A DNA stretch of 64,000 nucleotides from Micractinium sp. NFX-FRZ. Lineage: Eukaryota; Chlorophyta; Trebouxiophyceae; Chlorellales; Chlorellaceae. The position numbers were made by a program, and so were the translations under genes. The DNA lies in contig JAPTJF010000344.1 in assembly GCA_029339195.1 (NCBI GenBank), forward strand, positions 1 through 64,000. The letters are read 5' to 3'. Below are positions 1 to 64,000 of this stretch, piece by piece. The notes under the pieces were generated by a model. The model was not told the DNA's origin. It did no database searches and worked only from the letters and a program-made list of their open reading frames with translations. The stretch's first letter is position 1; each line of letters begins with the position of its first letter.

Positions 1-677
1 AGCGCTGGGCCATCGGGAAAGCGCTGGGCCAGCGTGGACGCTGATCAGCGCTGGTCAGCGCTGATTTAAAGTCCAGATGTGCCAGCCCGCCCATGCGGCT
101 GCCCACCACCGCGCCGGCCCTTGCCTGGGTGGCACGATAAGTGGAGGGATGCATCGGGGAAGGCTGCGCGCAGGTAGCTGTCATTGTGCCTGCGGGGCAG
201 CAGTTTATGCTCTTGCCCCAATGCGATGGCCGGCCTCACCTGAACGTTGAGCGCATGAATAGAGGGCGCTTTGGCTCCCGCGCCCCCTACGTTCTGGGAC
301 ATACAGATGAGCAGCGGGTCCGTGGCGTGCGGGTCCGCGAGAGGGGTGGCTACGGAGGGGTGCGGGGGAAGCAAGTTAATGATAGCCGCAGAGCACCGCA
401 GCAGGACAGTGGGGGCAGCTTTAGTAGCCTCCAGTATGTCGGTACCGGAGGCCAGGACCTCCTCCAAGGGGCCCAGTTCCGGCGGCTCCAGCAAGACCTG
501 CAACAGCTGGTACCACGCCAGGCCCCAGTTCTGTTGGGAGAGGGGCAGTTCGTCGTAGATAAGCTGCAGCAGGAACGGGAGCTGGGCTGCGGCAGCGGTA
601 GGCAGCGCTTGTGAGAAATAAATGTGCTCCTGGAGCTCGGCTTGCTGTCGGGGGGAGAGGGCCGTCCCGTCAATCAT
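1..677 (-). CDS. Edge-truncated gene of unknown function (5' part)
   Basis: The gene reads leftward and runs off the window. The clearest part is an exon at 677-240 that opens with ATG at 677 (MIDGTALSPRQQ) and encodes 146 residues. It is rich in Leu and Gln with helical character and ends in a good donor (CAG|GTGAGG). A downstream exon starting near 163 stays open in phase to base 1 (PSPMHPSTYRATQ). ATG 677 may instead be internal, because an acceptor-like TGCAG lies just upstream, so earlier exons could exist in 678-2500. I do not recognise the family; the Leu-rich stretches would fit an alpha-helical scaffold, but this is a guess. Exon 677-240 is fairly secure, the rest is weak. Confidence 0.45.
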
Positions 678-2528
678 CACTGCATGTGTGGGGGAGGGGC
701 GGGGATTGGCCCAATCGCAGGTGAGTGGTGGTGTGCCGTCCAGGGGCACGCGCGCACGGCGTCACTAACGTGCAGGGGTAGCAGGAGGGGAGACCAGGAG
801 CGGTGCACGCCCGCAGCACCAAGGGCATGGGGGCCCGCAGATCACAGCTGGCGCGGGCATAGCTGTGGCAGGCACGGCAGCGGGAAGCCGTGGGCGGGCA
901 GGCGTCCCCAGGCAGGCGGCGGCAGCAGGAAGGGGCGCAGCAAGTGGGCAGGTGCAGGCCTGGCACGGCACCTGCACATCGACGACGAGCGGCCAGTGGG
1001 CGGTGTGGGGGTAGCTCGCCTGACGCGGGAGCAGGGCGCGCGGGGGCACAGCAGACACCCAGGGATGCGGCGCGGCGCGTGAGGCGGCAGGCATGCACGT
1101 GGGGGCAGCTGGCGGAGCGTGGGGCAGAGGGGGAGGGTGCCCAGCTAAGAGTGACCGGCGGCGCGCTGACCTGCGGCTCGTGCAGGAGGCAGCACCAGCT
1201 GGACGATGGAAGCCTGCGGCGGCTCACGGCTTGGGCTAGGGAGGCAGGGGCATGTCGGCTTGCACGCGCTGAGAATGCGGAGGGGCCACGCCCGTAGGGC
1301 AGCCACCTGCTATTATCTGCAGTCCCATGGGGTGGGTGGGTGCCAGCAGTAGCGGAACTGGGAAGGGTGTTGTGTGGGCGCCTTGCAGGTGGTATCCGGC
1401 AGCTGTGTACACCTGCAGCACTATGGGCACTTGGGGCCAGCAGCTCATGGCCGGCATGGGCACAGCTGCGGTAAGTACAACAGTGGGGAGCTGCGGGGTG
1501 GGCAAACGGCACCACGCATGCGGCAGCAGTGATGGCGCGCAGCTGGTGGGCAGGCGCAGGCCTTGCATGGCACCCGATCACCAGCGGCGAGCGGCCGGCT
1601 GGCATGGCGGGGGGCAGCTCGTCTGGGGTGGGAGCCGGTGGCGCTGGGGCGAAGCCGTTCGCCTGGGGTGCCAGGTCGTGTATCCTGCGGCAGGGAGGCT
1701 CACGCTGGCGGGCGCACGAGCGGGCTGCGGCACGTGAGGTGTGTGCAGGCTGCAACACTGGGGGGCAAGGCGGCGCTGAGGTAGGCAGTGCTTCGGACGC
1801 CTGCAGTGGGGAGGTGGGTAGGGGGAGGCAGATCAATAGTGGGGACCGGCCAGGAAGCTGCTTGGGTGCAGGTTCACCACCGTGCCGCCCGGTCATCCGG
1901 CCCCCACAGGCGCAGCGTGCGTGCTCCACCGGACCCCGTACTTGGGGAGCAGCAGACGACGGAGCGTTACAGGGTCGGGCCGGCGACAATGAGCGTTCTG
2001 CGCCCGAGGAAAGATGTCCCCACCGGGGGGCGCACGGCACGGAGCGCATGGGGTCGTGCTCTGTGGTGCGTGGGGGGCAACGAAGCATAAACCAGGTGCG
2101 GGGGCTACGAAAGCAGGTGGGGGGGGAGATTGTGGCGTCCTGGAGGAAGCGCGGCATTGGGAAGGCGGCTGAAAAGAGGGCATGCGGGGCGGGGGAAACT
2201 ACCGGGGCGGGGCGGGGAGGAGTGGACGGGTCCAGCGGGGCGGAAGCACATGGGTGGGGCGATGGGGCGCTGGTGGGCAGGGCGGGCAGTGCCGGCGGGG
2301 TGGGGTGAGAGAACGTAGGGGAGTGGAGTGGGGTAGCATTCTGGGCCGGCGGAGAACAGGGAGCTGCATGCAGAGAAGTGGGGGCTCGAGGCTTAGAGAG
2401 CACTAAGGTATGTGTTAGGGTAGTTATGTCCAGGGAGGCAGTGGGGTTCGGGGTGAGGGGCCCCCGGCAGGCGGCGCCCGGCCGTGCTGTGCCAGGCCGG
2501 GGCGCACTGCCCGTGCATGCTATCTGCC
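678..2528. other. Intergenic region with internal duplication
   Basis: About 1.85 kb between two leftward genes. No ORF shows convincing protein character; the long minus-strand ORF crossing it is Cys/Pro/Arg/Ala-rich, as expected of a GC-rich shadow frame. A diverged repeat pair is visible (about 930-1020 and 1530-1620, both containing a tract of the form GTGGGCAGGYGCAGGCC). The region should hold the 3' UTR of the RRM-like gene and the promoter, or missing 5' exons, of the left-edge gene. Confidence 0.5.
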
Positions 2529-4516
2529 TTAGTGTTTGGGCTTCTTGCACTGCTTGAAGCCCTTCAGCACGGGCGCAGCCTCGCGCTGCACCCAGACCAG
2601 CGGGGGCTGCTGCACTGGTGGCCGCTTCTCCGCTGCTTTGGTAATCTGCTCGTCCGTGCGGTCGGCCGGGCACATCACCCGCACCGGCACCCCCATGATT
2701 TCCAGCACCTTGCCTGTGCGGGCGGCCAGCAGGGTGTGCAGCGCCGCCGCGCTGGGCAGCTCGATGAAGCAGTAGTCCTGGCAGCGGCCCTTGTTGGGGC
2801 CGCTTTTGTGGCGGCCCTGAGCCATGCGGCTGCGGTCGTCTGCCCAGGGGGTGTCGGGGAAGCCCAGCAGCCGTGCAAGGGCCGCCAGCAGCCACAGCTG
2901 GTCCTGTATGGGCAGCACAGGAGCAGTTGGGGTGGCGAGGCGGCAGAGCACGGGTGAGACAGCGTGGCATAAAGGGGAGTGTGCTGCGGGTGAGGGGCGG
3001 CAGGTGCTGAGTGGGCAGTATCAGCAGGATGCGCACAGCGGTACCGCAGGCAGTACCATGCTTCCCGTGAGCGCATACTACTGCACCGGAGGAACATCCA
3101 ACGGCTCTGCTGGTGGCCGCCGCCCAGAGAGCAGTGCGCGGGTGGGTGCTGCCTGCCCTGTCATGCACGTTCCTGACCTGGGAGGAGAGCCGGAAGGTGT
3201 CGTTGGCGTACGCCGCCACGTCGGCCAGCATGCGTGCCATGGGCGCGCCGCGCAGCATGGACAGGATGGGTTTGATGAAGACCATGACGGTGGTGGAGTC
3301 ATTCAGGCGGGGGGGGGCCGGCGGCAGGGTCACGCACCCGCTGCACCCGGATGGGCTGCACCTCGTCACCAATTTTGACCCAATACATGCCCGGCTCCAC
3401 CTCCTTCCCCGCGGGCGTGAGGTTGCCATTGGAGAGCTTGGCTGCCGCCGACGGCAGCAGCAGCAGCGCTGTGCACTCTGGCAGGTCAATGTCGGTGGAG
3501 GCGTACGCAGCGCCGGCTTCGCGCAGCAGGCCCTTGTTGACGCTGAGCAGGTCAAACTGCAGAGCTGCCGCCAGGTCGTGACTCCCCGCTTCAGCCAGCT
3601 GGCGGCCCAGCAGGCAGAGCACCCGGATGCAGCCGGTCTGCCCGTGCTTCATAAAGAGCCTAGAGATGAAGCGGCACGCCACCATGGCGACGTCGGGGCC
3701 GCTCAGCGGGTGCTCGCCCGGGTGGCGCAGGATGATGGCTGCTCCGGTGATCACGTCAGACTTCCTGGGCAGCGGGGAGGCCTCAACCTCAACCTCACAT
3801 TCGAGGAAGCGAGTGCCGTCGCACAGCTGGTCGGCCACCTCGGAGCTGCACGGCGGGGGCGGTGGAGTGCGGGCATGGCGGGGAGGAGCAATGTAATGGC
3901 ATGGGCCTGGTGAGATCGCGTAGGTGGCGCCGTGAGTGGGGCTCACGGCAGGCAATGAGTGGCTGGGAAAGGGAAGCGCGGAGGCAGCAAGCGTGCGCGT
4001 GGCCACTGCCAGCAGGGCGGCAAGCAGGAGGCAGATGCTGAATTGCAGGTGGTGGGCAGCCCGCCTGTGGCTGAACACGAGGCCTATGTTAGCATGCCCC
4101 CTCACAAATGCTTGCCTGCTCAGTGCTACCAGCGCGCGGTCGGAGGCGACGCCGGAGGCGTGGTTGATGACAGACACCTGGGCGCCCTCGATGCCGTTGG
4201 CTGTAAGCACCTCCTCAATGTGAGCCTCCGCCGCCTCGCTGGACATGCCGCCAGTTGCCAGGCCCCCAACATACAAAATGTGGATGATTGCCTGGGCGTA
4301 AAAGGCAAGGGTGTGGGCCCACACGCCGCCGTTGCTGAACTGGTGCGAGGGGAAGTTGGCCGGAAGCGGCGTGCGGAGGCGGTGGAACTCTGCAGCCTGT
4401 GCGACGTGCTCGGGGTTGGGGTGCTCTGGCAGCATCTGGCTGATGGCCTGGTGGGCCAGCGTGGGGTCCGGCAGCGGTGTGTTGAGCGCTTCTTCCATGT
4501 CTGGGGCGTCCTCCAT
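2529..4516 (-). CDS. RRM-like RNA-binding protein, three exons, apparent frameshift
   Basis: Exons are 4516-4116, 3845-3178 and 2903-2529 (stop TAA). The first intron uses a GC donor (CAG|GCAAGC); phases fit (2, then 0). Exon 1 carries an RNP2-like strand (HILYVGGL), followed by a helix and a strand ending RALVAL. Exon 2 continues EVADQLCDGTRF and a beta-4-like strand, so one RRM spans residues of about 75-170. Exon 3 has a second RRM-like stretch (GRCQDYCFIELPSAAALHTL) and a Lys-rich end (KGFKQCKKPKH). Within exon 2 a run of nine C (nine G on the plus strand, 3309-3317) shifts the frame: removing one base restores continuous coding to give about 480 aa, whereas as written a TGA follows almost at once. 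The likely role is RNA binding or processing; the exact family is not recognised. Start ATG 4516 lies 246 bp from the divergent ABC gene. Confidence 0.65.
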
Positions 4517-4762
4517 CTGCGGAGATCGGAGCGTGGGATCGGGCAGGTACCGCTCAATTCTTTGTTCAGAGGGGAGGGAAGACCACACCAGGATGCAAGC
4601 AGAGGATGGAGAATGCGCCAGCTGCTGGAGGAACACAAGCCAGCTAGGCCGGCAGCACTCGCAGCACGGTCCCGACTCGCTTGTTTCTTGCTTTGCTCGT
4701 GTGCCTGCACCCTGAGCAGACCGAAATTCGAGTACAAGTGGCCAAGACGCTCTCTCTTATCA
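4517..4762. promoter_or_regulatory. Short divergent promoter region
   Basis: Only 246 bp separate the start codons of the leftward RRM-like gene (4516) and the rightward ABC ATPase (4763), so both promoters and both 5' UTRs must share this stretch. No TATA box or known element was recognised. Confidence 0.45.
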
Positions 4763-5568
4763 ATGCCGCGAGTTTGCACAGCGCCTGCCGCCCTGGCGCA
4801 GCGGCAGCAGCCTAGCGCCGCAACATCGGTCGCGCATGGCCTCCAGGCAGCAGTTAACGCAGCATCAGCGGCCCGATGGGCCCAACCAGCCGGCAGCAGG
4901 TGGCGGCAGGCGGCGGCTGCACCTGGGCGCAGCAGTGGCACTGTCGCGCTTGCCGCTGCTTCCAGCAGCGCCGCCATCAGCGTGAACGACGTAGACCTCA
5001 CGTTCACAGGGCGGGGCATCAGCAAGAAGGTGGGGCGCCTCTGAAGAGGGCATGCAGTGCACCAGGACGTGTGCCGGTGTGCGAAGCAGTCATCACGCCA
5101 CTGCACCCGCACCTGCGCCTGCTTGCTGCCCCTCCCTTTGACTGTCCGTGCCTTCCCTTGCTCCCTCCGGGGGCCCTGCAGGTGCTGGAGGCTGCTACCC
5201 TTGAAGTCCCGCGGGGCTCTTTCCACATGCTGCTGGGCGCCAACGGATGCGGCAAGTTGCCTCTGCCGCCGCTGCCGCCGCCTGCTGCTGATCGCCACGG
5301 TGGCATGTGCGCTTTGTGGCCAGTTGCGTGCGTGGCGGCAGCTGAGTCCCTCATATTGCCCCTGCCACACATCTCGCAAGTTCTAGCATGCCTCCTGGTG
5401 TGGTAAGCTGCCCTGCCCTGCCCACTCCACCTCACCAGCACTATCACCCATGACCCTCACCCCCACCCCCGCCTTGCATTGCATTGCATATTGCAGGCAA
5501 GTCCACCCTGCTGCGCGTGCTGGCCGGCCTCTTCCGGCCCGACGCAGGGCAGGTGCACGGTGAGGATA

Positions 5569-5615
<47 letters not shown>

Positions 5616-7714
5616 CCCAGGGAAGGGGCTGGGGAGTGCCTGTGCAGGGGAGGGGCTGGGGATGCCTCTGCCCATATGTTCAGGCTCTGTCCGTTTCTTA
5701 CCTCCACGGGTCGCCCTTTCTTCCCTTCCCCTCCCTCCACTGCAGTGGACGCCCCCTGTGCGTTTGTGTTTCAGAATCCGGACCACCAGGTGGTGATGCC
5801 CACGGTGGCAGCTGACGTGGCGTTTGGGCTGGGCAGGTGGGCAAAGAAGATGTGGGCTGGGCAGCTTGTGGGAGGTGGGGATTGAAGCTGGGAGGTCGGA
5901 TGTAGGCTGGGCAGCTGGGCGAGGGAGGGTTTGGGGCTGGCCTGGGCAGCTGGATGCAGATGTGGCGTTTGGGCTGGTGAGGGGCAGGTGAGGGGGGGCA
6001 GGAGGGGGGCAGGAGGGGGCACGGTGGCAGCAGGGGGATGCACCCCCGGTGCGGGGGGCATCATGGGTGGGAAGCTGCACCTGCCACTCTGCCAGAACCT
6101 CTCTTGCCCCCCTCACAACTCCACGAGTACCAGCAGTCCCCAGAGGGGTGCACCCTGCACCCATTTCCTTCGGTAAGATTCCCCTCTCGCCTCCCCTCTC
6201 ACATCACCCGCAGGTACCAGCTGTCCCCAGCGGACGTGCATGCCGTGGTGCAACACTCGCTAGCGCAGGTGGCTGGGCGGCAGGCTGGGGCATGCAGCAG
6301 GGCTGGGGTGGGCGGGTTGCTGTGTTGCAGCTGCGTATGGCCGGCCCCGTGTGGACACAATCCTGTAGCCTCGAACAAGTGCTTGCTCACATCCTGTGGC
6401 CGCTGCAACACGCCTGCCCAGCACCCCATGTTGACCTCACCCTCCGCTCCTTGTCCACCGCCCCACTCTCTGTGCATGGGTACTTGTTTCCAGAGTGTCT
6501 GAGGCCCCACCTATCCACTGACACTGACCTGGCCACTACTGCTGCAGTTTTCTGCCTCTCTCCCTCTGTCTGCAGGGTGCCCCGCTCTGGATGTGTGCCC
6601 CCTTCTCACCCTCTCTCCCCATCAGCCTCCCACTGTTCGTCCCTGCCCTTCCATAAAGGGATTGCTTCCCGCCACCCCCCCGCAGGTGGGCCTGTCCGAG
6701 TTTGCGGAGCGCCCCACCAGCAGCCTGAGCGGCGGGCAGAAGCAGCGGGTTGCCATCGCCGGCGCGCTGGCAGAGTGCCCCCGGGTGAGGCGCGTGCATT
6801 CCTTCTTTCCTTCCTTTTGCATTGCGATCTGGGGCCCTGGGCGCTCCCAGGTTCCACTTCCCCTGGCGCGTGCGGTGTGGCGTGGGCCGCCTTTGGGTCT
6901 GGTGGCCTCAAGCGCCAACTTCCCCAGAGTGTGAGCCTGCCTCCTCAGCCTGGGAGGGTCCTCAAACTGGCTGTACCTTCTGCCTGATGCACAGCCCTCA
7001 CGGGAGCTCCCGCTAGGCAACTCGCGATGCTCTTGGCTGTGCCGCATCGCCTTGCGTCCCTGCGCCTGCTGTGACACCCTCGTGCACGTCGCAGGTGCTG
7101 TTGCTTGACGAGTTGACCACGTTTCTGGACTACGAGGACCAGGAGAATGTGCTGCAGTGCGTGAGGAGCATCGTGGACCGCAGCAGGCAGGAGCAGGCGC
7201 AGCAGCTGCAGGCAGCGTTGCCGGCAAGTAGCAGCAGCGGCGGCAGCAGCAGCAGCAGCAGTAGCGGCGGCAGTGCGGAGGGTGGGGCGGCGGCGGGTGT
7301 GACGGCACTGTGGGTCACTCATCGGCTGGAGGAGCTGCAGTATGCAGACAGCGTCAGGTGGGGGACTGGGCACCTGGTGTGCAGGCAGAGTGAACCAGTC
7401 AGTCGTAGTGGGTAGTTACGGGCTGGAAGGCGGGTAGTGGAGGGCTTGTGCTGTGGCAGTTGTGCATTGCAGCCAAGTGTGTGCACCGGTTCTTGGTACT
7501 GGCAGGTGGGGAAGGGAGTGGGCCAGGGGCACTCGGCTGGTGCATCTGGAAGAGCACTCCTTTGTGGAGGGACAGCGTCACACCCCGACTTCACCCGTTT
7601 CCTCTCCGCTCACCCGCACCTCCCTGCAGCTACATGGACGGCGGGCGCATCGCGTTCAGCGGTACACCCCAGGAGATGAGGCGGTACATGCGGCGGCTGG
7701 GGGCGGTTCTCTGA
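4763..7714 (+). CDS. ABCI10: Plastid ABC transporter ATP-binding protein (ABCI10/CbiO-like)
   Basis: Eight exons give 330 aa: 4763-5029, 5182-5251, 5497-5559, 5746-5836, 6214-6268, 6686-6784, 7095-7357 and 7630-7714. All phases close. Residues 1-75 are Ala/Gln/Ser-rich with Arg, like a chloroplast transit peptide. The ATPase core is complete: Walker A GANGCGKST (108-116), Q-loop FQNPDHQ, signature LSGGQKQR, Walker B VLLLDE with D-loop TFLD, and H-loop WVTH. This layout is that of single-domain ECF/CbiO-type ATPases; in plants the match is ABC transporter I family member 10, which would energise an inner-envelope importer with ABCI11/ABCI12-type partners (not seen here). Intron 2 has a GC donor (GCAAGT) and splits the Walker A codons. 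An unusual insert of about 40 residues, Ser/Gly-rich, sits between the D-loop and the H-loop. Intron 3 starts with a TGCC microsatellite. Confidence 0.93.
5573..5619. repeat. (TGCC)n microsatellite in ABCI10 intron 3
   Basis: About eleven uninterrupted 4-bp units lie directly after the donor of exon 3 in the ABC ATPase gene. Such tracts can vary in length between strains. Confidence 0.9.
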
Positions 7715-8381
7715 GGCGGCGGCGCCTGCCCGTCCCCGTTGCCGCGCATGCCCCATTGGCGTGCGTGCTGTGCATGGAAACGGAGTGCTGATCCCTGCTG
7801 TGCATGCCGCGACTCTGTCCTGGTTCTTTGAAGTCCCTGCTGCGGTGGACTCGTACGGTAGGGGCGACCCCTACCCTAACCCTGCTATACCCTATCGCCA
7901 TTGCTGGCATGCAGCCCTGAGCCGGCACAGGTGTAATTCACTGCCTGCTGCCGTCAGCTGTGAATGCCTGCACCGCCCATCCCTCCCACACATGTATCAC
8001 ATGTATATGTAACACTTCTGCCTGCCGACGCAAGGCAGCAACAGGCAAAACACCTAGCACCACGGCAGGTGCGAGAGCGCGCAGTGAGAATGGGAGAATA
8101 CGTGTGGTGGGGACAACATCCAGAATTGGAGCAAGAATACTAAAAATAGGAGGAGAGGGTCTGCAAAAGGGGCATGCTGTGATGGTTGATGCAGGCAGTG
8201 CCGGAAAGCTTGAAGGAAGGCGGGATGCAGCACAAGCTGACCGGCCAGAGCTGAGCCGAGCTCTCGAGTTGATGCGCCAATACACACACCCCGCCAGCTC
8301 ATCGCCACGTGGTCGGAACCGCATTGCCAGCTCCGCAGCGCCAGGCAGGCACACATTGGTTGCCAGCTCAGCACTCCCGCC
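7715..8381. other. Convergent 3' flanks with TGTAA motifs
   Basis: Intergenic space between the ends of the ABC ATPase (+) and the DUF3754 gene (-). TGTAA, the common green-algal poly(A) motif, occurs on the plus strand at 7932-7936 and again near 8006-8010, suitable for the ABC gene. A short telomere-like CCCTA-rich stretch lies at about 7862-7890. No coding signal was found. Confidence 0.5.
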
Positions 8382-11300
8382 TCACGACAGCACCCGGCTG
8401 ATGCGGCGGAACACGCCCCGCACCCCCTTGCCGCTCTTCTGCCCGCTGCCGCCGCCAGCAGGGGAGACGGCCGGCACGCGAGTTGCCTCTACCGGCTTGC
8501 GAGGCGCAGAGAGGGAGCGGCCCAAAGCGGCGCCGCCAAATGCGGCTGCCTTGCCGGCGGCGCCGGCCACCATGCCGGCGGCGGCGTCCGCCACAGAGGA
8601 AGCCTCAGCCAGGATGCTCTTGGTGCTGCCCTGCACAGGTGGGTGGCCGGGTGACCAATACAACAGTTTCAGCAGGCGTGCACGGGAGGGTGGCCAAACA
8701 CGAGAGGCCGGCCCCGCCAGGACGCTCTTGGTGCTGCCCTGCTCTGCCCCTGGGCTGCTGCTGCGAAGGCATGAAGGGGCAGCAGGCAAGCCGCCACCCT
8801 TCAGCGGTACAGGCTGTACCTTGCAGCATCCGTACCTTGAAGTCGTAGATGGAGTCGAACACGTCGTCCAGCTTCTTCAGAGCTTCCGGCAGCGGTACCG
8901 CGCTCAGCATGCCGCCGCTGGCCTCGCTGGCCAGCTCCCACTTGAGCAGAGCGGGCAGCGCCTGCGTGGCGGGGTCGGAATACAAAGTGTAAGGGATGAA
9001 GGATGTGAAATATAGGATGAGGGAGGCAGGAGCAGCGCCCGAATAAGCTGAGCTGGCATGGCAGCAGCTGGGGGTGGAGGGTGGGGGGTGGGGAGAGGAG
9101 GCAGTTGCCGCAGGCTTGGTGTACACTGATGTGGGGCCCCTACCTTTGGTCCTAGCCAGCCTTTTCACTCAGCCCGATCACACGCCCACCGCCTGCCCCC
9201 GTTTCTTTCTATCCCACAACCCACCGCCTGCCCTGCCCTGCCCCCTTCCCTGCAGCTGCCCCGCTGCCCACCTCCTCGCAGCCAAAGTCGATCTTGCAGC
9301 CAAACTGGTGGGACAGCAGGCCCTCGCACGCCTCGTCCAGCTGGTCGGCTGCAGGGTGGATACAGGAGCAACATGGTAAAGGGCAGGGAAGGGAAGTCGA
9401 AAGTGCAGAGGGGAGGCACGCACTGAAGCCCTCCCACGTCTCTTCCAGCTGGTCGGCTGCAGTGAGTGGAGCTGGCTGCAGTAAGTGGAGCGGAACGGGT
9501 AACGAGAGAAGGGGCAGGATGAGGAGAGGAGAAGCAGCGCCCAGCAAGTGCTTGCAGGCCTGGCACTTGACACCTGCCTGCATCTTTTGGCTGCTGACCA
9601 GAACACATTCCGCCCTGTTCTTGCTCAGACCCCTGCCCGCGGCCTCTGCAGGCAGTGCTGCCGGTGCAACTGCCCCTCCTGCCCCCCGGCCCCTTCTGCC
9701 CCGCTTCTCATTCGCTTCTGCTTCACCTGCGGCAGGCGTCACGACCGGCCACGTGCCCCTGCCCACCTGTGACCCCCCCCCCCCCCTGCCCACCGCCGAC
9801 ATTGCTGCTGCCCTGCCCCCTGCCCTCCCTGCCTCCGGCCCTCCCTGCCCCGCCCTTCCCCTCCCTCTCTGCCCCTTCTATTCCCTTGCAACTGCCTCGC
9901 CTGCCTGCAGCGTCCAACTGTTGAGCAGCACACCTTCCGCCTTGCCCCCGCCCCGCCCCGCCCTGCCCCTGCTCGCATTACACAGCCCCACCCCGCCCCG
10001 CCCCGCCCCGCCCCGCCCCGCCAGTCTCACCCGTCAGCGGCTTCTGGCTGTTGAGCAGCACGCAGTAGCAGACAAAGATCTCACGCATGCGCTGCCTGCA
10101 GGGGGTGGGGGCAGCCAAGGCAGTGGCGGCAGGCGGAGCAGGGCTATGAGCAGAGGCAGAGCCAGAGCGGGCAAAAGGAACCAGCGGAATCTCCCGAGGT
10201 CCGCGCGCATGAGCTGCCTGTGCGGGGCGGGTGGGGTGGGGGAGCAAGGGGCAGGCAGCACGGTGGGAAGTGCTCAGCACCCAACCCACCCCCCGACCAC
10301 GCCCACCCCGCCATGCATGGTCAATTCACCTGCACACGCTGTCCACCAGGCTGTTGAGCACGGTGGCGCCGCTGCCCACGGTGCGCTCGTACAGCATCTG
10401 CCAGGGCAGGGAGAGTAGGCATGGGGGGATTCAAGCAAATACAGACTTGAATTGGTGACTGATGAGGTGGCGCCGCTGCCCGCGGTGCGCGCACACAGCA
10501 TCTGCAGGGTGCAGCGGAACTGTGGGAGATGCTGCAGAGTTGTGTTGTTTGGTGAGCGATACACATACTGCCGCTGCCCACGCATGCACTCGTGGGAGCC
10601 ACTTGAACTTTAAAAAAAACGGCGCACATATCAGGGCACACGCCCACCTTGCCCATGGTGTGCTCGATCTGCATCTTTTGGGCCTGGGCGCTGGCATACA
10701 CCTGATGGGGCGCAGGGGGGCATGTGCAGAACGTAAGGGGGGGAAAGGCGGGGGCAGGAGGCATCTGCATGATGACGTGGTAGTGAGGTGCGCGTGTTGG
10801 CCGGCCGTCACGCCCAGGAGGGCGGCGGACCCCTCCGCCTGCAATGGAAGCGGCTGCTTGGCAGCGTTGCGAACCCAAAGTTTGTAGGCTGCACGAACAT
10901 AACCCCTAAACAGCCCTAAACCCTAAAACCTAAACCCCAAAACCCTAATGATTACCCAGCACCGGCCGTCCGGGCACACAGCCAGGCAACCTGTAGGCCC
11001 GCCTGACCATCTTAGCGTCCCAGCACGCACAGATACCGTGAATACCCCGCTCCCGACCAGACCAGAACAACAAGGGGGACTGCACAAGGACACACAGCAC
11101 AGCCACAGCAAGGGGACGCTGAAACCGGGCACACAAGAAGCAGGGGAAGTGTTCGAGTCATACCTGCGCGGCGCGGCCGCCCAGCAGTGAGATGCCGGTG
11201 TAGGCTGCCGTCAGGTCCAGCATCTTGTCGTCCTTGCCCTTCTTCAGGGCTGCAGGGAAGCAGACAAAGGGGCACGACACGTGAAGAGGGGGAGAAAGGG

Positions 11301-14300
11301 AACGAGGCAACGGTCAGTATCAGGCAGACGTGTTCAGCATCCTGCCAGGGTCTTGCCGACCGCCAGCGGCTGCAGGCGGCGCAAAAGGAGGCGAGCGGAC
11401 ACAAGGCGCTGCACTTGGGAGCAGCTGCACGGCAACAGCTGCCCTACAGGCGGCCAGGGAGGGCAGAGCACAAGCAGGGCAGCACAGGAAGGTGTGCGCC
11501 AGGGCTGAGTGCGAGTGGGCGCAGCTGCACCCCGCTAGCAGGCCCTTGCCAGGCACTCCCACTGCCCTGCCCGCTGCCCCCTCTCACCCGCCACCAGCCC
11601 CAAGAACCATCCCATTTCTGCCATCTCCATCCCCCCTCTCTGCCAGCTCACCCGTCACCAGTCCCACCAGCCCGCCGATGAGCGTCACCGCCATCTCCAC
11701 AAACACCTTGGGGGGCACAAACACCTGCAGAGGGGAACCGGAGGGGTCCCTTCTTAGCAGCACATACACAACGGGTTGGGTTATGATTAGGCAAGTGCTG
11801 CTGGGTTCAGTGACATCTCCACAAACACCTTGGGGGGCACAAAACACCTGCAGAGGGGTGGTTGTGCAGCCACCCAGGAACGCATGCACAAAGGATTGGG
11901 TTCTTGTCATGAATGCGGGTGCCGAGGTTGCTACCATTTCACCGAACACCTGCGGCGGCACATGCAACACCACATGGGTGGGCGGACGCTTATTACACAC
12001 ACGGCAGCCCCCGGCGCCTGTCGTTTGCTCCCAAAGGCATTACCAGTCACGGTTCGGCCCCATGCCTCGTGCACAAGAGGGAGAGCAAAATAAGGAAGAG
12101 TAGTCTATTTCGAGTGCATTGCCCCACCTTTTTCTCGGGCATGGTCATTCCAGGTTGGCACCCTAACATACGAGCAACATAAGAGAAAGCAAAGAAGAGG
12201 CACGCACCCACACCGCCCTCCCACCTTCTTCTCGGGCATGACCATCTCCAGGTCGGCCATGGGGATCCCCCGGAACTGCTTGATCTCGATGTTGCGCTGC
12301 AGCCAAGAAGAGAAAGAAAGACAAATGCACGGTATGCCCACGTGGGGAGCTGCTTGATCCAGACGTTGCGCTGCCGGGGTGCAGGGGAAGCAGGAAAGCA
12401 AGAAGAGGCGGTGGGCATGAGCACAGCATCGCACAGCATGGCACAGCACAGCACAACACAGCACACGGCACAGCACACGGCACAGCACAGCACAACACAG
12501 CACACGGCACAGCACACGGCACAGCACACCTCGCCACGGCACGACGCAGCATAGCACAGCACAGCATGCACAGCGCATGACCCAGGTCACACCTTCATGA
12601 ACTGCGGGTCCGCCTCATTGATGATGTCCACCTCGCTGGCTGGGGCCTGCAGAGGCTTAAATCCAGTTATGTTTGTCTGCTTTGACTTGTTTTTTCCGGT
12701 TTCCGAGTTGCTGCAGGCATGCCGTACAGCAGCACACACCGCACTGCGCAATCACCGTGTCAACCTTGTCGGGCACCGCCGGAGGAGAGAGCACCGCCAC
12801 GCCCCTGAAGCACGGCGTCGTGCTCTCTCGGCAGCAACCTTCCGTGAAAACAGGACGCAAGCACATCGCCTCAAGACACCTCCGCCCTACACAATCGTTA
12901 CCCTGCCCTACACATGTACCGCAGTGTCCCGCTCGACCGCTCCCCTCTCTCACCGGCTTGTCGGGCACCGCCGCACGGTAGAGCACCACCACGTCCTTGA
13001 AGCAAGCCTCCTGCAGCTTCACCTTCTTCACCAGCTGCTTAATGACGGACTTGCCATCAGGGAACACCCTGCAGCAGGTTGTGGGGTGGGTGGGGGCAAG
13101 GTGGATGGGTGTGGGTGGGTGGGTGTAGATGAGGCCCTGCGGCCCGGATGCGACCACCTGCCCATGCTGCCCATGCTGTGCGAAATGTGCACTGCTGTCC
13201 CTTGTTCTGCCCAGTACTGCCCGGCGCGCTGCACCATGATGCACTGTGAGGCTACGCTTCTGGCAACAAAGTATTGGGCTGGCTGTGGTCAAATCCCAAA
13301 GTAAGCGCTGTGCTGACCTGGCAAAGGTGCGGCGCTCGATGGAGGTGGAGGCGGCGTGCCGCTTCTGCTTCGCGGCCGCCGCCAGCGCGGCCTACACCAG
13401 GAGAGTGGGCCACATGCCGTCTGTCAACGTGCAAAGGACATGGGTATGCAATATTATACAGACTTGCACACAAACCACCCTAAATACAAGAGCACAACTG
13501 AGCGCACTCACCACTGCATCCGGGTCCACGTCTGCCGTGGCAGCCAGCCCCTTGGGGGCGTCTGGCACAAAACGCTTGATTTTGAGCTGCAATGAATTGA
13601 ACACCAACAGAACACACACCGGGCAGCGTTTGCAGAGGGTGAATGCATGTGCTGGGCAGGGCAGGGTGATCCGGAGAGGCAGCATTCCCGACTGCTGCGG
13701 CCCGGCTGCGCTGGCGCCAGTGCCTAGGCAAGAGTGCGCCTGCCCAGGCCAGCGGCACCGTGTGTCAGCGGCACGCGTGCCAGCTCAGCGGTGTGCCAGC
13801 TCAGCACTCACCGCCTTCATCAGCGCCACAAACAGGCGGTACAGCGGCTGCAGAATCCACATGCTGCAATGCGTTTTCAAGAAAACAGGGGAGGGGAGAG
13901 GCAGGGAGTGAGGCTGGCGGAGTGGGCAGTGAACGCAGCGGCACGGCTCCAGTGGAGCGGGCGCTGCCATTGGTCCTGAAACACCCGATGTCACCCCGCA
14001 TTGAGCACACATACTCTCCCTTCATTTTTCTGAGCTGTGCCTGTTCCCTGCTTTCTTACCGCCTTCCCTCCCCCTCCCTCTGCCAGCTCAGCGCACCTGA
14101 TGAGCAGGTTGACCTTCAGCATGAAATAAGAGCCCTGCATGCTGGCCTGCAGCGGGGCAGCAAGCAGGCAGCAAGAGAGCGGTGTGAGCCAAGAGAAGAA
14201 CGGCGGCTGGTGTCCTTCGGCTTTGATTGATCCAGCCTCTCAACCGATGAGCACATAAAGCATCTGGACCAGGGCACAGCCCTCACCACCTCCACTTGCT

Positions 14301-14611
14301 GGAACACCGTGGTTTGGTCGGATGTGAAATGCAGCCTCTCAACCAACGACTTCATACAAACATCGAACCAAGGCACGGCACTCACCACCTCCACTCCCCG
14401 CTGGAACACCATGATCCGGTCGGCCGTCTCATCCGGAGCGCTGTCCCTCCCCGCCGGGAAGGCAGCCCAGAAGTGGCGCAACATCTGCGGGAGGAAGGGG
14501 CGGGGGCGTTGGGCAGCGGGGCGGGTGAGGGTGGGGGTGGGGTGGGGCAAGCGGGCATGTCCCGCCTAGAGGGGTGGGCGGCACAGCAGCAGCAGCGGTA
14601 GCAGCAGCAGC

Positions 14612-14656
<45 letters not shown>

Positions 14657-16463
14657 GGCAGCCAGGCGGTACTGGAGCGGCTGAGGTAGACACGAGGGCT
14701 GGCAGCCAGGGCGCCTAGTCCTGCCGCCTGCAGTGCTTAGCTGGAATGAACACATCAATCCCCCTCGCGTGCATGCCCCTCCCACCCACACCTCTGTGTC
14801 CATCGCATCCCACTTCACGTCGCACGGCAGTGTGAACTGCACAGCGGGCACGGAAGGGGCAGGGGCAGGGGTCAGCAGGCGCAGCGGGGTCGGCAGGCAC
14901 AGCATGGACAGCGGGTAAATCGGAGGCACAGCAGGCACAGCACTGTGGTCGGCAGGCACAGCATGCGCAGGTCAGGCAGGCGGGCCGCCCCACCAGGAAG
15001 TCCTCCGCCTGCGCCGCCTCCCACTCCCCCCTGCTCAGCATGCGGAACTGGCTGGCCTCCATGAGCTGCGGTGAGGTGGAGGCAGGGGCAGGGGTCCGGC
15101 CAAACAACTGGGATTTAGTGTGTTGATTGATCACGGAATGGCGGCACGGCATTGGAGAGCATGGCAGCGTACGGAGCGGAAGCTGGTCCCCATGACCGGC
15201 AGTGGGGGCAGGGCCTGGCCAAATGGCTGGGTGTCATTTGGGTTCTCATTCCTCATGCCAGCAACAAGGGGTTTGCTGTGCTGTGCATGGCAGCCTGGGG
15301 ATCAGGTGGCTGGCCTCCGCAGGTCGTGGTCAGGGTTGGTACATTCAGTGAACCTGACACCTTGTTCTGCATCCGTGTGCAAGCTAGTGTGCACTCCTAC
15401 CTACCTGTGTGAAGTCGGAGAGGAAGCGCAGCTCCTGCTGGTCCAGCTCCTTGGCGGGCTCTGCAAACCACGAAGAAATGTGCAGTAATTTTTCACCCAA
15501 GTAATGTGAAGCGCGGCTTATAGAGGACAGGGGCATACAGAAAGGGGAATGTGAGGCATACAGAACCGGGATGGGGGCATTACAGAGAGGGATCGGGACG
15601 GGACATGCAGAAAGGCGTGCCACCCGGCCGCCCCATGCCGCCGCTCAATCACTCACTGAGGGCCACATCGCTGCGCGCCTCTGCCGCCGCCCCAAAGTAT
15701 TCGTAGTCCGTCTGCAGCCGCCTGCACAGGGCCATCAATAGAATGCTACATCTGAGAAAGCTTCGGGACAATACGCAGGGTGCCTGTTGCGCCATTCAGT
15801 ACTGTCTGCAGCCGCCTACAGGGCATACATCAGCAAAAGAGGGGCCCAGGTGACGAGCCAAGCACACGTGCACGCGCCACCTCTGCCCCCCTGCCACACA
15901 CCCACACACACCCTCACAGTCTTTGATTTATCTTTATTTATTATCTCGCCTGCGCAGGCTCGCGAAGTCGCTGGTGCAGATGCCCTCGATCAGCTGGTGC
16001 ACCACCGGCACAGCTGGCGCCAGCGGGGCGCCAAACACGCCTGCAGGCACGGAAAAAGGCATGGTTGGCATCAGGTGTTCAGTAGTTTGGATAAGAATGG
16101 AGATGTGGGTGTACACACGCCAGCAACGCCAAGGAGGCCACACGCCAGGGAGGCCAGCAAAGCAACAGAGGAGCTAAGGGGAAGGGTCGGGGGCATACAG
16201 AGCAGGCAGGTGATGGCGGGGCGGCGGCAGCTGGGCGAAGCAGGACGGGCACTCAGCAGAGGTCGCAGCACAGGGTGGCGAGTGTGCTGTGTCGCCATCA
16301 CAGGAAGCAGTTATAAACGATCCTGCTCTCACCCACCTTTGAAGTAGTCCACCAGCTGCTCATCCGGCACGCTGATGTGGCGCTCAGGCGGGGCAATCAC
16401 GCGCTCCCGCGTCACGATGGTGGCCTGCCGTTGCGGGCCACGAGAGCCGCTGCCGCTGCCCAT
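8382..16463 (-). CDS. DUF3754 (TMEM143-like) membrane protein, 22 exons
   Basis: Exons, 5' to 3': 16463-16337, 16040-15950, 15721-15657, 15460-15405, 15065-14994, 14836-14792, 14484-14386, 14146-14097, 13863-13812, 13586-13512, 13391-13318, 13068-12954, 12646-12593, 12296-12225, 11724-11652, 11249-11164, 10701-10648, 10397-10330, 10095-10031, 9348-9272, 8961-8836 and 8630-8382. Phases close perfectly to 614 aa. Family hallmarks are present in order: VIAPPERHISVPDE near the start, FKDVVVLYRAAVPDKP, IKQFRGIPMADLEMVMPEKK, a hydrophobic helix (EMAVTLIGGLVGLVTG), YTGISLLGG, MLYERTVGSG.TVLNSLVD, REIFVCYCVLL and LDEACEGLL followed by a KIDFGCEE/ALPALLKW pair. DUF3754 proteins are membrane proteins of unclear role in organelles of plants and animals (TMEM143). 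Intron 2 has a GC donor. An upstream in-frame Met at 16688 is possible. Many introns hold diverged copies of the neighbouring exon edges. Confidence 0.9.
9946..10022. repeat. (CCCCG)n GC-rich microsatellite
   Basis: Pentanucleotide tracts in an intron of the DUF3754 gene, interrupted in the middle, next to a C-rich pyrimidine stretch that also includes a run of about 14 C near 9773-9786. Such sequence is prone to slippage and to assembly error. Confidence 0.85.
10903..10949. repeat. Interstitial plant-type telomeric repeat
   Basis: About six degenerate CCCTAAA/CCCTAAAA units in a row within the DUF3754 intron between exons 16 and 17. Plant and Chlorella telomeres end in TTTAGGG, the complement. 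Interstitial copies of this kind are usually left by double-strand-break repair. Confidence 0.85.
12420..12560. repeat. CAGCACA-type minisatellite in intron
   Basis: Tandem units built from CAGCACA and CACGGCACAG in the DUF3754 intron between exons 13 and 14. On the minus strand they give spurious Cys/Val-rich ORFs, which should not be annotated as genes. Confidence 0.85.
14583..14655. repeat. (AGC)n microsatellite in intron
   Basis: A trinucleotide run of more than 20 units, partly interrupted, in the DUF3754 intron between exons 6 and 7. It produces poly-Ala, poly-Ser or poly-Cys in shadow frames and carries no protein signal of its own. Confidence 0.9.
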
Positions 16464-17372
16464 GCTGGCTCGCGCTGCTGCCTCCGGGCGTGGTGTACGG
16501 GGTGCTGCTGCTGCTGCGGAGGCTGCTGCTGCTGTACGCCGTGCACACTGGCAGCGGGATGGAGAGCTGCGGCCAAGGGGGGCACACCAGGGGGGTGTCG
16601 GTGGGGGCCCGAGGGGGTCGCACAAGGTGTCAGGCCAGGCGTCCCTGCGCGGAGCGGCTGAGCCAAGCCGGCAACCCTTAACGCACATGGGACGTTATTA
16701 TGGTGCAGCAGCACAGCGGCCTCCTGCTGGCTGACATGTGCAAGGAGCCCGGGGCACCGCTTGTAGCGGCACCTGGGGCGGCGGCAGCCCGCAAGCAGTG
16801 TGCAGTACCGGGCCTGCGGCGGCCCTGGTGCTCGCAGCGGCCCGCAATCACTGTGCCACATGTATCCGAGCGCCCAGGAACAGGTACAGAGCAACGGGCG
16901 CGCCCTTTCACATGTTTCCCCCCTGGCTTTTCCGAAACCCGGTCAGTCGCTAGGGAGCCGATGCCTGCATCTCACACACCTGTGTATCCAATTGAGCACA
17001 GAGAGCGCGACGGCCGGGGGGCAGCTCTGCACAGGTGCGCAGTGGAGCGCTCAGACTGGCAACCTTTCGGGCTCTGCAAGCGACGTTGCACAATAGCTCA
17101 ATCTGGCATACGGCGACGAGGTAGGCCGCTTGCTCGGAAGCTGGTCATCTTCAGAAACCTTGCTGCCAGCATGGCGGCACTTAGCCTCGAGGGCTTGGGC
17201 AGTGCTTGGGCAGTTGATTGCGTCTGATCTCTTCAATCGACAGGTGCTACAAGACGCCCGCTTTGCACCTCAGTTTGCGAAAACAACCCTTGCGGCGCCC
17301 GCTGCTATTTGCCCACTGGGCTGTTTTGACCATCTTGGCAGGCGCAGCAAGCTTCCAGCCAGCGTGAATCCG
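16464..17372. promoter_or_regulatory. Divergent promoter region, about 0.9 kb
   Basis: Separates the starts of the DUF3754 gene (-) and the 249-aa unknown gene (+). It may hold an N-terminal extension of the DUF3754 protein, because the frame is open up to a Met at 16688. No recognised promoter motif was found. Confidence 0.4.
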
Positions 17373-20300
17373 ATGTCAGATGCACCAGCCCACCGCGGCG
17401 CCGGCCCCTTGGCAGGCGGCGGTGGCGGCACCGTAGCGGCGGCAGCAGCGGCGCCCTGCGCGCCCTACACTCTCCTCGATGTGCGCAGCACCCCTGTGCC
17501 CCTCAAGCTGACCTGGTAAGTGTTCTTCAGTGCAACGGCATTGCAGCACGCCATGTTTCCGCCCGCCTGGCTCCCAGCATCTTGCCCATCGAATCGACAG
17601 ACGTGCGCAAGCAAAGCTGGTGCTGGCAGCGGGGCGCAGCATTGGGGGTGCAGAGGCAGCAAGGCGGGGTGCCCGCGGCCTCCCTAGCATGCCCTCCCTC
17701 TCCGCCGGGCCATCGGTGCCAGAACCCACTTTTGGTATGTCTGTGTACGTAGCACCCAGCAGAGGCAAGCAGTCCCCTCCAAGCGGGGCGTGCCTGCCAG
17801 CCCTCCCTGACAGCAAGAGGACTTGCCCCCCTGCCCGCCCACCCCTACCCCCACCCCCCACTCCCCACCTGCCCCGCCTGCCTGCCTGCAGGGCCCGTGA
17901 CGGCGTCTACCCCGCTGCCCTCTGCCTGCGCAAGGATTTTAAAGTGGCAAACCTGCTAAAGTGAGTTCCTGCATCACACCAGCAGCAGGGGGTTGCGCCG
18001 GGGGGCTTGCGGGGAATGTGCAAGTGTCCTGCTCCCTGCCAGAGGGATGCATGCCTTTGCCCACCTCCCCACCCTGGATGGTTTAAGTGGCCCTCAGCGG
18101 TACGCCCATGCATGCCACGGCAGACAGGCAAACTGGTGGGACAGCAGAGCAGGCGGGTCCCCCTCGTTGCCCACTGCACCCCCACCACACGCACCTGCTG
18201 CACCCCCGCCCCGTTGCTGTGGAACAGGCGCACATCCGAAACAGCGGATGCCTCCCTGCCAAAATCACTCCCAGCCACATGGCCACCGTCTGCACATACT
18301 TCCACGTTTTGGTCCTTGCGCCGGTTGACAGCAAAGGGGGCTGAAGCACACGCGTCCACGCTTGGTGCCTGGGCAGGTTCGCAGCCTAGGCGGACCTCAC
18401 GCTGCCGAACCCACCCCACTGTTGTACTTACTTCTAAGTCCTGTTTGTTGCATGTGCAGGTTCACAGCCAAAGCGGACCTCACGCTGCCGGACCTCCAAA
18501 TCGTGTGCGGCTTCTCTTGCAAGGTGTGCTGGGGGGTGGGCTGCATGCACATAATGCGTGTGTTATGCCATGCTGTTTGACATCAACTGGTGGTTCTTCT
18601 GACACTTCCGGACTGCCACATCATCTGCAGTGCTCCCTGTGCCCGCGGATGGCAATGTGATTGGTCTCGTTAGCTCGGACAGTCACCCTAGCCCCAGATG
18701 ACTCAAACCCTGCGCTTGGTCCCGTGTCCTTATGCAGGACACGGTGTTCCACGGGCGGTTCAGCGCCAACCTGGCGGCCCGCATGGTGGAGTACCGGTGA
18801 GCTGGCGTGCTGGGCATGATGGGGCAGGCAGGCAGGCAGGCACGGCAGGCGCTGCTGTAACCAGCACCCTGCGTTCACATTATGACGGTCTTGTGTGCTA
18901 GCACCCCTCAAGAATCCCTGGCCCTGCTTCCCCCTGGACTGTGCCTGCAGGAAGAAGTTCATGCTGCCCAACGGCTCTGCCCTGGCGGTCAGCGCTGGCC
19001 TGCAGCACACGGGAGGTGAGCGGGCACTTGCCTCCCAGGGGGCATGCATCTCAGTGGCTGCCCCGCCTCGTCTCCCTCACCCTTCCCCGCCCATTTCAAT
19101 GGGCAACCGCTGCCGCTGCTGAAAGCTCACTTGCCCCTGCGGTCTGCATACCTGTGTGCCTTGACGGCCACCCCTCCCTCCTTCTGCCCACCTCCCCTTG
19201 CCATTGTACCCAATGCTGTCACTCAGAGGAGAGTTGCCTCCTGCACTACCCACCCATGATTGCAGACCCGCTGGATGGCCGGCTGCTGCGGGACCAGTTC
19301 AAGCCGCTGCTGTCCGCCCAGCTGCTGTTTGGGGACCTGGGGGGGCGGGGCAGCGGCAACGTGGTGCTCACGGGTGGGTGGGTTGACCCTTTCCCTCCCT
19401 CATTTTTGTTTCCTTTAATGTTGTGGCTGCTGTTTGGGGACCGGGGGGATGAGGGGAGGGAGCAGCGGGGCAGCGGCAACGTGGTGCTCAGTGGTGGGTG
19501 GGTGGATGATTGCATCTCCATCCCTTGATTTTGTGGCTGCTGTTTGGCGAGGGGGTAGGCGGGGGAGCAGCAATGTGGCTCATAGGTGTTTCGTCAAGAA
19601 TGGACTTCCTCGCTGCATATGCAAGCTGGTGGCGCCACCATGCTTCCAAACGTCTGCCTCCACCTTTCCTGACACCTGTCATTTTTTGCGCTGCGCAGGA
19701 GATGGCTTCAATGTGAAGCAGCGCCTGCCGGTGCCCAGGCGCATGATCGGCTTCAAGTACCCACGGCTGGAGCTGGAGGTGAGCTCCTGAGGGCATGGCG
19801 TGCTGTGCGTTTGTGATGTGGCTTTGTGTTCCCTTGGCAGTGCACACGGGGGTGGCAGGGGCTGATGAGGTAGTGCGGTGGTGAGAGATTTAGTAGTGGA
19901 ATAAGTAGTGGTGTGAGGGGAATAACTTGCAGCTGGAGCTTGAGGCGAGGGGGCGGGGGAGAGAACAGGGAAAGGTGGGTGGAGGGCTGGTTGCAATTAG
20001 CAACGTCGGCGACTGGGGGGGCACTGCTGTGTGAGGTCCTGGGGTGGGTTTGAGGACTCCCTCGAGTCCAGGGAAGTGCTGTGTGCCCACCCACCCACCC
20101 ACCCGCCCCTGCAGGTCTCTTCAACCCTCATGATTCCGTGTGACCACCCACCCGCCCACCCGCCCCTGCAGGTCAATTTTGCCCTCGTGATTCCGTGTGC
20201 CCACCCTCCACCCACCCACCCGCCCGCCCACCCACCTACCCCTGCAGGCCTACTCCACTGTGAAGATCCCGCAGCTCACCACCCGCTACAGCGTGCAGCG

Positions 20301-20733
20301 CGATGGGCTGGCGCTGCAGCGAGGCGCACCCGCAGGCGCCGGGTGCGTGCCTGCCCTCTCGCCCGCCCGCGTGCCTGACTGCCTGACAGCCTGTCTGTTT
20401 GCACCCCTTGTTTGCACGTCCGCAGCCTGCCAGCAGCGGACCCATTGCGTCACGCACGGCATTGCCCTGCCTTGCCCGCGGCCTGCGCCCTGGATGCCAG
20501 TGCGGCTCCACACGCCCAGGCAGGGATTGCCAGGCTGGCGGCCGCTGCCCCGCCCAGCTTCCCACCATGCCGCCGATCCCCCTCTCCTCTCAATCACGTG
20601 CGCCCAACCGACCGTCATGTCACTCAACTTCTAAAACCCACACCACCCTTCCATGCTATGCCGCAGGGCCCCCAGCCAGAGCGAGGCACTGCACCTGCAC
20701 GTGTCATCTACCAACCTTGTCATCCGCCTGTGA
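17373..20733 (+). CDS. Unknown 249-aa protein, nine exons, beta-strand-rich
   Basis: Exons are 17373-17515, 17892-17960, 18460-18523, 18738-18796, 18951-19015, 19266-19373, 19699-19778, 20248-20342 and 20667-20733. Every junction is in phase. After a Gly/Ala-rich N-terminus of about 35 residues the protein is made of short alternating strands (for example PYTLLDVRSTPVPLKLTW, ALHLHVSSTNLVIRL at the C-terminus) with basic turns. This pattern resembles a small beta-barrel or beta-sandwich and would suit an outer-envelope or porin-like protein, but I recognise no family and no diagnostic motif, so the function stays open. Introns 2, 3, 6 and 7 contain decayed copies of adjacent exon edges, and several alternative 3' splice sites of identical type precede exon 8. 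Confidence 0.75.
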
Positions 20734-21906
20734 GCAACCTTGGAGGTTTCCTCAGCCGCCTGTGAGCAACCTTGGACCTTGCAGAGCCACCTGCTGCCAG
20801 CTGGGCGCACCCCTTCCCCCACCAAGGTGGCCATGCGCCTGTCACCAACCCCCCGGCCTGCCGCCAACCAACGACAGGCGTCGCCAGATCGGGGCACCCG
20901 CCCGGCAAACATTTGCTGCCGCCACCTACCCAATGTCCCCCCCTGCCTTGTGACTGACTGCACTTGCAACCACCCTCCCCGCAACGACTGGCAGGCGACT
21001 CTCCCACTGCGCCCCAGCTTCCCAACTCTGCAACTGTGCTCTGCCCAAGCCAGTGACTGTACGAGGCATCCCTTACATGACATGTATGTAGAACTGCCTT
21101 TCAATCATCAGACTACATGTAGTTTGCTGTGGCTCGCACCACGTACAGAACAAAACAACCACCAAATGTTCAGAAAACTGATCAGCTCACTCAAGGCCAG
21201 GGAATGGGAGGAGGCAATGCGGCGACTGCGTTTGGGAAGGCAGAACTGTGTCCATCATGCTGTGCATAGGAGAACATGAAAGGGGCAGGGAGGGTTTGAG
21301 GGAGGCTCCTCAAGTTGAGGGAAAGAAGAGGAGCGGGCGCAGCATCGGCAACGCACGCCAGGAAGCCAGGCCAGCTGCGGCATGACGGACCGCGGCAGGA
21401 TCCTCATCGGCAGCGAAGGCATGCCACTGGGCCAACAGGAGGGGGCCAGCGGCGGCGCACACTCCCACCCACACGGCGGCGGCATTCACCTAGGGGCAGC
21501 GCCGGTAAGAGACGTGCAGATACAGCAGCACAACACGGTTTTTTTCAAACCTGAGCGAACCAACACACTTTCTTGTCTTCATGTGATGTGACCGCAGGCG
21601 ACCGCTGTGGCGCGCCACCCGCCGCCAGCTGGCCGCCATTGCTGCCACTGTTGCTTCGAGGCACGCTCGCCACACTGCAATCCTGGCACCCACATCCTCT
21701 GATATTGCAAACTTCCAGCTTCGAGTCGTGCACTACCTCGCGCCGAAACTGGCCAGCTGTGTCGCGAGACGCGGGTGAAACCTTCACCACCGGCCTCCAG
21801 CCCCACACGCATTTGCTGCAGCCAGAGGATCACGCACGGCCAGACTGCCGCAACAGCCTCCTCCCCAGCTCACCGCTCACGCAACCACTGAACAATCGCT
21901 GACCTC
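20734..21906. other. Intergenic region, no gene supported
   Basis: About 1.2 kb between two rightward genes. Just after the stop of the upstream gene a unit of about 20 bp (CGCCTGTGAGCAACCTTGGA) is repeated with 32-bp spacing. A short ORF from ATG 21382 (MTDRGRILIGSEG) ends in a donor-like site but cannot be joined in phase to the next gene. No other signal was seen. Confidence 0.4.
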
Positions 21907-23049
21907 ATGGGGTGAGTGAGGCTGGCCTTCTGACGTGTGTAAACGGGCAGTGTGCCGGCAGTGTCTCCAAGGCAGCCACTGCGAACGGGGGCTGCCGGCT
22001 GGGCGCTTTGCAGCGGGTGCCTCCACCGCCGGCGCCCCGCTTCCGTCCCTGCCGAGGCAGGCACCCTTCCTTCACATGCCCCCCCCCCACCCATCCCCCT
22101 GCAGCTGCTTCGGCTGCTTCCACGGCTCTGCCAGCACAGTGAAAGACGATGATGCCCTCCTGCCCTGGGCGCCCTTGCCGGGGGAGGGCTCCGCTCGCGG
22201 GTGGCGAGGAGCACGAGGCAGCACGGCACGCGCCCCCGCTTTTGGGGAGGGCGCCCTGCGGCAGGACCCGTGGTCACCCAAGCACCAGCAGGCATCCCCC
22301 ACGAAGCGCCCTGGTGGGTGCTGGACGGGCTGGAAGTGTGGGAGCGTGTGGGACGGTGGCACGCCCAGCAAAGCACCCAGCTGGCGCCGGCGCCGGCGTT
22401 GGGCACCTGCTGTGCCCCTCGGCCGTGCGCCTGTTGCCCGCCTGGCCACGCTCGATCTTGCCGCATTCCTTGCATGCAGTTGTGTGCGACATGCACGAAG
22501 CTGCACAGAGGCTTTTGTGCGGAGCCAATCGAGTGTGTTCACAACAACAACAACAACAACAACAACACACCCCATGCTTCCTTGTCTCGTCCTGCAGGGC
22601 GCTCCCACTACGACCCTTTTGCTGAGTCAGCAGCAGCAGCCTCCGCCCGGGCGGCATCACCCCCGGCCCAGCCCGCCCGCACGCCCTTTGCAGCATCAGC
22701 CGCCCCCGCCGCAGAGGGCGGCTGGCAGAGCGAGCCAGGCTGGGTGCGTGAGCGGGCGCAGGCGCTGGCGGCGGAGGCAGCAGCCGGACACGGTGAGAAG
22801 CCAAAGAGCGGCAGCGGTGGCGGCGTGCTGGGCCACCTGTTCAGCCGGCAGCGCAGCGGTGGGGAGAATGACGGCAGGCAGGACAGCGCTGGCTCCGGCG
22901 GCATCTCTCTGTCCGCCCCGCCTCAGCCGCCCAAGGGGCGGCAGGCGCGCGCGGGCGCGTCACGCCAGAAGCAGCACAAGGGCGGGCAGGAGCAGCTGCT
23001 GCCGCGGGCACCCGCCTTTGGGCAGGGCGCTCTGACCAAGTGGCACTAA
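21907..23049 (+). CDS. Putative lipid-anchored, disordered 221-aa protein (MGCFGCF N-terminus)
   Basis: Exon 1 is only five bases (21907-21911, ATGGG), followed by 22105-22313 and 22598-23049. Phases are consistent and the joined start reads MGCFGCFHGSAS. Gly2 followed by Cys3 and Cys6 is the classic signature for N-myristoylation plus palmitoylation, predicting membrane attachment. The rest is low-complexity, rich in Ala, Gly, Pro, Ser and Gln, so probably disordered. A short motif occurs twice: PAFGEGALRQ near residue 50 and PAFGQGALTK at the very C-terminus. No enzyme domain is visible. The tiny first exon is inferred from frame and motif rather than seen directly, so the start deserves caution. 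Intron 2 contains a CAA microsatellite (about 22541-22567). Confidence 0.65.
22541..22567. repeat. (CAA)n microsatellite
   Basis: Nine trinucleotide units in the last intron of the MGCFGCF gene, shortly before the 3' splice site. Confidence 0.9.
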
Positions 23050-24237
23050 GCACAAGCATGGGGGAGCCTGCCCACAGAGCTGCCCGCACAGCCCGGTGTG
23101 CAGCTGCTGCCAAGCCTGCTGGGCCCGCTCGTCTCCCTGGGGCCCGCCTTTGGGGCAGCGCATATACTCCCGTTTTTTACTTTGGGGCAGAGCGCCTACC
23201 CCCACCCTTTGCTTGGGGCAGCACCTTCGCGCCCACCATTACCCCCGGGCCCCCCACTCTGGGTTCCCTGTTCTTTGCCTGTACCACCCAGCCCTGTAGC
23301 CCGGGCCATTGCCCACATTGATACATTGCCCCTCTTCCCGCACACTGCTCCTCACCCCCTTCTTCGTTCCTTCTGTGCGTCCCCCGCCCGGCGCTTGATC
23401 ACCGATTGCGCACACCGCAGCAGCAGCAACAGCAGCAGCAGCAGCAGCCCGGTTGTCATCCCACCCCTCCAACCGTCCTCCCGGCCGCTCTGCTCTCCGG
23501 CCCTGTGTACTCCTTCACCTGCTTGATGCTCCCATTGCTTGATGCTCCTCCCCCGCTGACCTGTCAACTGTCCATACCTTAACGTGAAGAACGCCGCCAG
23601 CTTTCTGCAGTGGGCTGCACTGCAGCACTGCAGCAGGTGGTGCCTGCATCAAGAAGAGGAGGCGGAGGAGGGTGTACCAACTGCCCGACGGCAGGCGCCT
23701 TTTGCTGCGCGCCATCTGGATTGGGGGCGCAGCTGCACCTGACTTCGAACTCATCAGGATCGCTGCACCTGCTGATGATGCGCCAGACTTTGTCCCTCCA
23801 GGCACCAGCTCAGCTGGGCTTGACCTCAAGACAGAGTGCAGCTCGAGACAGCAGATGAATTACACTGCAGGTCCCAGCATTCGCCCCAGCTGGCGCTGCA
23901 TGCGAGCGGGTTACATCGTTTGTACAGGTCGGCGTCAGCATGACGTGGCATGACTTGGCATGACGTGTTGCAGTCAGTCGGGGGTCACGAGGAATCTTAG
24001 AATCAGGGAATGGGGCGGGGGTGCCAGCACTACGCACAGCTGGCAAAAGAGGGGAGCGAAAGCAGCAGAGTAACCCACAAAAGGCAAGAGGCAGCAGAGC
24101 AGGCAGCGCGCACAGCGGCCGCACAAGAGGTCCCTCAGCCCCCATGCTGTTGGCAAGAGGTGACAGCTGGCTGGCTGGCGAAGCCTGTCTGCCTGCTGGC
24201 GCAAGAACACACTCGGCGTGTGCACGGGCACGCAAGC
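23050..24237. other. Convergent 3' flanks, no gene supported
   Basis: About 1.2 kb between the ends of the MGCFGCF gene (+) and the Cys/Pro-rich secreted gene (-). A CAG/CAA-rich patch lies at about 23420-23445. TTACA at 23911-23915 (TGTAA on the minus strand) could be the poly(A) motif of the leftward gene. An open frame at 23672-23953 (YQLPDGRRLLLRAIW) has somewhat protein-like composition, but there is no start or splice support. Confidence 0.4.
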
Positions 24238-25936
24238 TCAGCCGATGGGTGGCGTTTGCGGCTTCTCTTTGGGAGGGGGTGGGGGTGAGGGGTCCGTAGC
24301 GGGCTCCGGCGAGGGAGCCGGCTCTGGACTGGGCACCGGCTCTTCTGGGGATGGGGACGGGGACAGGTCTGGGGCTGGGGACGGCGAGAGCTCCGGGGAC
24401 AGCTCCGGGGATGGCACTGGGGAGAGCTCAGGTGGCAGCTCGGGGGAAGGGGAGCCGGGGTAGACAAAGCCGCAGTCGCAGCACAGGTTGGTGGCGGGGC
24501 TGCCGTCACCAGGCAGGAGCTCCTCTGCCGCCGCTGCAGGCAGAGTAGGGACAGCAAGGAGGCAAGGGTGGGGCAGGGCAGGTCAGGGCAAGACAGGAGG
24601 GGTGGAGTGGGGTGGGGGAGGCCTGGGAGCTGGGCAGTACAAAACGATGGGATGGGTGCTGGGAGATCGTGGGCCGGGGCGGGGCGGAGGGCGTGCACGC
24701 ATGCCGCACATCATGACACAACAGGCAAGCGCAGCGCTGCATGCACCGACCCAGGTGTCCTACCGTCGCGCCCCCAGCGCTCGCGAGTGCACCGCTGCCA
24801 GCTAGCCTGCTCCCCGCCCGACACCTGGCAGGCGGGCCGCCCTGCCGCGCCGCCGCTACCCGCCCTGCACACCCACACATGCCCTCACGCTGCTGGGAGC
24901 AGCCGGCTAGAAGCTGTGCTGCTTGCCCACCCGCACACCCACACGCCGTGCGCGCCAAGCTCCCCTGCCCCGCCTGCCAGCCCACCTGGCGCCGGCGCCG
25001 GCGCCCCGGGGCCGGCGCCTTCGTCGGCAGGATAAAACTTGGGGTTGATGGTGGTCCCCACGGGGAGGCCGTCCAGCTGGATGTCGCACTCTGTGAGGCA
25101 CGCCTCCTCATCCTTCACCAAAAAGTGCTGGGGGGAGTCGCAGGTGGGAGGCACGTCTGGGGAGGGTGGCAGCGGCGGGGGCTGCTCCGAAGGCCCCTCG
25201 GCAGGCGGTGGCACTGCTGGGGAGGGGGACAGCGGGGGGTCGATGGGAGGGCTGATGGGAGGGTCCACTGGTGGCTCTGTGGTGGGCGAGGGCGGCGGCG
25301 GGCTGGGGCTGGGAGGGGGCGGGAGGGTCGGTGGCGGCGGCGAGGGCGCCACTTGGAAGTTGCAGTCGCAGCAGGGCAGCGGGCCGGTGCCTGCAGCAGT
25401 GGAGGGGGGCAGGTGGGAGAAGGCGGGGCACCAGCACTGCCACTGAGCATGCTGCCGTGCTGGCGTCCTTTGGCACCACCCCACTCGAGAGGGAACTCGC
25501 GGATGACTTTACTCCAAGGGTGCCTGTGCTACCATGCTGGCGGGGCGCTCCCGTGGGCTGCCGCACGCCTTGCGCTTTGCATGCACACACGTGCAGCCGG
25601 CTGTTGACGCCACCAGACTTCTTCGACGGAAACTCGCTGACCAAGTTTACTCTGGAAGTCTTGCTTTCTGTGCAGCATGCCGGTGCGCTGGCTCGCTACG
25701 AACGATGGCTGCGTACCTGGGTAGATGATGGGGACAGCCATGATGCCTGGAGGGGCCTGCTCGGTGCAGAACTCGATGCAGCTAGCATCTGTAGAGGTCG
25801 GGACATCCCCTTCGTTGCACCCTCCGACCTGCGCCGCCGCCGGAAGGGGCAGGAGCAGCACGGCGCACGCCACTGCCGCCGCTACCGCCGCTGCGGCCGC
25901 GGCCCCGGGCCGGCGAGAGCTCGTGCGCCGGATCAT
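24238..25936 (-). CDS. Secreted Cys/Pro-rich protein with two repeated modules
   Basis: Exons are 25936-25717, 25390-24986 and 24533-24238, in phase, giving 306 aa. The start ATG at 25936 opens a signal peptide (n-region RRTSSRRPG, then a run of Ala/Val/Leu, cleavage near AAAQ). The mature part has a repeated plan. Module 1 is a Cys cluster (CIEFC) followed by PPG..P..YPG, then CCDCNF. A Pro/Ser linker of about 60 residues follows. Module 2 is CLTEC followed by LPVGTTINPKFYP, then CCDCGF. The C-terminus is a (S/P-P-S/E) tail typical of hydroxyproline-rich algal wall or matrix proteins. The likely place is the cell wall or extracellular matrix; the role and family are not recognised. An upstream in-frame Met at 26020 would hide the signal peptide and is less likely. 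Confidence 0.75.
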
Positions 25937-27132
25937 GCCGGATGAGTGCAAACGCTCTGCAAGCCGAACGGGGGGCTGTGAACAAAACGCGTGGGCCGCA
26001 TGTGGCCGCGGCGATGCCATGCTGCGCCTTGTTTCCCCCCTACTGCTGCTCTCCCAAGGCTTCAGCCTGAAACGCTGACCCTTTTGCGCAACAACTGACT
26101 GTAGCCCAGCTTACCCGGGCAAGGCCGTGCGCAGAAAGCCTCACCGAGCGCCGGTGTTTTGCTGGCCACGCTGCACTCTCTGTGGTTGCTACACTCCAAT
26201 TTGAGCAGTGGGTGCGCCCCAAAAGTGCCCGGAGCAGCCCCCGCAGGAGCGCGCCTCCCCATTGCTCAGCTGGCGGTGCTGCCTGCGACAGGTGTGTGGT
26301 CCCACTGCCGCAGAGGCTCTTGATTAGCAGTTCTGTCGCACGGCGCCTACCCTTGCCAATTGCTTCATGAGAGGCATACCGCCAGATTCACAGACTGTGT
26401 GGCTGACTGACGAATGCAAGGCTCTACACACAAGGTACTGAAACACGCCGACCCTGCTGCGCACACACATGCCTCGCATGCACCCCGGCCCCTCCCCCTG
26501 CCCTCCTGGTTGCCCTGCACCTGCACAACACCTTGCTGCTTTGCCCTGGCCTGCACGCCTCTCGCAAGCTGTGCGTGCCCGCCGGCGCAGGTCTCCCGCG
26601 CTCCTCGTCGGGCAGGCGCACTGTGCTGCAGCACACTTGCCGCTTCAAATCTGGTGCTGCTGGTACAATTGCTTTGCCATGTATTGCAGTTTTGTCAGCT
26701 CTGCTTGAACCGTTGGGTTCGGCATCCAGTGGCTCGAAATGCCATGGGCAGGATGCACTGCGATGGTCCGTGAGAAGCGGGGTGGAGGCAGAGGCAGTGG
26801 TCGGGCATGCCGGCAAGGCGGCAATCAGCACGCATGCCAGCTGCTGCATGGCTATGCAGAGCAAGTGGTCGACCAACACAAGGTCACTGGGTGAGTTCCG
26901 AGGGCTGGCGTGCCGTGACTGATGACCAGCTGTGCACCACATGGCCCATGTCAGTCTGGGGCGCCAAATGACGCCAGATGTGGCTGTCTGGGCGCCAGCT
27001 GGACATGCGCCCGCGTCAAGAACCTCCGGAACGGGCCGTGTTCCGCATTCATTCCATTCCGAAGCCCCTTCCGCATTCGATACTGCAATTTCACGCCCCC
27101 GAGACCTCCCTGTCACCCGCAAAGGCCTCTAT
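25937..27132. promoter_or_regulatory. Divergent promoter region, about 1.2 kb
   Basis: Lies between the starts of the secreted Cys/Pro-rich gene (-) and the small organelle-type gene (+). A minus-strand ORF of 232 codons (27122-26424) crosses it, but its composition and lack of splice logic look like a shadow frame. No element was recognised. Confidence 0.4.
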
Positions 27133-27939
27133 ATGCTGTCGACAACCACCCCCCTCTCCCTCGCGGGCCTGCCGCGCATCGCGCTTGCAGCCGCCACCAC
27201 GCACCTCCCCACGGTGCTCACCGCTACCTTCAGCAGCAGCGCGCACGCTGCGGCGCCGCAGGCCACCACCAAGCGCCAGGAACCCGTCTTCCCCACCTAC
27301 GCAGCCCGCACGATGTCGGCAGACGCAAAGATGCTTCACGACCGGTGAGTGACTGCAAAACAGGCTTCCGGAGCGTGCCGGAGAGGGCCATGAGTAAGGC
27401 CGGCGGTGTGCGCCGGCGGCGGTTGCTGCACTGTGCCCAGGGCTCCCCCCCATACCGAGTGCTGTGCTGGCTGGGCATGAGGGATGCAGCTATCCTTCAC
27501 TTCTGTCAGTTATGCCAGTTGCGTGCACCTAATCACGTGCCACCTCCCTTCCCTGCCATTCTGCAGTCTCCGGGAAGCCAACTTCGGCCCGCTCCGCCTG
27601 AGCCGCCCCGCGCCCTCCAACCCTTGCAAGCCCATTGGTGGTGTGTACCCGCAGCCCACCTTTGCGCACAGCCACACAGGTGTGTGTTGTTATGGCGGTG
27701 GGTGCCCGGACTTAGGGGCGGAGGGGTGCTGAAAAGCTTCATGCATTTGATGTGGATGCAACTAGCGCTGGCCCTCTTGCGGGGCAGCAGCGGCAGCAGA
27801 GCACCCTGCAGGCTATTAGGCCACCCATATCTCCTCACCAGCACGCACCTTGCCCTCACCTCCCTCCTGCCCCCTGCTTGCTGCAGAGTCTGCCCCCTGC
27901 ATGGGCCTGGCTGCCAGCCTCATCAGCGACAAGCAGTGA
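27133..27939 (+). CDS. Small 125-aa protein with organelle-type presequence
   Basis: Three exons, 27133-27344, 27567-27679 and 27887-27939, all in phase, with stop TGA. The N-terminal 45 residues are rich in Thr, Ala, Leu and Ser with few acids (MLSTTTPLSLAGLPRIALAA), like a mitochondrial or plastid presequence. The mature part is short and hydrophilic (MSADAKMLHDRLREANFGP, then PAPSNPCKPIGGVYPQPTF) with two Cys. No family is recognised. It lies 1.2 kb downstream of a divergent neighbour. The CDS ends at an unremarkable point, with about 1.1 kb before the next gene, part of which belongs to a duplicated segment. Confidence 0.6.
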
Positions 27940-28574
27940 CCTGGCAAGCGGCGCTTCATCCGCTCGACACGTCAGCACTGACCTGGCAAGCGGCTGTCCC
28001 GGCGCTGCGGGCCCTCGTGGCCTGCATGAGTCGCGGCACTGGCCTGCCAAGCCGCCTCTGGGCCCGCCCACCCGGCCCTGATCTTACCGCGATTGGATGC
28101 TCTGCGCATCCAACCCGATCCCTTTGCACCGGGGGGCGAGGCGCGCACATGCGCAGCCCGTCCCCGCCAGTTTTGGCTCCCTCCGAGCAGCCCCCAACCT
28201 TTCTTCCATCTCATCGAAACGCCTGCCCACACCCTGTATTGCGCCCCCCTGACCCACACTCTCAAGCCCCCCCACGCCCCAAACTCCACGGCATTCCCCA
28301 TTCCGTTTTCTTGAGCGATTGTGAGCGCCCCGCCGCGCCATTGGCGGCGGGCCCCCATTTTGTTCTTCCGTGCCCCGTTCGCCCCCTCCTCTGCAATTCC
28401 TCGCACCCGCCTGGGGAGGCCAACCTGGCATTTCCGGGCGCTGCGGGGTCGTGCACCCAGTTTTGAGCCCCGCTACAATGCCCCTGACCTGTGAGTGACT
28501 GGTACCTGGATCCATCAGCAGAACAACCATCATAGACGCCAGAGGCTGGGCCCCCAAGTGCAAATTACTTATGT

Positions 28575-29150
28575 TTGCTTGCTTGCTTGCACCGACTCTC
28601 TTATCCTCTCCCTGCCCAGCCCAGCGCGCCGCATCCCCTTTTGACTTGTAAGCGGCTACCTCCTTCTCTTTCCCTCTGCCTGCATGTGTGATACACTGCC
28701 AATATCTCTCTGCTTTCATGCCGTGCAAATTCTGCCTTGTAAACAGTCGGCCAGCCATCGCTCCCTGCCTGGCCAAGCACAGCGGCTTGGTTCCGCACAT
28801 AGCCCAGCGCCGCCCGGCCCCCACCCGGCAGCCTGAGCTGAGTCCCGTGGCTGACTGACCTATTCATTGTTATTGAACCTTCCCCTTTTGTAAATTACAC
28901 TCACCTCGAAACACCACAGCACATGGCAACAAATATCAGTGGCTTCCATATCAATGGCTCCAGTGCCGCCGCTGCCGCCCGTCCCGGCTGCCGTGCGTCT
29001 TGCCTGCAGTGTGCTAGTGATGTGAAAAGTAGCTCGCTTGCATACTTCGGGGCTGCACTGCTCCCTCCTGAGAGTAACCGCGCCTGCAATGCCAGTGGGA
29101 GCACACGTGCAGGCCCGCAGCAGAGGAGGCTGTGCCGTGCCCACGCTTGC
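28575..29150. repeat. Duplicated upstream/presequence segment, copy A
   Basis: Non-tandem direct duplicate of 30300-30900. Similarity starts in a TTGC-rich tract, runs through the flank (shared landmarks such as CCCAGCGCGCCGCATCCCC), and is nearly perfect over the last 130 bp, which contain the start codon and first 20 or so codons of the gene at 29089. It also includes a TGTAA motif near 28735 whose partner in copy B lies at 30466. Confidence 0.9.
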
Positions 29151-29748
29151 CGCAAGCCACAAGGCTCTCGTGCTGCCCGTGGCGCCGCGAGGCTCCTGCT
29201 CACGTCTTCGGGGTGCAGGTGAGGGCTGTCGAGGAGTCTTACGGCGCCTGGCTCCCACCGAAAGACGCCCGCCCTCACGGCTTTCAACCTCACGCTTACG
29301 TGCAGGCCTTCTGCTGCGCCCAAAGCCGCTAGTCGACATCGGCCTGCGCCCCAACGCTGCGGGCAGGCGAGAGCCGCTGCCCGCTGCGGCGCCGCCGCCG
29401 GTGCAGCAAGGCGCACCGTTCAACGTCGGCAGGTGGCTCTTCGAAACGGCGGTCGTTATTGCCATTTTGTACGTGGCATACAAAAACTTCATGCTTGGCA
29501 TCCCCAGCCTCGCCGGTCTCCAGGTGGTGCTGGCCTTCGGCTATGCGGCGACCAGGAGGTGAGCTTGCAGCTGGTGTGTGGGGCCGGCTTGCTGCCTTTG
29601 CAGGGAAGAACGTGCACGCCTTGGCGCAACGGCTTTGATGCTGCATTGTGTGGGCGGCTGTGCCCCTGCATTGGGCGGCCGTGCTCCTGCAGAAGCCAAG
29701 CATACATCCCCCTGGTCGCTCCTTGTATTCTGCACCTACAGGAAGTGA
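29089..29748 (+). CDS. Small membrane protein with presequence (129 aa)
   Basis: Exons are 29089-29218, 29306-29558 and 29742-29748; the last adds only RK and the stop. The first 45 residues (MPVGAHVQARSRGGCAVPTL...) resemble a plastid or mitochondrial targeting peptide and are almost identical to those of the sugar transporter 1.7 kb downstream, because both lie in a duplicated segment. Residues of about 85-125 are hydrophobic (LFETAVVIAILYVAYKNF, then LAGLQVVLAFGYAA), giving one or two membrane helices before a basic end (ATRR). No known family was recognised. Exon 3 is inferred from phase; an alternative splice to about 29969 would extend the C-terminus with low-complexity sequence, which I find less credible. 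Confidence 0.6.
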
Positions 29749-30299
29749 GCCCAGTCCAGCCACGGAGCGGTCGCGGGATGGGCACAGGTGAGCGCTGTGC
29801 ATGCCAGTACGACAGCGGGAAAAAGTGCACGGCAGGGCTGTGTTGCACAGCAGGGCTGTGTTGCACAGCATGCTGTGCATGCCCCAACCAGCGAGCCGCA
29901 CTTCCGGGCTTGCCCACCCGCCCGCTCACTTGTGCTGCCCCCCCACCCCTTTCCCTCCTGGCCTGCAGCGCCAACAGCTATGCTCGGAGGCCGCTCCTGC
30001 CCAAGGCGCCCCCCACTGAAAGCGCGCTGCCGAGCCGCGCTGCGTCAGGTCTGGCGCTGCCGCCCCGGCCCGGCCGCCGCGTCATGCTGCCGGCCCGCCC
30101 TCGCCCTCACAAGCGTATGCATGGCACTAGCGTGCAGCACGGCTGCCCGCCCGCGCGTGCCAGTGAGCACGGCCAGCTTCTCTTGTCAGGCGCGCCCCCC
30201 AGCCATCTGGCGCATGTACAGTGCCTGCAGTGTGCCTTGTGCCTGTGTGAATTCGCCATTTGTCGTATTCCCGCCGGCTGCCATATGGTTACTTGCTTG
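29749..30299. other. Intergenic region without supported gene
   Basis: Sequence between the small membrane protein gene and duplicate copy B. Long open frames here are Cys/Ala/Leu-rich shadow frames. A short tandem CACAGCAGGGCTGTGTTG-type unit (two copies) occurs at about 29830-29870. A TTGC/TTAC-type tetranucleotide tract starts at about 30291. Confidence 0.4.
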
Positions 30300-30900
30300 C
30301 TTGCTTGCTTACTTGCTTGCACCAACTGTCTTTTCCTCTCTCAGCCTAGCCCAGCGCGCCGCATCCCCTTTACACTTGTGAGCAGCTACCCTCTTCTCTT
30401 TCCCTCGGCCTGCATGTGTGGCACACTGCCATGTCTCTCCGTCTCCATCCTTGCATATTCTGCCCATGTAAAGCAGTCAGTCAGCCACCTCTCGTGCCTG
30501 GCCAAGCACAGCGCGCTTTGTGCAGGTCCCAGCGCATGTCCCGCACATGTCCCAGCGCCGCCCCGCCCCACCCGGCAGCCGTCTCGCGTGTCTGACTGAC
30601 CCGTTCATTTCGATTAGAACAATCTCTATGGTGATAACCCTTATATCGGGACACCAGAGCACATGGCACATTCACATTGTTGGCTTTGTTCTAATCAATT
30701 CTCCAGTGGCTGCCGCCCGTCTGCCGCCCATCTGCCGTGCGTCTTGCCTGCATGTGTGCTAGTGATGTGATGTGAAAAGTAGCTCGCTTGCATACTTCGG
30801 GGCTGCACTGCTCCCTCCTGAGAGTAACTGCGCCTGCAATGCCAGTGGGAGCACACCTGCAGGCCCGCAGCAGAGGAGGCTGTGCCGCGCCCACGCTTGC
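30300..30900. repeat. Duplicated upstream/presequence segment, copy B
   Basis: Partner of 28575-29150. It ends inside exon 1 of the sugar transporter, where the two proteins stop resembling each other. The noncoding part differs at roughly one base in five or six by eye, while the coding end differs at only a few positions, suggesting selection or conversion on the presequence. Confidence 0.9.
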
Positions 30901-33900
30901 GCGCGCCGCCAGCAGATCGGGATCGCGCATCAATAGCGCTCACAAACAAGTTGTGCATTGTGCGCAGTCGCCTGCTAGGTGAGAGGCCAGCGCCCAGCCG
31001 CACAGTTTCGGCACCGACAGCCTCTTCAAGCTTCGCGTCCCTCTGCATGTGGCTGGCTGCGCGCATTACATGCGATAGGATTGCAACCGATGCCTTGTTG
31101 AACGCCGGCCTTGCTGTGCGCAGGACTGGCGCCGCCGCCGCCGCCGCCGCCACAGCTGGGAACCGTAGAAGCCGGCGCGGAGGCGGCATGTCTGTCGCCT
31201 TCCGTGCCCGCTCGCCCACCCGCTTTGGGAGGCACGCCACCTGGGCGACACCCGATGAGGAGGCGCTGACAGCAGAGCTGCCAGATGTGAGTGGGCCCGG
31301 CTCGTCGGGCAAACAGTGTTGAGCACTGTTTCAAAGCGGGGTATGCTGGGAGGCTGCGGCGGCGCTCACATGCAAGCACCATCTCCGGCAGTGCTGGCGC
31401 GAGGGCCAAGCACCCGTCTTCCAGTTGGGGTGCTGCATTGCGGTGTGTGGGGAGGGGCGCCCTCTGTGCCCATCCCGCCTTGGCTGCAGGTCTCCGAGCG
31501 GGCGCAGCAGCGCCGGCATGTTGCCGCCCTAGTCATTGGGCAATCAACAAATGCCCCAGTCCTACCCACTCCTCCTCGCTCCTCCCGGCCCCTCTCCCAT
31601 GCAGCCTGGCTTTCCTCTGCTCCCCTCTCCCACGCTGCTCTCAAGCCTCCCGCTTCCCTCCCCTCTCCTCCCCCACCTTCAGGCCCGCAAAACGTTGGAG
31701 GTCGAGGCGGCGCCGCTGCTGGCCCCCGCGCCCACCGGCCCAGCAGGCGCAGCGCGCCGCCTGCAGCTACCAGCTCAGCCCCCCAGCCACGAGGACGAGC
31801 AGATAGACTGGCTCGTCACCTCCCTCCTCTTCTTCTTCCCAGCTGTGGGGGGCCTGCTGTTTGGGTATGACATCGGGGCCACCAGGTGGGAAGCGGGGCT
31901 GGCCCAGGGGGGAGGGGGTGGGCGGCGTGCGGGAAGAGGGTTGGGTCAAAGGTCTGACATCGGGGCCACCGGGTGGGAAGCGGGGTGGTCCAGCCAGTGC
32001 GTGGGTGGAGGGTTTAAGGGGGGTAGGGTGTGAGAGGGTACAAGGCGAGGGATGGGAGAGGGTATGCCATCGGGGCCACCAGGTGGGGGCGGGGGTGGGG
32101 GCGGGGGTGGGGAGGGTTCCAGGGTGGGAAGGGGTGAGGGTGGGAGGCCAGGGGTCGCAGAGGGATTGGAGAGGGTGGGAGAGGGTTTTAGGGCGAGGGC
32201 CAGAAATGAACAGAGCTGCTGGCGAGAGGGTTCAGTCGTCCTCCCGATGGGGCGTCTACAGCTCACCTGCTGCTGGAGTGCTAGGGTTGGTGGCAGCCTG
32301 GGAGAGGGTTGGGTCAAGGATTGGGGGAGGATGGGGAGGCTGGGTGGCACCGCCCCCGACCCTTCCCGCCCTTTCCCTCTATCCTCTACTCTCCCCATCT
32401 CCTGCCCCGCGCAGCAGCGCCACCCCGGTCTCTATGACAGGCGCCCAGCCCTCAGACAGCAATTGGGTTTGGAGCGGCGCACACCATGTGTTTCAAGCCG
32501 CACGTGCTACTGCTTCTCCCTCTCCCCACGCAGCGGCGCCCTGGTGTCCATGACGAGCGCCCAATTTTCGGGGACCGACTGGTTTGGCATGAGCGCCGGG
32601 CAGCAGGGGCTGGTGGTCTCCCTCTCCCTGTTTGGCGCGCTGCTGGGCTCAGGTGGGGGTGAGGGGCGCTGTGGTGAAGCACACACGTTGAGGGGCGGTT
32701 GTGGGGGGACGCATCGGGTGCTGCGGGGCAACGAGTCTATGGGGAAGAAGCTGACAGAAATGAAGGTACTGCCGACAGCTGTGATGTGTCATCTGCAGCT
32801 TAGCTCAGGCTAAGCAGATGTCTGCAGTGTCCTTGGGGGTCCTGCTGGGCGGGTGCCGGGCGGCAGCGGGCTACCCCGAGGCGCCGCCCCGCTGTGCACG
32901 CTCCCGCGCATGCTGCTCGGCTGGCACGGCCATCTTTGAAGCACCAGTGAACTCTCAAATCACTAATGGTGTCCGTTGCAGGTGCCGCGCTGCTGTATGG
33001 AGACAAGCTAGGGAGGCGCAAAGAGCTGCTGGGCGCCTCTGCCCTCTACGGTGGGTCCTGCCGCCAGCCAGCTGTCGGTGCCAGCAGGGCAGGGGGCAGG
33101 CTACAGCGGCAGCTGTTTGATGCGTGTCTGCTGGGGGCGCATCGCGCCTTGCCTTGCCCGGCTGCCGCTGCTGCTGCTGCCCCCAGAAATGCTGCTGGGC
33201 AACCCTTTCACCACCCACACCCACCCACCACACCCTGGCAACACAGATTTCGTGCTTCCCTTGCCTCCCTGCAGGCGTTGCCTCGCTAGTGGTGGGGCTG
33301 TCGCCCGGCCTGCCGGCTGTCATGGCGGGGCGGCTGCTGTACGGCGTGGGCATAGGCTTTGCCATGCACGCCGCGCCCGCCTACATCGCGGGTCAGTCAT
33401 GGATGTGGGGGGCATGCAGTGTGGGGGGCATGCAGTGCACGGGGGCGGGGCGATGGTTGGGCGGGGAGGGCTGGGAGGCGTGCGTGATTTGCCGCGCCTG
33501 CTGCTGAAACTCCCTTCTCTGCCAGCCCCACGCCTCCCACTTGCCCGGTGGCCCCGACCCCACTGCTGCCCTGTGCTGTGCACAACAGCCCTGTGCGCGC
33601 GCGTTGTCCTCCCAGCCGCGCCCGTTGCATCTGCAGAGACCAGCCCCGCGCATATGCGAGGCCTCCTCCTCATTGCACCCCCACTGCTGATCCCTCCCCC
33701 ACTGCTCATCGCACCCCCACTGCTCATCGCACCCCCACTGCTCATCGCACCCCCACTGCTCATCGCACCCCCACTGCTGATGCACCCCCACTGCTCACCG
33801 CACCCGTCCTGCCTGCAGAGACCAGCCCTGCCCGTGTGCGTGGCCTGCTGATCAGCCTGAAGGAGGCGTTCATTGTGGGGGGCATCCTGGCGGGGTGAGC

Positions 33901-36900
33901 CTGAGCACGGGGCACCTTTGCTTACAGCGACACAGCTGCCAACAACGACGCCGTTGCATAAGCTGCCAACAACAACAGTGTTGCATAAGCTGCCAACAAA
34001 AAAATGTGTCAATGGGAGTGTGATGCTGCGTATGTGGGAGCAGGTGGGCGAGGGTGCTCCACTTGTCGTCAATGTCTTAACTACTCTTCAATGTCTGAAC
34101 TACTCTTCCCTTTCTTCTTTCTTGTTCATTCCTGCCCCTGCAGTTACGCAGCCTCCCCTGTGACTGCAGAGCAAAACTGGCGGGAAGATCCACTGCGCAT
34201 CTTTATTCAAATTTGGGGCTCTTCCCTGTGTTCATTCCCGCCCCTGCAGCTACGCCGCCTCCTACGTGTTTGTGGAGCAGGTGGGCGGCTGGCGCTGGAT
34301 GTATGGCCTGGCCGCTGCGCCCGCTGCGCTGCTGGCGATAGGTGAGCTCAAATTTTGACAAACACGTGTGCTGCTGGGCCTGGCTGCTGCGCCCGCTGCA
34401 CCGCTGGCCGTCGTTGGGGTCGTTCCTTGTGACTTGCTGCTGGCGGCTAGAGGCTGGCATGCGGGCGCTGAGCTGGCGCTGTGCACCGCAGCGTGCTGCC
34501 CTCCTATACGCCACCCTTGCTTTTGCTGCACCTCCACATCCCGCCCTGTTCCTGCGGCAGGCATGGCCGGTGCCTGAGGTGCCTCGCTCCCCCAATGAGA
34601 AATCATGTCTATTGTTGTTTTGTTGTTGTCTTGTTTTTTTCCCTTTCCTACAGGCATGGCCAGCCTTCGTCTCGCTGGCTGCTGCTCTCTGCCTGCGCTG
34701 CGCCTCACCCGCAGCATGCTGCTGCCCACCTCCCCGCGTGATTCACTCCATTCCCCGTTGTCCATTCCATCTGACCGTGCCCGTTTTTCCGCAGGCATGG
34801 CAAGCCTTCCCGAGTCCCCCCGCTGGCTGCTGCTCTCCGGCGCCGGCCCGGCGGCGGCCTCGGATGCGCTGCGCCGGGCCAAGGGGCGAGTGGCGGATGA
34901 GGCGTCGGTGCAGGTGCGGGGAGGTGTGGGGAGGGAGGAGGGGAAGTGGTGGCAAAGTCGAGTGTTCTGTGCCCATGTGGCGGATGAGGCGTTGGTGCAG
35001 GTGCGGTGAGCGACGGGGATAGGGTGGGAAGTGATGGGATGGGAGGGCCGGGCAGGAGCCTGCCTGCCCTCCCTGCCCGGACCGGCAGAAATTAGCAGGC
35101 TTCCCTGCCCTGCCCTGCCTGCCCTCCCAGCCCGGGCCGGCTGGGAGGGCGGGCAAGACGATGGGGGAGAGGAGCGCGATGTATGCATGTGTGCAGGAGC
35201 ACCCACCCCATGCGACTGTGCTACCATAGTGTGCGCACGTCTGCTGATGCGTGACTCTGTGATGCTGTGACGTTCAAATGAAGAAGAAACCACTTGTTTT
35301 TACATAAACGGTTCGTTTAGGTTAAAATCTAATCTAAACTCTAACCCTAATCCTATCTGCACCTGTCAACAACATGCAGGCGGAGGTGGACCAGATCCTG
35401 GATGCCATGGCCGCCAGCCCCATGGCCCAGTCAAAAGGCACCTTTGGTAAGTAAGCGCCGGCTTCCTCTACTACCTCATCACTGCATGTGCCATGTGGCA
35501 TGTGGCATACTTGCCCCACCCGCCGCCGCCCCCTCCCTTTATTGCCGAGCCGCCTTCCTGCACCAGCACGCCATGCTCCCTCCCCCTGACCCCTCCACCC
35601 ACCAGGGTACTGCACACTCGCTGGGCTGCCGCATGACCGCCGCCACCTGGCCCTCATGCTGCCTGCCCCACCGGCCACACCGCTGTTCTAGATGCCGACA
35701 CAATCCGCCGCTGGCCTCCTGTGCCTTGCTGCCCTCCACCCCACCGCCTTCACCGCCTGACTGGGAACCAATCGCCCCTCGCCCTGCCCGCCCCAATCCC
35801 GCCCCAACCCCTCGACCCCTGACCCGCCCCCACTCTTTCCTCCCTCCACAGATTTTGCCGAGCTGCTGCGCCCGCGCTACCGCCGCCCGCTGGCCATCGG
35901 CATGAGCCTCATGCTGTTCCAGCAGATCACGGGGCAGCCCTCGGTGCTCTACTACGCGGGTGAGGATGGTAGGGTGAACAAGTTGCATGTGTCGTGTGTG
36001 AGGCTGCTGTGCACCTGTTCTACCGCGTCTCCTGTGTTCCAGCACGTGACCGGGCAAGCCCTCGGTGCTGTACTATGCTGGTGAGCCAGCTGGCCATTTA
36101 GCCTGGTGTGCTCTCTGTGGGTGAAAGTGCGCTAAGGTTGGCTGTGCTGCTTGTTTGCAACGAAGAATGCCAAGAGTTTTAATGCCATGCCGCCGCTCCC
36201 CCCTGCAGCCAAGATCTTCCAGGCCGCCGGGTTTGCGGGCGCCGAGGAGGCCACCAGGGTGGCGCTGGGGCTGGGCTTCTTCAAGCTCATCATGACAGGT
36301 GAGCTGGCACAGGTGGTGACAGCTGTCGGTGGGAAGATACAGGCACTGGGCCTGGGCCTGGCTCCCTGTGAACTGAACATGACAGGTGGGCGGGTGCAGA
36401 ACAATGGCAGCAGGCGGGGACCGCAGGCGGGGTCCGAGGCGGAGGCATGCTGCTGAGGGGAGGGCGAGGATTCGGGGCAGCAGAGGTGGCTGTGGCGGCG
36501 CATTTGCACTCTAGAGCACACTCCCCTGTGCACACGCCCCGAGCTGTCGAACCTGCCCATGCGGCTGCCCTTTGCTACCTCTCCCCAAACCTCACCCCCA
36601 CCTTCCACCCTCCGGCGCAGCCCTGGCGGTCGCCACAGTGGACAGCTGGGGGCGGCGGCCGCTGCTGCTGTACGGCGTGAGCGGCCTCGTCTTCTCCCTC
36701 CTGGTGCTGGGCACGGTGCAGGTGGGTGGTGGGCACAGTGTAGGGCACAGGTTAGTGCAGGACCGTGCAAGTGAGTGGTCTGCAGTACCACAGTGTGCCT
36801 CGACAGTGCCGTGGCAGGGGGTGCTTGGTGGCTGCTGCTGTGTGGAGGGAGCGGCTGGGCGTTGTTCCTGGTTGGTGATGGCCGCCATGCTGGTACAGGC

Positions 36901-38753
36901 CGGACTGCCGAGCTGGGCATGTGCGGCCCGCCCCGCAAGCGCCACCTCGCTGCAAGTTGGCTGCCAAGGGGTGCTATCCTTGCTCTTCCCTGTGCCGCAG
37001 ACGGGAAGCCTGCCGGTGCCTGCTGACCTGGGGGCCTGGACCAACCTGGGCGCCCTGCTGCTCTACGTCGGCTGCTACCAGATGTCGTTTGGCCCCATCT
37101 CCTGGCTACTGTGCGGGGAGGTCTTCCCCCTGAAAGTCAGGTGAGCCTGCGTCGTCTACTTATGTGTTTATTGAACTGCAGGGGTTGTGTTGATATCGGG
37201 GAGGGCGGTGGGAGCGGGCGCTGGGTGGCGCAGCAGGGGGGAGGGGTGCCGGGCGCGGGCAGAGCAAGGCCCCGTTGAAGCGCGCCGCAGATGCCCTGGG
37301 GTGGGCCACGCGCTGACCTGCCTTGCTGACCTGGGGCCCAGCTGCTGCATAGGTTCTGCCCCCTCCTGGGTCGCAGCCTGTCTCACACACTCCATGCAAA
37401 CTACTTCAGAACACTTTTTGACTTCCAAACGCCTTCGGACCTGAAACCCCACCCTCCTGGTGCCGTGTCCTGCGCAGGGGCCAGGCCATCGCACTGGCCA
37501 CCCTCACCAATTTCGGGTCCAACTTCATCGTCTCACTGCTGCTGCCCAGCATCCAAGAGACGTGGGGGCAGGCGGGTGAGCGGTGGCAGGCGGGGCTGGA
37601 AGTGCGGGGGCCGGGGCAGAGCGGCTGGAACGACGGGGCCGGGGTGGTGGCGGGAGCGCACCGCTTCTGAGATGCAGAGAGCGTAGCGGCTTGCAGAAAC
37701 TCTCTGCTGCCCAGCTGTATAATCAATGCTGGGGCAGGCCGGTGGGCGGGGGACAGCTGCGGAGGCCGCAGGGAGGGTGCGCAGTGTTCCTGGAGCTGGC
37801 CTTGCTGTCACCACGCGTTCAAACCCTGCCCGCCTGCCCGCTTGCCTGCTTGCCTGCCCCGCAAGCGTCGCCCCTTGGTGTCCCTTGCCTGCCCCGCAAG
37901 CGTCGCCCCTTGGTGTCCCTTGCCTGCCCCGCAAGCGTCGCCCCCTGTTCACACCTTTTTGCCTGCAGGCACCTACTACACGTTTGCCGTGATCGGCGTG
38001 GCGGCCGTGGCCACAATCTACACCATCGTTCCTGAAACCAAGGTGATCGAGACGCAAGTGTGGCAGGGCGGGTGCTGCATCGTGGGAAGGTTGGGGCTGT
38101 TGGGCGGAGGCTGCCAGAAGAAGGTCCGGGGTTGTTGGGCGGAGGCTGACAGAAGAAGGTCCGTGTTAGGTGGGGTGCTGTCCGGTGGGAGTGAGGCAGG
38201 CACGGGCGGCAGTGGCGGCAGTGTGTGCCAGCGTGCCTGGAGCCAAGGCGGGTGGTTGGTTAGTTGCTGTATGAAGCAGAGCAGTGGGTGGCGGTCGTCC
38301 TGGAACAACCAAGGGGGGTCACTACCGCTGAGAGTGGATGGCTGCAGGCACAGGGCAGCGCCTGCAGTTGCTCGGTGGGCGGGGCTTGGCAGTGGGGGCG
38401 GGGGCGGGCGTAGGTGCAAGGCCCACCCGGGGTTCCCGCCTGCACTCCGCCCCCCTGCTGAAGCACGGCAACGCCACGTGCCTTCCCTGCTCTCGTGGTA
38501 TCACTACTGGCCTTCTGCAGGGGGGAAGCCTGTGGCAGGTGAGGCGCTGTGGGCTGTGGCAGCGCTTTCCTCAGGACCCTTCGGGAGCGGGAGTAACTCC
38601 TCATCCACGGCCTGTTTCGTTCCTTCCAACCTTGGGCTGTGCCTGCAGGGCAAGACGCTGGAGGAGATTGAGGCCCTGTGGGCGCCGGCGCCAGCAGGGG
38701 CAGCGGGGGGCCCCGGCGGCGACGGTGGCGCCAGCGGCAAGTGGGAGGACTGA
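30839..38753 (+). CDS. MFS sugar/H+ symporter, plastid XYL3-like
   Basis: Seventeen exons give 626 aa: 30839-30978, 31124-31286, 31683-31885, 32534-32652, 32982-33050, 33275-33391, 33819-33894, 34250-34341, 34795-34913, 35380-35446, 35852-35959, 36209-36298, 36621-36721, 37001-37140, 37478-37575, 37969-38042 and 38649-38753. All phases close. An N-terminal extension of about 140 residues (Arg/Ser/Ala-rich, one Ala tract) precedes the first helix (LVTSLLFFFPAVGGLLFGYD). Sugar-porter motifs are in place: GDKLGRRKE after helix 2, PAYIAETSPARVRG, PESPRWLL, QQITGQPSVLYYA, DSWGRRPLLL and PETKGKTLEEIE. The best match among known proteins is the D-xylose-proton symporter-like 3 (chloroplastic) group, so uptake or export of a monosaccharide with H+ across the plastid envelope is likely. 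Presequence and upstream flank are shared with the upstream gene. Its introns are full of decayed copies of neighbouring exon edges. Confidence 0.95.
33680..33802. repeat. 18-bp minisatellite in transporter intron 6
   Basis: About six units of CACCCCCACTGCTCATCG type lie between a decayed copy of the exon 7 start (33634) and the real exon 7 (33819). The array looks as if it grew between the two copies of a duplicated splice junction. Confidence 0.9.
35311..35356. repeat. Degenerate interstitial telomere-like tract
   Basis: AT-rich, CTAAACTCTAACCCTAA-type sequence in transporter intron 9, close to exon 10. It resembles the stretch at 10903 but is more decayed. Confidence 0.6.
37853..37948. 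repeat. Three tandem ~34-bp units
   Basis: Three nearly identical units containing GCCCCGCAAGCGTCGCCCC sit just before exon 16 of the transporter. Confidence 0.85.
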
Positions 38754-39258
38754 GGACGCTGGAAAATGAAGCATGTATAAGCAATGAATAGCAGAAGGGG
38801 AGCACACACGTGGACGCGGGAGGTCAGCAGGGCGGCCAGTGTGGGTGTGAACCCCGGCCCATACAGCGTTGGCGTAAGCTGCTGCAACCAGTTTTGAAGC
38901 ATGGTCTGACGCCTGGCTATTGAGCAGTGAATCCCCCCATGAAGTTCCAAAAAATGCCCCTCGTTGTAAGCAGGCTTCTGCCCGGCGGCAGCGTGACATG
39001 AGTGGACTGCATGGTGGTACTGGCACCAGCAGCTGTCGAATGCTGCCAGCAGCGTGTTTGCGCCTCTTCATGCACTGCGATTATAGTACACTGCGAGTGT
39101 AGTGCCTTCCAGCCTGCTGGTGCTCACGCACGTCTCTCCAAGGTTGCCTTTGCCTCCAAGGATGGAGCGCGGCGTTGCTGGCGGACCGCCCGACCCCTCT
39201 ACAGCGCTGGACGACCGCATTAGTGCGCACCACCGCAATGCGCGGGCCACGGACGAGG
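38165..39258. repeat. Tandem segmental duplication, left unit (5' part)
   Basis: Covers the last intron and last exon of the sugar transporter, its 3' flank, and exon 1 of a hemoglobin-like gene. It is matched base for base, with scattered differences, by 43499-44527. The remainder of the left unit continues at about 43008-43498, after the 3.6-kb insert. Confidence 0.92.
38754..39161. promoter_or_regulatory. Transporter 3' flank and promoter of the chimeric globin
   Basis: About 0.4 kb that ends the transporter transcript and must drive the globin-like gene at 39162. The equivalent 44052-44430 precedes the intact hemoglobin gene, so the two promoters are recent duplicates. Confidence 0.5.
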
Positions 39259-39330
39259 GTGAGCGCCAGGCCTTCCGCCGGTGTTGGCTGGGCCGTGCCG
39301 AACGGTGTTGCCTGGGCCTCCGCAAGGGCA

Positions 39331-39386
39331 AGAGTGCCTCTCGCCTACATGCCGGACACCAACGCCGCCTCGCATGCAGAGCTCGC
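39331..39386. repeat. 56-bp perfect direct repeat, left copy
   Basis: Identical to 42952-43007 over 56 bp. The pair brackets the 3.6-kb insert in intron 1 of the chimeric globin gene. The corresponding intron of the intact hemoglobin gene (44528-44756) contains only a short related piece (GCAGAGCTCGC). Confidence 0.92.
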
Positions 39387-39399
39387 ATGCTGTGCTCAC

Positions 39400-40296
39400 C
39401 CGTGCGCGGCAGCATGTAGTCCCTCCACCGCTGCTCGATGGCTGCCCGTGCCTCTTCTCCAAGCTCCTTCTTGTTGGCCCCCAGCACCCCCTCCCGCACC
39501 TGGCAGGGCAGGCAGGCGGGCAGGCAGGCGGGCAGGCAGGCGGGCAGGCAGGCAGGCAGGCAGGCGGGCAGGCAGGCAGGCAGGCAGGCAGGCAGGTGCG
39601 GGCGGGCAAGTGCGGGAGGGGCATGGGGAGCGAGGAGGGCGGAAGTGGAGGACGGCTGCAGGAGCAACGCCTAGCTCCCCTAGACTGTCAGGCAAGTTGC
39701 AGGAGCACACCCAGTCCATTGAAACAACTGTGTAACAAAGTGTCCAACCCATGCCACCCGGCGCCGAGAACCCCCCACACTGCTAAACAATGTACACCCC
39801 AGTAAGCGGTGCCCCCCACCCACCAGGTTGATCTCCTCAAAGTCCATGTCACCCCGCGACCGCAGCGACTGCACCATCTGGCACACCCAGGTGGCTCCAC
39901 ACCTGCATGCCGAGCCAGGAAGAAGGGAAGGGCTGATGCAGATCCATGCGGTGCACAGCTGTCCCTCTGCCTCTAGCCACGTGCTTGCAAGCCTGCCTGC
40001 AGCTCATCATGGCATATGGCGGCTGATGTCCCTCCCTCACTTGGCTGGCGACACGATCATGACGTCTTCTGGCTTGGGCTTGAAGTGGTAGCCCTTCATG
40101 CGGCCTGCAGAGCAGGCAGTAAAAATGGGTGCCAGGCGACGCCAGCTAGTGCCGGCAGAGGCAGCGGCGGCGGCCGACTCTCCTATTCGACCGCAAGCAT
40201 TTCCGTGCTGCTTGCTTCAAACTTGCCTTCCTCCGACTCCTGTCCGCTCTCCACCATGCGCTGCACAGCTTCGCTCTGCACAACTGGTGCCGCCAT
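39400..40296 (-). pseudogene. Sulfotransferase remnant, exons 1-4 (internal deletion)
   Basis: Exons are 40296-40227 (MAAPVVQSEAVQRMVESG), 40104-40041, 39902-39824 and 39499-39400; all are in phase, and the first intron uses a GC donor (GCAAGT). The N-terminal half matches cytosolic sulfotransferases (Sulfotransfer_1): FKPKPEDVMIVSPAKCGATW forms the PAPS 5'-phosphosulfate loop, followed by MVQSLRSRGDMDFEEINL. The next exon jumps to the C-terminal region (VREGVLGANKKELGEEARA). About 150 residues normally in between, with the catalytic His and the 3'-phosphate site, are missing. A GGCA minisatellite occupies the junction intron. The family's final exon lies 3 kb away at 42692-42759. It is almost certainly not a working enzyme. 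Confidence 0.82.
39503..39597. repeat. (GGCA/GGCG)n minisatellite
   Basis: About 95 bp of GGCAGGCAGGCG-type units between sulfotransferase exons 3 and 4, exactly where the coding middle of that gene is missing. Confidence 0.9.
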
Positions 40297-40445
40297 GTCG
40301 CCCTCTCTCCCGTCTGTCTGGCTGTCGAATAATGAATTGGATATATCAATTCTGCGATCTTGCGATGGATGGCGCTTTCGCAACGAGCCCTGCCCAAAAC
40401 TGTGGCCAAAACACTAGTCCAGCTGGGCGGGGGGCGCCAGACGGA

Positions 40446-42157
40446 ATGGGGCGTGCGAGGTTGTGTCATTCTGGACGATTCCTTTTTACAGTAATATCGG
40501 TTCCCCTTGTCCGTTGCTTCCCTGCAGCAGAGCGCCTACAACAGCTTACAACGCTGCTGGCTCGCAGCATTCCGGCTGCTGGCTCGCAGCCGGTTAGCCT
40601 GCAGCCTGCATTTGCCCGGCGGCCAGCAGCGCGCGGCGGCCAGCAGCGCGGGCAGCCAGTGCGAGCCGCCGAGCAGGCTGCCTGGGGCGGCAGCGGCCAG
40701 CAGAAGAGGCTGATAGAAGAGCGGGTGGTTTTCCTGGTGCCCACCAGTGAGCCAGACACGGTCGAGCCGGTGCCTGTCGATGGCCTCACCCAGCGCGGCC
40801 TGGATGGCCTGCTGCTGAGCTGGGGGGCCTCCGGCTTCCGCAACGCCAACGGCGCAGTATCGCGGGAGCTTAGGTACCTGCCGGTGGGCGAGGTGGAGGT
40901 GGTGATGCCACCCGCGCCCTCACAGCGTAAACAGGTGGGTGCATGGGAGGTGTCACATTGGTCGACAGATCAGCGGTGGGGATCAAGCGCTGCGAGGAGA
41001 CGGCCCATTCAGCCACGGTGCGGGCCCTTCCCACTCACCCTGCATTTTCCCATCTGCGGCACGAGTTCCCACTCAGGCGAGCGGGTGTACCCCCTCTGCC
41101 CTCACCCTTCACCCACTGACACCATCACCACCTGCTGTGCTGCTGCTCAACCTGCAGCAGGCGCAGCACAACCTGATTTGGCCCGATGAGCTCAAGCTGC
41201 AGGCGTTCCTGCGCATGCTGGCCGAACACGAGAACCCTGGCGCCCGCATCACTCTGCTGCAGTCGTCGCCCTACCAGACCGCCAAGGGGCAGGTGCGCGC
41301 GGCACCCCCCAGCTGCTGCCCCTCATAAAGGGGTTTGTTGTAACCCGGCACACAGCCCTGCTGCCATGCCAGCGGGTCCCCTGCCTCTTGCCGTTGCTGC
41401 CACCACAGTTGTTGCGCCGTGTCGTGCTGTGCCGTGCTGTTACTGCGCTGCCGTGCATGATGTGCTGCGATTTGTGTGCTGCGCTGTGCCATGCTGCGCT
41501 TTGCAGGATTTGGTGCAGATCGGCGCCGGCGTCCGGGCAGGCGAAGTGCTGTCCCTGGGCGAGCACAAGAGCGTGCTGGGGGTCAGCAGCACGTACACCC
41601 TGCTGGAAAAGTACGACACGATCAAGTGGGTCCTGCCTGCCTGCCCGCCTGCCTACCCGCCCGTATGCACGCATGCACGCACGCTGCCTGCCTGCCCGCC
41701 CCGCCTGCCCGCCCCGCCTGCCCTGCCAGCCTGCCAGCGTGCCTGCCTGCCTGTTTGCCTGCCTGCCTGCCTGTCCCGCCTGCCTGGCTGCCTGAGCGCG
41801 GGGCCAGCCGGCCGGGCGCCCTCATGTCGGCAAGGTGAAGCCTGCTGCCACTGCCAGCCTTGGCATGCTCAGGCACTGTTGCGGGGCTTTTGTCATATAC
41901 AAGGGGCTCACGAGTACTGCCGCCCGCCTGCCCTGCTGCTGTGCAGGGAGGCGCTTGAGGAGGGCACCTCGCCCGACCTGACGGCCGCGCTGCAGGGCGT
42001 GTCGCATGTGCAGCTGTTTCTGGCTGGCAACGTGCTGCAGCGGGGGCTGGAGGTACAGGACCTGGTTAAGCGGACGGCAAAGAAGGGCATCAGCGTGGTG
42101 CTGCCGTCCGGGGCGGCGCTGAGCTGTGCCTCGCGCATGCCTGCGGTGCAGCTGTAG
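40446..42157 (+). CDS. Unknown 317-aa protein with plastid-type presequence
   Basis: Four exons, 40446-40934, 41158-41292, 41507-41625 and 41947-42157, all in phase. The N-terminal 90 residues are rich in Ala, Arg, Gln and Ser (MGRARLCHSGRFLFTVISV...), like a chloroplast transit peptide. The mature part is well-formed and mixed in composition: RLIEERVVFLVPTSEPDTVEP, an alternating-strand region (LRYLPVGEVEVVMPP), then WPDELKLQAFLRMLAEHENPG, a Val/Gly-rich segment and a C-terminal helix-strand end (VQDLVKRTAKKGISVVLPSG). I do not recognise the family. It starts 150 bp from the divergent sulfotransferase remnant and lies wholly within the 3.6-kb insert. Intron 3 holds a CTGC/GCCT-rich tract. 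Nothing suggests it is broken, so it may be the functional cargo. Confidence 0.75.
41630..41790. repeat. CTGCC-rich degenerate minisatellite
   Basis: TGCCTGCC/TGCCCGCC units in intron 3 of the 317-aa gene, broken by other bases. It resembles the tracts at 5573 and 39503. Confidence 0.8.
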
Positions 42158-42691
42158 GCCGCGCCACTGCGGCTGCCACGACCTGGGCGGGCTGCTACCT
42201 CCCAGCTGGGTCGCCCGCGGGCCTCTCTTGTACTCCCACTTTCATTCTGTTTCACTCGGTAGCTGTTTGACCCACCTCTCGGCATGTACTGCCTGTACCA
42301 TTATGTGCATCTGCATGTACTGCCTGAAATGCATTGTGCATCGCCTCGCTGCCCAGTCAGCTCGCCCAGCTTGAACTGGAGCCAACCTCGCCCATGCTTG
42401 TTAGTTCCACTGTGTCGCACACCCCACATTCCCACCTTCCCTCCATCTTCCCAGGACCTGCATGAGGAACACAGCCCCATGCGTGCATTTTGTTGTTGCC
42501 TTCTGATCAACACGCATACACTGCTGAACAGATTCGTGGCTTGTAAACCCGGCGCAATCGACTGTAAGCAGCGCAGCGACAAGGAATGGCACGAGGAGGG
42601 CAGAACGGCAGGGGTGATGGCTTGGTGCCCGTCCTGCGAGCGCTACTTGCTCTTGACATAGGTGCCGGGCCGCAGCAGCCCTGCCCCTGCC
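42158..42691. other. 3' flank of the 317-aa gene
   Basis: No coding signal. Two TGTAA motifs (42542-42546 and near 42563) are suitable poly(A) signals for the upstream gene. The last sulfotransferase exon begins right after, on the other strand. Confidence 0.45.
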
Positions 42692-42759
42692 TCACGACTG
42701 GAACGGCCAGCCCAGCTCTTTGTTTACTCCTCTCCGCATCTCTGCATAGCTGGCATACC
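42692..42759 (-). pseudogene. Orphan last exon of the sulfotransferase
   Basis: A good acceptor (CTGCAG) opens GYASYAEMRRGVNKELGWP, the typical sulfotransferase C-terminus, with stop TGA at 42694-42692. Its phase (two bases first) exactly complements the exon ending at 39400. No other sulfotransferase exon lies upstream of it on this strand (42760-43500), so it belongs to the remnant at the opposite end of the insert. Confidence 0.8.
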
Positions 42760-42951
42760 CTGCAGGCGGAGGGTGCAGTGGGAGAGGCAGGCGGACAGGC
42801 AGCCGGGGGAGTTGTTTGCAGCGGGCACTGCCCCAAGCCTCACAGTGACGTCCTGCCCTGGCACGCAGGTGGCCTGTGCTGCCTTTCGGAAAATTTCTAG
42901 AAGAGAGGCTGCGCTGCCTGCAACTGTCCGGGGCACCTGCCGCAGGCACAC

Positions 42952-43007
42952 AGAGTGCCTCTCGCCTACATGCCGGACACCAACGCCGCCTCGCATGCAG
43001 AGCTCGC
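42952..43007. repeat. 56-bp perfect direct repeat, right copy
   Basis: Identical to 39331-39386. It is followed immediately by sequence that aligns with intron 1 of the intact hemoglobin gene, so it marks the right border of the insert. Confidence 0.92.
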
Positions 43008-43498
43008 CCAAGCGAACAGCGGCGCGTTGAAGCCGCCCGCCCGTCGGCTGCTGCACCAACCTTACACCCGCCTCCCGCACCGCCCCTCCCGCCGCCGCTG
43101 CGACCACTGACAATTGAGGATCTGGCGAACCCTCATCCCCTCTGCAGACACTTTGGAGCTAGCAGTGGACCTGTTCTACTGCCGGTGAGGGGCACGCGGG
43201 TTGGCAGTGCTTGGTGAAGGGCATCAGGGATCAGTCAAAACGGGCATGGGGCCGTTGGGGCGAGCACCCTGGCAGTCAGGGCGGGCCCTGCTGAGCGGCA
43301 GGCTTGCCCGGCGACAGGTCTCTGCACGGACGGCTTCGGCGGCGGCTGTGCATCTCCACTAACGCTGCCTGATATTTGTTGGGTGCTCACCCTTGGGCAT
43401 GCAGTGTGATGGCGGATGCTGAGCTGGAGCCGTTCTTCCGCCACATAGACATGAGTCGCCAGCGTCACAAGCTGGTGGGTGGGTGCAGGGTGGGTGGG

Positions 43499-44527
43499 CG
43501 GTTAGGTGGGGTGCTGCCCGGTGGGAGTGAGGCAGGCACGGGCGGCGGTGGGCCACAATGTGTGCCAGCGTGCCTGGAGCCAAGGCGGGTGGTTGGTTTG
43601 TGGCTATGTGAAGCAGGCAGTGGTTGGCGGTCGTCCTCAAAACCAAGGGGGTCACTACCGCTGCGAGTGGATGGCTGCAGGCACTGGGCAGCGCCTGCAG
43701 TTGCTCGGCGGGCAGGGGCGGGCAGCGGGGGCATGGGCGGGCGCGCATGCAAGGCCCGGCTGGGGCTCCCGCCCGCACGCCGCGCCCCTGCTGAAGCATG
43801 TCAGTATCACGCGTCTGCTCTCGTGATTTAGTACTGCCCGTCTGCAGGGGAAGCCTGCGGTGGAGAGTGAGGCGCTGTGGGCTGTGGCGACGCTCTCCTC
43901 AACCCCTCGTGAGCGGGAATCTCATCCACGCCTGTTTCATTCCTTTAGGCTGCGCCTGCAGGGCAAGACGCTGGAGGAGATTGAGGCCCTTTGGGCTCCT
44001 GCGCCAGCAGGGGGCAGCGACGGTGGCGGCAGCGGCAAGTGGGAGGACTGAGGACAGTGGGAAATATAGCAGAGGGGGAGCGCACACGGGGAGTTGGAGG
44101 CCGGTGGGGCGGCCAGCGTGGGTTGTTCCCCAGCACAGGCAGCTGTTGTTGTATGCTGCAAAGCTGCAGTGTTGACACATGGTCTGGCACCTGGCTGGTG
44201 ATCGGTGATTCAGGGGTTTCAAAACGGGCCCCCGCGTTGTAAGCAAGCTTCCACTCCGCGGCGGCGCGACATCAAATGGGTGGTGCTGGCACCAGCAGCT
44301 GTCGAGATGCCACGAAGCTGCCAGCACGTTTTGCACCTCTTTGTGCATTGCGATTATAGTGCCTTGCATGCCTGCTGGTGCTCACCAGCATCTCTCCGAG
44401 GTTGCCTTTGCGGGACGTGCCCCTCCAAGGATGGAGCCCGGCGTTGCTGGCGGACCGACCAACTCCTCTCCCTCTCTGGACGACCGCATTAGAGCGCACC
44501 ACCGCAATGAGCGGGCCACGGACGAGG
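43499..44527. repeat. Tandem segmental duplication, right unit (5' part)
   Basis: Copy of 38165-39258: transporter last intron and exon, its 3' flank, promoter and hemoglobin exon 1. The copied transporter exon has a small deletion in the Gly/Ala-rich tail. The unit goes on through 45260, matching about 43008-43498 of the left unit. Confidence 0.92.
44052..44430. promoter_or_regulatory. Promoter region of the truncated hemoglobin gene
   Basis: Duplicate of 38754-39161. It provides the 3' flank of the chimeric gene and the promoter of the intact hemoglobin gene. No known motif was recognised. Confidence 0.45.
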
Positions 44528-47032
44528 GTGAGTGCGCCCAGGGCTTCCGCCAAGCCGGTCGGTGTTGCCGGCTTGGGGCTGCATGGGCCTTCGCAGCAGC
44601 AGAGCTCGCTCATGATGACAGCCGCACGGCTCTTATGGGAGGCCGCCGGCCGCGTGCTGCTGCACCAACCTTGCGCCCGCCTCCCGCCCCGCCTCTCCCG
44701 CCCCGCTGCTGCCACCACTGACATTGGGGATTGGGCCGACCTCCTCCCCTCTGCAGACACTCTGGAGCTAGCGGTGGACCTGTTCTACCGCCGGTGAGAC
44801 ACGCGGGTGGCAGCGCTTGGCGCAGGGCAGGTGGCGGTCAAACGGGCATGAGCGTCGAGGCGGGAGCCCATGCCATGCAGTGCGGGCCAAGCGGCTGAGC
44901 GGCAGGCTTGCCCGGCGTCAGGTCTCTGCACGGACTGCCGCCGCCGCTGCTATTCATTGTCACAACCGCTGACTGATGTGTGTTGGGTGCTCACTGTTGG
45001 CATGCAGCGTGATGGCGGATGCTGAGCTGGAGCCTTTCTTCCGCCACATCGACATGAGCCGCCAGCGGCACAAGCTGGTGGGTGTGCGTCTTTCCTGTTG
45101 ATCTCTTTCTTTGCCTGCCTTGTTTGGCTGCTGCACGGTCCAGATGCTTCATGGGATGGTGGCTGGTGGAGAGAGTAACCGCGCGTGAATGGATACCGGT
45201 GCTGGCCCACGACATGAGCCGGCAGCAGCACAAGCTGGTAGATGGTGGGTGCGGGGTGGGTGGGCAGGTGGTGGGGCAGCCGGCAGCAGCGCAGGCTGCA
45301 GCATGTCGCCAGGTTTTACATGTGGGTGCTGCTAGTTGTTCTGGGCGGCTGTGCCAGGCGGCTGGGGTGGCCAGGTGGGCGGGTTTCACTCCCGGCAGGC
45401 TTGGGAATGAGCGGTCACGACAGCCTGTGTGCAGGCGGGCACTGCCCTGGCACTGCCTGGCAGGGCGTTGGGTGGAGCAGTGGGTGGGGTGGGATGTTGG
45501 ACAGCTGCATTCTGTACCATACTAGGAGGGTCACTGCTCCACCCACTGGCCCCCGCCTTTTGACCCCGTGCTCCCCCCCAGGTCAACTTCATGCGCTACA
45601 TCCTGGGGGGGGCGGAGGCCTACACGGGGCGCGACATCTGGAGCGTGCACAAGGGGATGGTGGAGGGCCAGGGCCTGCGGCGCCGCCACTTTGACCTCGT
45701 GCTGCAGGTGCGTGCTGGACATAGTTATGGTGTTATTGTTAGTGTTATTTTTCATCCTTTTCTTCTGCGGGGGATGTGCGTGCGGAGGAGGGCAGCTGCA
45801 GGGGAGGGCCCCGGCCTGCATGCGGCCCGCATCATGCTCCTTGCGGCACGCAGGTGTCCTGATGCGCCTTCCTTTCCGCGCCATTCTGCCCCCGTTGCTG
45901 CGCACGCTGCGTGACAAGAGTGCATGTTGCGCTCCTGCCACTCACCCAGCCCTCTCCACTGGTTGCGCCACGCAGCACATGGATGGCGTGCTGCGCACGC
46001 TGCGCGCCCCGCCTGACGTGGCGGCGTGACAAGCGTGCATGTTGCGCTCCTGCCACTCACCCAGCCCTCTCCACTGGTTGCGCCACGCAGCACATGGATG
46101 GCATGCTGCGCACGCTGCGCGCCCCGCCTGACGTGGCGGCCCAGGCGCTGGCTGTCATCCAGGCCACGCTGCCGCAGTTCCACTTTCCCACGGAGGAGGC
46201 AGATGGAGAGAAGCACACCAGAGGGCAGGTCAACAGCGGTGCCGGGGAGGCGCGGGACGCGGGAGAGTGGACGGCAGAGGCAGCAGAGGGGCCGGGGGCA
46301 GAGGTGCCACCACAGGCGGCGGTGCACGCGCAGTTGGAGGTGGTGCCAGGTGGGGAGTGCGTCGCACTGAAGCTGCGGCCGCCGCAGGCGGCGGCAGCAA
46401 ACGGGGAAGCGATGCAGCGGGCACAGGCGGCGCAGGCAGCGGTGGGCTCGTCAGCCGCTGCCGGCAAGGCGTGCAAGGTGACCCGCCACGCTGGCAGGGG
46501 CGATGCTGCCTCACCCAGCCGCGTGGCAGTGAAGGCAGACACCCGCAGAGCTGCTGCCGCGCCCCAGGCCAGCGGAGCGGCCTCAGCTGCGCCTGAGCAG
46601 CCGGCACCGCAGGGCAGCGCGGATGGCAGCGCATCTGACGGCCCAGCGGCCTCATCCACCGTGCGCCAAGGCGCGGCCCCTGCCAAGGCTGCTGGTGCCC
46701 AGAGGGGTGCTGTGGAGCCTCCCCCGCTGCTGCCCACCACCACAGAGGCGGTACCGTGCCCCGTCGCTACCAGCAAGGCGGCCCGCCCCGTCAGCGCCAG
46801 CGAGGCGCCCCCGCTGGCGCCGCTGCTGGACCCAGCAGAGGAGCCGGGCCTGGCTGGCAGCCTGGTGCAGCGCCAGCTGCTGGGCGCGGCGCGCGACCGC
46901 TGGGCCCTGCTCAGCGCAGGGCTGCTGGCAGGGCCGCAGCTGGGTGCCAGGCTGGCGGTGTGGGCGGTGGCCGCTGCCCTGGTGGGAGCGCACCTGGCGG
47001 CAGCACTGGCACGCCCGCCTGGCACCAACTGA
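44431..47032 (+). CDS. Truncated hemoglobin with long tail and C-terminal membrane anchor
   Basis: Exons are 44431-44527, 44757-44793, 45008-45077, 45582-45707 and 46091-47032, giving 423 aa in phase. Residues of about 30-150 are a group I-type truncated globin: TLELAVDLFYRRV (B10 Tyr), MADAELEPFFRHIDMSRQR, a GG.E.YTGRDI motif, and RRRHFDLVLQHM, where the His is the proximal heme ligand. Known roles of algal truncated hemoglobins are NO dioxygenation, nitrate-assimilation control and O2 or sulfide responses. What is odd is the tail of about 270 residues: Ala/Pro/Gln-rich and probably disordered, ending in a hydrophobic helix (LAVWAVAAALVGAHLAAAL) three to four residues before a basic/polar end, which suggests a tail-anchored protein. 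Typical truncated globins have 120-160 aa. Exon 5 has two acceptors in a 115-bp tandem repeat; the upstream one leads to a stop after 18 codons. Confidence 0.9.
45909..46138. repeat. 115-bp tandem duplication of an intron/exon junction
   Basis: Two units (45909-46023 and 46024-46138) that differ at only two positions seen by eye. Each contains the end of the intron, the acceptor and the first 17 codons of hemoglobin exon 5. In the first copy the frame runs into TGA at the unit border; in the second it continues for 314 codons. Confidence 0.95.
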
Positions 47033-48118
47033 GCTGAGCTGGCAGCTGTTCTGGCAAGCGTCTAGGCCTGCTGGGGGAGCCGACAGCTGAGGCCTGCCTG
47101 GCAGCGGTGGCGGCGCCCTCTTTGGACTGATGCCCAGCCGCACCTGAGAGCGCACCTGTGGCCGTGTCTGCAGCAGTGGCGGCTTGCTTGGCAGGTGCCC
47201 CCTTAGGCGCCCATGCGCCTGGGGGCGGCACGCTGGCCGTGCGCCATGCCAGGGCCGGTGGTCCAGCAGTGGTGACACAGTTCCTTACCCCTCCCCGCTC
47301 TCCGCGCGCTTACATGCACATGTACGGCATGGTAGCAGTTGTGCATCCTGGCTGCTTGCATGCCGGCAGTGTGCCCTTGCTGTCTCCCTGTCACAACAGA
47401 GTCCCCATGTGTGTGCAAGCGTGGCATGACCGGCAGTAGGCGGGTGCTGGGGTGCAGCCACTTAACTGGCCACTGCGCTTGCCGGTACCTCGGGCAGTTC
47501 ACCACCTGCGGTGCCTTGACCACCGCTCATAACGAGTATCATGTGACCTGGTGAACCTGTTCCAGAACGTTCAAGACGGTGCCGGCTTGCAGAAGCCAGG
47601 CAGCACATGGCATACATGCACAGCGGTGGCGGGCGGCACCGGCCAGTTGGATGGCGCCAGCGGGGCGCCGGCGGTGCAGGAGAATCAGCATTCTGGACGG
47701 CGACAGGCGCGCCGGACGCGCCATTCAAGCAGCAACAAACCCCAAATAACTCGCGGTTGCAGCCAACCCGGACGGCAGATAAGGTGCAACAAACTGGACT
47801 GCCGCCGCAGGACTGGAGCACATCTGCGTCGCTTCCCTTCCTGAGCGGCCGATCCATCTCTGGTATCTTCTGCAAGTCAAATCAAAAGGTAGCGGGCAGA
47901 CGGGACCACCTCAAGCCTGGACCCTCCAGTCCAAAGGCGCCGTCCGGGACTTTGCCTGCCTTGGCGCTTGTACAACGCTACTCGACGAGGTGAGGATCGT
48001 CCTGGAGGCGCAGCAAGGGGGCGCGGCAAAGGCAGTAGTGCTGCACGTGGGCGGCTCACCCGAGGGTTCACCCGAGCACTTGCAGGTCCGGGTGGCAGGC
48101 CGGCAGGCGCTCCACAAC
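47033..48118. promoter_or_regulatory. Intergenic region upstream of the ammonium transporter
   Basis: About 1.1 kb. It contains a consensus heat-shock-type element at 47560-47572. The frame is open upstream of the chosen AMT start, back to about 47990 without an ATG, so the first exon may begin earlier. No other gene was seen. Confidence 0.45.
47553..47572. promoter_or_regulatory. Heat-shock-element-like motif
   Basis: TTCCAGAACGTTC at 47560-47572 has three alternating nTTCn/nGAAn units at the standard 5-bp spacing. A further GAA lies at 47553. It sits about 550 bp before the ammonium transporter start and 530 bp after the hemoglobin stop. Chance occurrence is possible. Confidence 0.35.
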
Positions 48119-51100
48119 ATGATGAACTCGCTGGCGACGGCTGCAGCGGCGCTGCCGCAGGAGGGCACCGCCGCCGCCGCAATTGCTGACGCGGCGGCGG
48201 TAGGGCGCGCCCTGCTGCAGCAAAACACTAGCATGCGGGCGGCAGGAGGCTCTCTCGATCTCTCCGTTGGCGGCGACCTGGATGTGCAGCTGACCCAGCT
48301 ATGTGAGTTGCTCAGTCAACTGAGGGCAGGGTCAGGGGGGTGCAAGTGCAGCCGCCTGTGCACAGTACCGGACTAACGAGGCGAGGGTGTGCCCGCGCCT
48401 CTTCACCCTGCTGATCAGCCGAGCGCCGCCTCTTCCTGACCAGGTCGAATCGAGAAATTATGCCCTATCCTTGATCTCCTTGATCAGTCTCCCTTGCAAC
48501 TGGCCCATCGACTCTGCTGCCGCGCCTCCACTGACACTGGCGTCACGTGCGCCCACAGCGGCACGCACCCTCGTTCCGACCCTCCTGCCTGCCCCGCCCT
48601 GCCCCCGCCTGCTCCCCTGATGGTGCAGGGGTGCTAAACTGCGCATATCTCGTGTTTTTCATGCAATGCGGCTTTGCCCTGCTGGAGGCGGGCACCATCC
48701 GGCACAAGAACACCAAGAACATCCTGCTCAAAAACGGTGGGTGCTGCGGCGGCCCCACCCGGGGTTGCTGGTGCAGCGTCGGAAACAGGCGGTGCGTGTG
48801 CTGCGTGTGGCCTTCTCATGTGCCGCCTACTGCATGTGCCTGCCTCGTCTACATGGCGGACCTACTGGGTCGGCCTGCCCCACCACTCCCGCCACCACCC
48901 GAGCCCGCCGCCGGTGCCTGCCCCCGCTCTTCTCCCCCTTCCTCCCTGCTAGGGCACCTCCCTTGCCTTACCGTTCCATCGCCATGCCTCTTTCCAGTGC
49001 CCTTCATCCCTGCCCCTGCCCCTGGCAGCTGTGCAATGAATGTGACGTGTGTGGTGCCACGTGTGGGGGCAGCGGCGGCATAATTTCGCCCTGCGACCCC
49101 CCAAACGCCACTCCTTTGCTTCCTGGCTCCGCTCCCAAAGCATTCATCAGCGCCTGTGTGGGCGCGCTACCATGGGGAGTTGCACCCATGCTGCAGCCGA
49201 CGCCCCCACCCCGCACGCGTGCCTGCCCGCTGCCCCCTGCTGCCCTGCCTGCTGTGCAGTGATAGATGCATGCGTGGGCGCGCTGGCCTGGTGGGCGGTG
49301 GGCCACGCCTTTGCCGTGGGCAAGTGCGGGGACAGCGGCTTCATTGGTGAGGATGGGGTTGGAAAGGTGTGAAGTGAAAAGACTAGGGAAGATTGAAGAC
49401 AAGCAATGTAGTGACCCAATGTGTGCTGTTGGTTGATGCGGGGGCAGCGGCTTGATGGGTGAGGCAGGGAGATGTGCGAGGTGACGGGCAGAATGAGCGA
49501 CATAATAAACCTGATGTGTGATGTATTGTGGGGCACGTGCGGGGACCGCACGTGTTGCTCCCTGTTGTAGCTCCCCTGAAGCTTGCCCCCCGGGCGGCAC
49601 CCGCGGCGCCCTCTTGCTGCCTCCCCCCGCACGGTCGACCGTCCAACGCGCTGTAGACGCCTCGGCTGAGCCTTTAACCTTTAATAAACCCACCGCCCGG
49701 CCCTGACCCATGAACTCCGCTCTCCTGCCCCACCCCCCCGTGCAGGATCCTGGGACTTTTTCTCTTCCGAGGCTTCTGCCCAGACGGGGCCCTACTGGGC
49801 CCTCTGGCTCTTTGGCTGGGCCTTCTCCGCCACGTCAGCCACCGTGGTCAGCGGGGCCATGGCGGAGCGCGCCCGCTTCAGGTGGGTAGCACAATAGTGC
49901 TGGGGAGGGCTGCACTGTCCATCTCCGCCCTGCCGCCCGCCCTCTCAACCACATCCCCCCCTATCTCCGGTGCCCCCCGACAGTGCCTACCTGCTCTGCA
50001 CCCTGCCCATCCCCGCCTTGCATCCTTTTCCCGCTTACATGAGCGTTTGTTGTGACACTGGTTGTTTGTTTGTTGTGCCTCCCCACCCCCGCAGGGCCTA
50101 CCTGCTCTACACCCTGTTCATCTCCGCCTTCATCTACCCCGTGGTGGCGCACTGGGTGTGGAGCGAGAGCGGGTGGCTCTCCGCCCGGCGCAGGCGAGCG
50201 GGAGGGTGGGCCCAGTGGCCGGCAATGGGCTGGGACAGGGGAGGCTGATTGGTTGTCTGAACCCCGCTGGGAAGCAAGGGCGCCTGGTGCTGCTGCGAGC
50301 ACAGGCTGCCAGCCCCCCTTGAGAGCAACAGCAGAGCGTCTGGTGGGGCGGGCGGGACGGGGGCGTTTGGTGGCGCGGCGGGGAGTGGCGCGCGGCATGT
50401 GGCACCAGCATGTGGCCGCCCGCCAGCCGCACTGCGCGCAAGCGCTGCCGCTTGTGCCGCGCCCCTGCCCCGCTGCGTGTATGGCAACCCGTTGCACCTC
50501 CTCAACACACGTGTGCTCCTGATGTGTCGCCTCCTGCGTTGCAGAGCCGACTGCAGTGACCCCTCTGCCGGCTACGACCCCCTGTTCACCGGCACCATGG
50601 GGGTGATGGACTTTGCTGGGAGCGGGGTGGTGCACATGGTGGGTGGGGCGCCCGCCCGCCTGCTGCTGTAGGGGGTGGGGGGCGGCTGGGGAGTGAAGCA
50701 CGGGGTGCAGAGGAGTGGGGTGGGGTGGCGCACATGGTGGGTGGGGCACCCACCTGTCTGTTGTAAGGGGGAGGAAGGTGGAAGGAGCGGGGTGGTGCAC
50801 ATGGTGGGGCATCAAACACCCGCCTGCTGCTGTAGAGGGGGCAGGGGGGTGAGGGGGAGTGACTGTTGAAGAGAGGAGCAGGGGTGCAGAGGAGAGCGGG
50901 GGCGGGAGCCTCCAGTGGGGTTGGCCAGGGAGGCTGGCTTGCTTGCAACCCCTCCTGCACCAGCCATGCTCTGTGGGTCCGTGTACTCGATTGATGGGTT
51001 GCTCGCTGGTTTGCTCGCTGGGCCTGTCAAGCATGCCCCCCTCACCAGCCACCCCCCCTTCAACCGCCCCCTTCCCCCGGGCCGCGGCTGCATCTGGCGC

Positions 51101-54100
51101 AGGTCGGCGGCGGCGCTGCCCTCATGGGTGCAATCCTGCTGGGCCCCCGCCTGGGGCGCTTCAACCAGGTGGGAGCTGGGGGTTGGATTTGGGGTGAGGT
51201 GAACAGGGCGAGGGGCGACCCTATCCCTTTCCCGTGAACGGCTGTGTGTTTGTGAAGCTTGGGTTTGCAAGCAGGACGAGGGGCGACCCCAACCCGGCCA
51301 CGGGATTGGTGTTTGTGCGGTAAGTGGGGGCACACCATTTTAACCAGGCGGGAGCTTGGGGTTGGGTGCAGGGTTGGGGTGGCCGCACTCCTGTCTGGTC
51401 AATGGTGTGGGGGGCAGGGTGCGGGTAGCACTTGTTCATCAGATGAGCACGCAGTACTGGTGTCGGGTGCATGTCCCCCTGACCCCATCAGGGTGAGCAG
51501 GAGGCCAGGCCGGCCACGTGTGCAGTTTGCCAGCGCCTCGTCCCCACTGCCCCGCAGTAAGATAACAATAACGTAATGCAACACTAAACAACGCAACACT
51601 CCCCCCTGCCTGGCAGGACGGCCACGTGGTTGAGTTTGCCAACGCATCCCCCGCCAACATGGCGCTGGGCGTCTTCATTCTCTGGCTGGGCTGGTGAGTC
51701 ACGGCGTGCGCTGTGCATGCTGTGGTTAGCGTGCGATGTGCATGCTGTGGGCACCACGTGCTGTGCATGCTGTGGGTGTCTTCATCCTCTGGCTGGCATG
51801 GCGAGGATACACTGCATACGGGCAAGGGGCCGGAGGCGCGACCCGCGCCACGTTTGCAATGCTACACCCCAGCTGTCTGTCACATTGCCACAATGCTACA
51901 CCGCATCTCCCACAACACCCCTGCTAAGCACGTCTTCAGCAGCGGCTCCACAGTCAACGCCACACCACGGGTGCAATGCTACACCCCAGCTGCCTTTGTG
52001 ACTCCACAATGCTACACCCCCCCCCCCCTGCCGCAGGTACGGCTTCAACAGCGGCTCCACCCTCTGCTTCCTCAACTGCATGCCAGTGGCCGCTCAGATC
52101 GCCGTCAACACAACGCTGGCAACAGGTGGGCTGCACTGCCTGCCAAACTCACACCTGTCTGTCAGTTGTTGTGATGGTGGACGGGAAGGTGGACTGCACT
52201 GCCGGTCCAACTTGTGTCCGTCGTTGCTGTGACCACCCCGTTGTCCCCCTCGCCTCCCCCTGCACAAAGAGCGGTGTCACCTGCCTTTTTCGAGCAGCAT
52301 GCATCCTCGCAAACCACCCCTGTCCCCACTCGCGCTACACAAGCAAGTGCGGGCTGGCTCTGGCGGCGCCACCTGCGTCTGCCTGGCCGTGAACAGCAGC
52401 AACCTCCCCACCTCTTCTTCCCACCGCAACCACCCCTCTATGACACATCCACACCTGCAGGCTCCGGCGGCATCACCTGCCTCTTCCTGGCCGTGTTCAA
52501 CGGCAACCCGGGGGACATCGGCCCGCTGCTCAACGGCATCCTGGCGGGGGCGGTCAGCATCACCGCCGGGTGAGGTCGAGGAGAGAAGAAAGCGCGCTTG
52601 GGCGAGGGGCAAGGAGGCTGGGGTGAGGTGGCATCGCTGGCGGGCGTGGGCAGCATTGCTGCCAGGTGAGGCTTCTGCAGACAAGGCCGGGAAGCCTTTC
52701 ACCCTAGTACCGCTCCCCCACCCTCTGCCCCCTCATCTTGCTTTGTAACCCACCTCCCCCCTTGTTGGGCTGTGCCTCCCCCCTGCCCCCCCCCGCGACG
52801 GTGCAGCTGCGCAATGGTGCAGTCTTATGGCGCGGTCATCATCGGGTCCATTGGCGCCGGGATCTACATGGCAGCGGCACGCCTGCTGCAAAAGTGAGTG
52901 CGCTGCGTGTGGTAGTCAGCGCAAGGGGATAGGTGCGCACATATTCATCTCTACATCTTGTACATCTTTGTACATCTGCAACATGTTGTCTGTGCAGGCT
53001 GCACATTGACGACCCAGTGGATGCAGCGCCGGTGCACTTCTTCTGCGGCGCCTGGGGCCTGCTGGCCGTTGGGCTGTTTGCCACAGAGGTGGGTGGCGTG
53101 TATTTGTGTGTGAATGCATCGAAGCAGAATAAACGCGGGTGCTGTGTGGGCTGGGTGCGTGGCCTGGGTGCGGCCTGCCTGTCGTAGGCCTGCACACCAG
53201 ACAGGCGGACACGAGAAAACAGTAACAAGGCAGCATGTGCTCCACTACCACGCCTGGTTGTTGCCTTCACACCCACAGGCTTCCCCCACGTGTCGCACGT
53301 TCTGTGTCCTGCGCCCCTGCCTGCTGCAGACCTCCACAGAGATGGCTTACAAGTATGCCGCAGACTGGGGCGTGCTGTACGGCGGCAACGGCAAGCAGCT
53401 GGGCATGCAGGCGCGTCCCTTGCCTGCTTCTGCTTTTCGGGGGTTACGGTCTGCATTCCGCAAACAACGTGCGATGCAGACCCCTGGAACAGTGGGGGGC
53501 TGCCGGGGTTGCAAGCGGGAAAGGAGAGTGGGGGATGCACAGCGGGGTGCTTGCATCAAGAGGGGGGCCGGTTGCGTGAAAGCAGAGCGGCCAGCCAACC
53601 TCAGCCTGCGATTTCCTTGGGCAGCCTCAACAAGCCCCCTATGCTCCAACACGACGTACAGTACCCTCTTTCTTGCCTGACCGTGCCCGCCCTGCTGCCC
53701 GCCCCCCGCAGGTGCTGGGCATCGTGTGCATTGCCGCCTGGAGCTGCTCCCTCTCCTTCCTCATGTTCTTCGTCCTCAAAAAGGTGCGCTGCCCCAGGCT
53801 CCTTTTTCTCATCTATTTGCGTTCACATAGACACAGAGTGGTTTTTGGATTGGGTTTTGGACGTGTCCTGTGGAACGTGTCCCATTGCCCCCTCCTCCTT
53901 AGACTCAGCTTCCATCCCCCTCCACTAAATGACCTGCACAGCGCCTGGTCGCGAGCCAACACATGCGCCCAGTCCCACTACCCCGCCGTTATGAACTGAC
54001 ATGACATCGTCCACCATCCAACGCTGTCCACCATGCGACGTTGTCCCCCCTCCTGGTCTGCAGCTCAACTGGCTGCGGGTGGACTCAGAGTCGGAGCAGC

Positions 54101-54371
54101 AGGGCCTCGACATGTCCCAGGTGCGCCCCTTTTGCCCATTAATGTCGTGCTGCCGTGTACCAGTGTGATGTGTTGTGCTGTCAGAGCAGGGGCTCGACTT
54201 GTCCCAGGTGCGCCTTGTTGAGACCTTTCCCCACTTTGTCAACATCCCCAGCTAGCCGCAGAGCCCCCCAACCGCTGCACCCATTTGACCCTGCCTCACT
54301 GCTGCCCGCAGGGCATCGGCACGGGCGCCCGCTGCACATGCTTCCCCTGCCTTCCCTGCTGCCGAGAGTGA
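48119..54371 (+). CDS. AMT1: AMT1-type ammonium transporter, 16 exons
   Basis: Exons are 48119-48302, 48629-48736, 49260-49346, 49746-49881, 50095-50193 (or 50205), 50545-50638, 51103-51168, 51617-51693, 52037-52125, 52461-52569, 52807-52893, 52998-53088, 53330-53410, 53712-53783, 54064-54120 and 54312-54371. They total 498 aa (502 with the GT donor of exon 5). The family is plain: [21 protein letters not shown] (helix 1), [19 protein letters not shown], the AMT signature [34 protein letters not shown], and [17 protein letters not shown] with the conserved pore His. It moves NH4+/NH3 across the plasma or another membrane as a trimer. The start ATG (48119) follows an extracellular N-terminus of about 60 residues, long for the family. 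The C-terminus ends in a Cys cluster ([11 protein letters not shown]), a candidate palmitoylation site. The exon 13 donor, and possibly that of exon 5, is GC. Its neighbour is the truncated hemoglobin. Confidence 0.95.
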
Positions 54372-56546
54372 GGGAGGCAGCCTGCCTGCTTGGAGTGCGT
54401 CACATGGCCTGCCGAGGAGGATGCAGGCGTCGCTGCCACCCCGTTGGAGTACGCTTGGCCAGTGGGCCAGCCAGCCAGCAGTAATCAGGCCTGGCTGGCT
54501 GGTGAGAGCGCCACTCACTTCCCCTGCCCGCCCAGCCGGCCGCAAGCACGCGTGTGCAGCGAGCGCGGCTGTCGCGCCGTCTGGCGCCAGCTGTGCCCGC
54601 TGCGCATCGTCACGTGCAGGCAAGGTAGCTTTGAAGTGCCTCGCTGCTCAATCACGCGCCCACTCCCTAGGTGCCCGTTTGTATAACATGAAAGTCATGC
54701 CTGGCCTCGCCTGTTCCCGTTCTCTTGCCTGCCAACGCCTGGCCTGCTTCCACTCCGGCTCATCTCCCTTCCTGTTCCACTCAGCTCACCGCTGCCCCCA
54801 CCTCCGCTTCCCTGCAAATGCTTCGCTCCCCTCCCCCTCCCTCATCCCAAGCCCTTTTCTCTTAGCTGTAGCGAGCACCTGCAACTTGCCAATTCAGTTC
54901 ACAGCAGGCCGACGGACGATCCCTTGCCAGCTGCCGTCGCTCAAATGTCTCCTGCCGTTACGCTGCTTGCGCGCAGTGCCGAGCGGCAGCACACTTTCTC
55001 CCTGTCCCCCCCAGTCCCCACACACCCTCCTTCTTCTTCTCTCTACTTCTGTTGCCTGCCAAACCCTCACACTCCTGCGCAGCTTCCACGTTCCATTCCC
55101 TTTCCCGTCCTCGATGCCTTGTTTTGCTGAAAGGAAATTCCTCCCTTGGGGCATGTGTGTGAAGCCCCTGCCTCCAGCCCCCGCCGCACACAGCCCCCAG
55201 GGCCGTACAAGCCCCCCAAGTTATGTAGAGCCCATTCTTTTAATCGGACCCTGAAAGGCTGCTCCTGAATTGTTGGAGCCGCGCATGCATGCACCCACTT
55301 CCAGACACACCGCACTCCCCCCCCCCCATTTCTCTACGCATGCCGTGTGCCTGTTCCTTTGTGAACGTTTGAATTTCACAGGCCCGCTGTGCTGGCGCAG
55401 CGCCTAGACAACGCCCTCCCCTCCCATTCTGGCACGGCACGGGGGGCCGCAATTTGTTGCTTGCTGCTGAACAGAAACATTCATACCACTGCACGTCACG
55501 CTGCGCATGCACGCAGCACCAGACGTATTTTAAGATGCAATCGCTCCAAATCCGGGTCTGGGTGCAAAGCAATTGAACCTCCGAAGGGAATTGGGGCAGG
55601 GCGCAGCATCCTGCTTGGGCTTTCGGCCGGCAGTGGGAGGGGAACGGTTGGCAGGAAAGAGATGCATGGGCTGCGGTGCTAGTGCACCCCTCATTGCATC
55701 TATGCGGGGATTTGGCGGCGCATGCACGTGCTGCACTCCAACACAGCACGCCGGGCGGCCAGTCCAGCTGGGGTTTGGAGGGGCGAAAGAGAGCGAGGGA
55801 GGGTGGTGCGGGGTAGAACCATGCAGGCTAGGTTTGGGGGTGCGCAACAGAAAGGGGCGACAGGAAGGGAAAGGGGGGCGGGGGTCTGTACACCGTCGCA
55901 GTTCGGGGGAGGGTAGAGCATGGGTGCTGCTGCCAGCGCGTGAGGCTGGCAGCACCCAGCGTCGGGGAGAGTTTCGTGCAGGCGAGTAAGGCTTCTGTGC
56001 AGATGCAATGGCGGTGGAATCAGTGCAGGCGGGGGTGCCGCTGCAGGGTGTCAGCGGTGAGATTGGAAACGAGGGGACAGGAAGGAGAGGGAAAGGAGGT
56101 AAGGGTGTGCACGTTGGGGCGGCGGTGCAGTGCAGAGGAATCAATGGGACGCATCGGGTTCAGGTTGGTGAAGAGGGACAATGAAAGGTGGGAGAGAAAC
56201 AGGCGGGCTGCTGCTGCTGCCGAGGGCAGGCAGGTGGCCCGGTAAAGTCGGGTTGGGAGTCCCGTGGCACACCATGGTTTGGCCGCTGGCGAGGTCAGGC
56301 CCCTGTCAGTGCAGCCACAGACACACAGGCTGGGGCCTTGGGTTCTGGGGGGGTGAAGGCCGCCTCCGGCAAAGGCGTGGCGGCAGTCCTGAAGATGAGC
56401 AGGCACCTGTGGGTTTGATGCTCGGGCGGCTGGCTGAGGCTGCCTGAGGGGCGCCCAGCGGACGCCTCTCACTCCGCCTCCTCTCCCCCCTGTCACCGGG
56501 CCGAACTAGGGGGCAGCGAGCTCGCTGCTGGGCAGCGCGCCGACCC
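54372..56546. other. Convergent intergenic region, no gene supported
   Basis: About 2.2 kb between the ends of the ammonium transporter (+) and the VWD-like secreted gene (-). It contains pyrimidine-rich stretches (54700-55120), a run of C at about 55318-55326 and a purine/G-rich stretch (55770-56110). No ORF with clear protein character or splice logic was found. It must include both 3' UTRs. Confidence 0.45.
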
Positions 56547-59500
56547 TCACGTCTCCTCCTCCTCCGAAGTCGAGAAGGCACTCAGCTCGGGCGCCACGTC
56601 AGCGCCTGCCGCCGTGGCGGTGTCCGAGGACACCGCCCTCCTTTGCACGGCGGTGGTGTAGGAGGGAGCCAGCAGGCCGGTGACGGGCAGGCTCAGCTGG
56701 CGTGCCGACAGGTTGAAGTCCAAGAACTCGGCCAGGGCCTTCCTGTTGGGCCGCCACTTCTGGATGATTGCGAGGCGGGCAAAGCCTGCGCGGGGCGCCG
56801 AGGACGGGGGCACGGGGCGACAGGTCAGCCCAGGGGCGCACCGTGGGTTGCGATGCCAGCGTGGTTGAAGCAAGCACGGCACCACCCACCGGAGATACAA
56901 CGGCACCTGCACACCGAAGCCGCACGCTCGAAACCAGCGGGCCCCGCTGGCATCCTCTCCTTGGCCTGACAGGTGGCACGGCATGCAGCCGGCTTATTCT
57001 ATTACAAACGTCAGTCTCGGCCCGCCGCCCGCCCGGCCCACTCACCTGCATTAATGACAACTGTGCCATGCCCGCCATTGGTGCCCCGCACAAAGTCGAT
57101 GGCGATGCCCGACTTGAGCTTGGTGGGGCCGGTGACGGGGCGGTTGTTGGCGACGGCAGACAGGCGGTTGGCGGGGGGCAGCGGGGAGGTGTGGTCGGCC
57201 AGCGTTACGCGGATGACGTCAATGCCGTTTCTGAACTCAAAGGCGCGCATCACTGTCGTGCCCTTGATGCGCCCAGCCGCAAACTGCAGGCATGTGGGAG
57301 GGGGGGAGGAGAGGATGAAGGAGCAAAACGGAACAGGGGTTTGTGGGTGTGCAGGGGAGATGTGGGTGGTGATCGGCCAGCACAACATGGGCCAGGCATG
57401 TGTTGTGTGTTGCGCCGAAATGCGCGCTTTGAGGAAGCAGCCCGGGTGCGGCCAGTGGAAAAGGGGCACGTCAAGCAGGAGGGCAGCTGAACACCAGCTT
57501 GCATACCAACGGAACTGCTGCGCCTAGACCTGCAAGCCCACCCAGTTGTGGCTGCCCACGCTGCTGTGCCCGCCCACGCTCCTCCCTGCCCTGTTAACTA
57601 CCCTCCCTACTCGCCCCTGTCAACTACCCTCCCTACTCCCTACTCAAGCCCACCCTGCTGTCCCTGCCCTCCCACTCACCCTGGCCTGCCAATACCCCTC
57701 CCTGCTCGCCCCGGCCTGCAAGCCCACCCTGCTGTGCCTGCCCGCCGTGCTGTGCCTGCTGTGCCCACTCACCCTGGTCTGCAGGAGGAAGCCTTGGCGG
57801 GGCGCATCCAGCAGCTTGTACCAGTTGTTTGGCTCGCCGTGGTAAGTGAATTTGATGCCATCAAAGCCCTGCACGTGCCACAAACCCAGCCAGTCACAAC
57901 AGGGCACTCGGCATGTGCTGGGAACAGGTGCAGGCTGCTCGGCAGGTTTCCCAAACAAAACGAAGCTGGGACTGCGGCGGGGCTGGCCCTCACACGTGAC
58001 ATCAGGTTGTGACCGCAAATTGACGCAGGTGTTTGTGCCACACCGCGGACACTCTTCCTGGCGCTAACCGGAGGCGGCTCTCCCCCAGCCTCTTCATCCC
58101 AAAAAAAAGCTGCATCCCCGGTCACACACCACCATGCTGGGCTCACCCGGAAGTGTGGGTCTCCCCAGCCCGAGGCGTTCTTGCTGGGGGGAGGGGAGCT
58201 GGGGGCGGTGGGGCGCAGCACCCTGGGGGGCCGCGGGCTGGGTGGCGGCGGGCTGCACAGCAGGCAGAGCAGGCAGAGCAGGGGGCGCAGGGGGATCAGA
58301 AGAGGAGGAGGTGGGCGTCAGCGCAGTGGCAAGCTGCGGGGGGTAGCTGCTGGTGCTGGAACTGCGACACAGCAGCCTCCACCCCTGCTGCCGCTGCTGC
58401 TGCTGCCGCAAAGCAGCAGGCAGGCTGCAACCCTCCCACTCGGCTTACGCAGTTGTAACGGGAGTCTTCGGCCTGGGCGGCGGCGGGGACGGCGTGGCAA
58501 CCTGCGATACCAGAAGGTGTGTGTGTGTGGGGGTGAGCGGCGGGGGGAGGGGAGGAGGCACCTGCCGGGGCGGACGGGCCGGTGCCGGCCGGGTGTGTGG
58601 TGTCAAGGGTGAGAGCGCCAGCGGGGGGGAGGACTGCGCCCGCCATTATCTCCAGCTGGGAGGCTGCTAACGGTGCTGTAGGAGCACACACACACGGTGT
58701 TGCACACAAACAAAGAAGAGGTGCTTCCAGAGCCACCGGCTGCCCCGCCAGCTCACCACGTCCAGCGAGGCGCCGGCGCGCTTGGACACGCCGCGGTCGT
58801 CCTTGTACAGGCAGGTGAAGTAGCGGTACGTGACCGTCTGGCCGGTGAACAGGGCGTTGTCCACCTCCATCTCATACGTGGCTGCAGGGCAGGGTGGGGA
58901 AGCAAGGGTGTGGTGGGTGTACGGCACATGTGCGCATTTGAATGGAGGAATGTGCGTGTATGAATGGAGGCCAGTGCATGCGCTTCATCTCGTATGTGGC
59001 TGCAGGGCAGGGGCCCAGGGAGCCGACGGGTTATAACGTGCATGCATTCAAAAAAGGGTGGGGAAGCAAGGGTGTGGTGGAGCGCGGCACATGCGCGCAT
59101 TGCAGCAGAGGCGCAGAAACAAGGAATGTGGTTTCCTACAGCGTGCGTGCACTGCAACAGGGGCACGGGCACAAAAGGTGTTGGGGGTGCAGCGGCTGGA
59201 GCGCCCTCGCAGCGTGCCGGCGGCTGGCCGACTGATGTGGCACACACACACCAATGCCAACTATAACACGCACGCGCACACACACACACACCAATGCCAA
59301 CTATAACACACACACACACACACACTGCATGCACTCACCGACGTATTGGTTGCCGGTCTTCTTCACGCTCACTGCAAGGCGTCGGCAGCGAGGGGCGGGG
59401 CGGGGTGAGGCCAACAGGGCGGGAGCCAGCAGGTGCGGCAAGCCAGCTGTCGGGGGGAGACGGTATGCAGCAGGCAGGTGGCACTTGGCACTGTGTCTAC

Positions 59501-62063
59501 GGCACAGAGTGGTGAAGCGTATGTGCGTGTGTGTGTGTGTGTGTATGATGTGTTGCACACACGGCAGTACCGCAGAGTGGGAGTAGTGAAACAATCGGCC
59601 TCCACCCCACCATCTCCCACCCCTGAGTGCAGCAACGAGCGGTGGCGCCCCCTGGGCGGCCGTCGCGTGCGCCCCCCACACAGAACACGCCCCGGGTGCC
59701 TTCGCCATGCAGGGCACTGCGCGCGCCCTGTGGGGCCCGCTCAAACAGCCTTCCCTTCAAACAGGCCCTGTGCATGCCTCATGCCGCACCCTCCCACGCA
59801 CCCGGCTGGAGGGTCAATACGCGCGCGTTGAAGGCGGTGCTGCTGCAGGGGCCAGAGCCGGCGGGGGCCCCGCAGGTGATGAGCTGGGCGGGCCAGTTTT
59901 TGGGATCCAGCAGGGCATAGTCCCCTTCCACGATGCAGGTGGCGGTGGCCTGGGAGAGGGGGAGGCAGCGAGGGAGGGAGGGAGGGAGGGTGTGAGAATG
60001 GGAAAAAGGTTGGGCCATGCGCACGGCGCAGCATGGCACAGCAAACACAGCACGGCGTGCACACCGCAGCACAGCGCGCATGACACGTCGAAACCAGGGA
60101 ACTAAGTGGTGAGGGTGGCGGTGGCCAGGCTGCCAAGCTGAGAATACGGGACGGTGTGCGCCAGCTGGCCTGCGAGCACAGCATGCCCAGCATGTTGAGT
60201 GGCGCACAGCACAGCGTGCGCAGCGTGCGCAGCGCACCCACCTTGACGGTGTTGTTGCCGGGCGCGTAGATCAGCCCAAACTTCCCCCCCTTGTTGGGCG
60301 AGTCTATGGTTGCGGTGGAGGTGCCGAAAAAGGTGGCGGCGGGCGGGGAGGGCGGCGGGGTGGGCGGCGGTGGCGGCGGCGACGGCGGCGGGGAGCGGGG
60401 GAGCGGCGCATCGAGCGTGAAGCTAGCAGCAGACCGCTCCTGAGCCTTGGTGCCGTCTCCACCACACAGGTAGAAGCACTTCAGATAGTAATAGGTTGTG
60501 GCGCCCTGCACGCGAGGAGGCACGAGGCAGATTCCCAAGGGCGCAATCCAGTGAGAAAGAGGGCCGGTCGAGGCGCGGGCGGCGGCGGCGGCGCGCTGCG
60601 GGGGCGGGGCTGATGCAAGTGCAGGAGCCTGGGCCTCAGCTTGCTTTCCACCCACTTTCCAGGCGTTGACAATGCGCATGCTGAAGGCCGCGCCACAGGC
60701 ACAACCCACCCTCCAACCACCCAATTTCTCCTGTTCCCAGGCCACAGCTTCCACCCACCTTCCAGGCGTTGACGATGCGCGTGCTGAAGGCCGCGGTGTA
60801 CGCGTTGGGCACACCCCTGGTGGAGGAAGTGAAGTTGGCCTTGCCTGCGCCAGGGACCGGGGAAGAAAGCAGCACAGAGTGCTCGTCAGTCATGGTTGAC
60901 CCACCGGTTGGAGCAAAGGCACCCCCTGGTGTGAGATGCACATGTGTGTGTGCCCTTCCCCCATGGGCCAAGTGTGTGGAGGTGCCAGGAAAGAGGCGGC
61001 CCGGGGTGCGCACGCAGTGCCTCAGGGCTTGCTGAGGCCGGGGCGCGGCGCAGGCAGCAGCAAGGCGAGGTGGCCGCCCCTCCTTCCACGCATCAAATGC
61101 CTGGTGCACAGCAGGCTGCTGCCAAGCCTCCTATCACCAAGCCAGGCCATGAAAAATCACGTGCCAAAGCATGACATCACGCCATACCACGCTGTCACGC
61201 CACCCTGGCATGTCGGCACGCCACATCATCGCCCACACGCAGCTCAGTGCAGCAGTGTGCAGCAAAAGCCACGCAGAGTGCTGCCCCTTGTGCCCGGCAT
61301 CGACGCACTGCCTGACGGTGCACTGCACGGCATCATGCCACGTCAGCATGCCAGGTCAGCACGCCCACCTGAGGGGACGAGCGTGCAGGAGCCAGAGAAG
61401 GCGGACCCAGGGGTGCACACAGAGCGCGCTTCTGCCAGGTCTGGGATGTTGCTGTCCCGGCAGGGCGTGGTGCCGCACAGGGTCAGCTGCGCGCGCCAAC
61501 GGGATGGCTCAAGAGACGCGCCCTCCCCGGTCATCGCGCACGTCGCTTGCAGCTGCAAGGCAGGACAGGCAAAGCAGGCAAGTATGTAGGGGTTGAGACC
61601 ACGGCACTGTCCAGACTCTTTCACAGGTCATCTAACAGGCTTCCAGATAGGGTTGTTGGCTGTACAGGACGTAAACCCTGCCGGCGCCCTGCACAGGGCG
61701 CGGCTGCCCCCAATGCTGGCGGCGCAGCACCCAGCTGCCGCTCACGTTGAAAGTGTTGTCGGCATCGGCACGGTACTTCCCTGCGGGCAGGTTCCGACAC
61801 AACACGGCTGTTAGTGCACGGCTGTTAGAGGAGCAGGGGCGCGGATGCGTGAGCGGGCGCAAGGCGCGGCGGCGCGGCGGCAGCGGCGCATGCCCCAATC
61901 TCTCACCGTCGCCACTCTTCGCAGTGAACAGCCTCTGCGTGCCCAGGCCGAAGATCACCAGCTGCGAGCCCTCATAGCACAGCTGGGCGTGAATGCCCGG
62001 CAGGAGGAGGAGCAGGAGGGCCGCCAGCCCCGCCAGGCGGGTCGTCCGCCCGATTGCCCGCAT
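56547..62063 (-). CDS. Secreted modular extracellular protein with VWD-like domain, 13 exons
   Basis: Exons, 5' to 3': 62063-61907, 61780-61677 (end uncertain), 61552-61369, 60844-60759, 60505-60242, 59949-59802, 59371-59339, 58881-58757, 58501-58449, 58252-58147, 57868-57773, 57283-57046 and 56785-56547, giving 610 aa in phase. Residues 1-26 are a strong signal peptide (MRAIGRTTRLAGLAALLLLL). Two related Cys-containing modules follow: ATCAMTGEGASLEPSRW...LTLCG (from about 90) and ATCIVEGDYALLDPKNW...LITCG (from about 267), with a (SPPPPPP) linker between them. Residues of about 384-415 are another Pro-rich hinge. The C-terminal 190 residues start with WGDPHFRGFDGIKFTYHGE, the hallmark of von Willebrand factor D-type domains, followed by NNWYKLL. 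The likely location is the cell wall or matrix. The binding partner is unknown. Confidence 0.82.
59222..59328. repeat. (CA)n-rich tract with duplicated block
   Basis: Two CA-repeat runs, each preceded by the same block (CACCAATGCCAACTATAACA), in the intron between exons 7 and 8 of the VWD-like gene. Confidence 0.9.
59523..59547. repeat. (TG)n microsatellite
   Basis: A dinucleotide run of about 10 units in the intron between exons 6 and 7 of the VWD-like gene. Confidence 0.85.
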
Positions 62064-64000
62064 GCGCCGGGCGCTGCGCGAGGTTCCGTGCAAACGGGAC
62101 GCTATTTAGGAAGTGGGTCGGACCAGCAAGGCGCGGTGCTCGAAACGAGCTTGAACACGAGCGTCAATGCAAGGGTGGGTGGCCCTGCTGCTCTCGTCGG
62201 GGCTGGTTTCGCCAGATCTTATGCGTGTAGGGCAGGCGCAACAAAGGGGACACGATACAGGGGCAATTGAGGCCTGATCGCGCCCGCTGGAGCTGGGAGA
62301 AAGTTCGGCCTTCCACCCGGTCCCGGGCGTAGCTGTCTGTACTCGCACCATTTTCCGTTTGTGGCAGCACGGTGTCATACATGTCGTCAGAACGTGGACG
62401 GCAGGCAGGGTTGCAGCAATCTTCAGTCAATCCACCAGATTACTGCCATTTCCCGGCCGCGAGCTGTAATCAGAAGGCAACTGAGCGGACGATCGTTGGG
62501 TGCCCAGTATGGCAGAGACGCGTGTGCTCGCACTGCGGCGGCTGGCCGGTCAGGGCGGCCGCTCGTCGCCGCCCGGCACACGCCAGCACCGCGCTTTACT
62601 GTGTGCTCCTGTATCTGCCAGCCAGTGGTCGCAGTGGCGGACACAGCAGTTCATTTTGTGAGCGCTCCAGCACCCAAGAAGGCCACAGGCATGCCAGGAG
62701 TGCTCCAGTGTGGCGGCCGGCCCGCGCCGCGCGGGGAACGCAGGGCGCCAGGGCGATAGGGGGTGTCGAGACAGGCAACGCAGGGCGGGCTCCTCAAAGG
62801 TCACACCTGCTCATACTCAATGTATCATGAACAAGGCTGCGGCGTTGTCGTGTCACTGAGCTTAGGGTGACTGTAGGCCATGTAGCGGCACAAAAGCGGG
62901 CCCTGCCTGGGGGGCGGGGGGGGGGGTCACACGGCAGGGCTTGCCAGCAAATCACCTTGTCCTGCATGAACCCCCAGGCCCGTTCTGCATCCACTCGGCT
63001 TCATTGCTGAGGCTGCATCATCGTGAGCCGCCCGCCGTGCCTGGCTACGGTTGCACCCACTCTGAGCCGCCCCTTCCCCCCACCGCCCCTTCCCGCCGAT
63101 AGTGCTGGGCCAGCGTTCCTTTGGCTCTGCACATTCGTTTGGAGCTGCGCTTTCATGTATCGCGTTTGCCGCTGGCATGCTCCTTTGCTGAGCACAATGC
63201 CCACCGCTGTGTGCTGCGAGAGGAGGGCTTTGCAGGGTCCCCGGCATCAGGATATCTTATACACAGGGACGAGCAGACGAGCAGAGAGAGGGGGGCCCCC
63301 GAGGGCGAGCGCATGTGCAGCGAAGCCGCGCGCTGCCTTATAATTCAATCAAGGGACGCTAATCGAGTGCAGAGTGCAGGCGAGTCTGCCGGCAGTGGCT
63401 CGCGCACCACGCGCGGCATGGCGCAGCGCTCGCCGCCGCAAGCGATAGGGGGCGGGGAGGGGAGCAGGCACTGCTGCGCTGCGCCGTGCCCAGAATCAAG
63501 GGGGCTGGGGGAGCTTCAGCAGCAGCCCTGTGGGGGATCGAGCAAAGCAGCGGCAGGTGCACGCCACGTGGGCACAGCATGCATGTCGGGTATGTGGGCT
63601 AGGCAGGGAGCAGAGCGGGCCAAGCGTGGCCCAATGGCGAAGAGACCCGCCGTGCCCCCGAGAGGGGGAGGGGGGAGAAGAGAGGGAGAGGTCCGGGCAC
63701 TGGCGGAAGCAAGAGGGGCTTGGCACTGGCGGCAAAAAGGGGTGGGTGTGGGCTGTGCATGCGCCGGCGGGCGGGCATTGGCGGGTGAGTGCGGTTTGGG
63801 GGAGGGGGAGGAACAGTGTGCAGGGTGGGGGGTGCCGCGGCTAATGTGCCCGCGCACGTAATTAGAGCAGTGTTGGGGGGACGGATCCAATGTGCCGTGT
63901 GGGAGTGAGGGAGTGTGTTCATGGTTCATGACATGGGGTGGGGTGCCGGGGAGAGAAGGCGTGTTCCGGGGGAAGAAAGGCAAGGTAGGATGAAAGCCAA
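62064..64000. other. Upstream flank, no gene recognised
   Basis: About 1.9 kb to the right window edge, upstream of the VWD-like gene. It contains a run of about 10 G at 62917-62926 and a purine-rich tract at 63655-63700. All ORFs look like shadow frames in GC-rich DNA. It should hold the promoter of the VWD-like gene and possibly that of a gene beyond the edge. Confidence 0.45.

Follow-up and report, generated by a model that had tools for sequence, protein, structure and literature searches.

Copies of exon edges within adjoining introns

Many introns of Micractinium sp. NFX-FRZ carry, near one of their own splice junctions, a diverged copy of the adjoining exon edge. We confirmed that these exon-edge copies are real, are not due to chance and extend beyond the window (the whole stretch of 64,000 nucleotides analyzed here). 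In our favored explanation, to which we give a probability of roughly 60%, they arise through frequent short tandem duplications across exon-intron junctions, a filter on which duplications survive, and faster decay in the intron.

The sample for ungapped self-alignment was 264 kb, comprising the window and 20 segments of 10 kb from 20 other contigs. Direct-repeat pairs scoring at least 24 reached 663 per Mb per 100 offsets at offsets of 101-120, as opposed to 0-6 at offsets above 500 bp. No inverted pair in the 264 kb reached that score at offsets 13 to 2000, with a few found at a score of at least 20. Self-trained gene models (unsupervised predictions whose starting codon preferences and splice motifs were assumptions, later re-estimated from the data) yielded 59 genes and 465 introns, of which 461 are at least 70 nt long (107 in the window and 354 from the 20 other contigs). 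The introns appear to be rich in G near their start and in C near their end. Counting as a copy any match of the adjoining exon edge to its own intron with a score of at least 16, we found copies at 45 donors and 49 acceptors among the 461 introns. With introns swapped, the counts over the same set were 0.3 donors and 0.3 acceptors, and inverted sequence gave 0 donors and 2 acceptors over all 461. The excess over controls that the first-pass annotation had proposed to look for by self-alignment was clearly present. Three controls (swapped introns, inverted sequence, and distance) rule out chance and low complexity; at least two of the window matches (5951-5982 and 9946-9976) do fall in low-complexity DNA rich in G or C. 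Copies at an intron's own junction occur in 83/461 introns at this threshold and in 110/461 at a score of at least 14, so that roughly one in four to six introns bears such a growth scar.

The window alone contributed 20 donors and 17 acceptors at a score of at least 16, distributed over 31 of 107 introns (Table 1), with inverted controls of 0 donors and 0 acceptors. The first-pass annotation had reported copies in at least eight genes, always in the same orientation and one to three per junction, and all of this held: 8 of the 12 window gene models bear copies, three of which (models 6, 8 and 9) share segmental duplications. The 354 introns of the other contigs added 25 donors and 32 acceptors, with copies in 14 of the 20 sampled stretches. 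Among the window models, model 10 has a wrong end and misses part of one exon, and models 6 and 8 probably fuse dissimilar pieces. A Pfam search assigned no family to 4 of the 8 predicted proteins submitted and identified an ABC transporter gene (PF00005), a sugar transporter gene (PF00083), and a globin gene (PF01152).

Homologues of the ammonium transporter (Amt) agree better with the exon edge (64 of 69 residues) than with the copy (51 of 69). In genes without such a homologue check, the exon edge is presumably also the part in use. In the subset of introns examined, the duplicated units straddle predicted existing junctions and the copies lie inside longer introns. Intron birth, in which the offset would equal the intron length, was considered for the junction at 54098 (offset 87) and failed once the homologue C-terminus placed the last exon at about 54312, which puts the copy within a longer intron.

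Table 1. Exon-edge copies and candidates in the window
Feature	Copy	Strand	Exon edge	Offset (bp)	Score	Identity	Remark
Donor-edge candidate	5951..5982	+	5806-5837	145	20		doubtful, G-rich; ABC transporter gene (PF00005)
Acceptor-edge copy	8703..8742	-	8595-8634	108	28		
Donor-edge candidate	9946..9976	-	9991-10021	45	23		doubtful; inside CCCCG-rich tandem repeat 9946-10022
Acceptor-edge copy	10466..10505	-	10362-10401	104	32		
Acceptor-edge copy	11807..11843	-	11685-11721	122	31	0.92	
Donor-edge copy	12123..12148	-	12220-12245	97	20	0.88	
Acceptor-edge copy	12346..12374	-	12272-12300	74	21		
Donor-edge copy	12765..12801	-	12957-12993	192	27	0.86	
Acceptor-edge copy	18366..18411	+	18449-18494	83	34		
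Donor-edge copy	19465..19501	+	19345-19381	120	33	0.95	
Donor-edge copy	31951..31980	+	31864-31893	87	26		sugar transporter (PF00083)
Acceptor-edge copy	32414..32447	+	32530-32563	116	20		sugar transporter
Acceptor-edge copy	33631..33672	+	33813-33854	182	26		sugar transporter
Acceptor-edge copy	34134..34173	+	34240-34279	106	22		sugar transporter
Donor-edge copy	34377..34421	+	34305-34349	72	27		sugar transporter
Donor-edge copy	34977..35010	+	34890-34923	87	30	0.94	sugar transporter
Donor-edge copy	36051..36085	+	35930-35964	121	25		sugar transporter
Acceptor-edge copy	43839..43883	+	43953-43997	114			common to paralogous block 38165-38773
Donor-edge copy	45210..45244	+	45050-45084	160	27		globin gene (PF01152)
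Acceptor-edge copy	45964..46015	+	46079-46130	115			young; in 120-bp match, 97.5%, intron part included
Donor-edge copy	49424..49464	+	49312-49352	112			ammonium transporter
Acceptor-edge copy	49975..50019	+	50086-50130	111			ammonium transporter
Donor-edge copy	50784..50808	+	50619-50643	165			ammonium transporter; second copy at offset 98
Donor-edge copy	51773..51805	+	51666-51698	107			ammonium transporter
Acceptor-edge copy	52353..52391	+	52457-52495	104			ammonium transporter
Donor-edge copy	52637..52671	+	52541-52575	96			ammonium transporter
Donor-edge copy	54185..54214	+	54098-54127	87			ammonium transporter; homologue-like last exon ~54312
Acceptor-edge copy	58983..59011	-	58865-58893	118	23		
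Donor-edge copy	60648..60692	-	60751-60795	103	39	0.93	

Copies are phased to the splice junction

The copies lie in the orientation of their exon edge, mostly 70-130 bp away with a mode of 100-110 (45-192 bp in the window). A typical donor copy spans about -37 to +6 relative to the junction and a typical acceptor copy about -6 to +36, and 47 of the 64 copied segments measure 30-50 bp. The breakpoints show strong phasing relative to the splice junction: an intron part shorter than 40 nt was seen in 4/64 observed but 159/311 simulated cases, and an exon part of at least 55 nt in 3/64 against 118/309. The simulations modeled breakpoints for donors only, assumed their rates, and used a slightly different measure of the exon part than was applied to the real data. 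Units shorter than 70 bp made up 11 of 127 junction-spanning pairs as opposed to 51 of 103 intron-intron pairs (Fisher p=2.6e-12). Intergenic DNA was poor in such pairs, with 10 in 53 kb vs 103 intron-intron pairs in 137 kb. Spacing within arrays is variable, and many spacers measure about 60-80 bp.

Introns with a copy are longer, as the first-pass annotation had anticipated, with a median of 362.5 vs 237 nt, a difference of about 125 nt (p=1e-11; 70 introns with an exon-only score of at least 16). Offsets showed no clear preference for multiples of three (modulo three, 21/15/16 for donors and 17/14/17 for acceptors).

Divergence and decay of the copies

The exon part of the copies ranges from 68% to 100% identity, in keeping with the earlier description of strongly decayed to nearly identical copies. 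The youngest are complete tandem units, one of 115 bp in the window (97.5%) and two of 106 and 107 bp in one sampled stretch, L020 (100%), and many young pairs have homologous intron flanks between the two copies. These observations support the proposal that short duplications across junctions continue to arise, with one copy remaining coding and the other degrading within the intron. At an exon-part identity of at least 0.93, anchored gapped extension on the intron side averaged 21.5 for donors (control 3.4, n=7) and 17.4 for acceptors (control 3.7, n=8); at 0.85-0.93 the values were 4.6 (control 2.8, n=17) and 13.1 (control 3.4, n=10). On the outer exon side at identity of at least 0.93, donors showed no excess (2.3 vs 2.6 in the control) and acceptors a slight one (5.2 vs 2.2). 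Without anchoring, significant intron-side similarity was found in 28/93 pairs, and in 17/49 at identity of at least 0.85; 17/93 pairs were similar on the exon side too, which is above chance.

Many pairs of 0.85-0.97 identity have no detectable intron-side homology, and in-register similarity extends no further than about 8 nt from the donor, even in the 13 donor copies that are at least 0.90 identical. Simulation with equal-rate neutral decay predicted intron-side means of 41.8 for donors and 39.9 for acceptors at identity of at least 0.93, well above those observed, and 26.4 for donors at 0.85-0.93 vs the observed 4.6. Plain tandem duplication, with uniform random breakpoints and equal-rate neutral decay, is ruled out by these simulations, which fit when the intron part decays 2-3 times faster than the exon-derived copy. 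In the sole paralogue comparison, introns diverged about 1.5 times as much as the copy: the copy common to two paralogous blocks differs at 3/33 sites and the introns at 60/444, a roughly intron-like rate.

The copies vary at all codon positions, with nonsynonymous vs synonymous codon differences of 138 vs 71 and 121 vs 64. Mismatches by codon position numbered 60/82/110 and 78/61/85, a third-position excess (pooled p=0.002) that we ascribe to synonymous change in the exon, and some weak constraint on the copy may also contribute. The dinucleotide at the homologous position is kept in about half of the copies (GT in 24/52 donor copies and AG in 26/48 acceptor copies). A second splice dinucleotide at the outer edge was no more frequent than background, whether AG in donor copies (9/32 vs 0.35) or GT in acceptor copies (7/32 vs 0.37). 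Spacers from different genes resembled one another little more than shuffled sequences did (mean score 9.89 vs 9.42, with 2 vs 1 scoring at least 25, over 93 spacers and 1988 same-type pairs). On this comparison we rejected a mobile-element family in the spacers, such as introner-like elements.

Origin of the copies

Under the favored explanation, short head-to-tail duplications would be frequent in the genome, with junction-spanning units mostly of about 70-130 bp and typically about 105 bp (about 36 of exon and 70 of intron). The product at a donor would read exon edge, intron, exon-edge copy, intron copy, with the mirror image at an acceptor. The original splice site, attached to the whole exon, would remain in use, and the copy would turn intronic and decay. 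The survivors would be units that include usually 40-100 nt of intron, which leaves the working site with a complete splice region and the decoy at a distance, and little exon (about 20-50 nt), which makes the decoy a poor competitor. The intronic half should fade faster than the exon-derived half, at 2-3 times the rate of the exon-derived copy by simulation, because both of its copies drift, and the predicted end state is a lone exon edge and its splice motif, situated about 105 bp into the intron. The survival filter and the chemistry of duplication are the parts that we infer. In its favor are the excess of direct but not inverted pairs, the complete young units, the intron-side extension above controls, the scarcity of short units and of long exon parts at junctions, the longer introns, and the intron-like evolution and codon changes of the copies. 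A potato RdRp gene provides a precedent for a junction-spanning duplication (excerpts of PMC4974935). In beta-globin substrates with duplicated 3' splice sites, the proximal copy carried 14, 55 or 205 nt of exon and this length is reported to affect site choice; those substrates spliced very inefficiently in that study's experiments (PMC5389562). Several observations weigh against the favored explanation. Intergenic DNA, expected to be as neutral as intron, has few pairs; without anchoring, only a minority of pairs show significant intron-side similarity, and some show it on the exon side too; intron-side similarity is far below the equal-rate neutral simulation, and the decay that is needed exceeds that seen between paralogues; and register loss near the donor, variable array spacing, and uneven codon-position mismatches also stand against it. 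The original proposal of short tandem duplications survives as junction-spanning duplication and is too simple alone, given the phased breakpoints and the rapid loss of intronic similarity.

Because the simulations reject uniform breakpoints with equal-rate neutral decay, copying directed by the junction is left as an option, one that we consider possible and distinctly less probable. In that case the splice junction would fix the limits of a discrete stretch of about 40-45 bp, made up of 37 bp of exon and 6 of intron (or 6 of intron and 36 of exon), and this stretch would be copied into the intron at a depth of 60-75 bp. Possible routes include template switching at the ends of introns and an RNA intermediate. 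The 30-50 bp size of most segments and their edges near -37/+6 and -6/+36 fit such copying, as do the abrupt loss of register at +8, the many similar pairs without detectable intron-side homology, and the spacers, uneven within arrays. It sits poorly with the homologous intron parts of many young pairs, the youngest of which are complete tandem units; an inverted excess is absent, machinery for such copying is not known, and an edge that sharp could also arise from quicker decay of intron ends prone to slippage. Somewhat more doubtful is the specific form in which about 42 nt (37 of exon and 6 of intron, mirrored at acceptors) would be written again and again about 65 nt into the intron, co-transcriptionally or from an RNA template; if true, exon edges would be actively propagated into introns genome-wide and intron growth would be coupled to splicing.

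An origin in staggered double-strand breaks repaired with filler DNA, the mechanism put forward for neointrons of Daphnia, seems unlikely. Filled long overhangs and new sequence would leave two direct repeats flanking an unrelated insert, which accounts for the repeat, unrelated spacer, repeat structures, and the Daphnia repeats are attributed to such breaks; however, the repeats reported in those excerpts are 4-17 bp long (PMC4202315), and neither junction phasing nor the homologous spacers of young pairs is predicted. Retention of the copies for a splicing role, as decoy or recursive sites or alternative exons, is less likely still: the retained dinucleotides, the third-position excess, and possibly slower decay than in the intron speak for it, but the dinucleotide is lost in about half, the offsets lack a multiple-of-three pattern, and outer-edge dinucleotides are at background. 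Together with the Amt homologues, which favor the exon edge, these points leave the supply of alternative exons and shifting of splice sites, both suggested in the first-pass annotation, without support. An origin in chance, low complexity, or errors of gene models or assembly is scarcely credible. The base composition of intron ends and the unsupervised gene models could be cited for it, but swapped-intron and inverted controls are near zero, copies recur in most of the other sampled stretches, and the exon edges of one gene were checked against homologues; the copies are mostly diverged and therefore not collapsed duplicates.

Relation to known systems

The components of the favored explanation, tandem genomic duplication and splice-site competition, are already known. 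Tandem genomic duplication already has a name as a model for how introns are gained (Rogers 1989; Hellsten et al. 2011, as described in the excerpts of PMC3443670 and PMC4974935), in which duplication of an exonic segment containing AGGT gives rise to a new intron. The first-pass annotation knew of no named system for the pattern as a general feature of an algal genome; this mechanism does have a name, though in those excerpts it concerns intron birth and not repeated lengthening. Both involve a small head-to-tail duplication with duplicated splice signals and duplicated exon sequence that is spliced out; here the unit straddles an existing junction, the intron already present becomes longer, and the copy is usually found in its interior. 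Two features expected of tandem duplication can be compared directly. Homology through the whole unit was seen in many young pairs and was undetectable in many others, with decay faster than simulated, and same orientation was the rule (no inverted pairs scoring at least 24; inverted controls of 0 + 2 of 461). The potato RdRp segment comprises a branch site, pyrimidine tract, 3' splice site, and part of an exon, as in our acceptor-type units, but is described as a single case that made a new intron, whereas we find dozens in predicted existing introns (excerpts of PMC4974935). Daphnia neointrons, as excerpted, likewise have direct repeats of exon-edge and internal intron sequence and lengthen through repeated rounds, but with 4-17 bp repeats in recently gained introns (PMC4202315); ours are mostly 30-50 bp (47/64), outside that range, and junction-phased. 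Direct repeats around exon-intron borders were also described by Rogers and Bendich (2025); in the excerpts these pair the two ends of one intron (4-30 bp, mean 11.4) and are interpreted as scars of insertion, whereas here one exon edge pairs with the interior of the same intron (PMC11782384). Our literature search found no report of such frequency or junction phasing. Alternative or mutually exclusive exons are complete, with both splice sites and a constrained frame, a form that the outer edges, the offsets, and the predominance of nonsynonymous differences in the copies do not support.

The origin of intron sequence and the way in which introns lengthen are largely open questions, and the surviving copies amount to a natural library of splice-site duplications. 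Reed and Maniatis, in 1986 (cited in PMC5389562), reportedly set an intact 3' splice site in competition with a duplicate beside it that had only a shortened piece of exon; those were laboratory constructs, and the copies here are their natural, genome-wide equivalent. Surviving units usually keep at least about 40-60 nt of intron, and their decoys have under about 50 nt of exon; these limits point to rules, open to direct testing, on which splice-site duplications a cell tolerates. A few possible whole-exon copies were also seen at other loci, for example at 6177-6254 of sampled stretch L012.

Exon edges recur in their own introns

Our sample, drawn from a 66 Mb genome, comprised the window (64 kb, on contig C344) and 200 kb from 20 other contigs (C1-C20, positions 100001-110000 of each), and gene models were predicted with a purpose-written, self-training gene finder. 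It yielded 465 introns in 59 genes, with median lengths of 250 nt for introns and 98 nt for exons, and the splice motifs it learned, AG/GTGAG at donors and TGCAG/G at acceptors, were judged sensible. Pfam recognized nearly whole domains in 4 of the 8 predicted proteins submitted (Sugar_tr at 307 bits, ABC_tran, DUF3754 and globin) and no family in the other 4. Outside the C-terminus and a 13-residue block that it lacks, the ammonium transporter model aligns to five algal homologues. Its nearest matches are Micractinium and Chlorella proteins, with 68-72% identity for the five best among the matches listed, which makes the Chlorellaceae the most likely family of the organism. Among the segmental duplications in the window, two involve the sugar transporter gene at its 3' end and a globin gene in its 5' part, which probably makes gene model 8 a chimera of their pieces.

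Every exon edge was scored against its own intron and, as a control, against introns of other genes. At a score of at least 16, 45/461 donors and 49/461 acceptors matched their own intron (control 0.3 each); at a score of at least 14, the counts were 59 donors (control 0.7) and 65 acceptors (control 5). Reverse-complemented introns gave 0 donors and 2 acceptors over the whole sample. Copies were more frequent in the window (31/107 introns) than on the other contigs (52/354 introns; p=0.0014), and 25/59 genes, drawn from the window and 14/20 other stretches, held at least one. The first-pass annotation had reported such copies in at least eight unrelated genes of the window. This observation is confirmed, as 8/12 gene models there contain copies while controls are near zero.

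Coordinates of features in the window and in two sampled 10-kb stretches from other contigs (L012, L020)
Location	Feature	Details
Window 45906-46025	Complete unit	Offset 115, 97.5% identity
Window 38165-39279 / 43501-44551	Diverged segmental duplication	78-93% identity, all four pairs
Window 43029-43481 / 44639-45084	Diverged segmental duplication	
Window 28572-29153 / 30302-30904	Diverged segmental duplication	
Window 39317-39386 / 42936-43007	Diverged segmental duplication	
Window 38165-38773 / 43501-44071	Blocks of a segmental pair	One acceptor copy in common
Window 53330-53414	Ammonium transporter exon	Model too short at one end; homologues add YGGSGKQLGMQ block, matching open frame present
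Window, about 54312	Last exon, ammonium transporter	19 protein letters
L020 647-1747	Repeat-rich intron	1101 nt
L012 6177-6254	Possible whole short-exon duplication, both splice sites	Offset 214; candidate for a real alternative exon
L020 predicted exons 13/14	Possible whole short-exon duplication, both splice sites	Candidate for a real alternative exon

Anatomy and coding status of the copies

The copies are short and lie close to their edges. The offset was 70-130 bp in 78/127 exon/intron pairs, and the copied segment spanned 30-50 bp in 47/64 best cases. Donor copies commonly start near -37 and end between 0 and +11 in 21/32 cases, and acceptor copies start between -9 and 0 in 17/32 and end 28-43 nt into the exon in 24/32. 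Some junctions carry two or three copies at unequal spacing (104/111, 98/93/105 and 88/121 bp). The splice dinucleotide is retained in 24/52 donor copies (GT) and 26/48 acceptor copies (AG). At the outer edge, a second splice dinucleotide occurs at background frequency (AG 9/32 vs 0.35; GT 7/32 vs 0.37), which argues that most copies are not complete exons. The repeat-rich intron of L020, in a gene that may be importin-like, contains many units of ~93-107 bp, some 100% identical. The first of these units copy the donor edge of the exon before, and the intron looks to be actively expanding from exon-edge copies.

In the ammonium transporter, homologues carry the edge residue at 64/69 positions and the copy residue at 51/69, and one copy has a stop codon. 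Among its eight edges there is one tie, and at 54098 the copy matches the homologues better (7 vs 6 of 7). The overall fit is to edges that would be coding and copies that would be decaying. Edge-copy mismatches at codon positions 1/2/3 numbered 60/82/110 for donors and 78/61/85 for acceptors, with 138 nonsynonymous vs 71 synonymous differing codons (donors) and 121 vs 64 (acceptors). The third-position excess is significant when donors and acceptors are pooled (p=0.002); synonymous change in the exon would yield it, and weak constraint on the copy may also do so. Between the two blocks sharing an acceptor copy, differences affect 60/444 intron, 3/33 copy and 5/90 exon sites, and the copy differs from its edge at 9/36; these values point to a copy older than the block duplication that evolves roughly like intron.

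Origin of the copies

Tandem duplication across a junction is expected to leave the intron beside the splice site alike between copies, and the exon beyond the copied part not. In anchored gapped extension, younger pairs scored 21.5 (donors) and 17.4 (acceptors) on the intron side, vs 3.4 and 3.7 in controls, and 2.3 and 5.2 on the outer exon side, vs 2.6 and 2.2. By this sequence comparison, younger pairs show the pattern consistent with tandem duplication. The youngest cases are complete units, including two 100% identical ones in L020, one 106 bp long and the other, which lies within an intron, 107 bp. Equal-rate neutral simulation gave intron-side scores of ~40 for young and 26-27 for intermediate-age pairs; observed scores were lower (17-21 and 5-13), and simulations came near them only when the intron part decayed at 2-3 times the rate of the exon-derived copy. 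An unanchored test found intron-side similarity in 28/93 pairs (17/49 at identity of at least 0.85) and exon-side similarity, also above chance, in 17/93. This allows two readings: intron ends may turn over fast, or some of the copies may have been incomplete from the start. Spacers of different genes, compared with one another, showed no relatedness. The first-pass interpretation, continuing short tandem duplications across junctions, is partly supported: the shared intron side of younger pairs and the completeness of the youngest speak for it, and the misfit of equal-rate neutral decay against it.

We regard exon-edge copies as a variant of an already known type of change. Passages in earlier work treat tandem genomic duplication as a recognised source of new introns (PMC3443670), a potato gene with duplicated intron-exon structure (PMC4974935), short direct repeats in Daphnia neointrons (PMC4202315) and, in a 2025 survey, repeats of 4-30 bp at intron borders (PMC11782384); a passage of PMC12480690 cites Reed and Maniatis 1986. 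In a literature search with incomplete journal coverage, no paper's listing pointed to frequent exon-edge copies in adjacent introns as a genome-wide feature.

Phasing to the junction

Units shorter than 70 bp make up 11/127 junction-spanning pairs vs 51/103 intron-intron pairs (p=2.6e-12). With random breakpoints, the intron part should fall below 40 nt in half of the detectable donor-spanning units and the exon part should reach at least 55 nt in 38%; we observed 4/64 and 3/64. We infer that the phasing reflects a survival filter on duplications, in which the working site on the acceptor side would have to retain a branch site and pyrimidine tract of its own, and the decoy on either side would have to hold too little exon to compete. 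A copying mechanism directed at junctions predicts the same phasing. Bearing on the survival filter, a portion of PMC5389562 describes beta-globin substrates in which the 3' splice site is duplicated and 14, 55 or 205 nt of exon follow the proximal copy. The paper mentions that this exon length reportedly influences site choice; in its own experiments, splicing was very inefficient.

Local direct repeats and intron length

Introns with a copy are longer (median 362.5 nt, 70 introns) than those without (237 nt; p=1e-11), a difference of ~125 nt or about one unit, and the share with a copy rises from 2-4% below 200 nt to 26-37% above 300 nt. This is a correlation, since longer introns also give more room.

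Ungapped self-alignment of the whole sample at a score of at least 24 gave direct pairs at densities (per Mb per 100 offsets) of 663 for offsets of 101-120 bp, 6.1 for 501-750 bp, zero for 751-1000 bp and 3.0 for 1001-2000 bp, and zero inverted pairs across offsets 13 to 2000. For offsets of at least 41 bp the peak lies near 100-120 bp, with the shortest distances lower, and the 101-120 bp peak is present in both parts of the sample (1016 in the window vs 550 on other contigs). Per kb, intergenic DNA (10 pairs, 53 kb) holds about a quarter as many local direct repeats as introns do (103 intron-intron pairs, 137 kb), in contrast to the expectation that both should be nearly neutral. By eye, the example introns inspected are strongly asymmetric, rich in G downstream of the donor and in C upstream of the acceptor, and such composition may favour slippage or the stalling of forks at the two ends.
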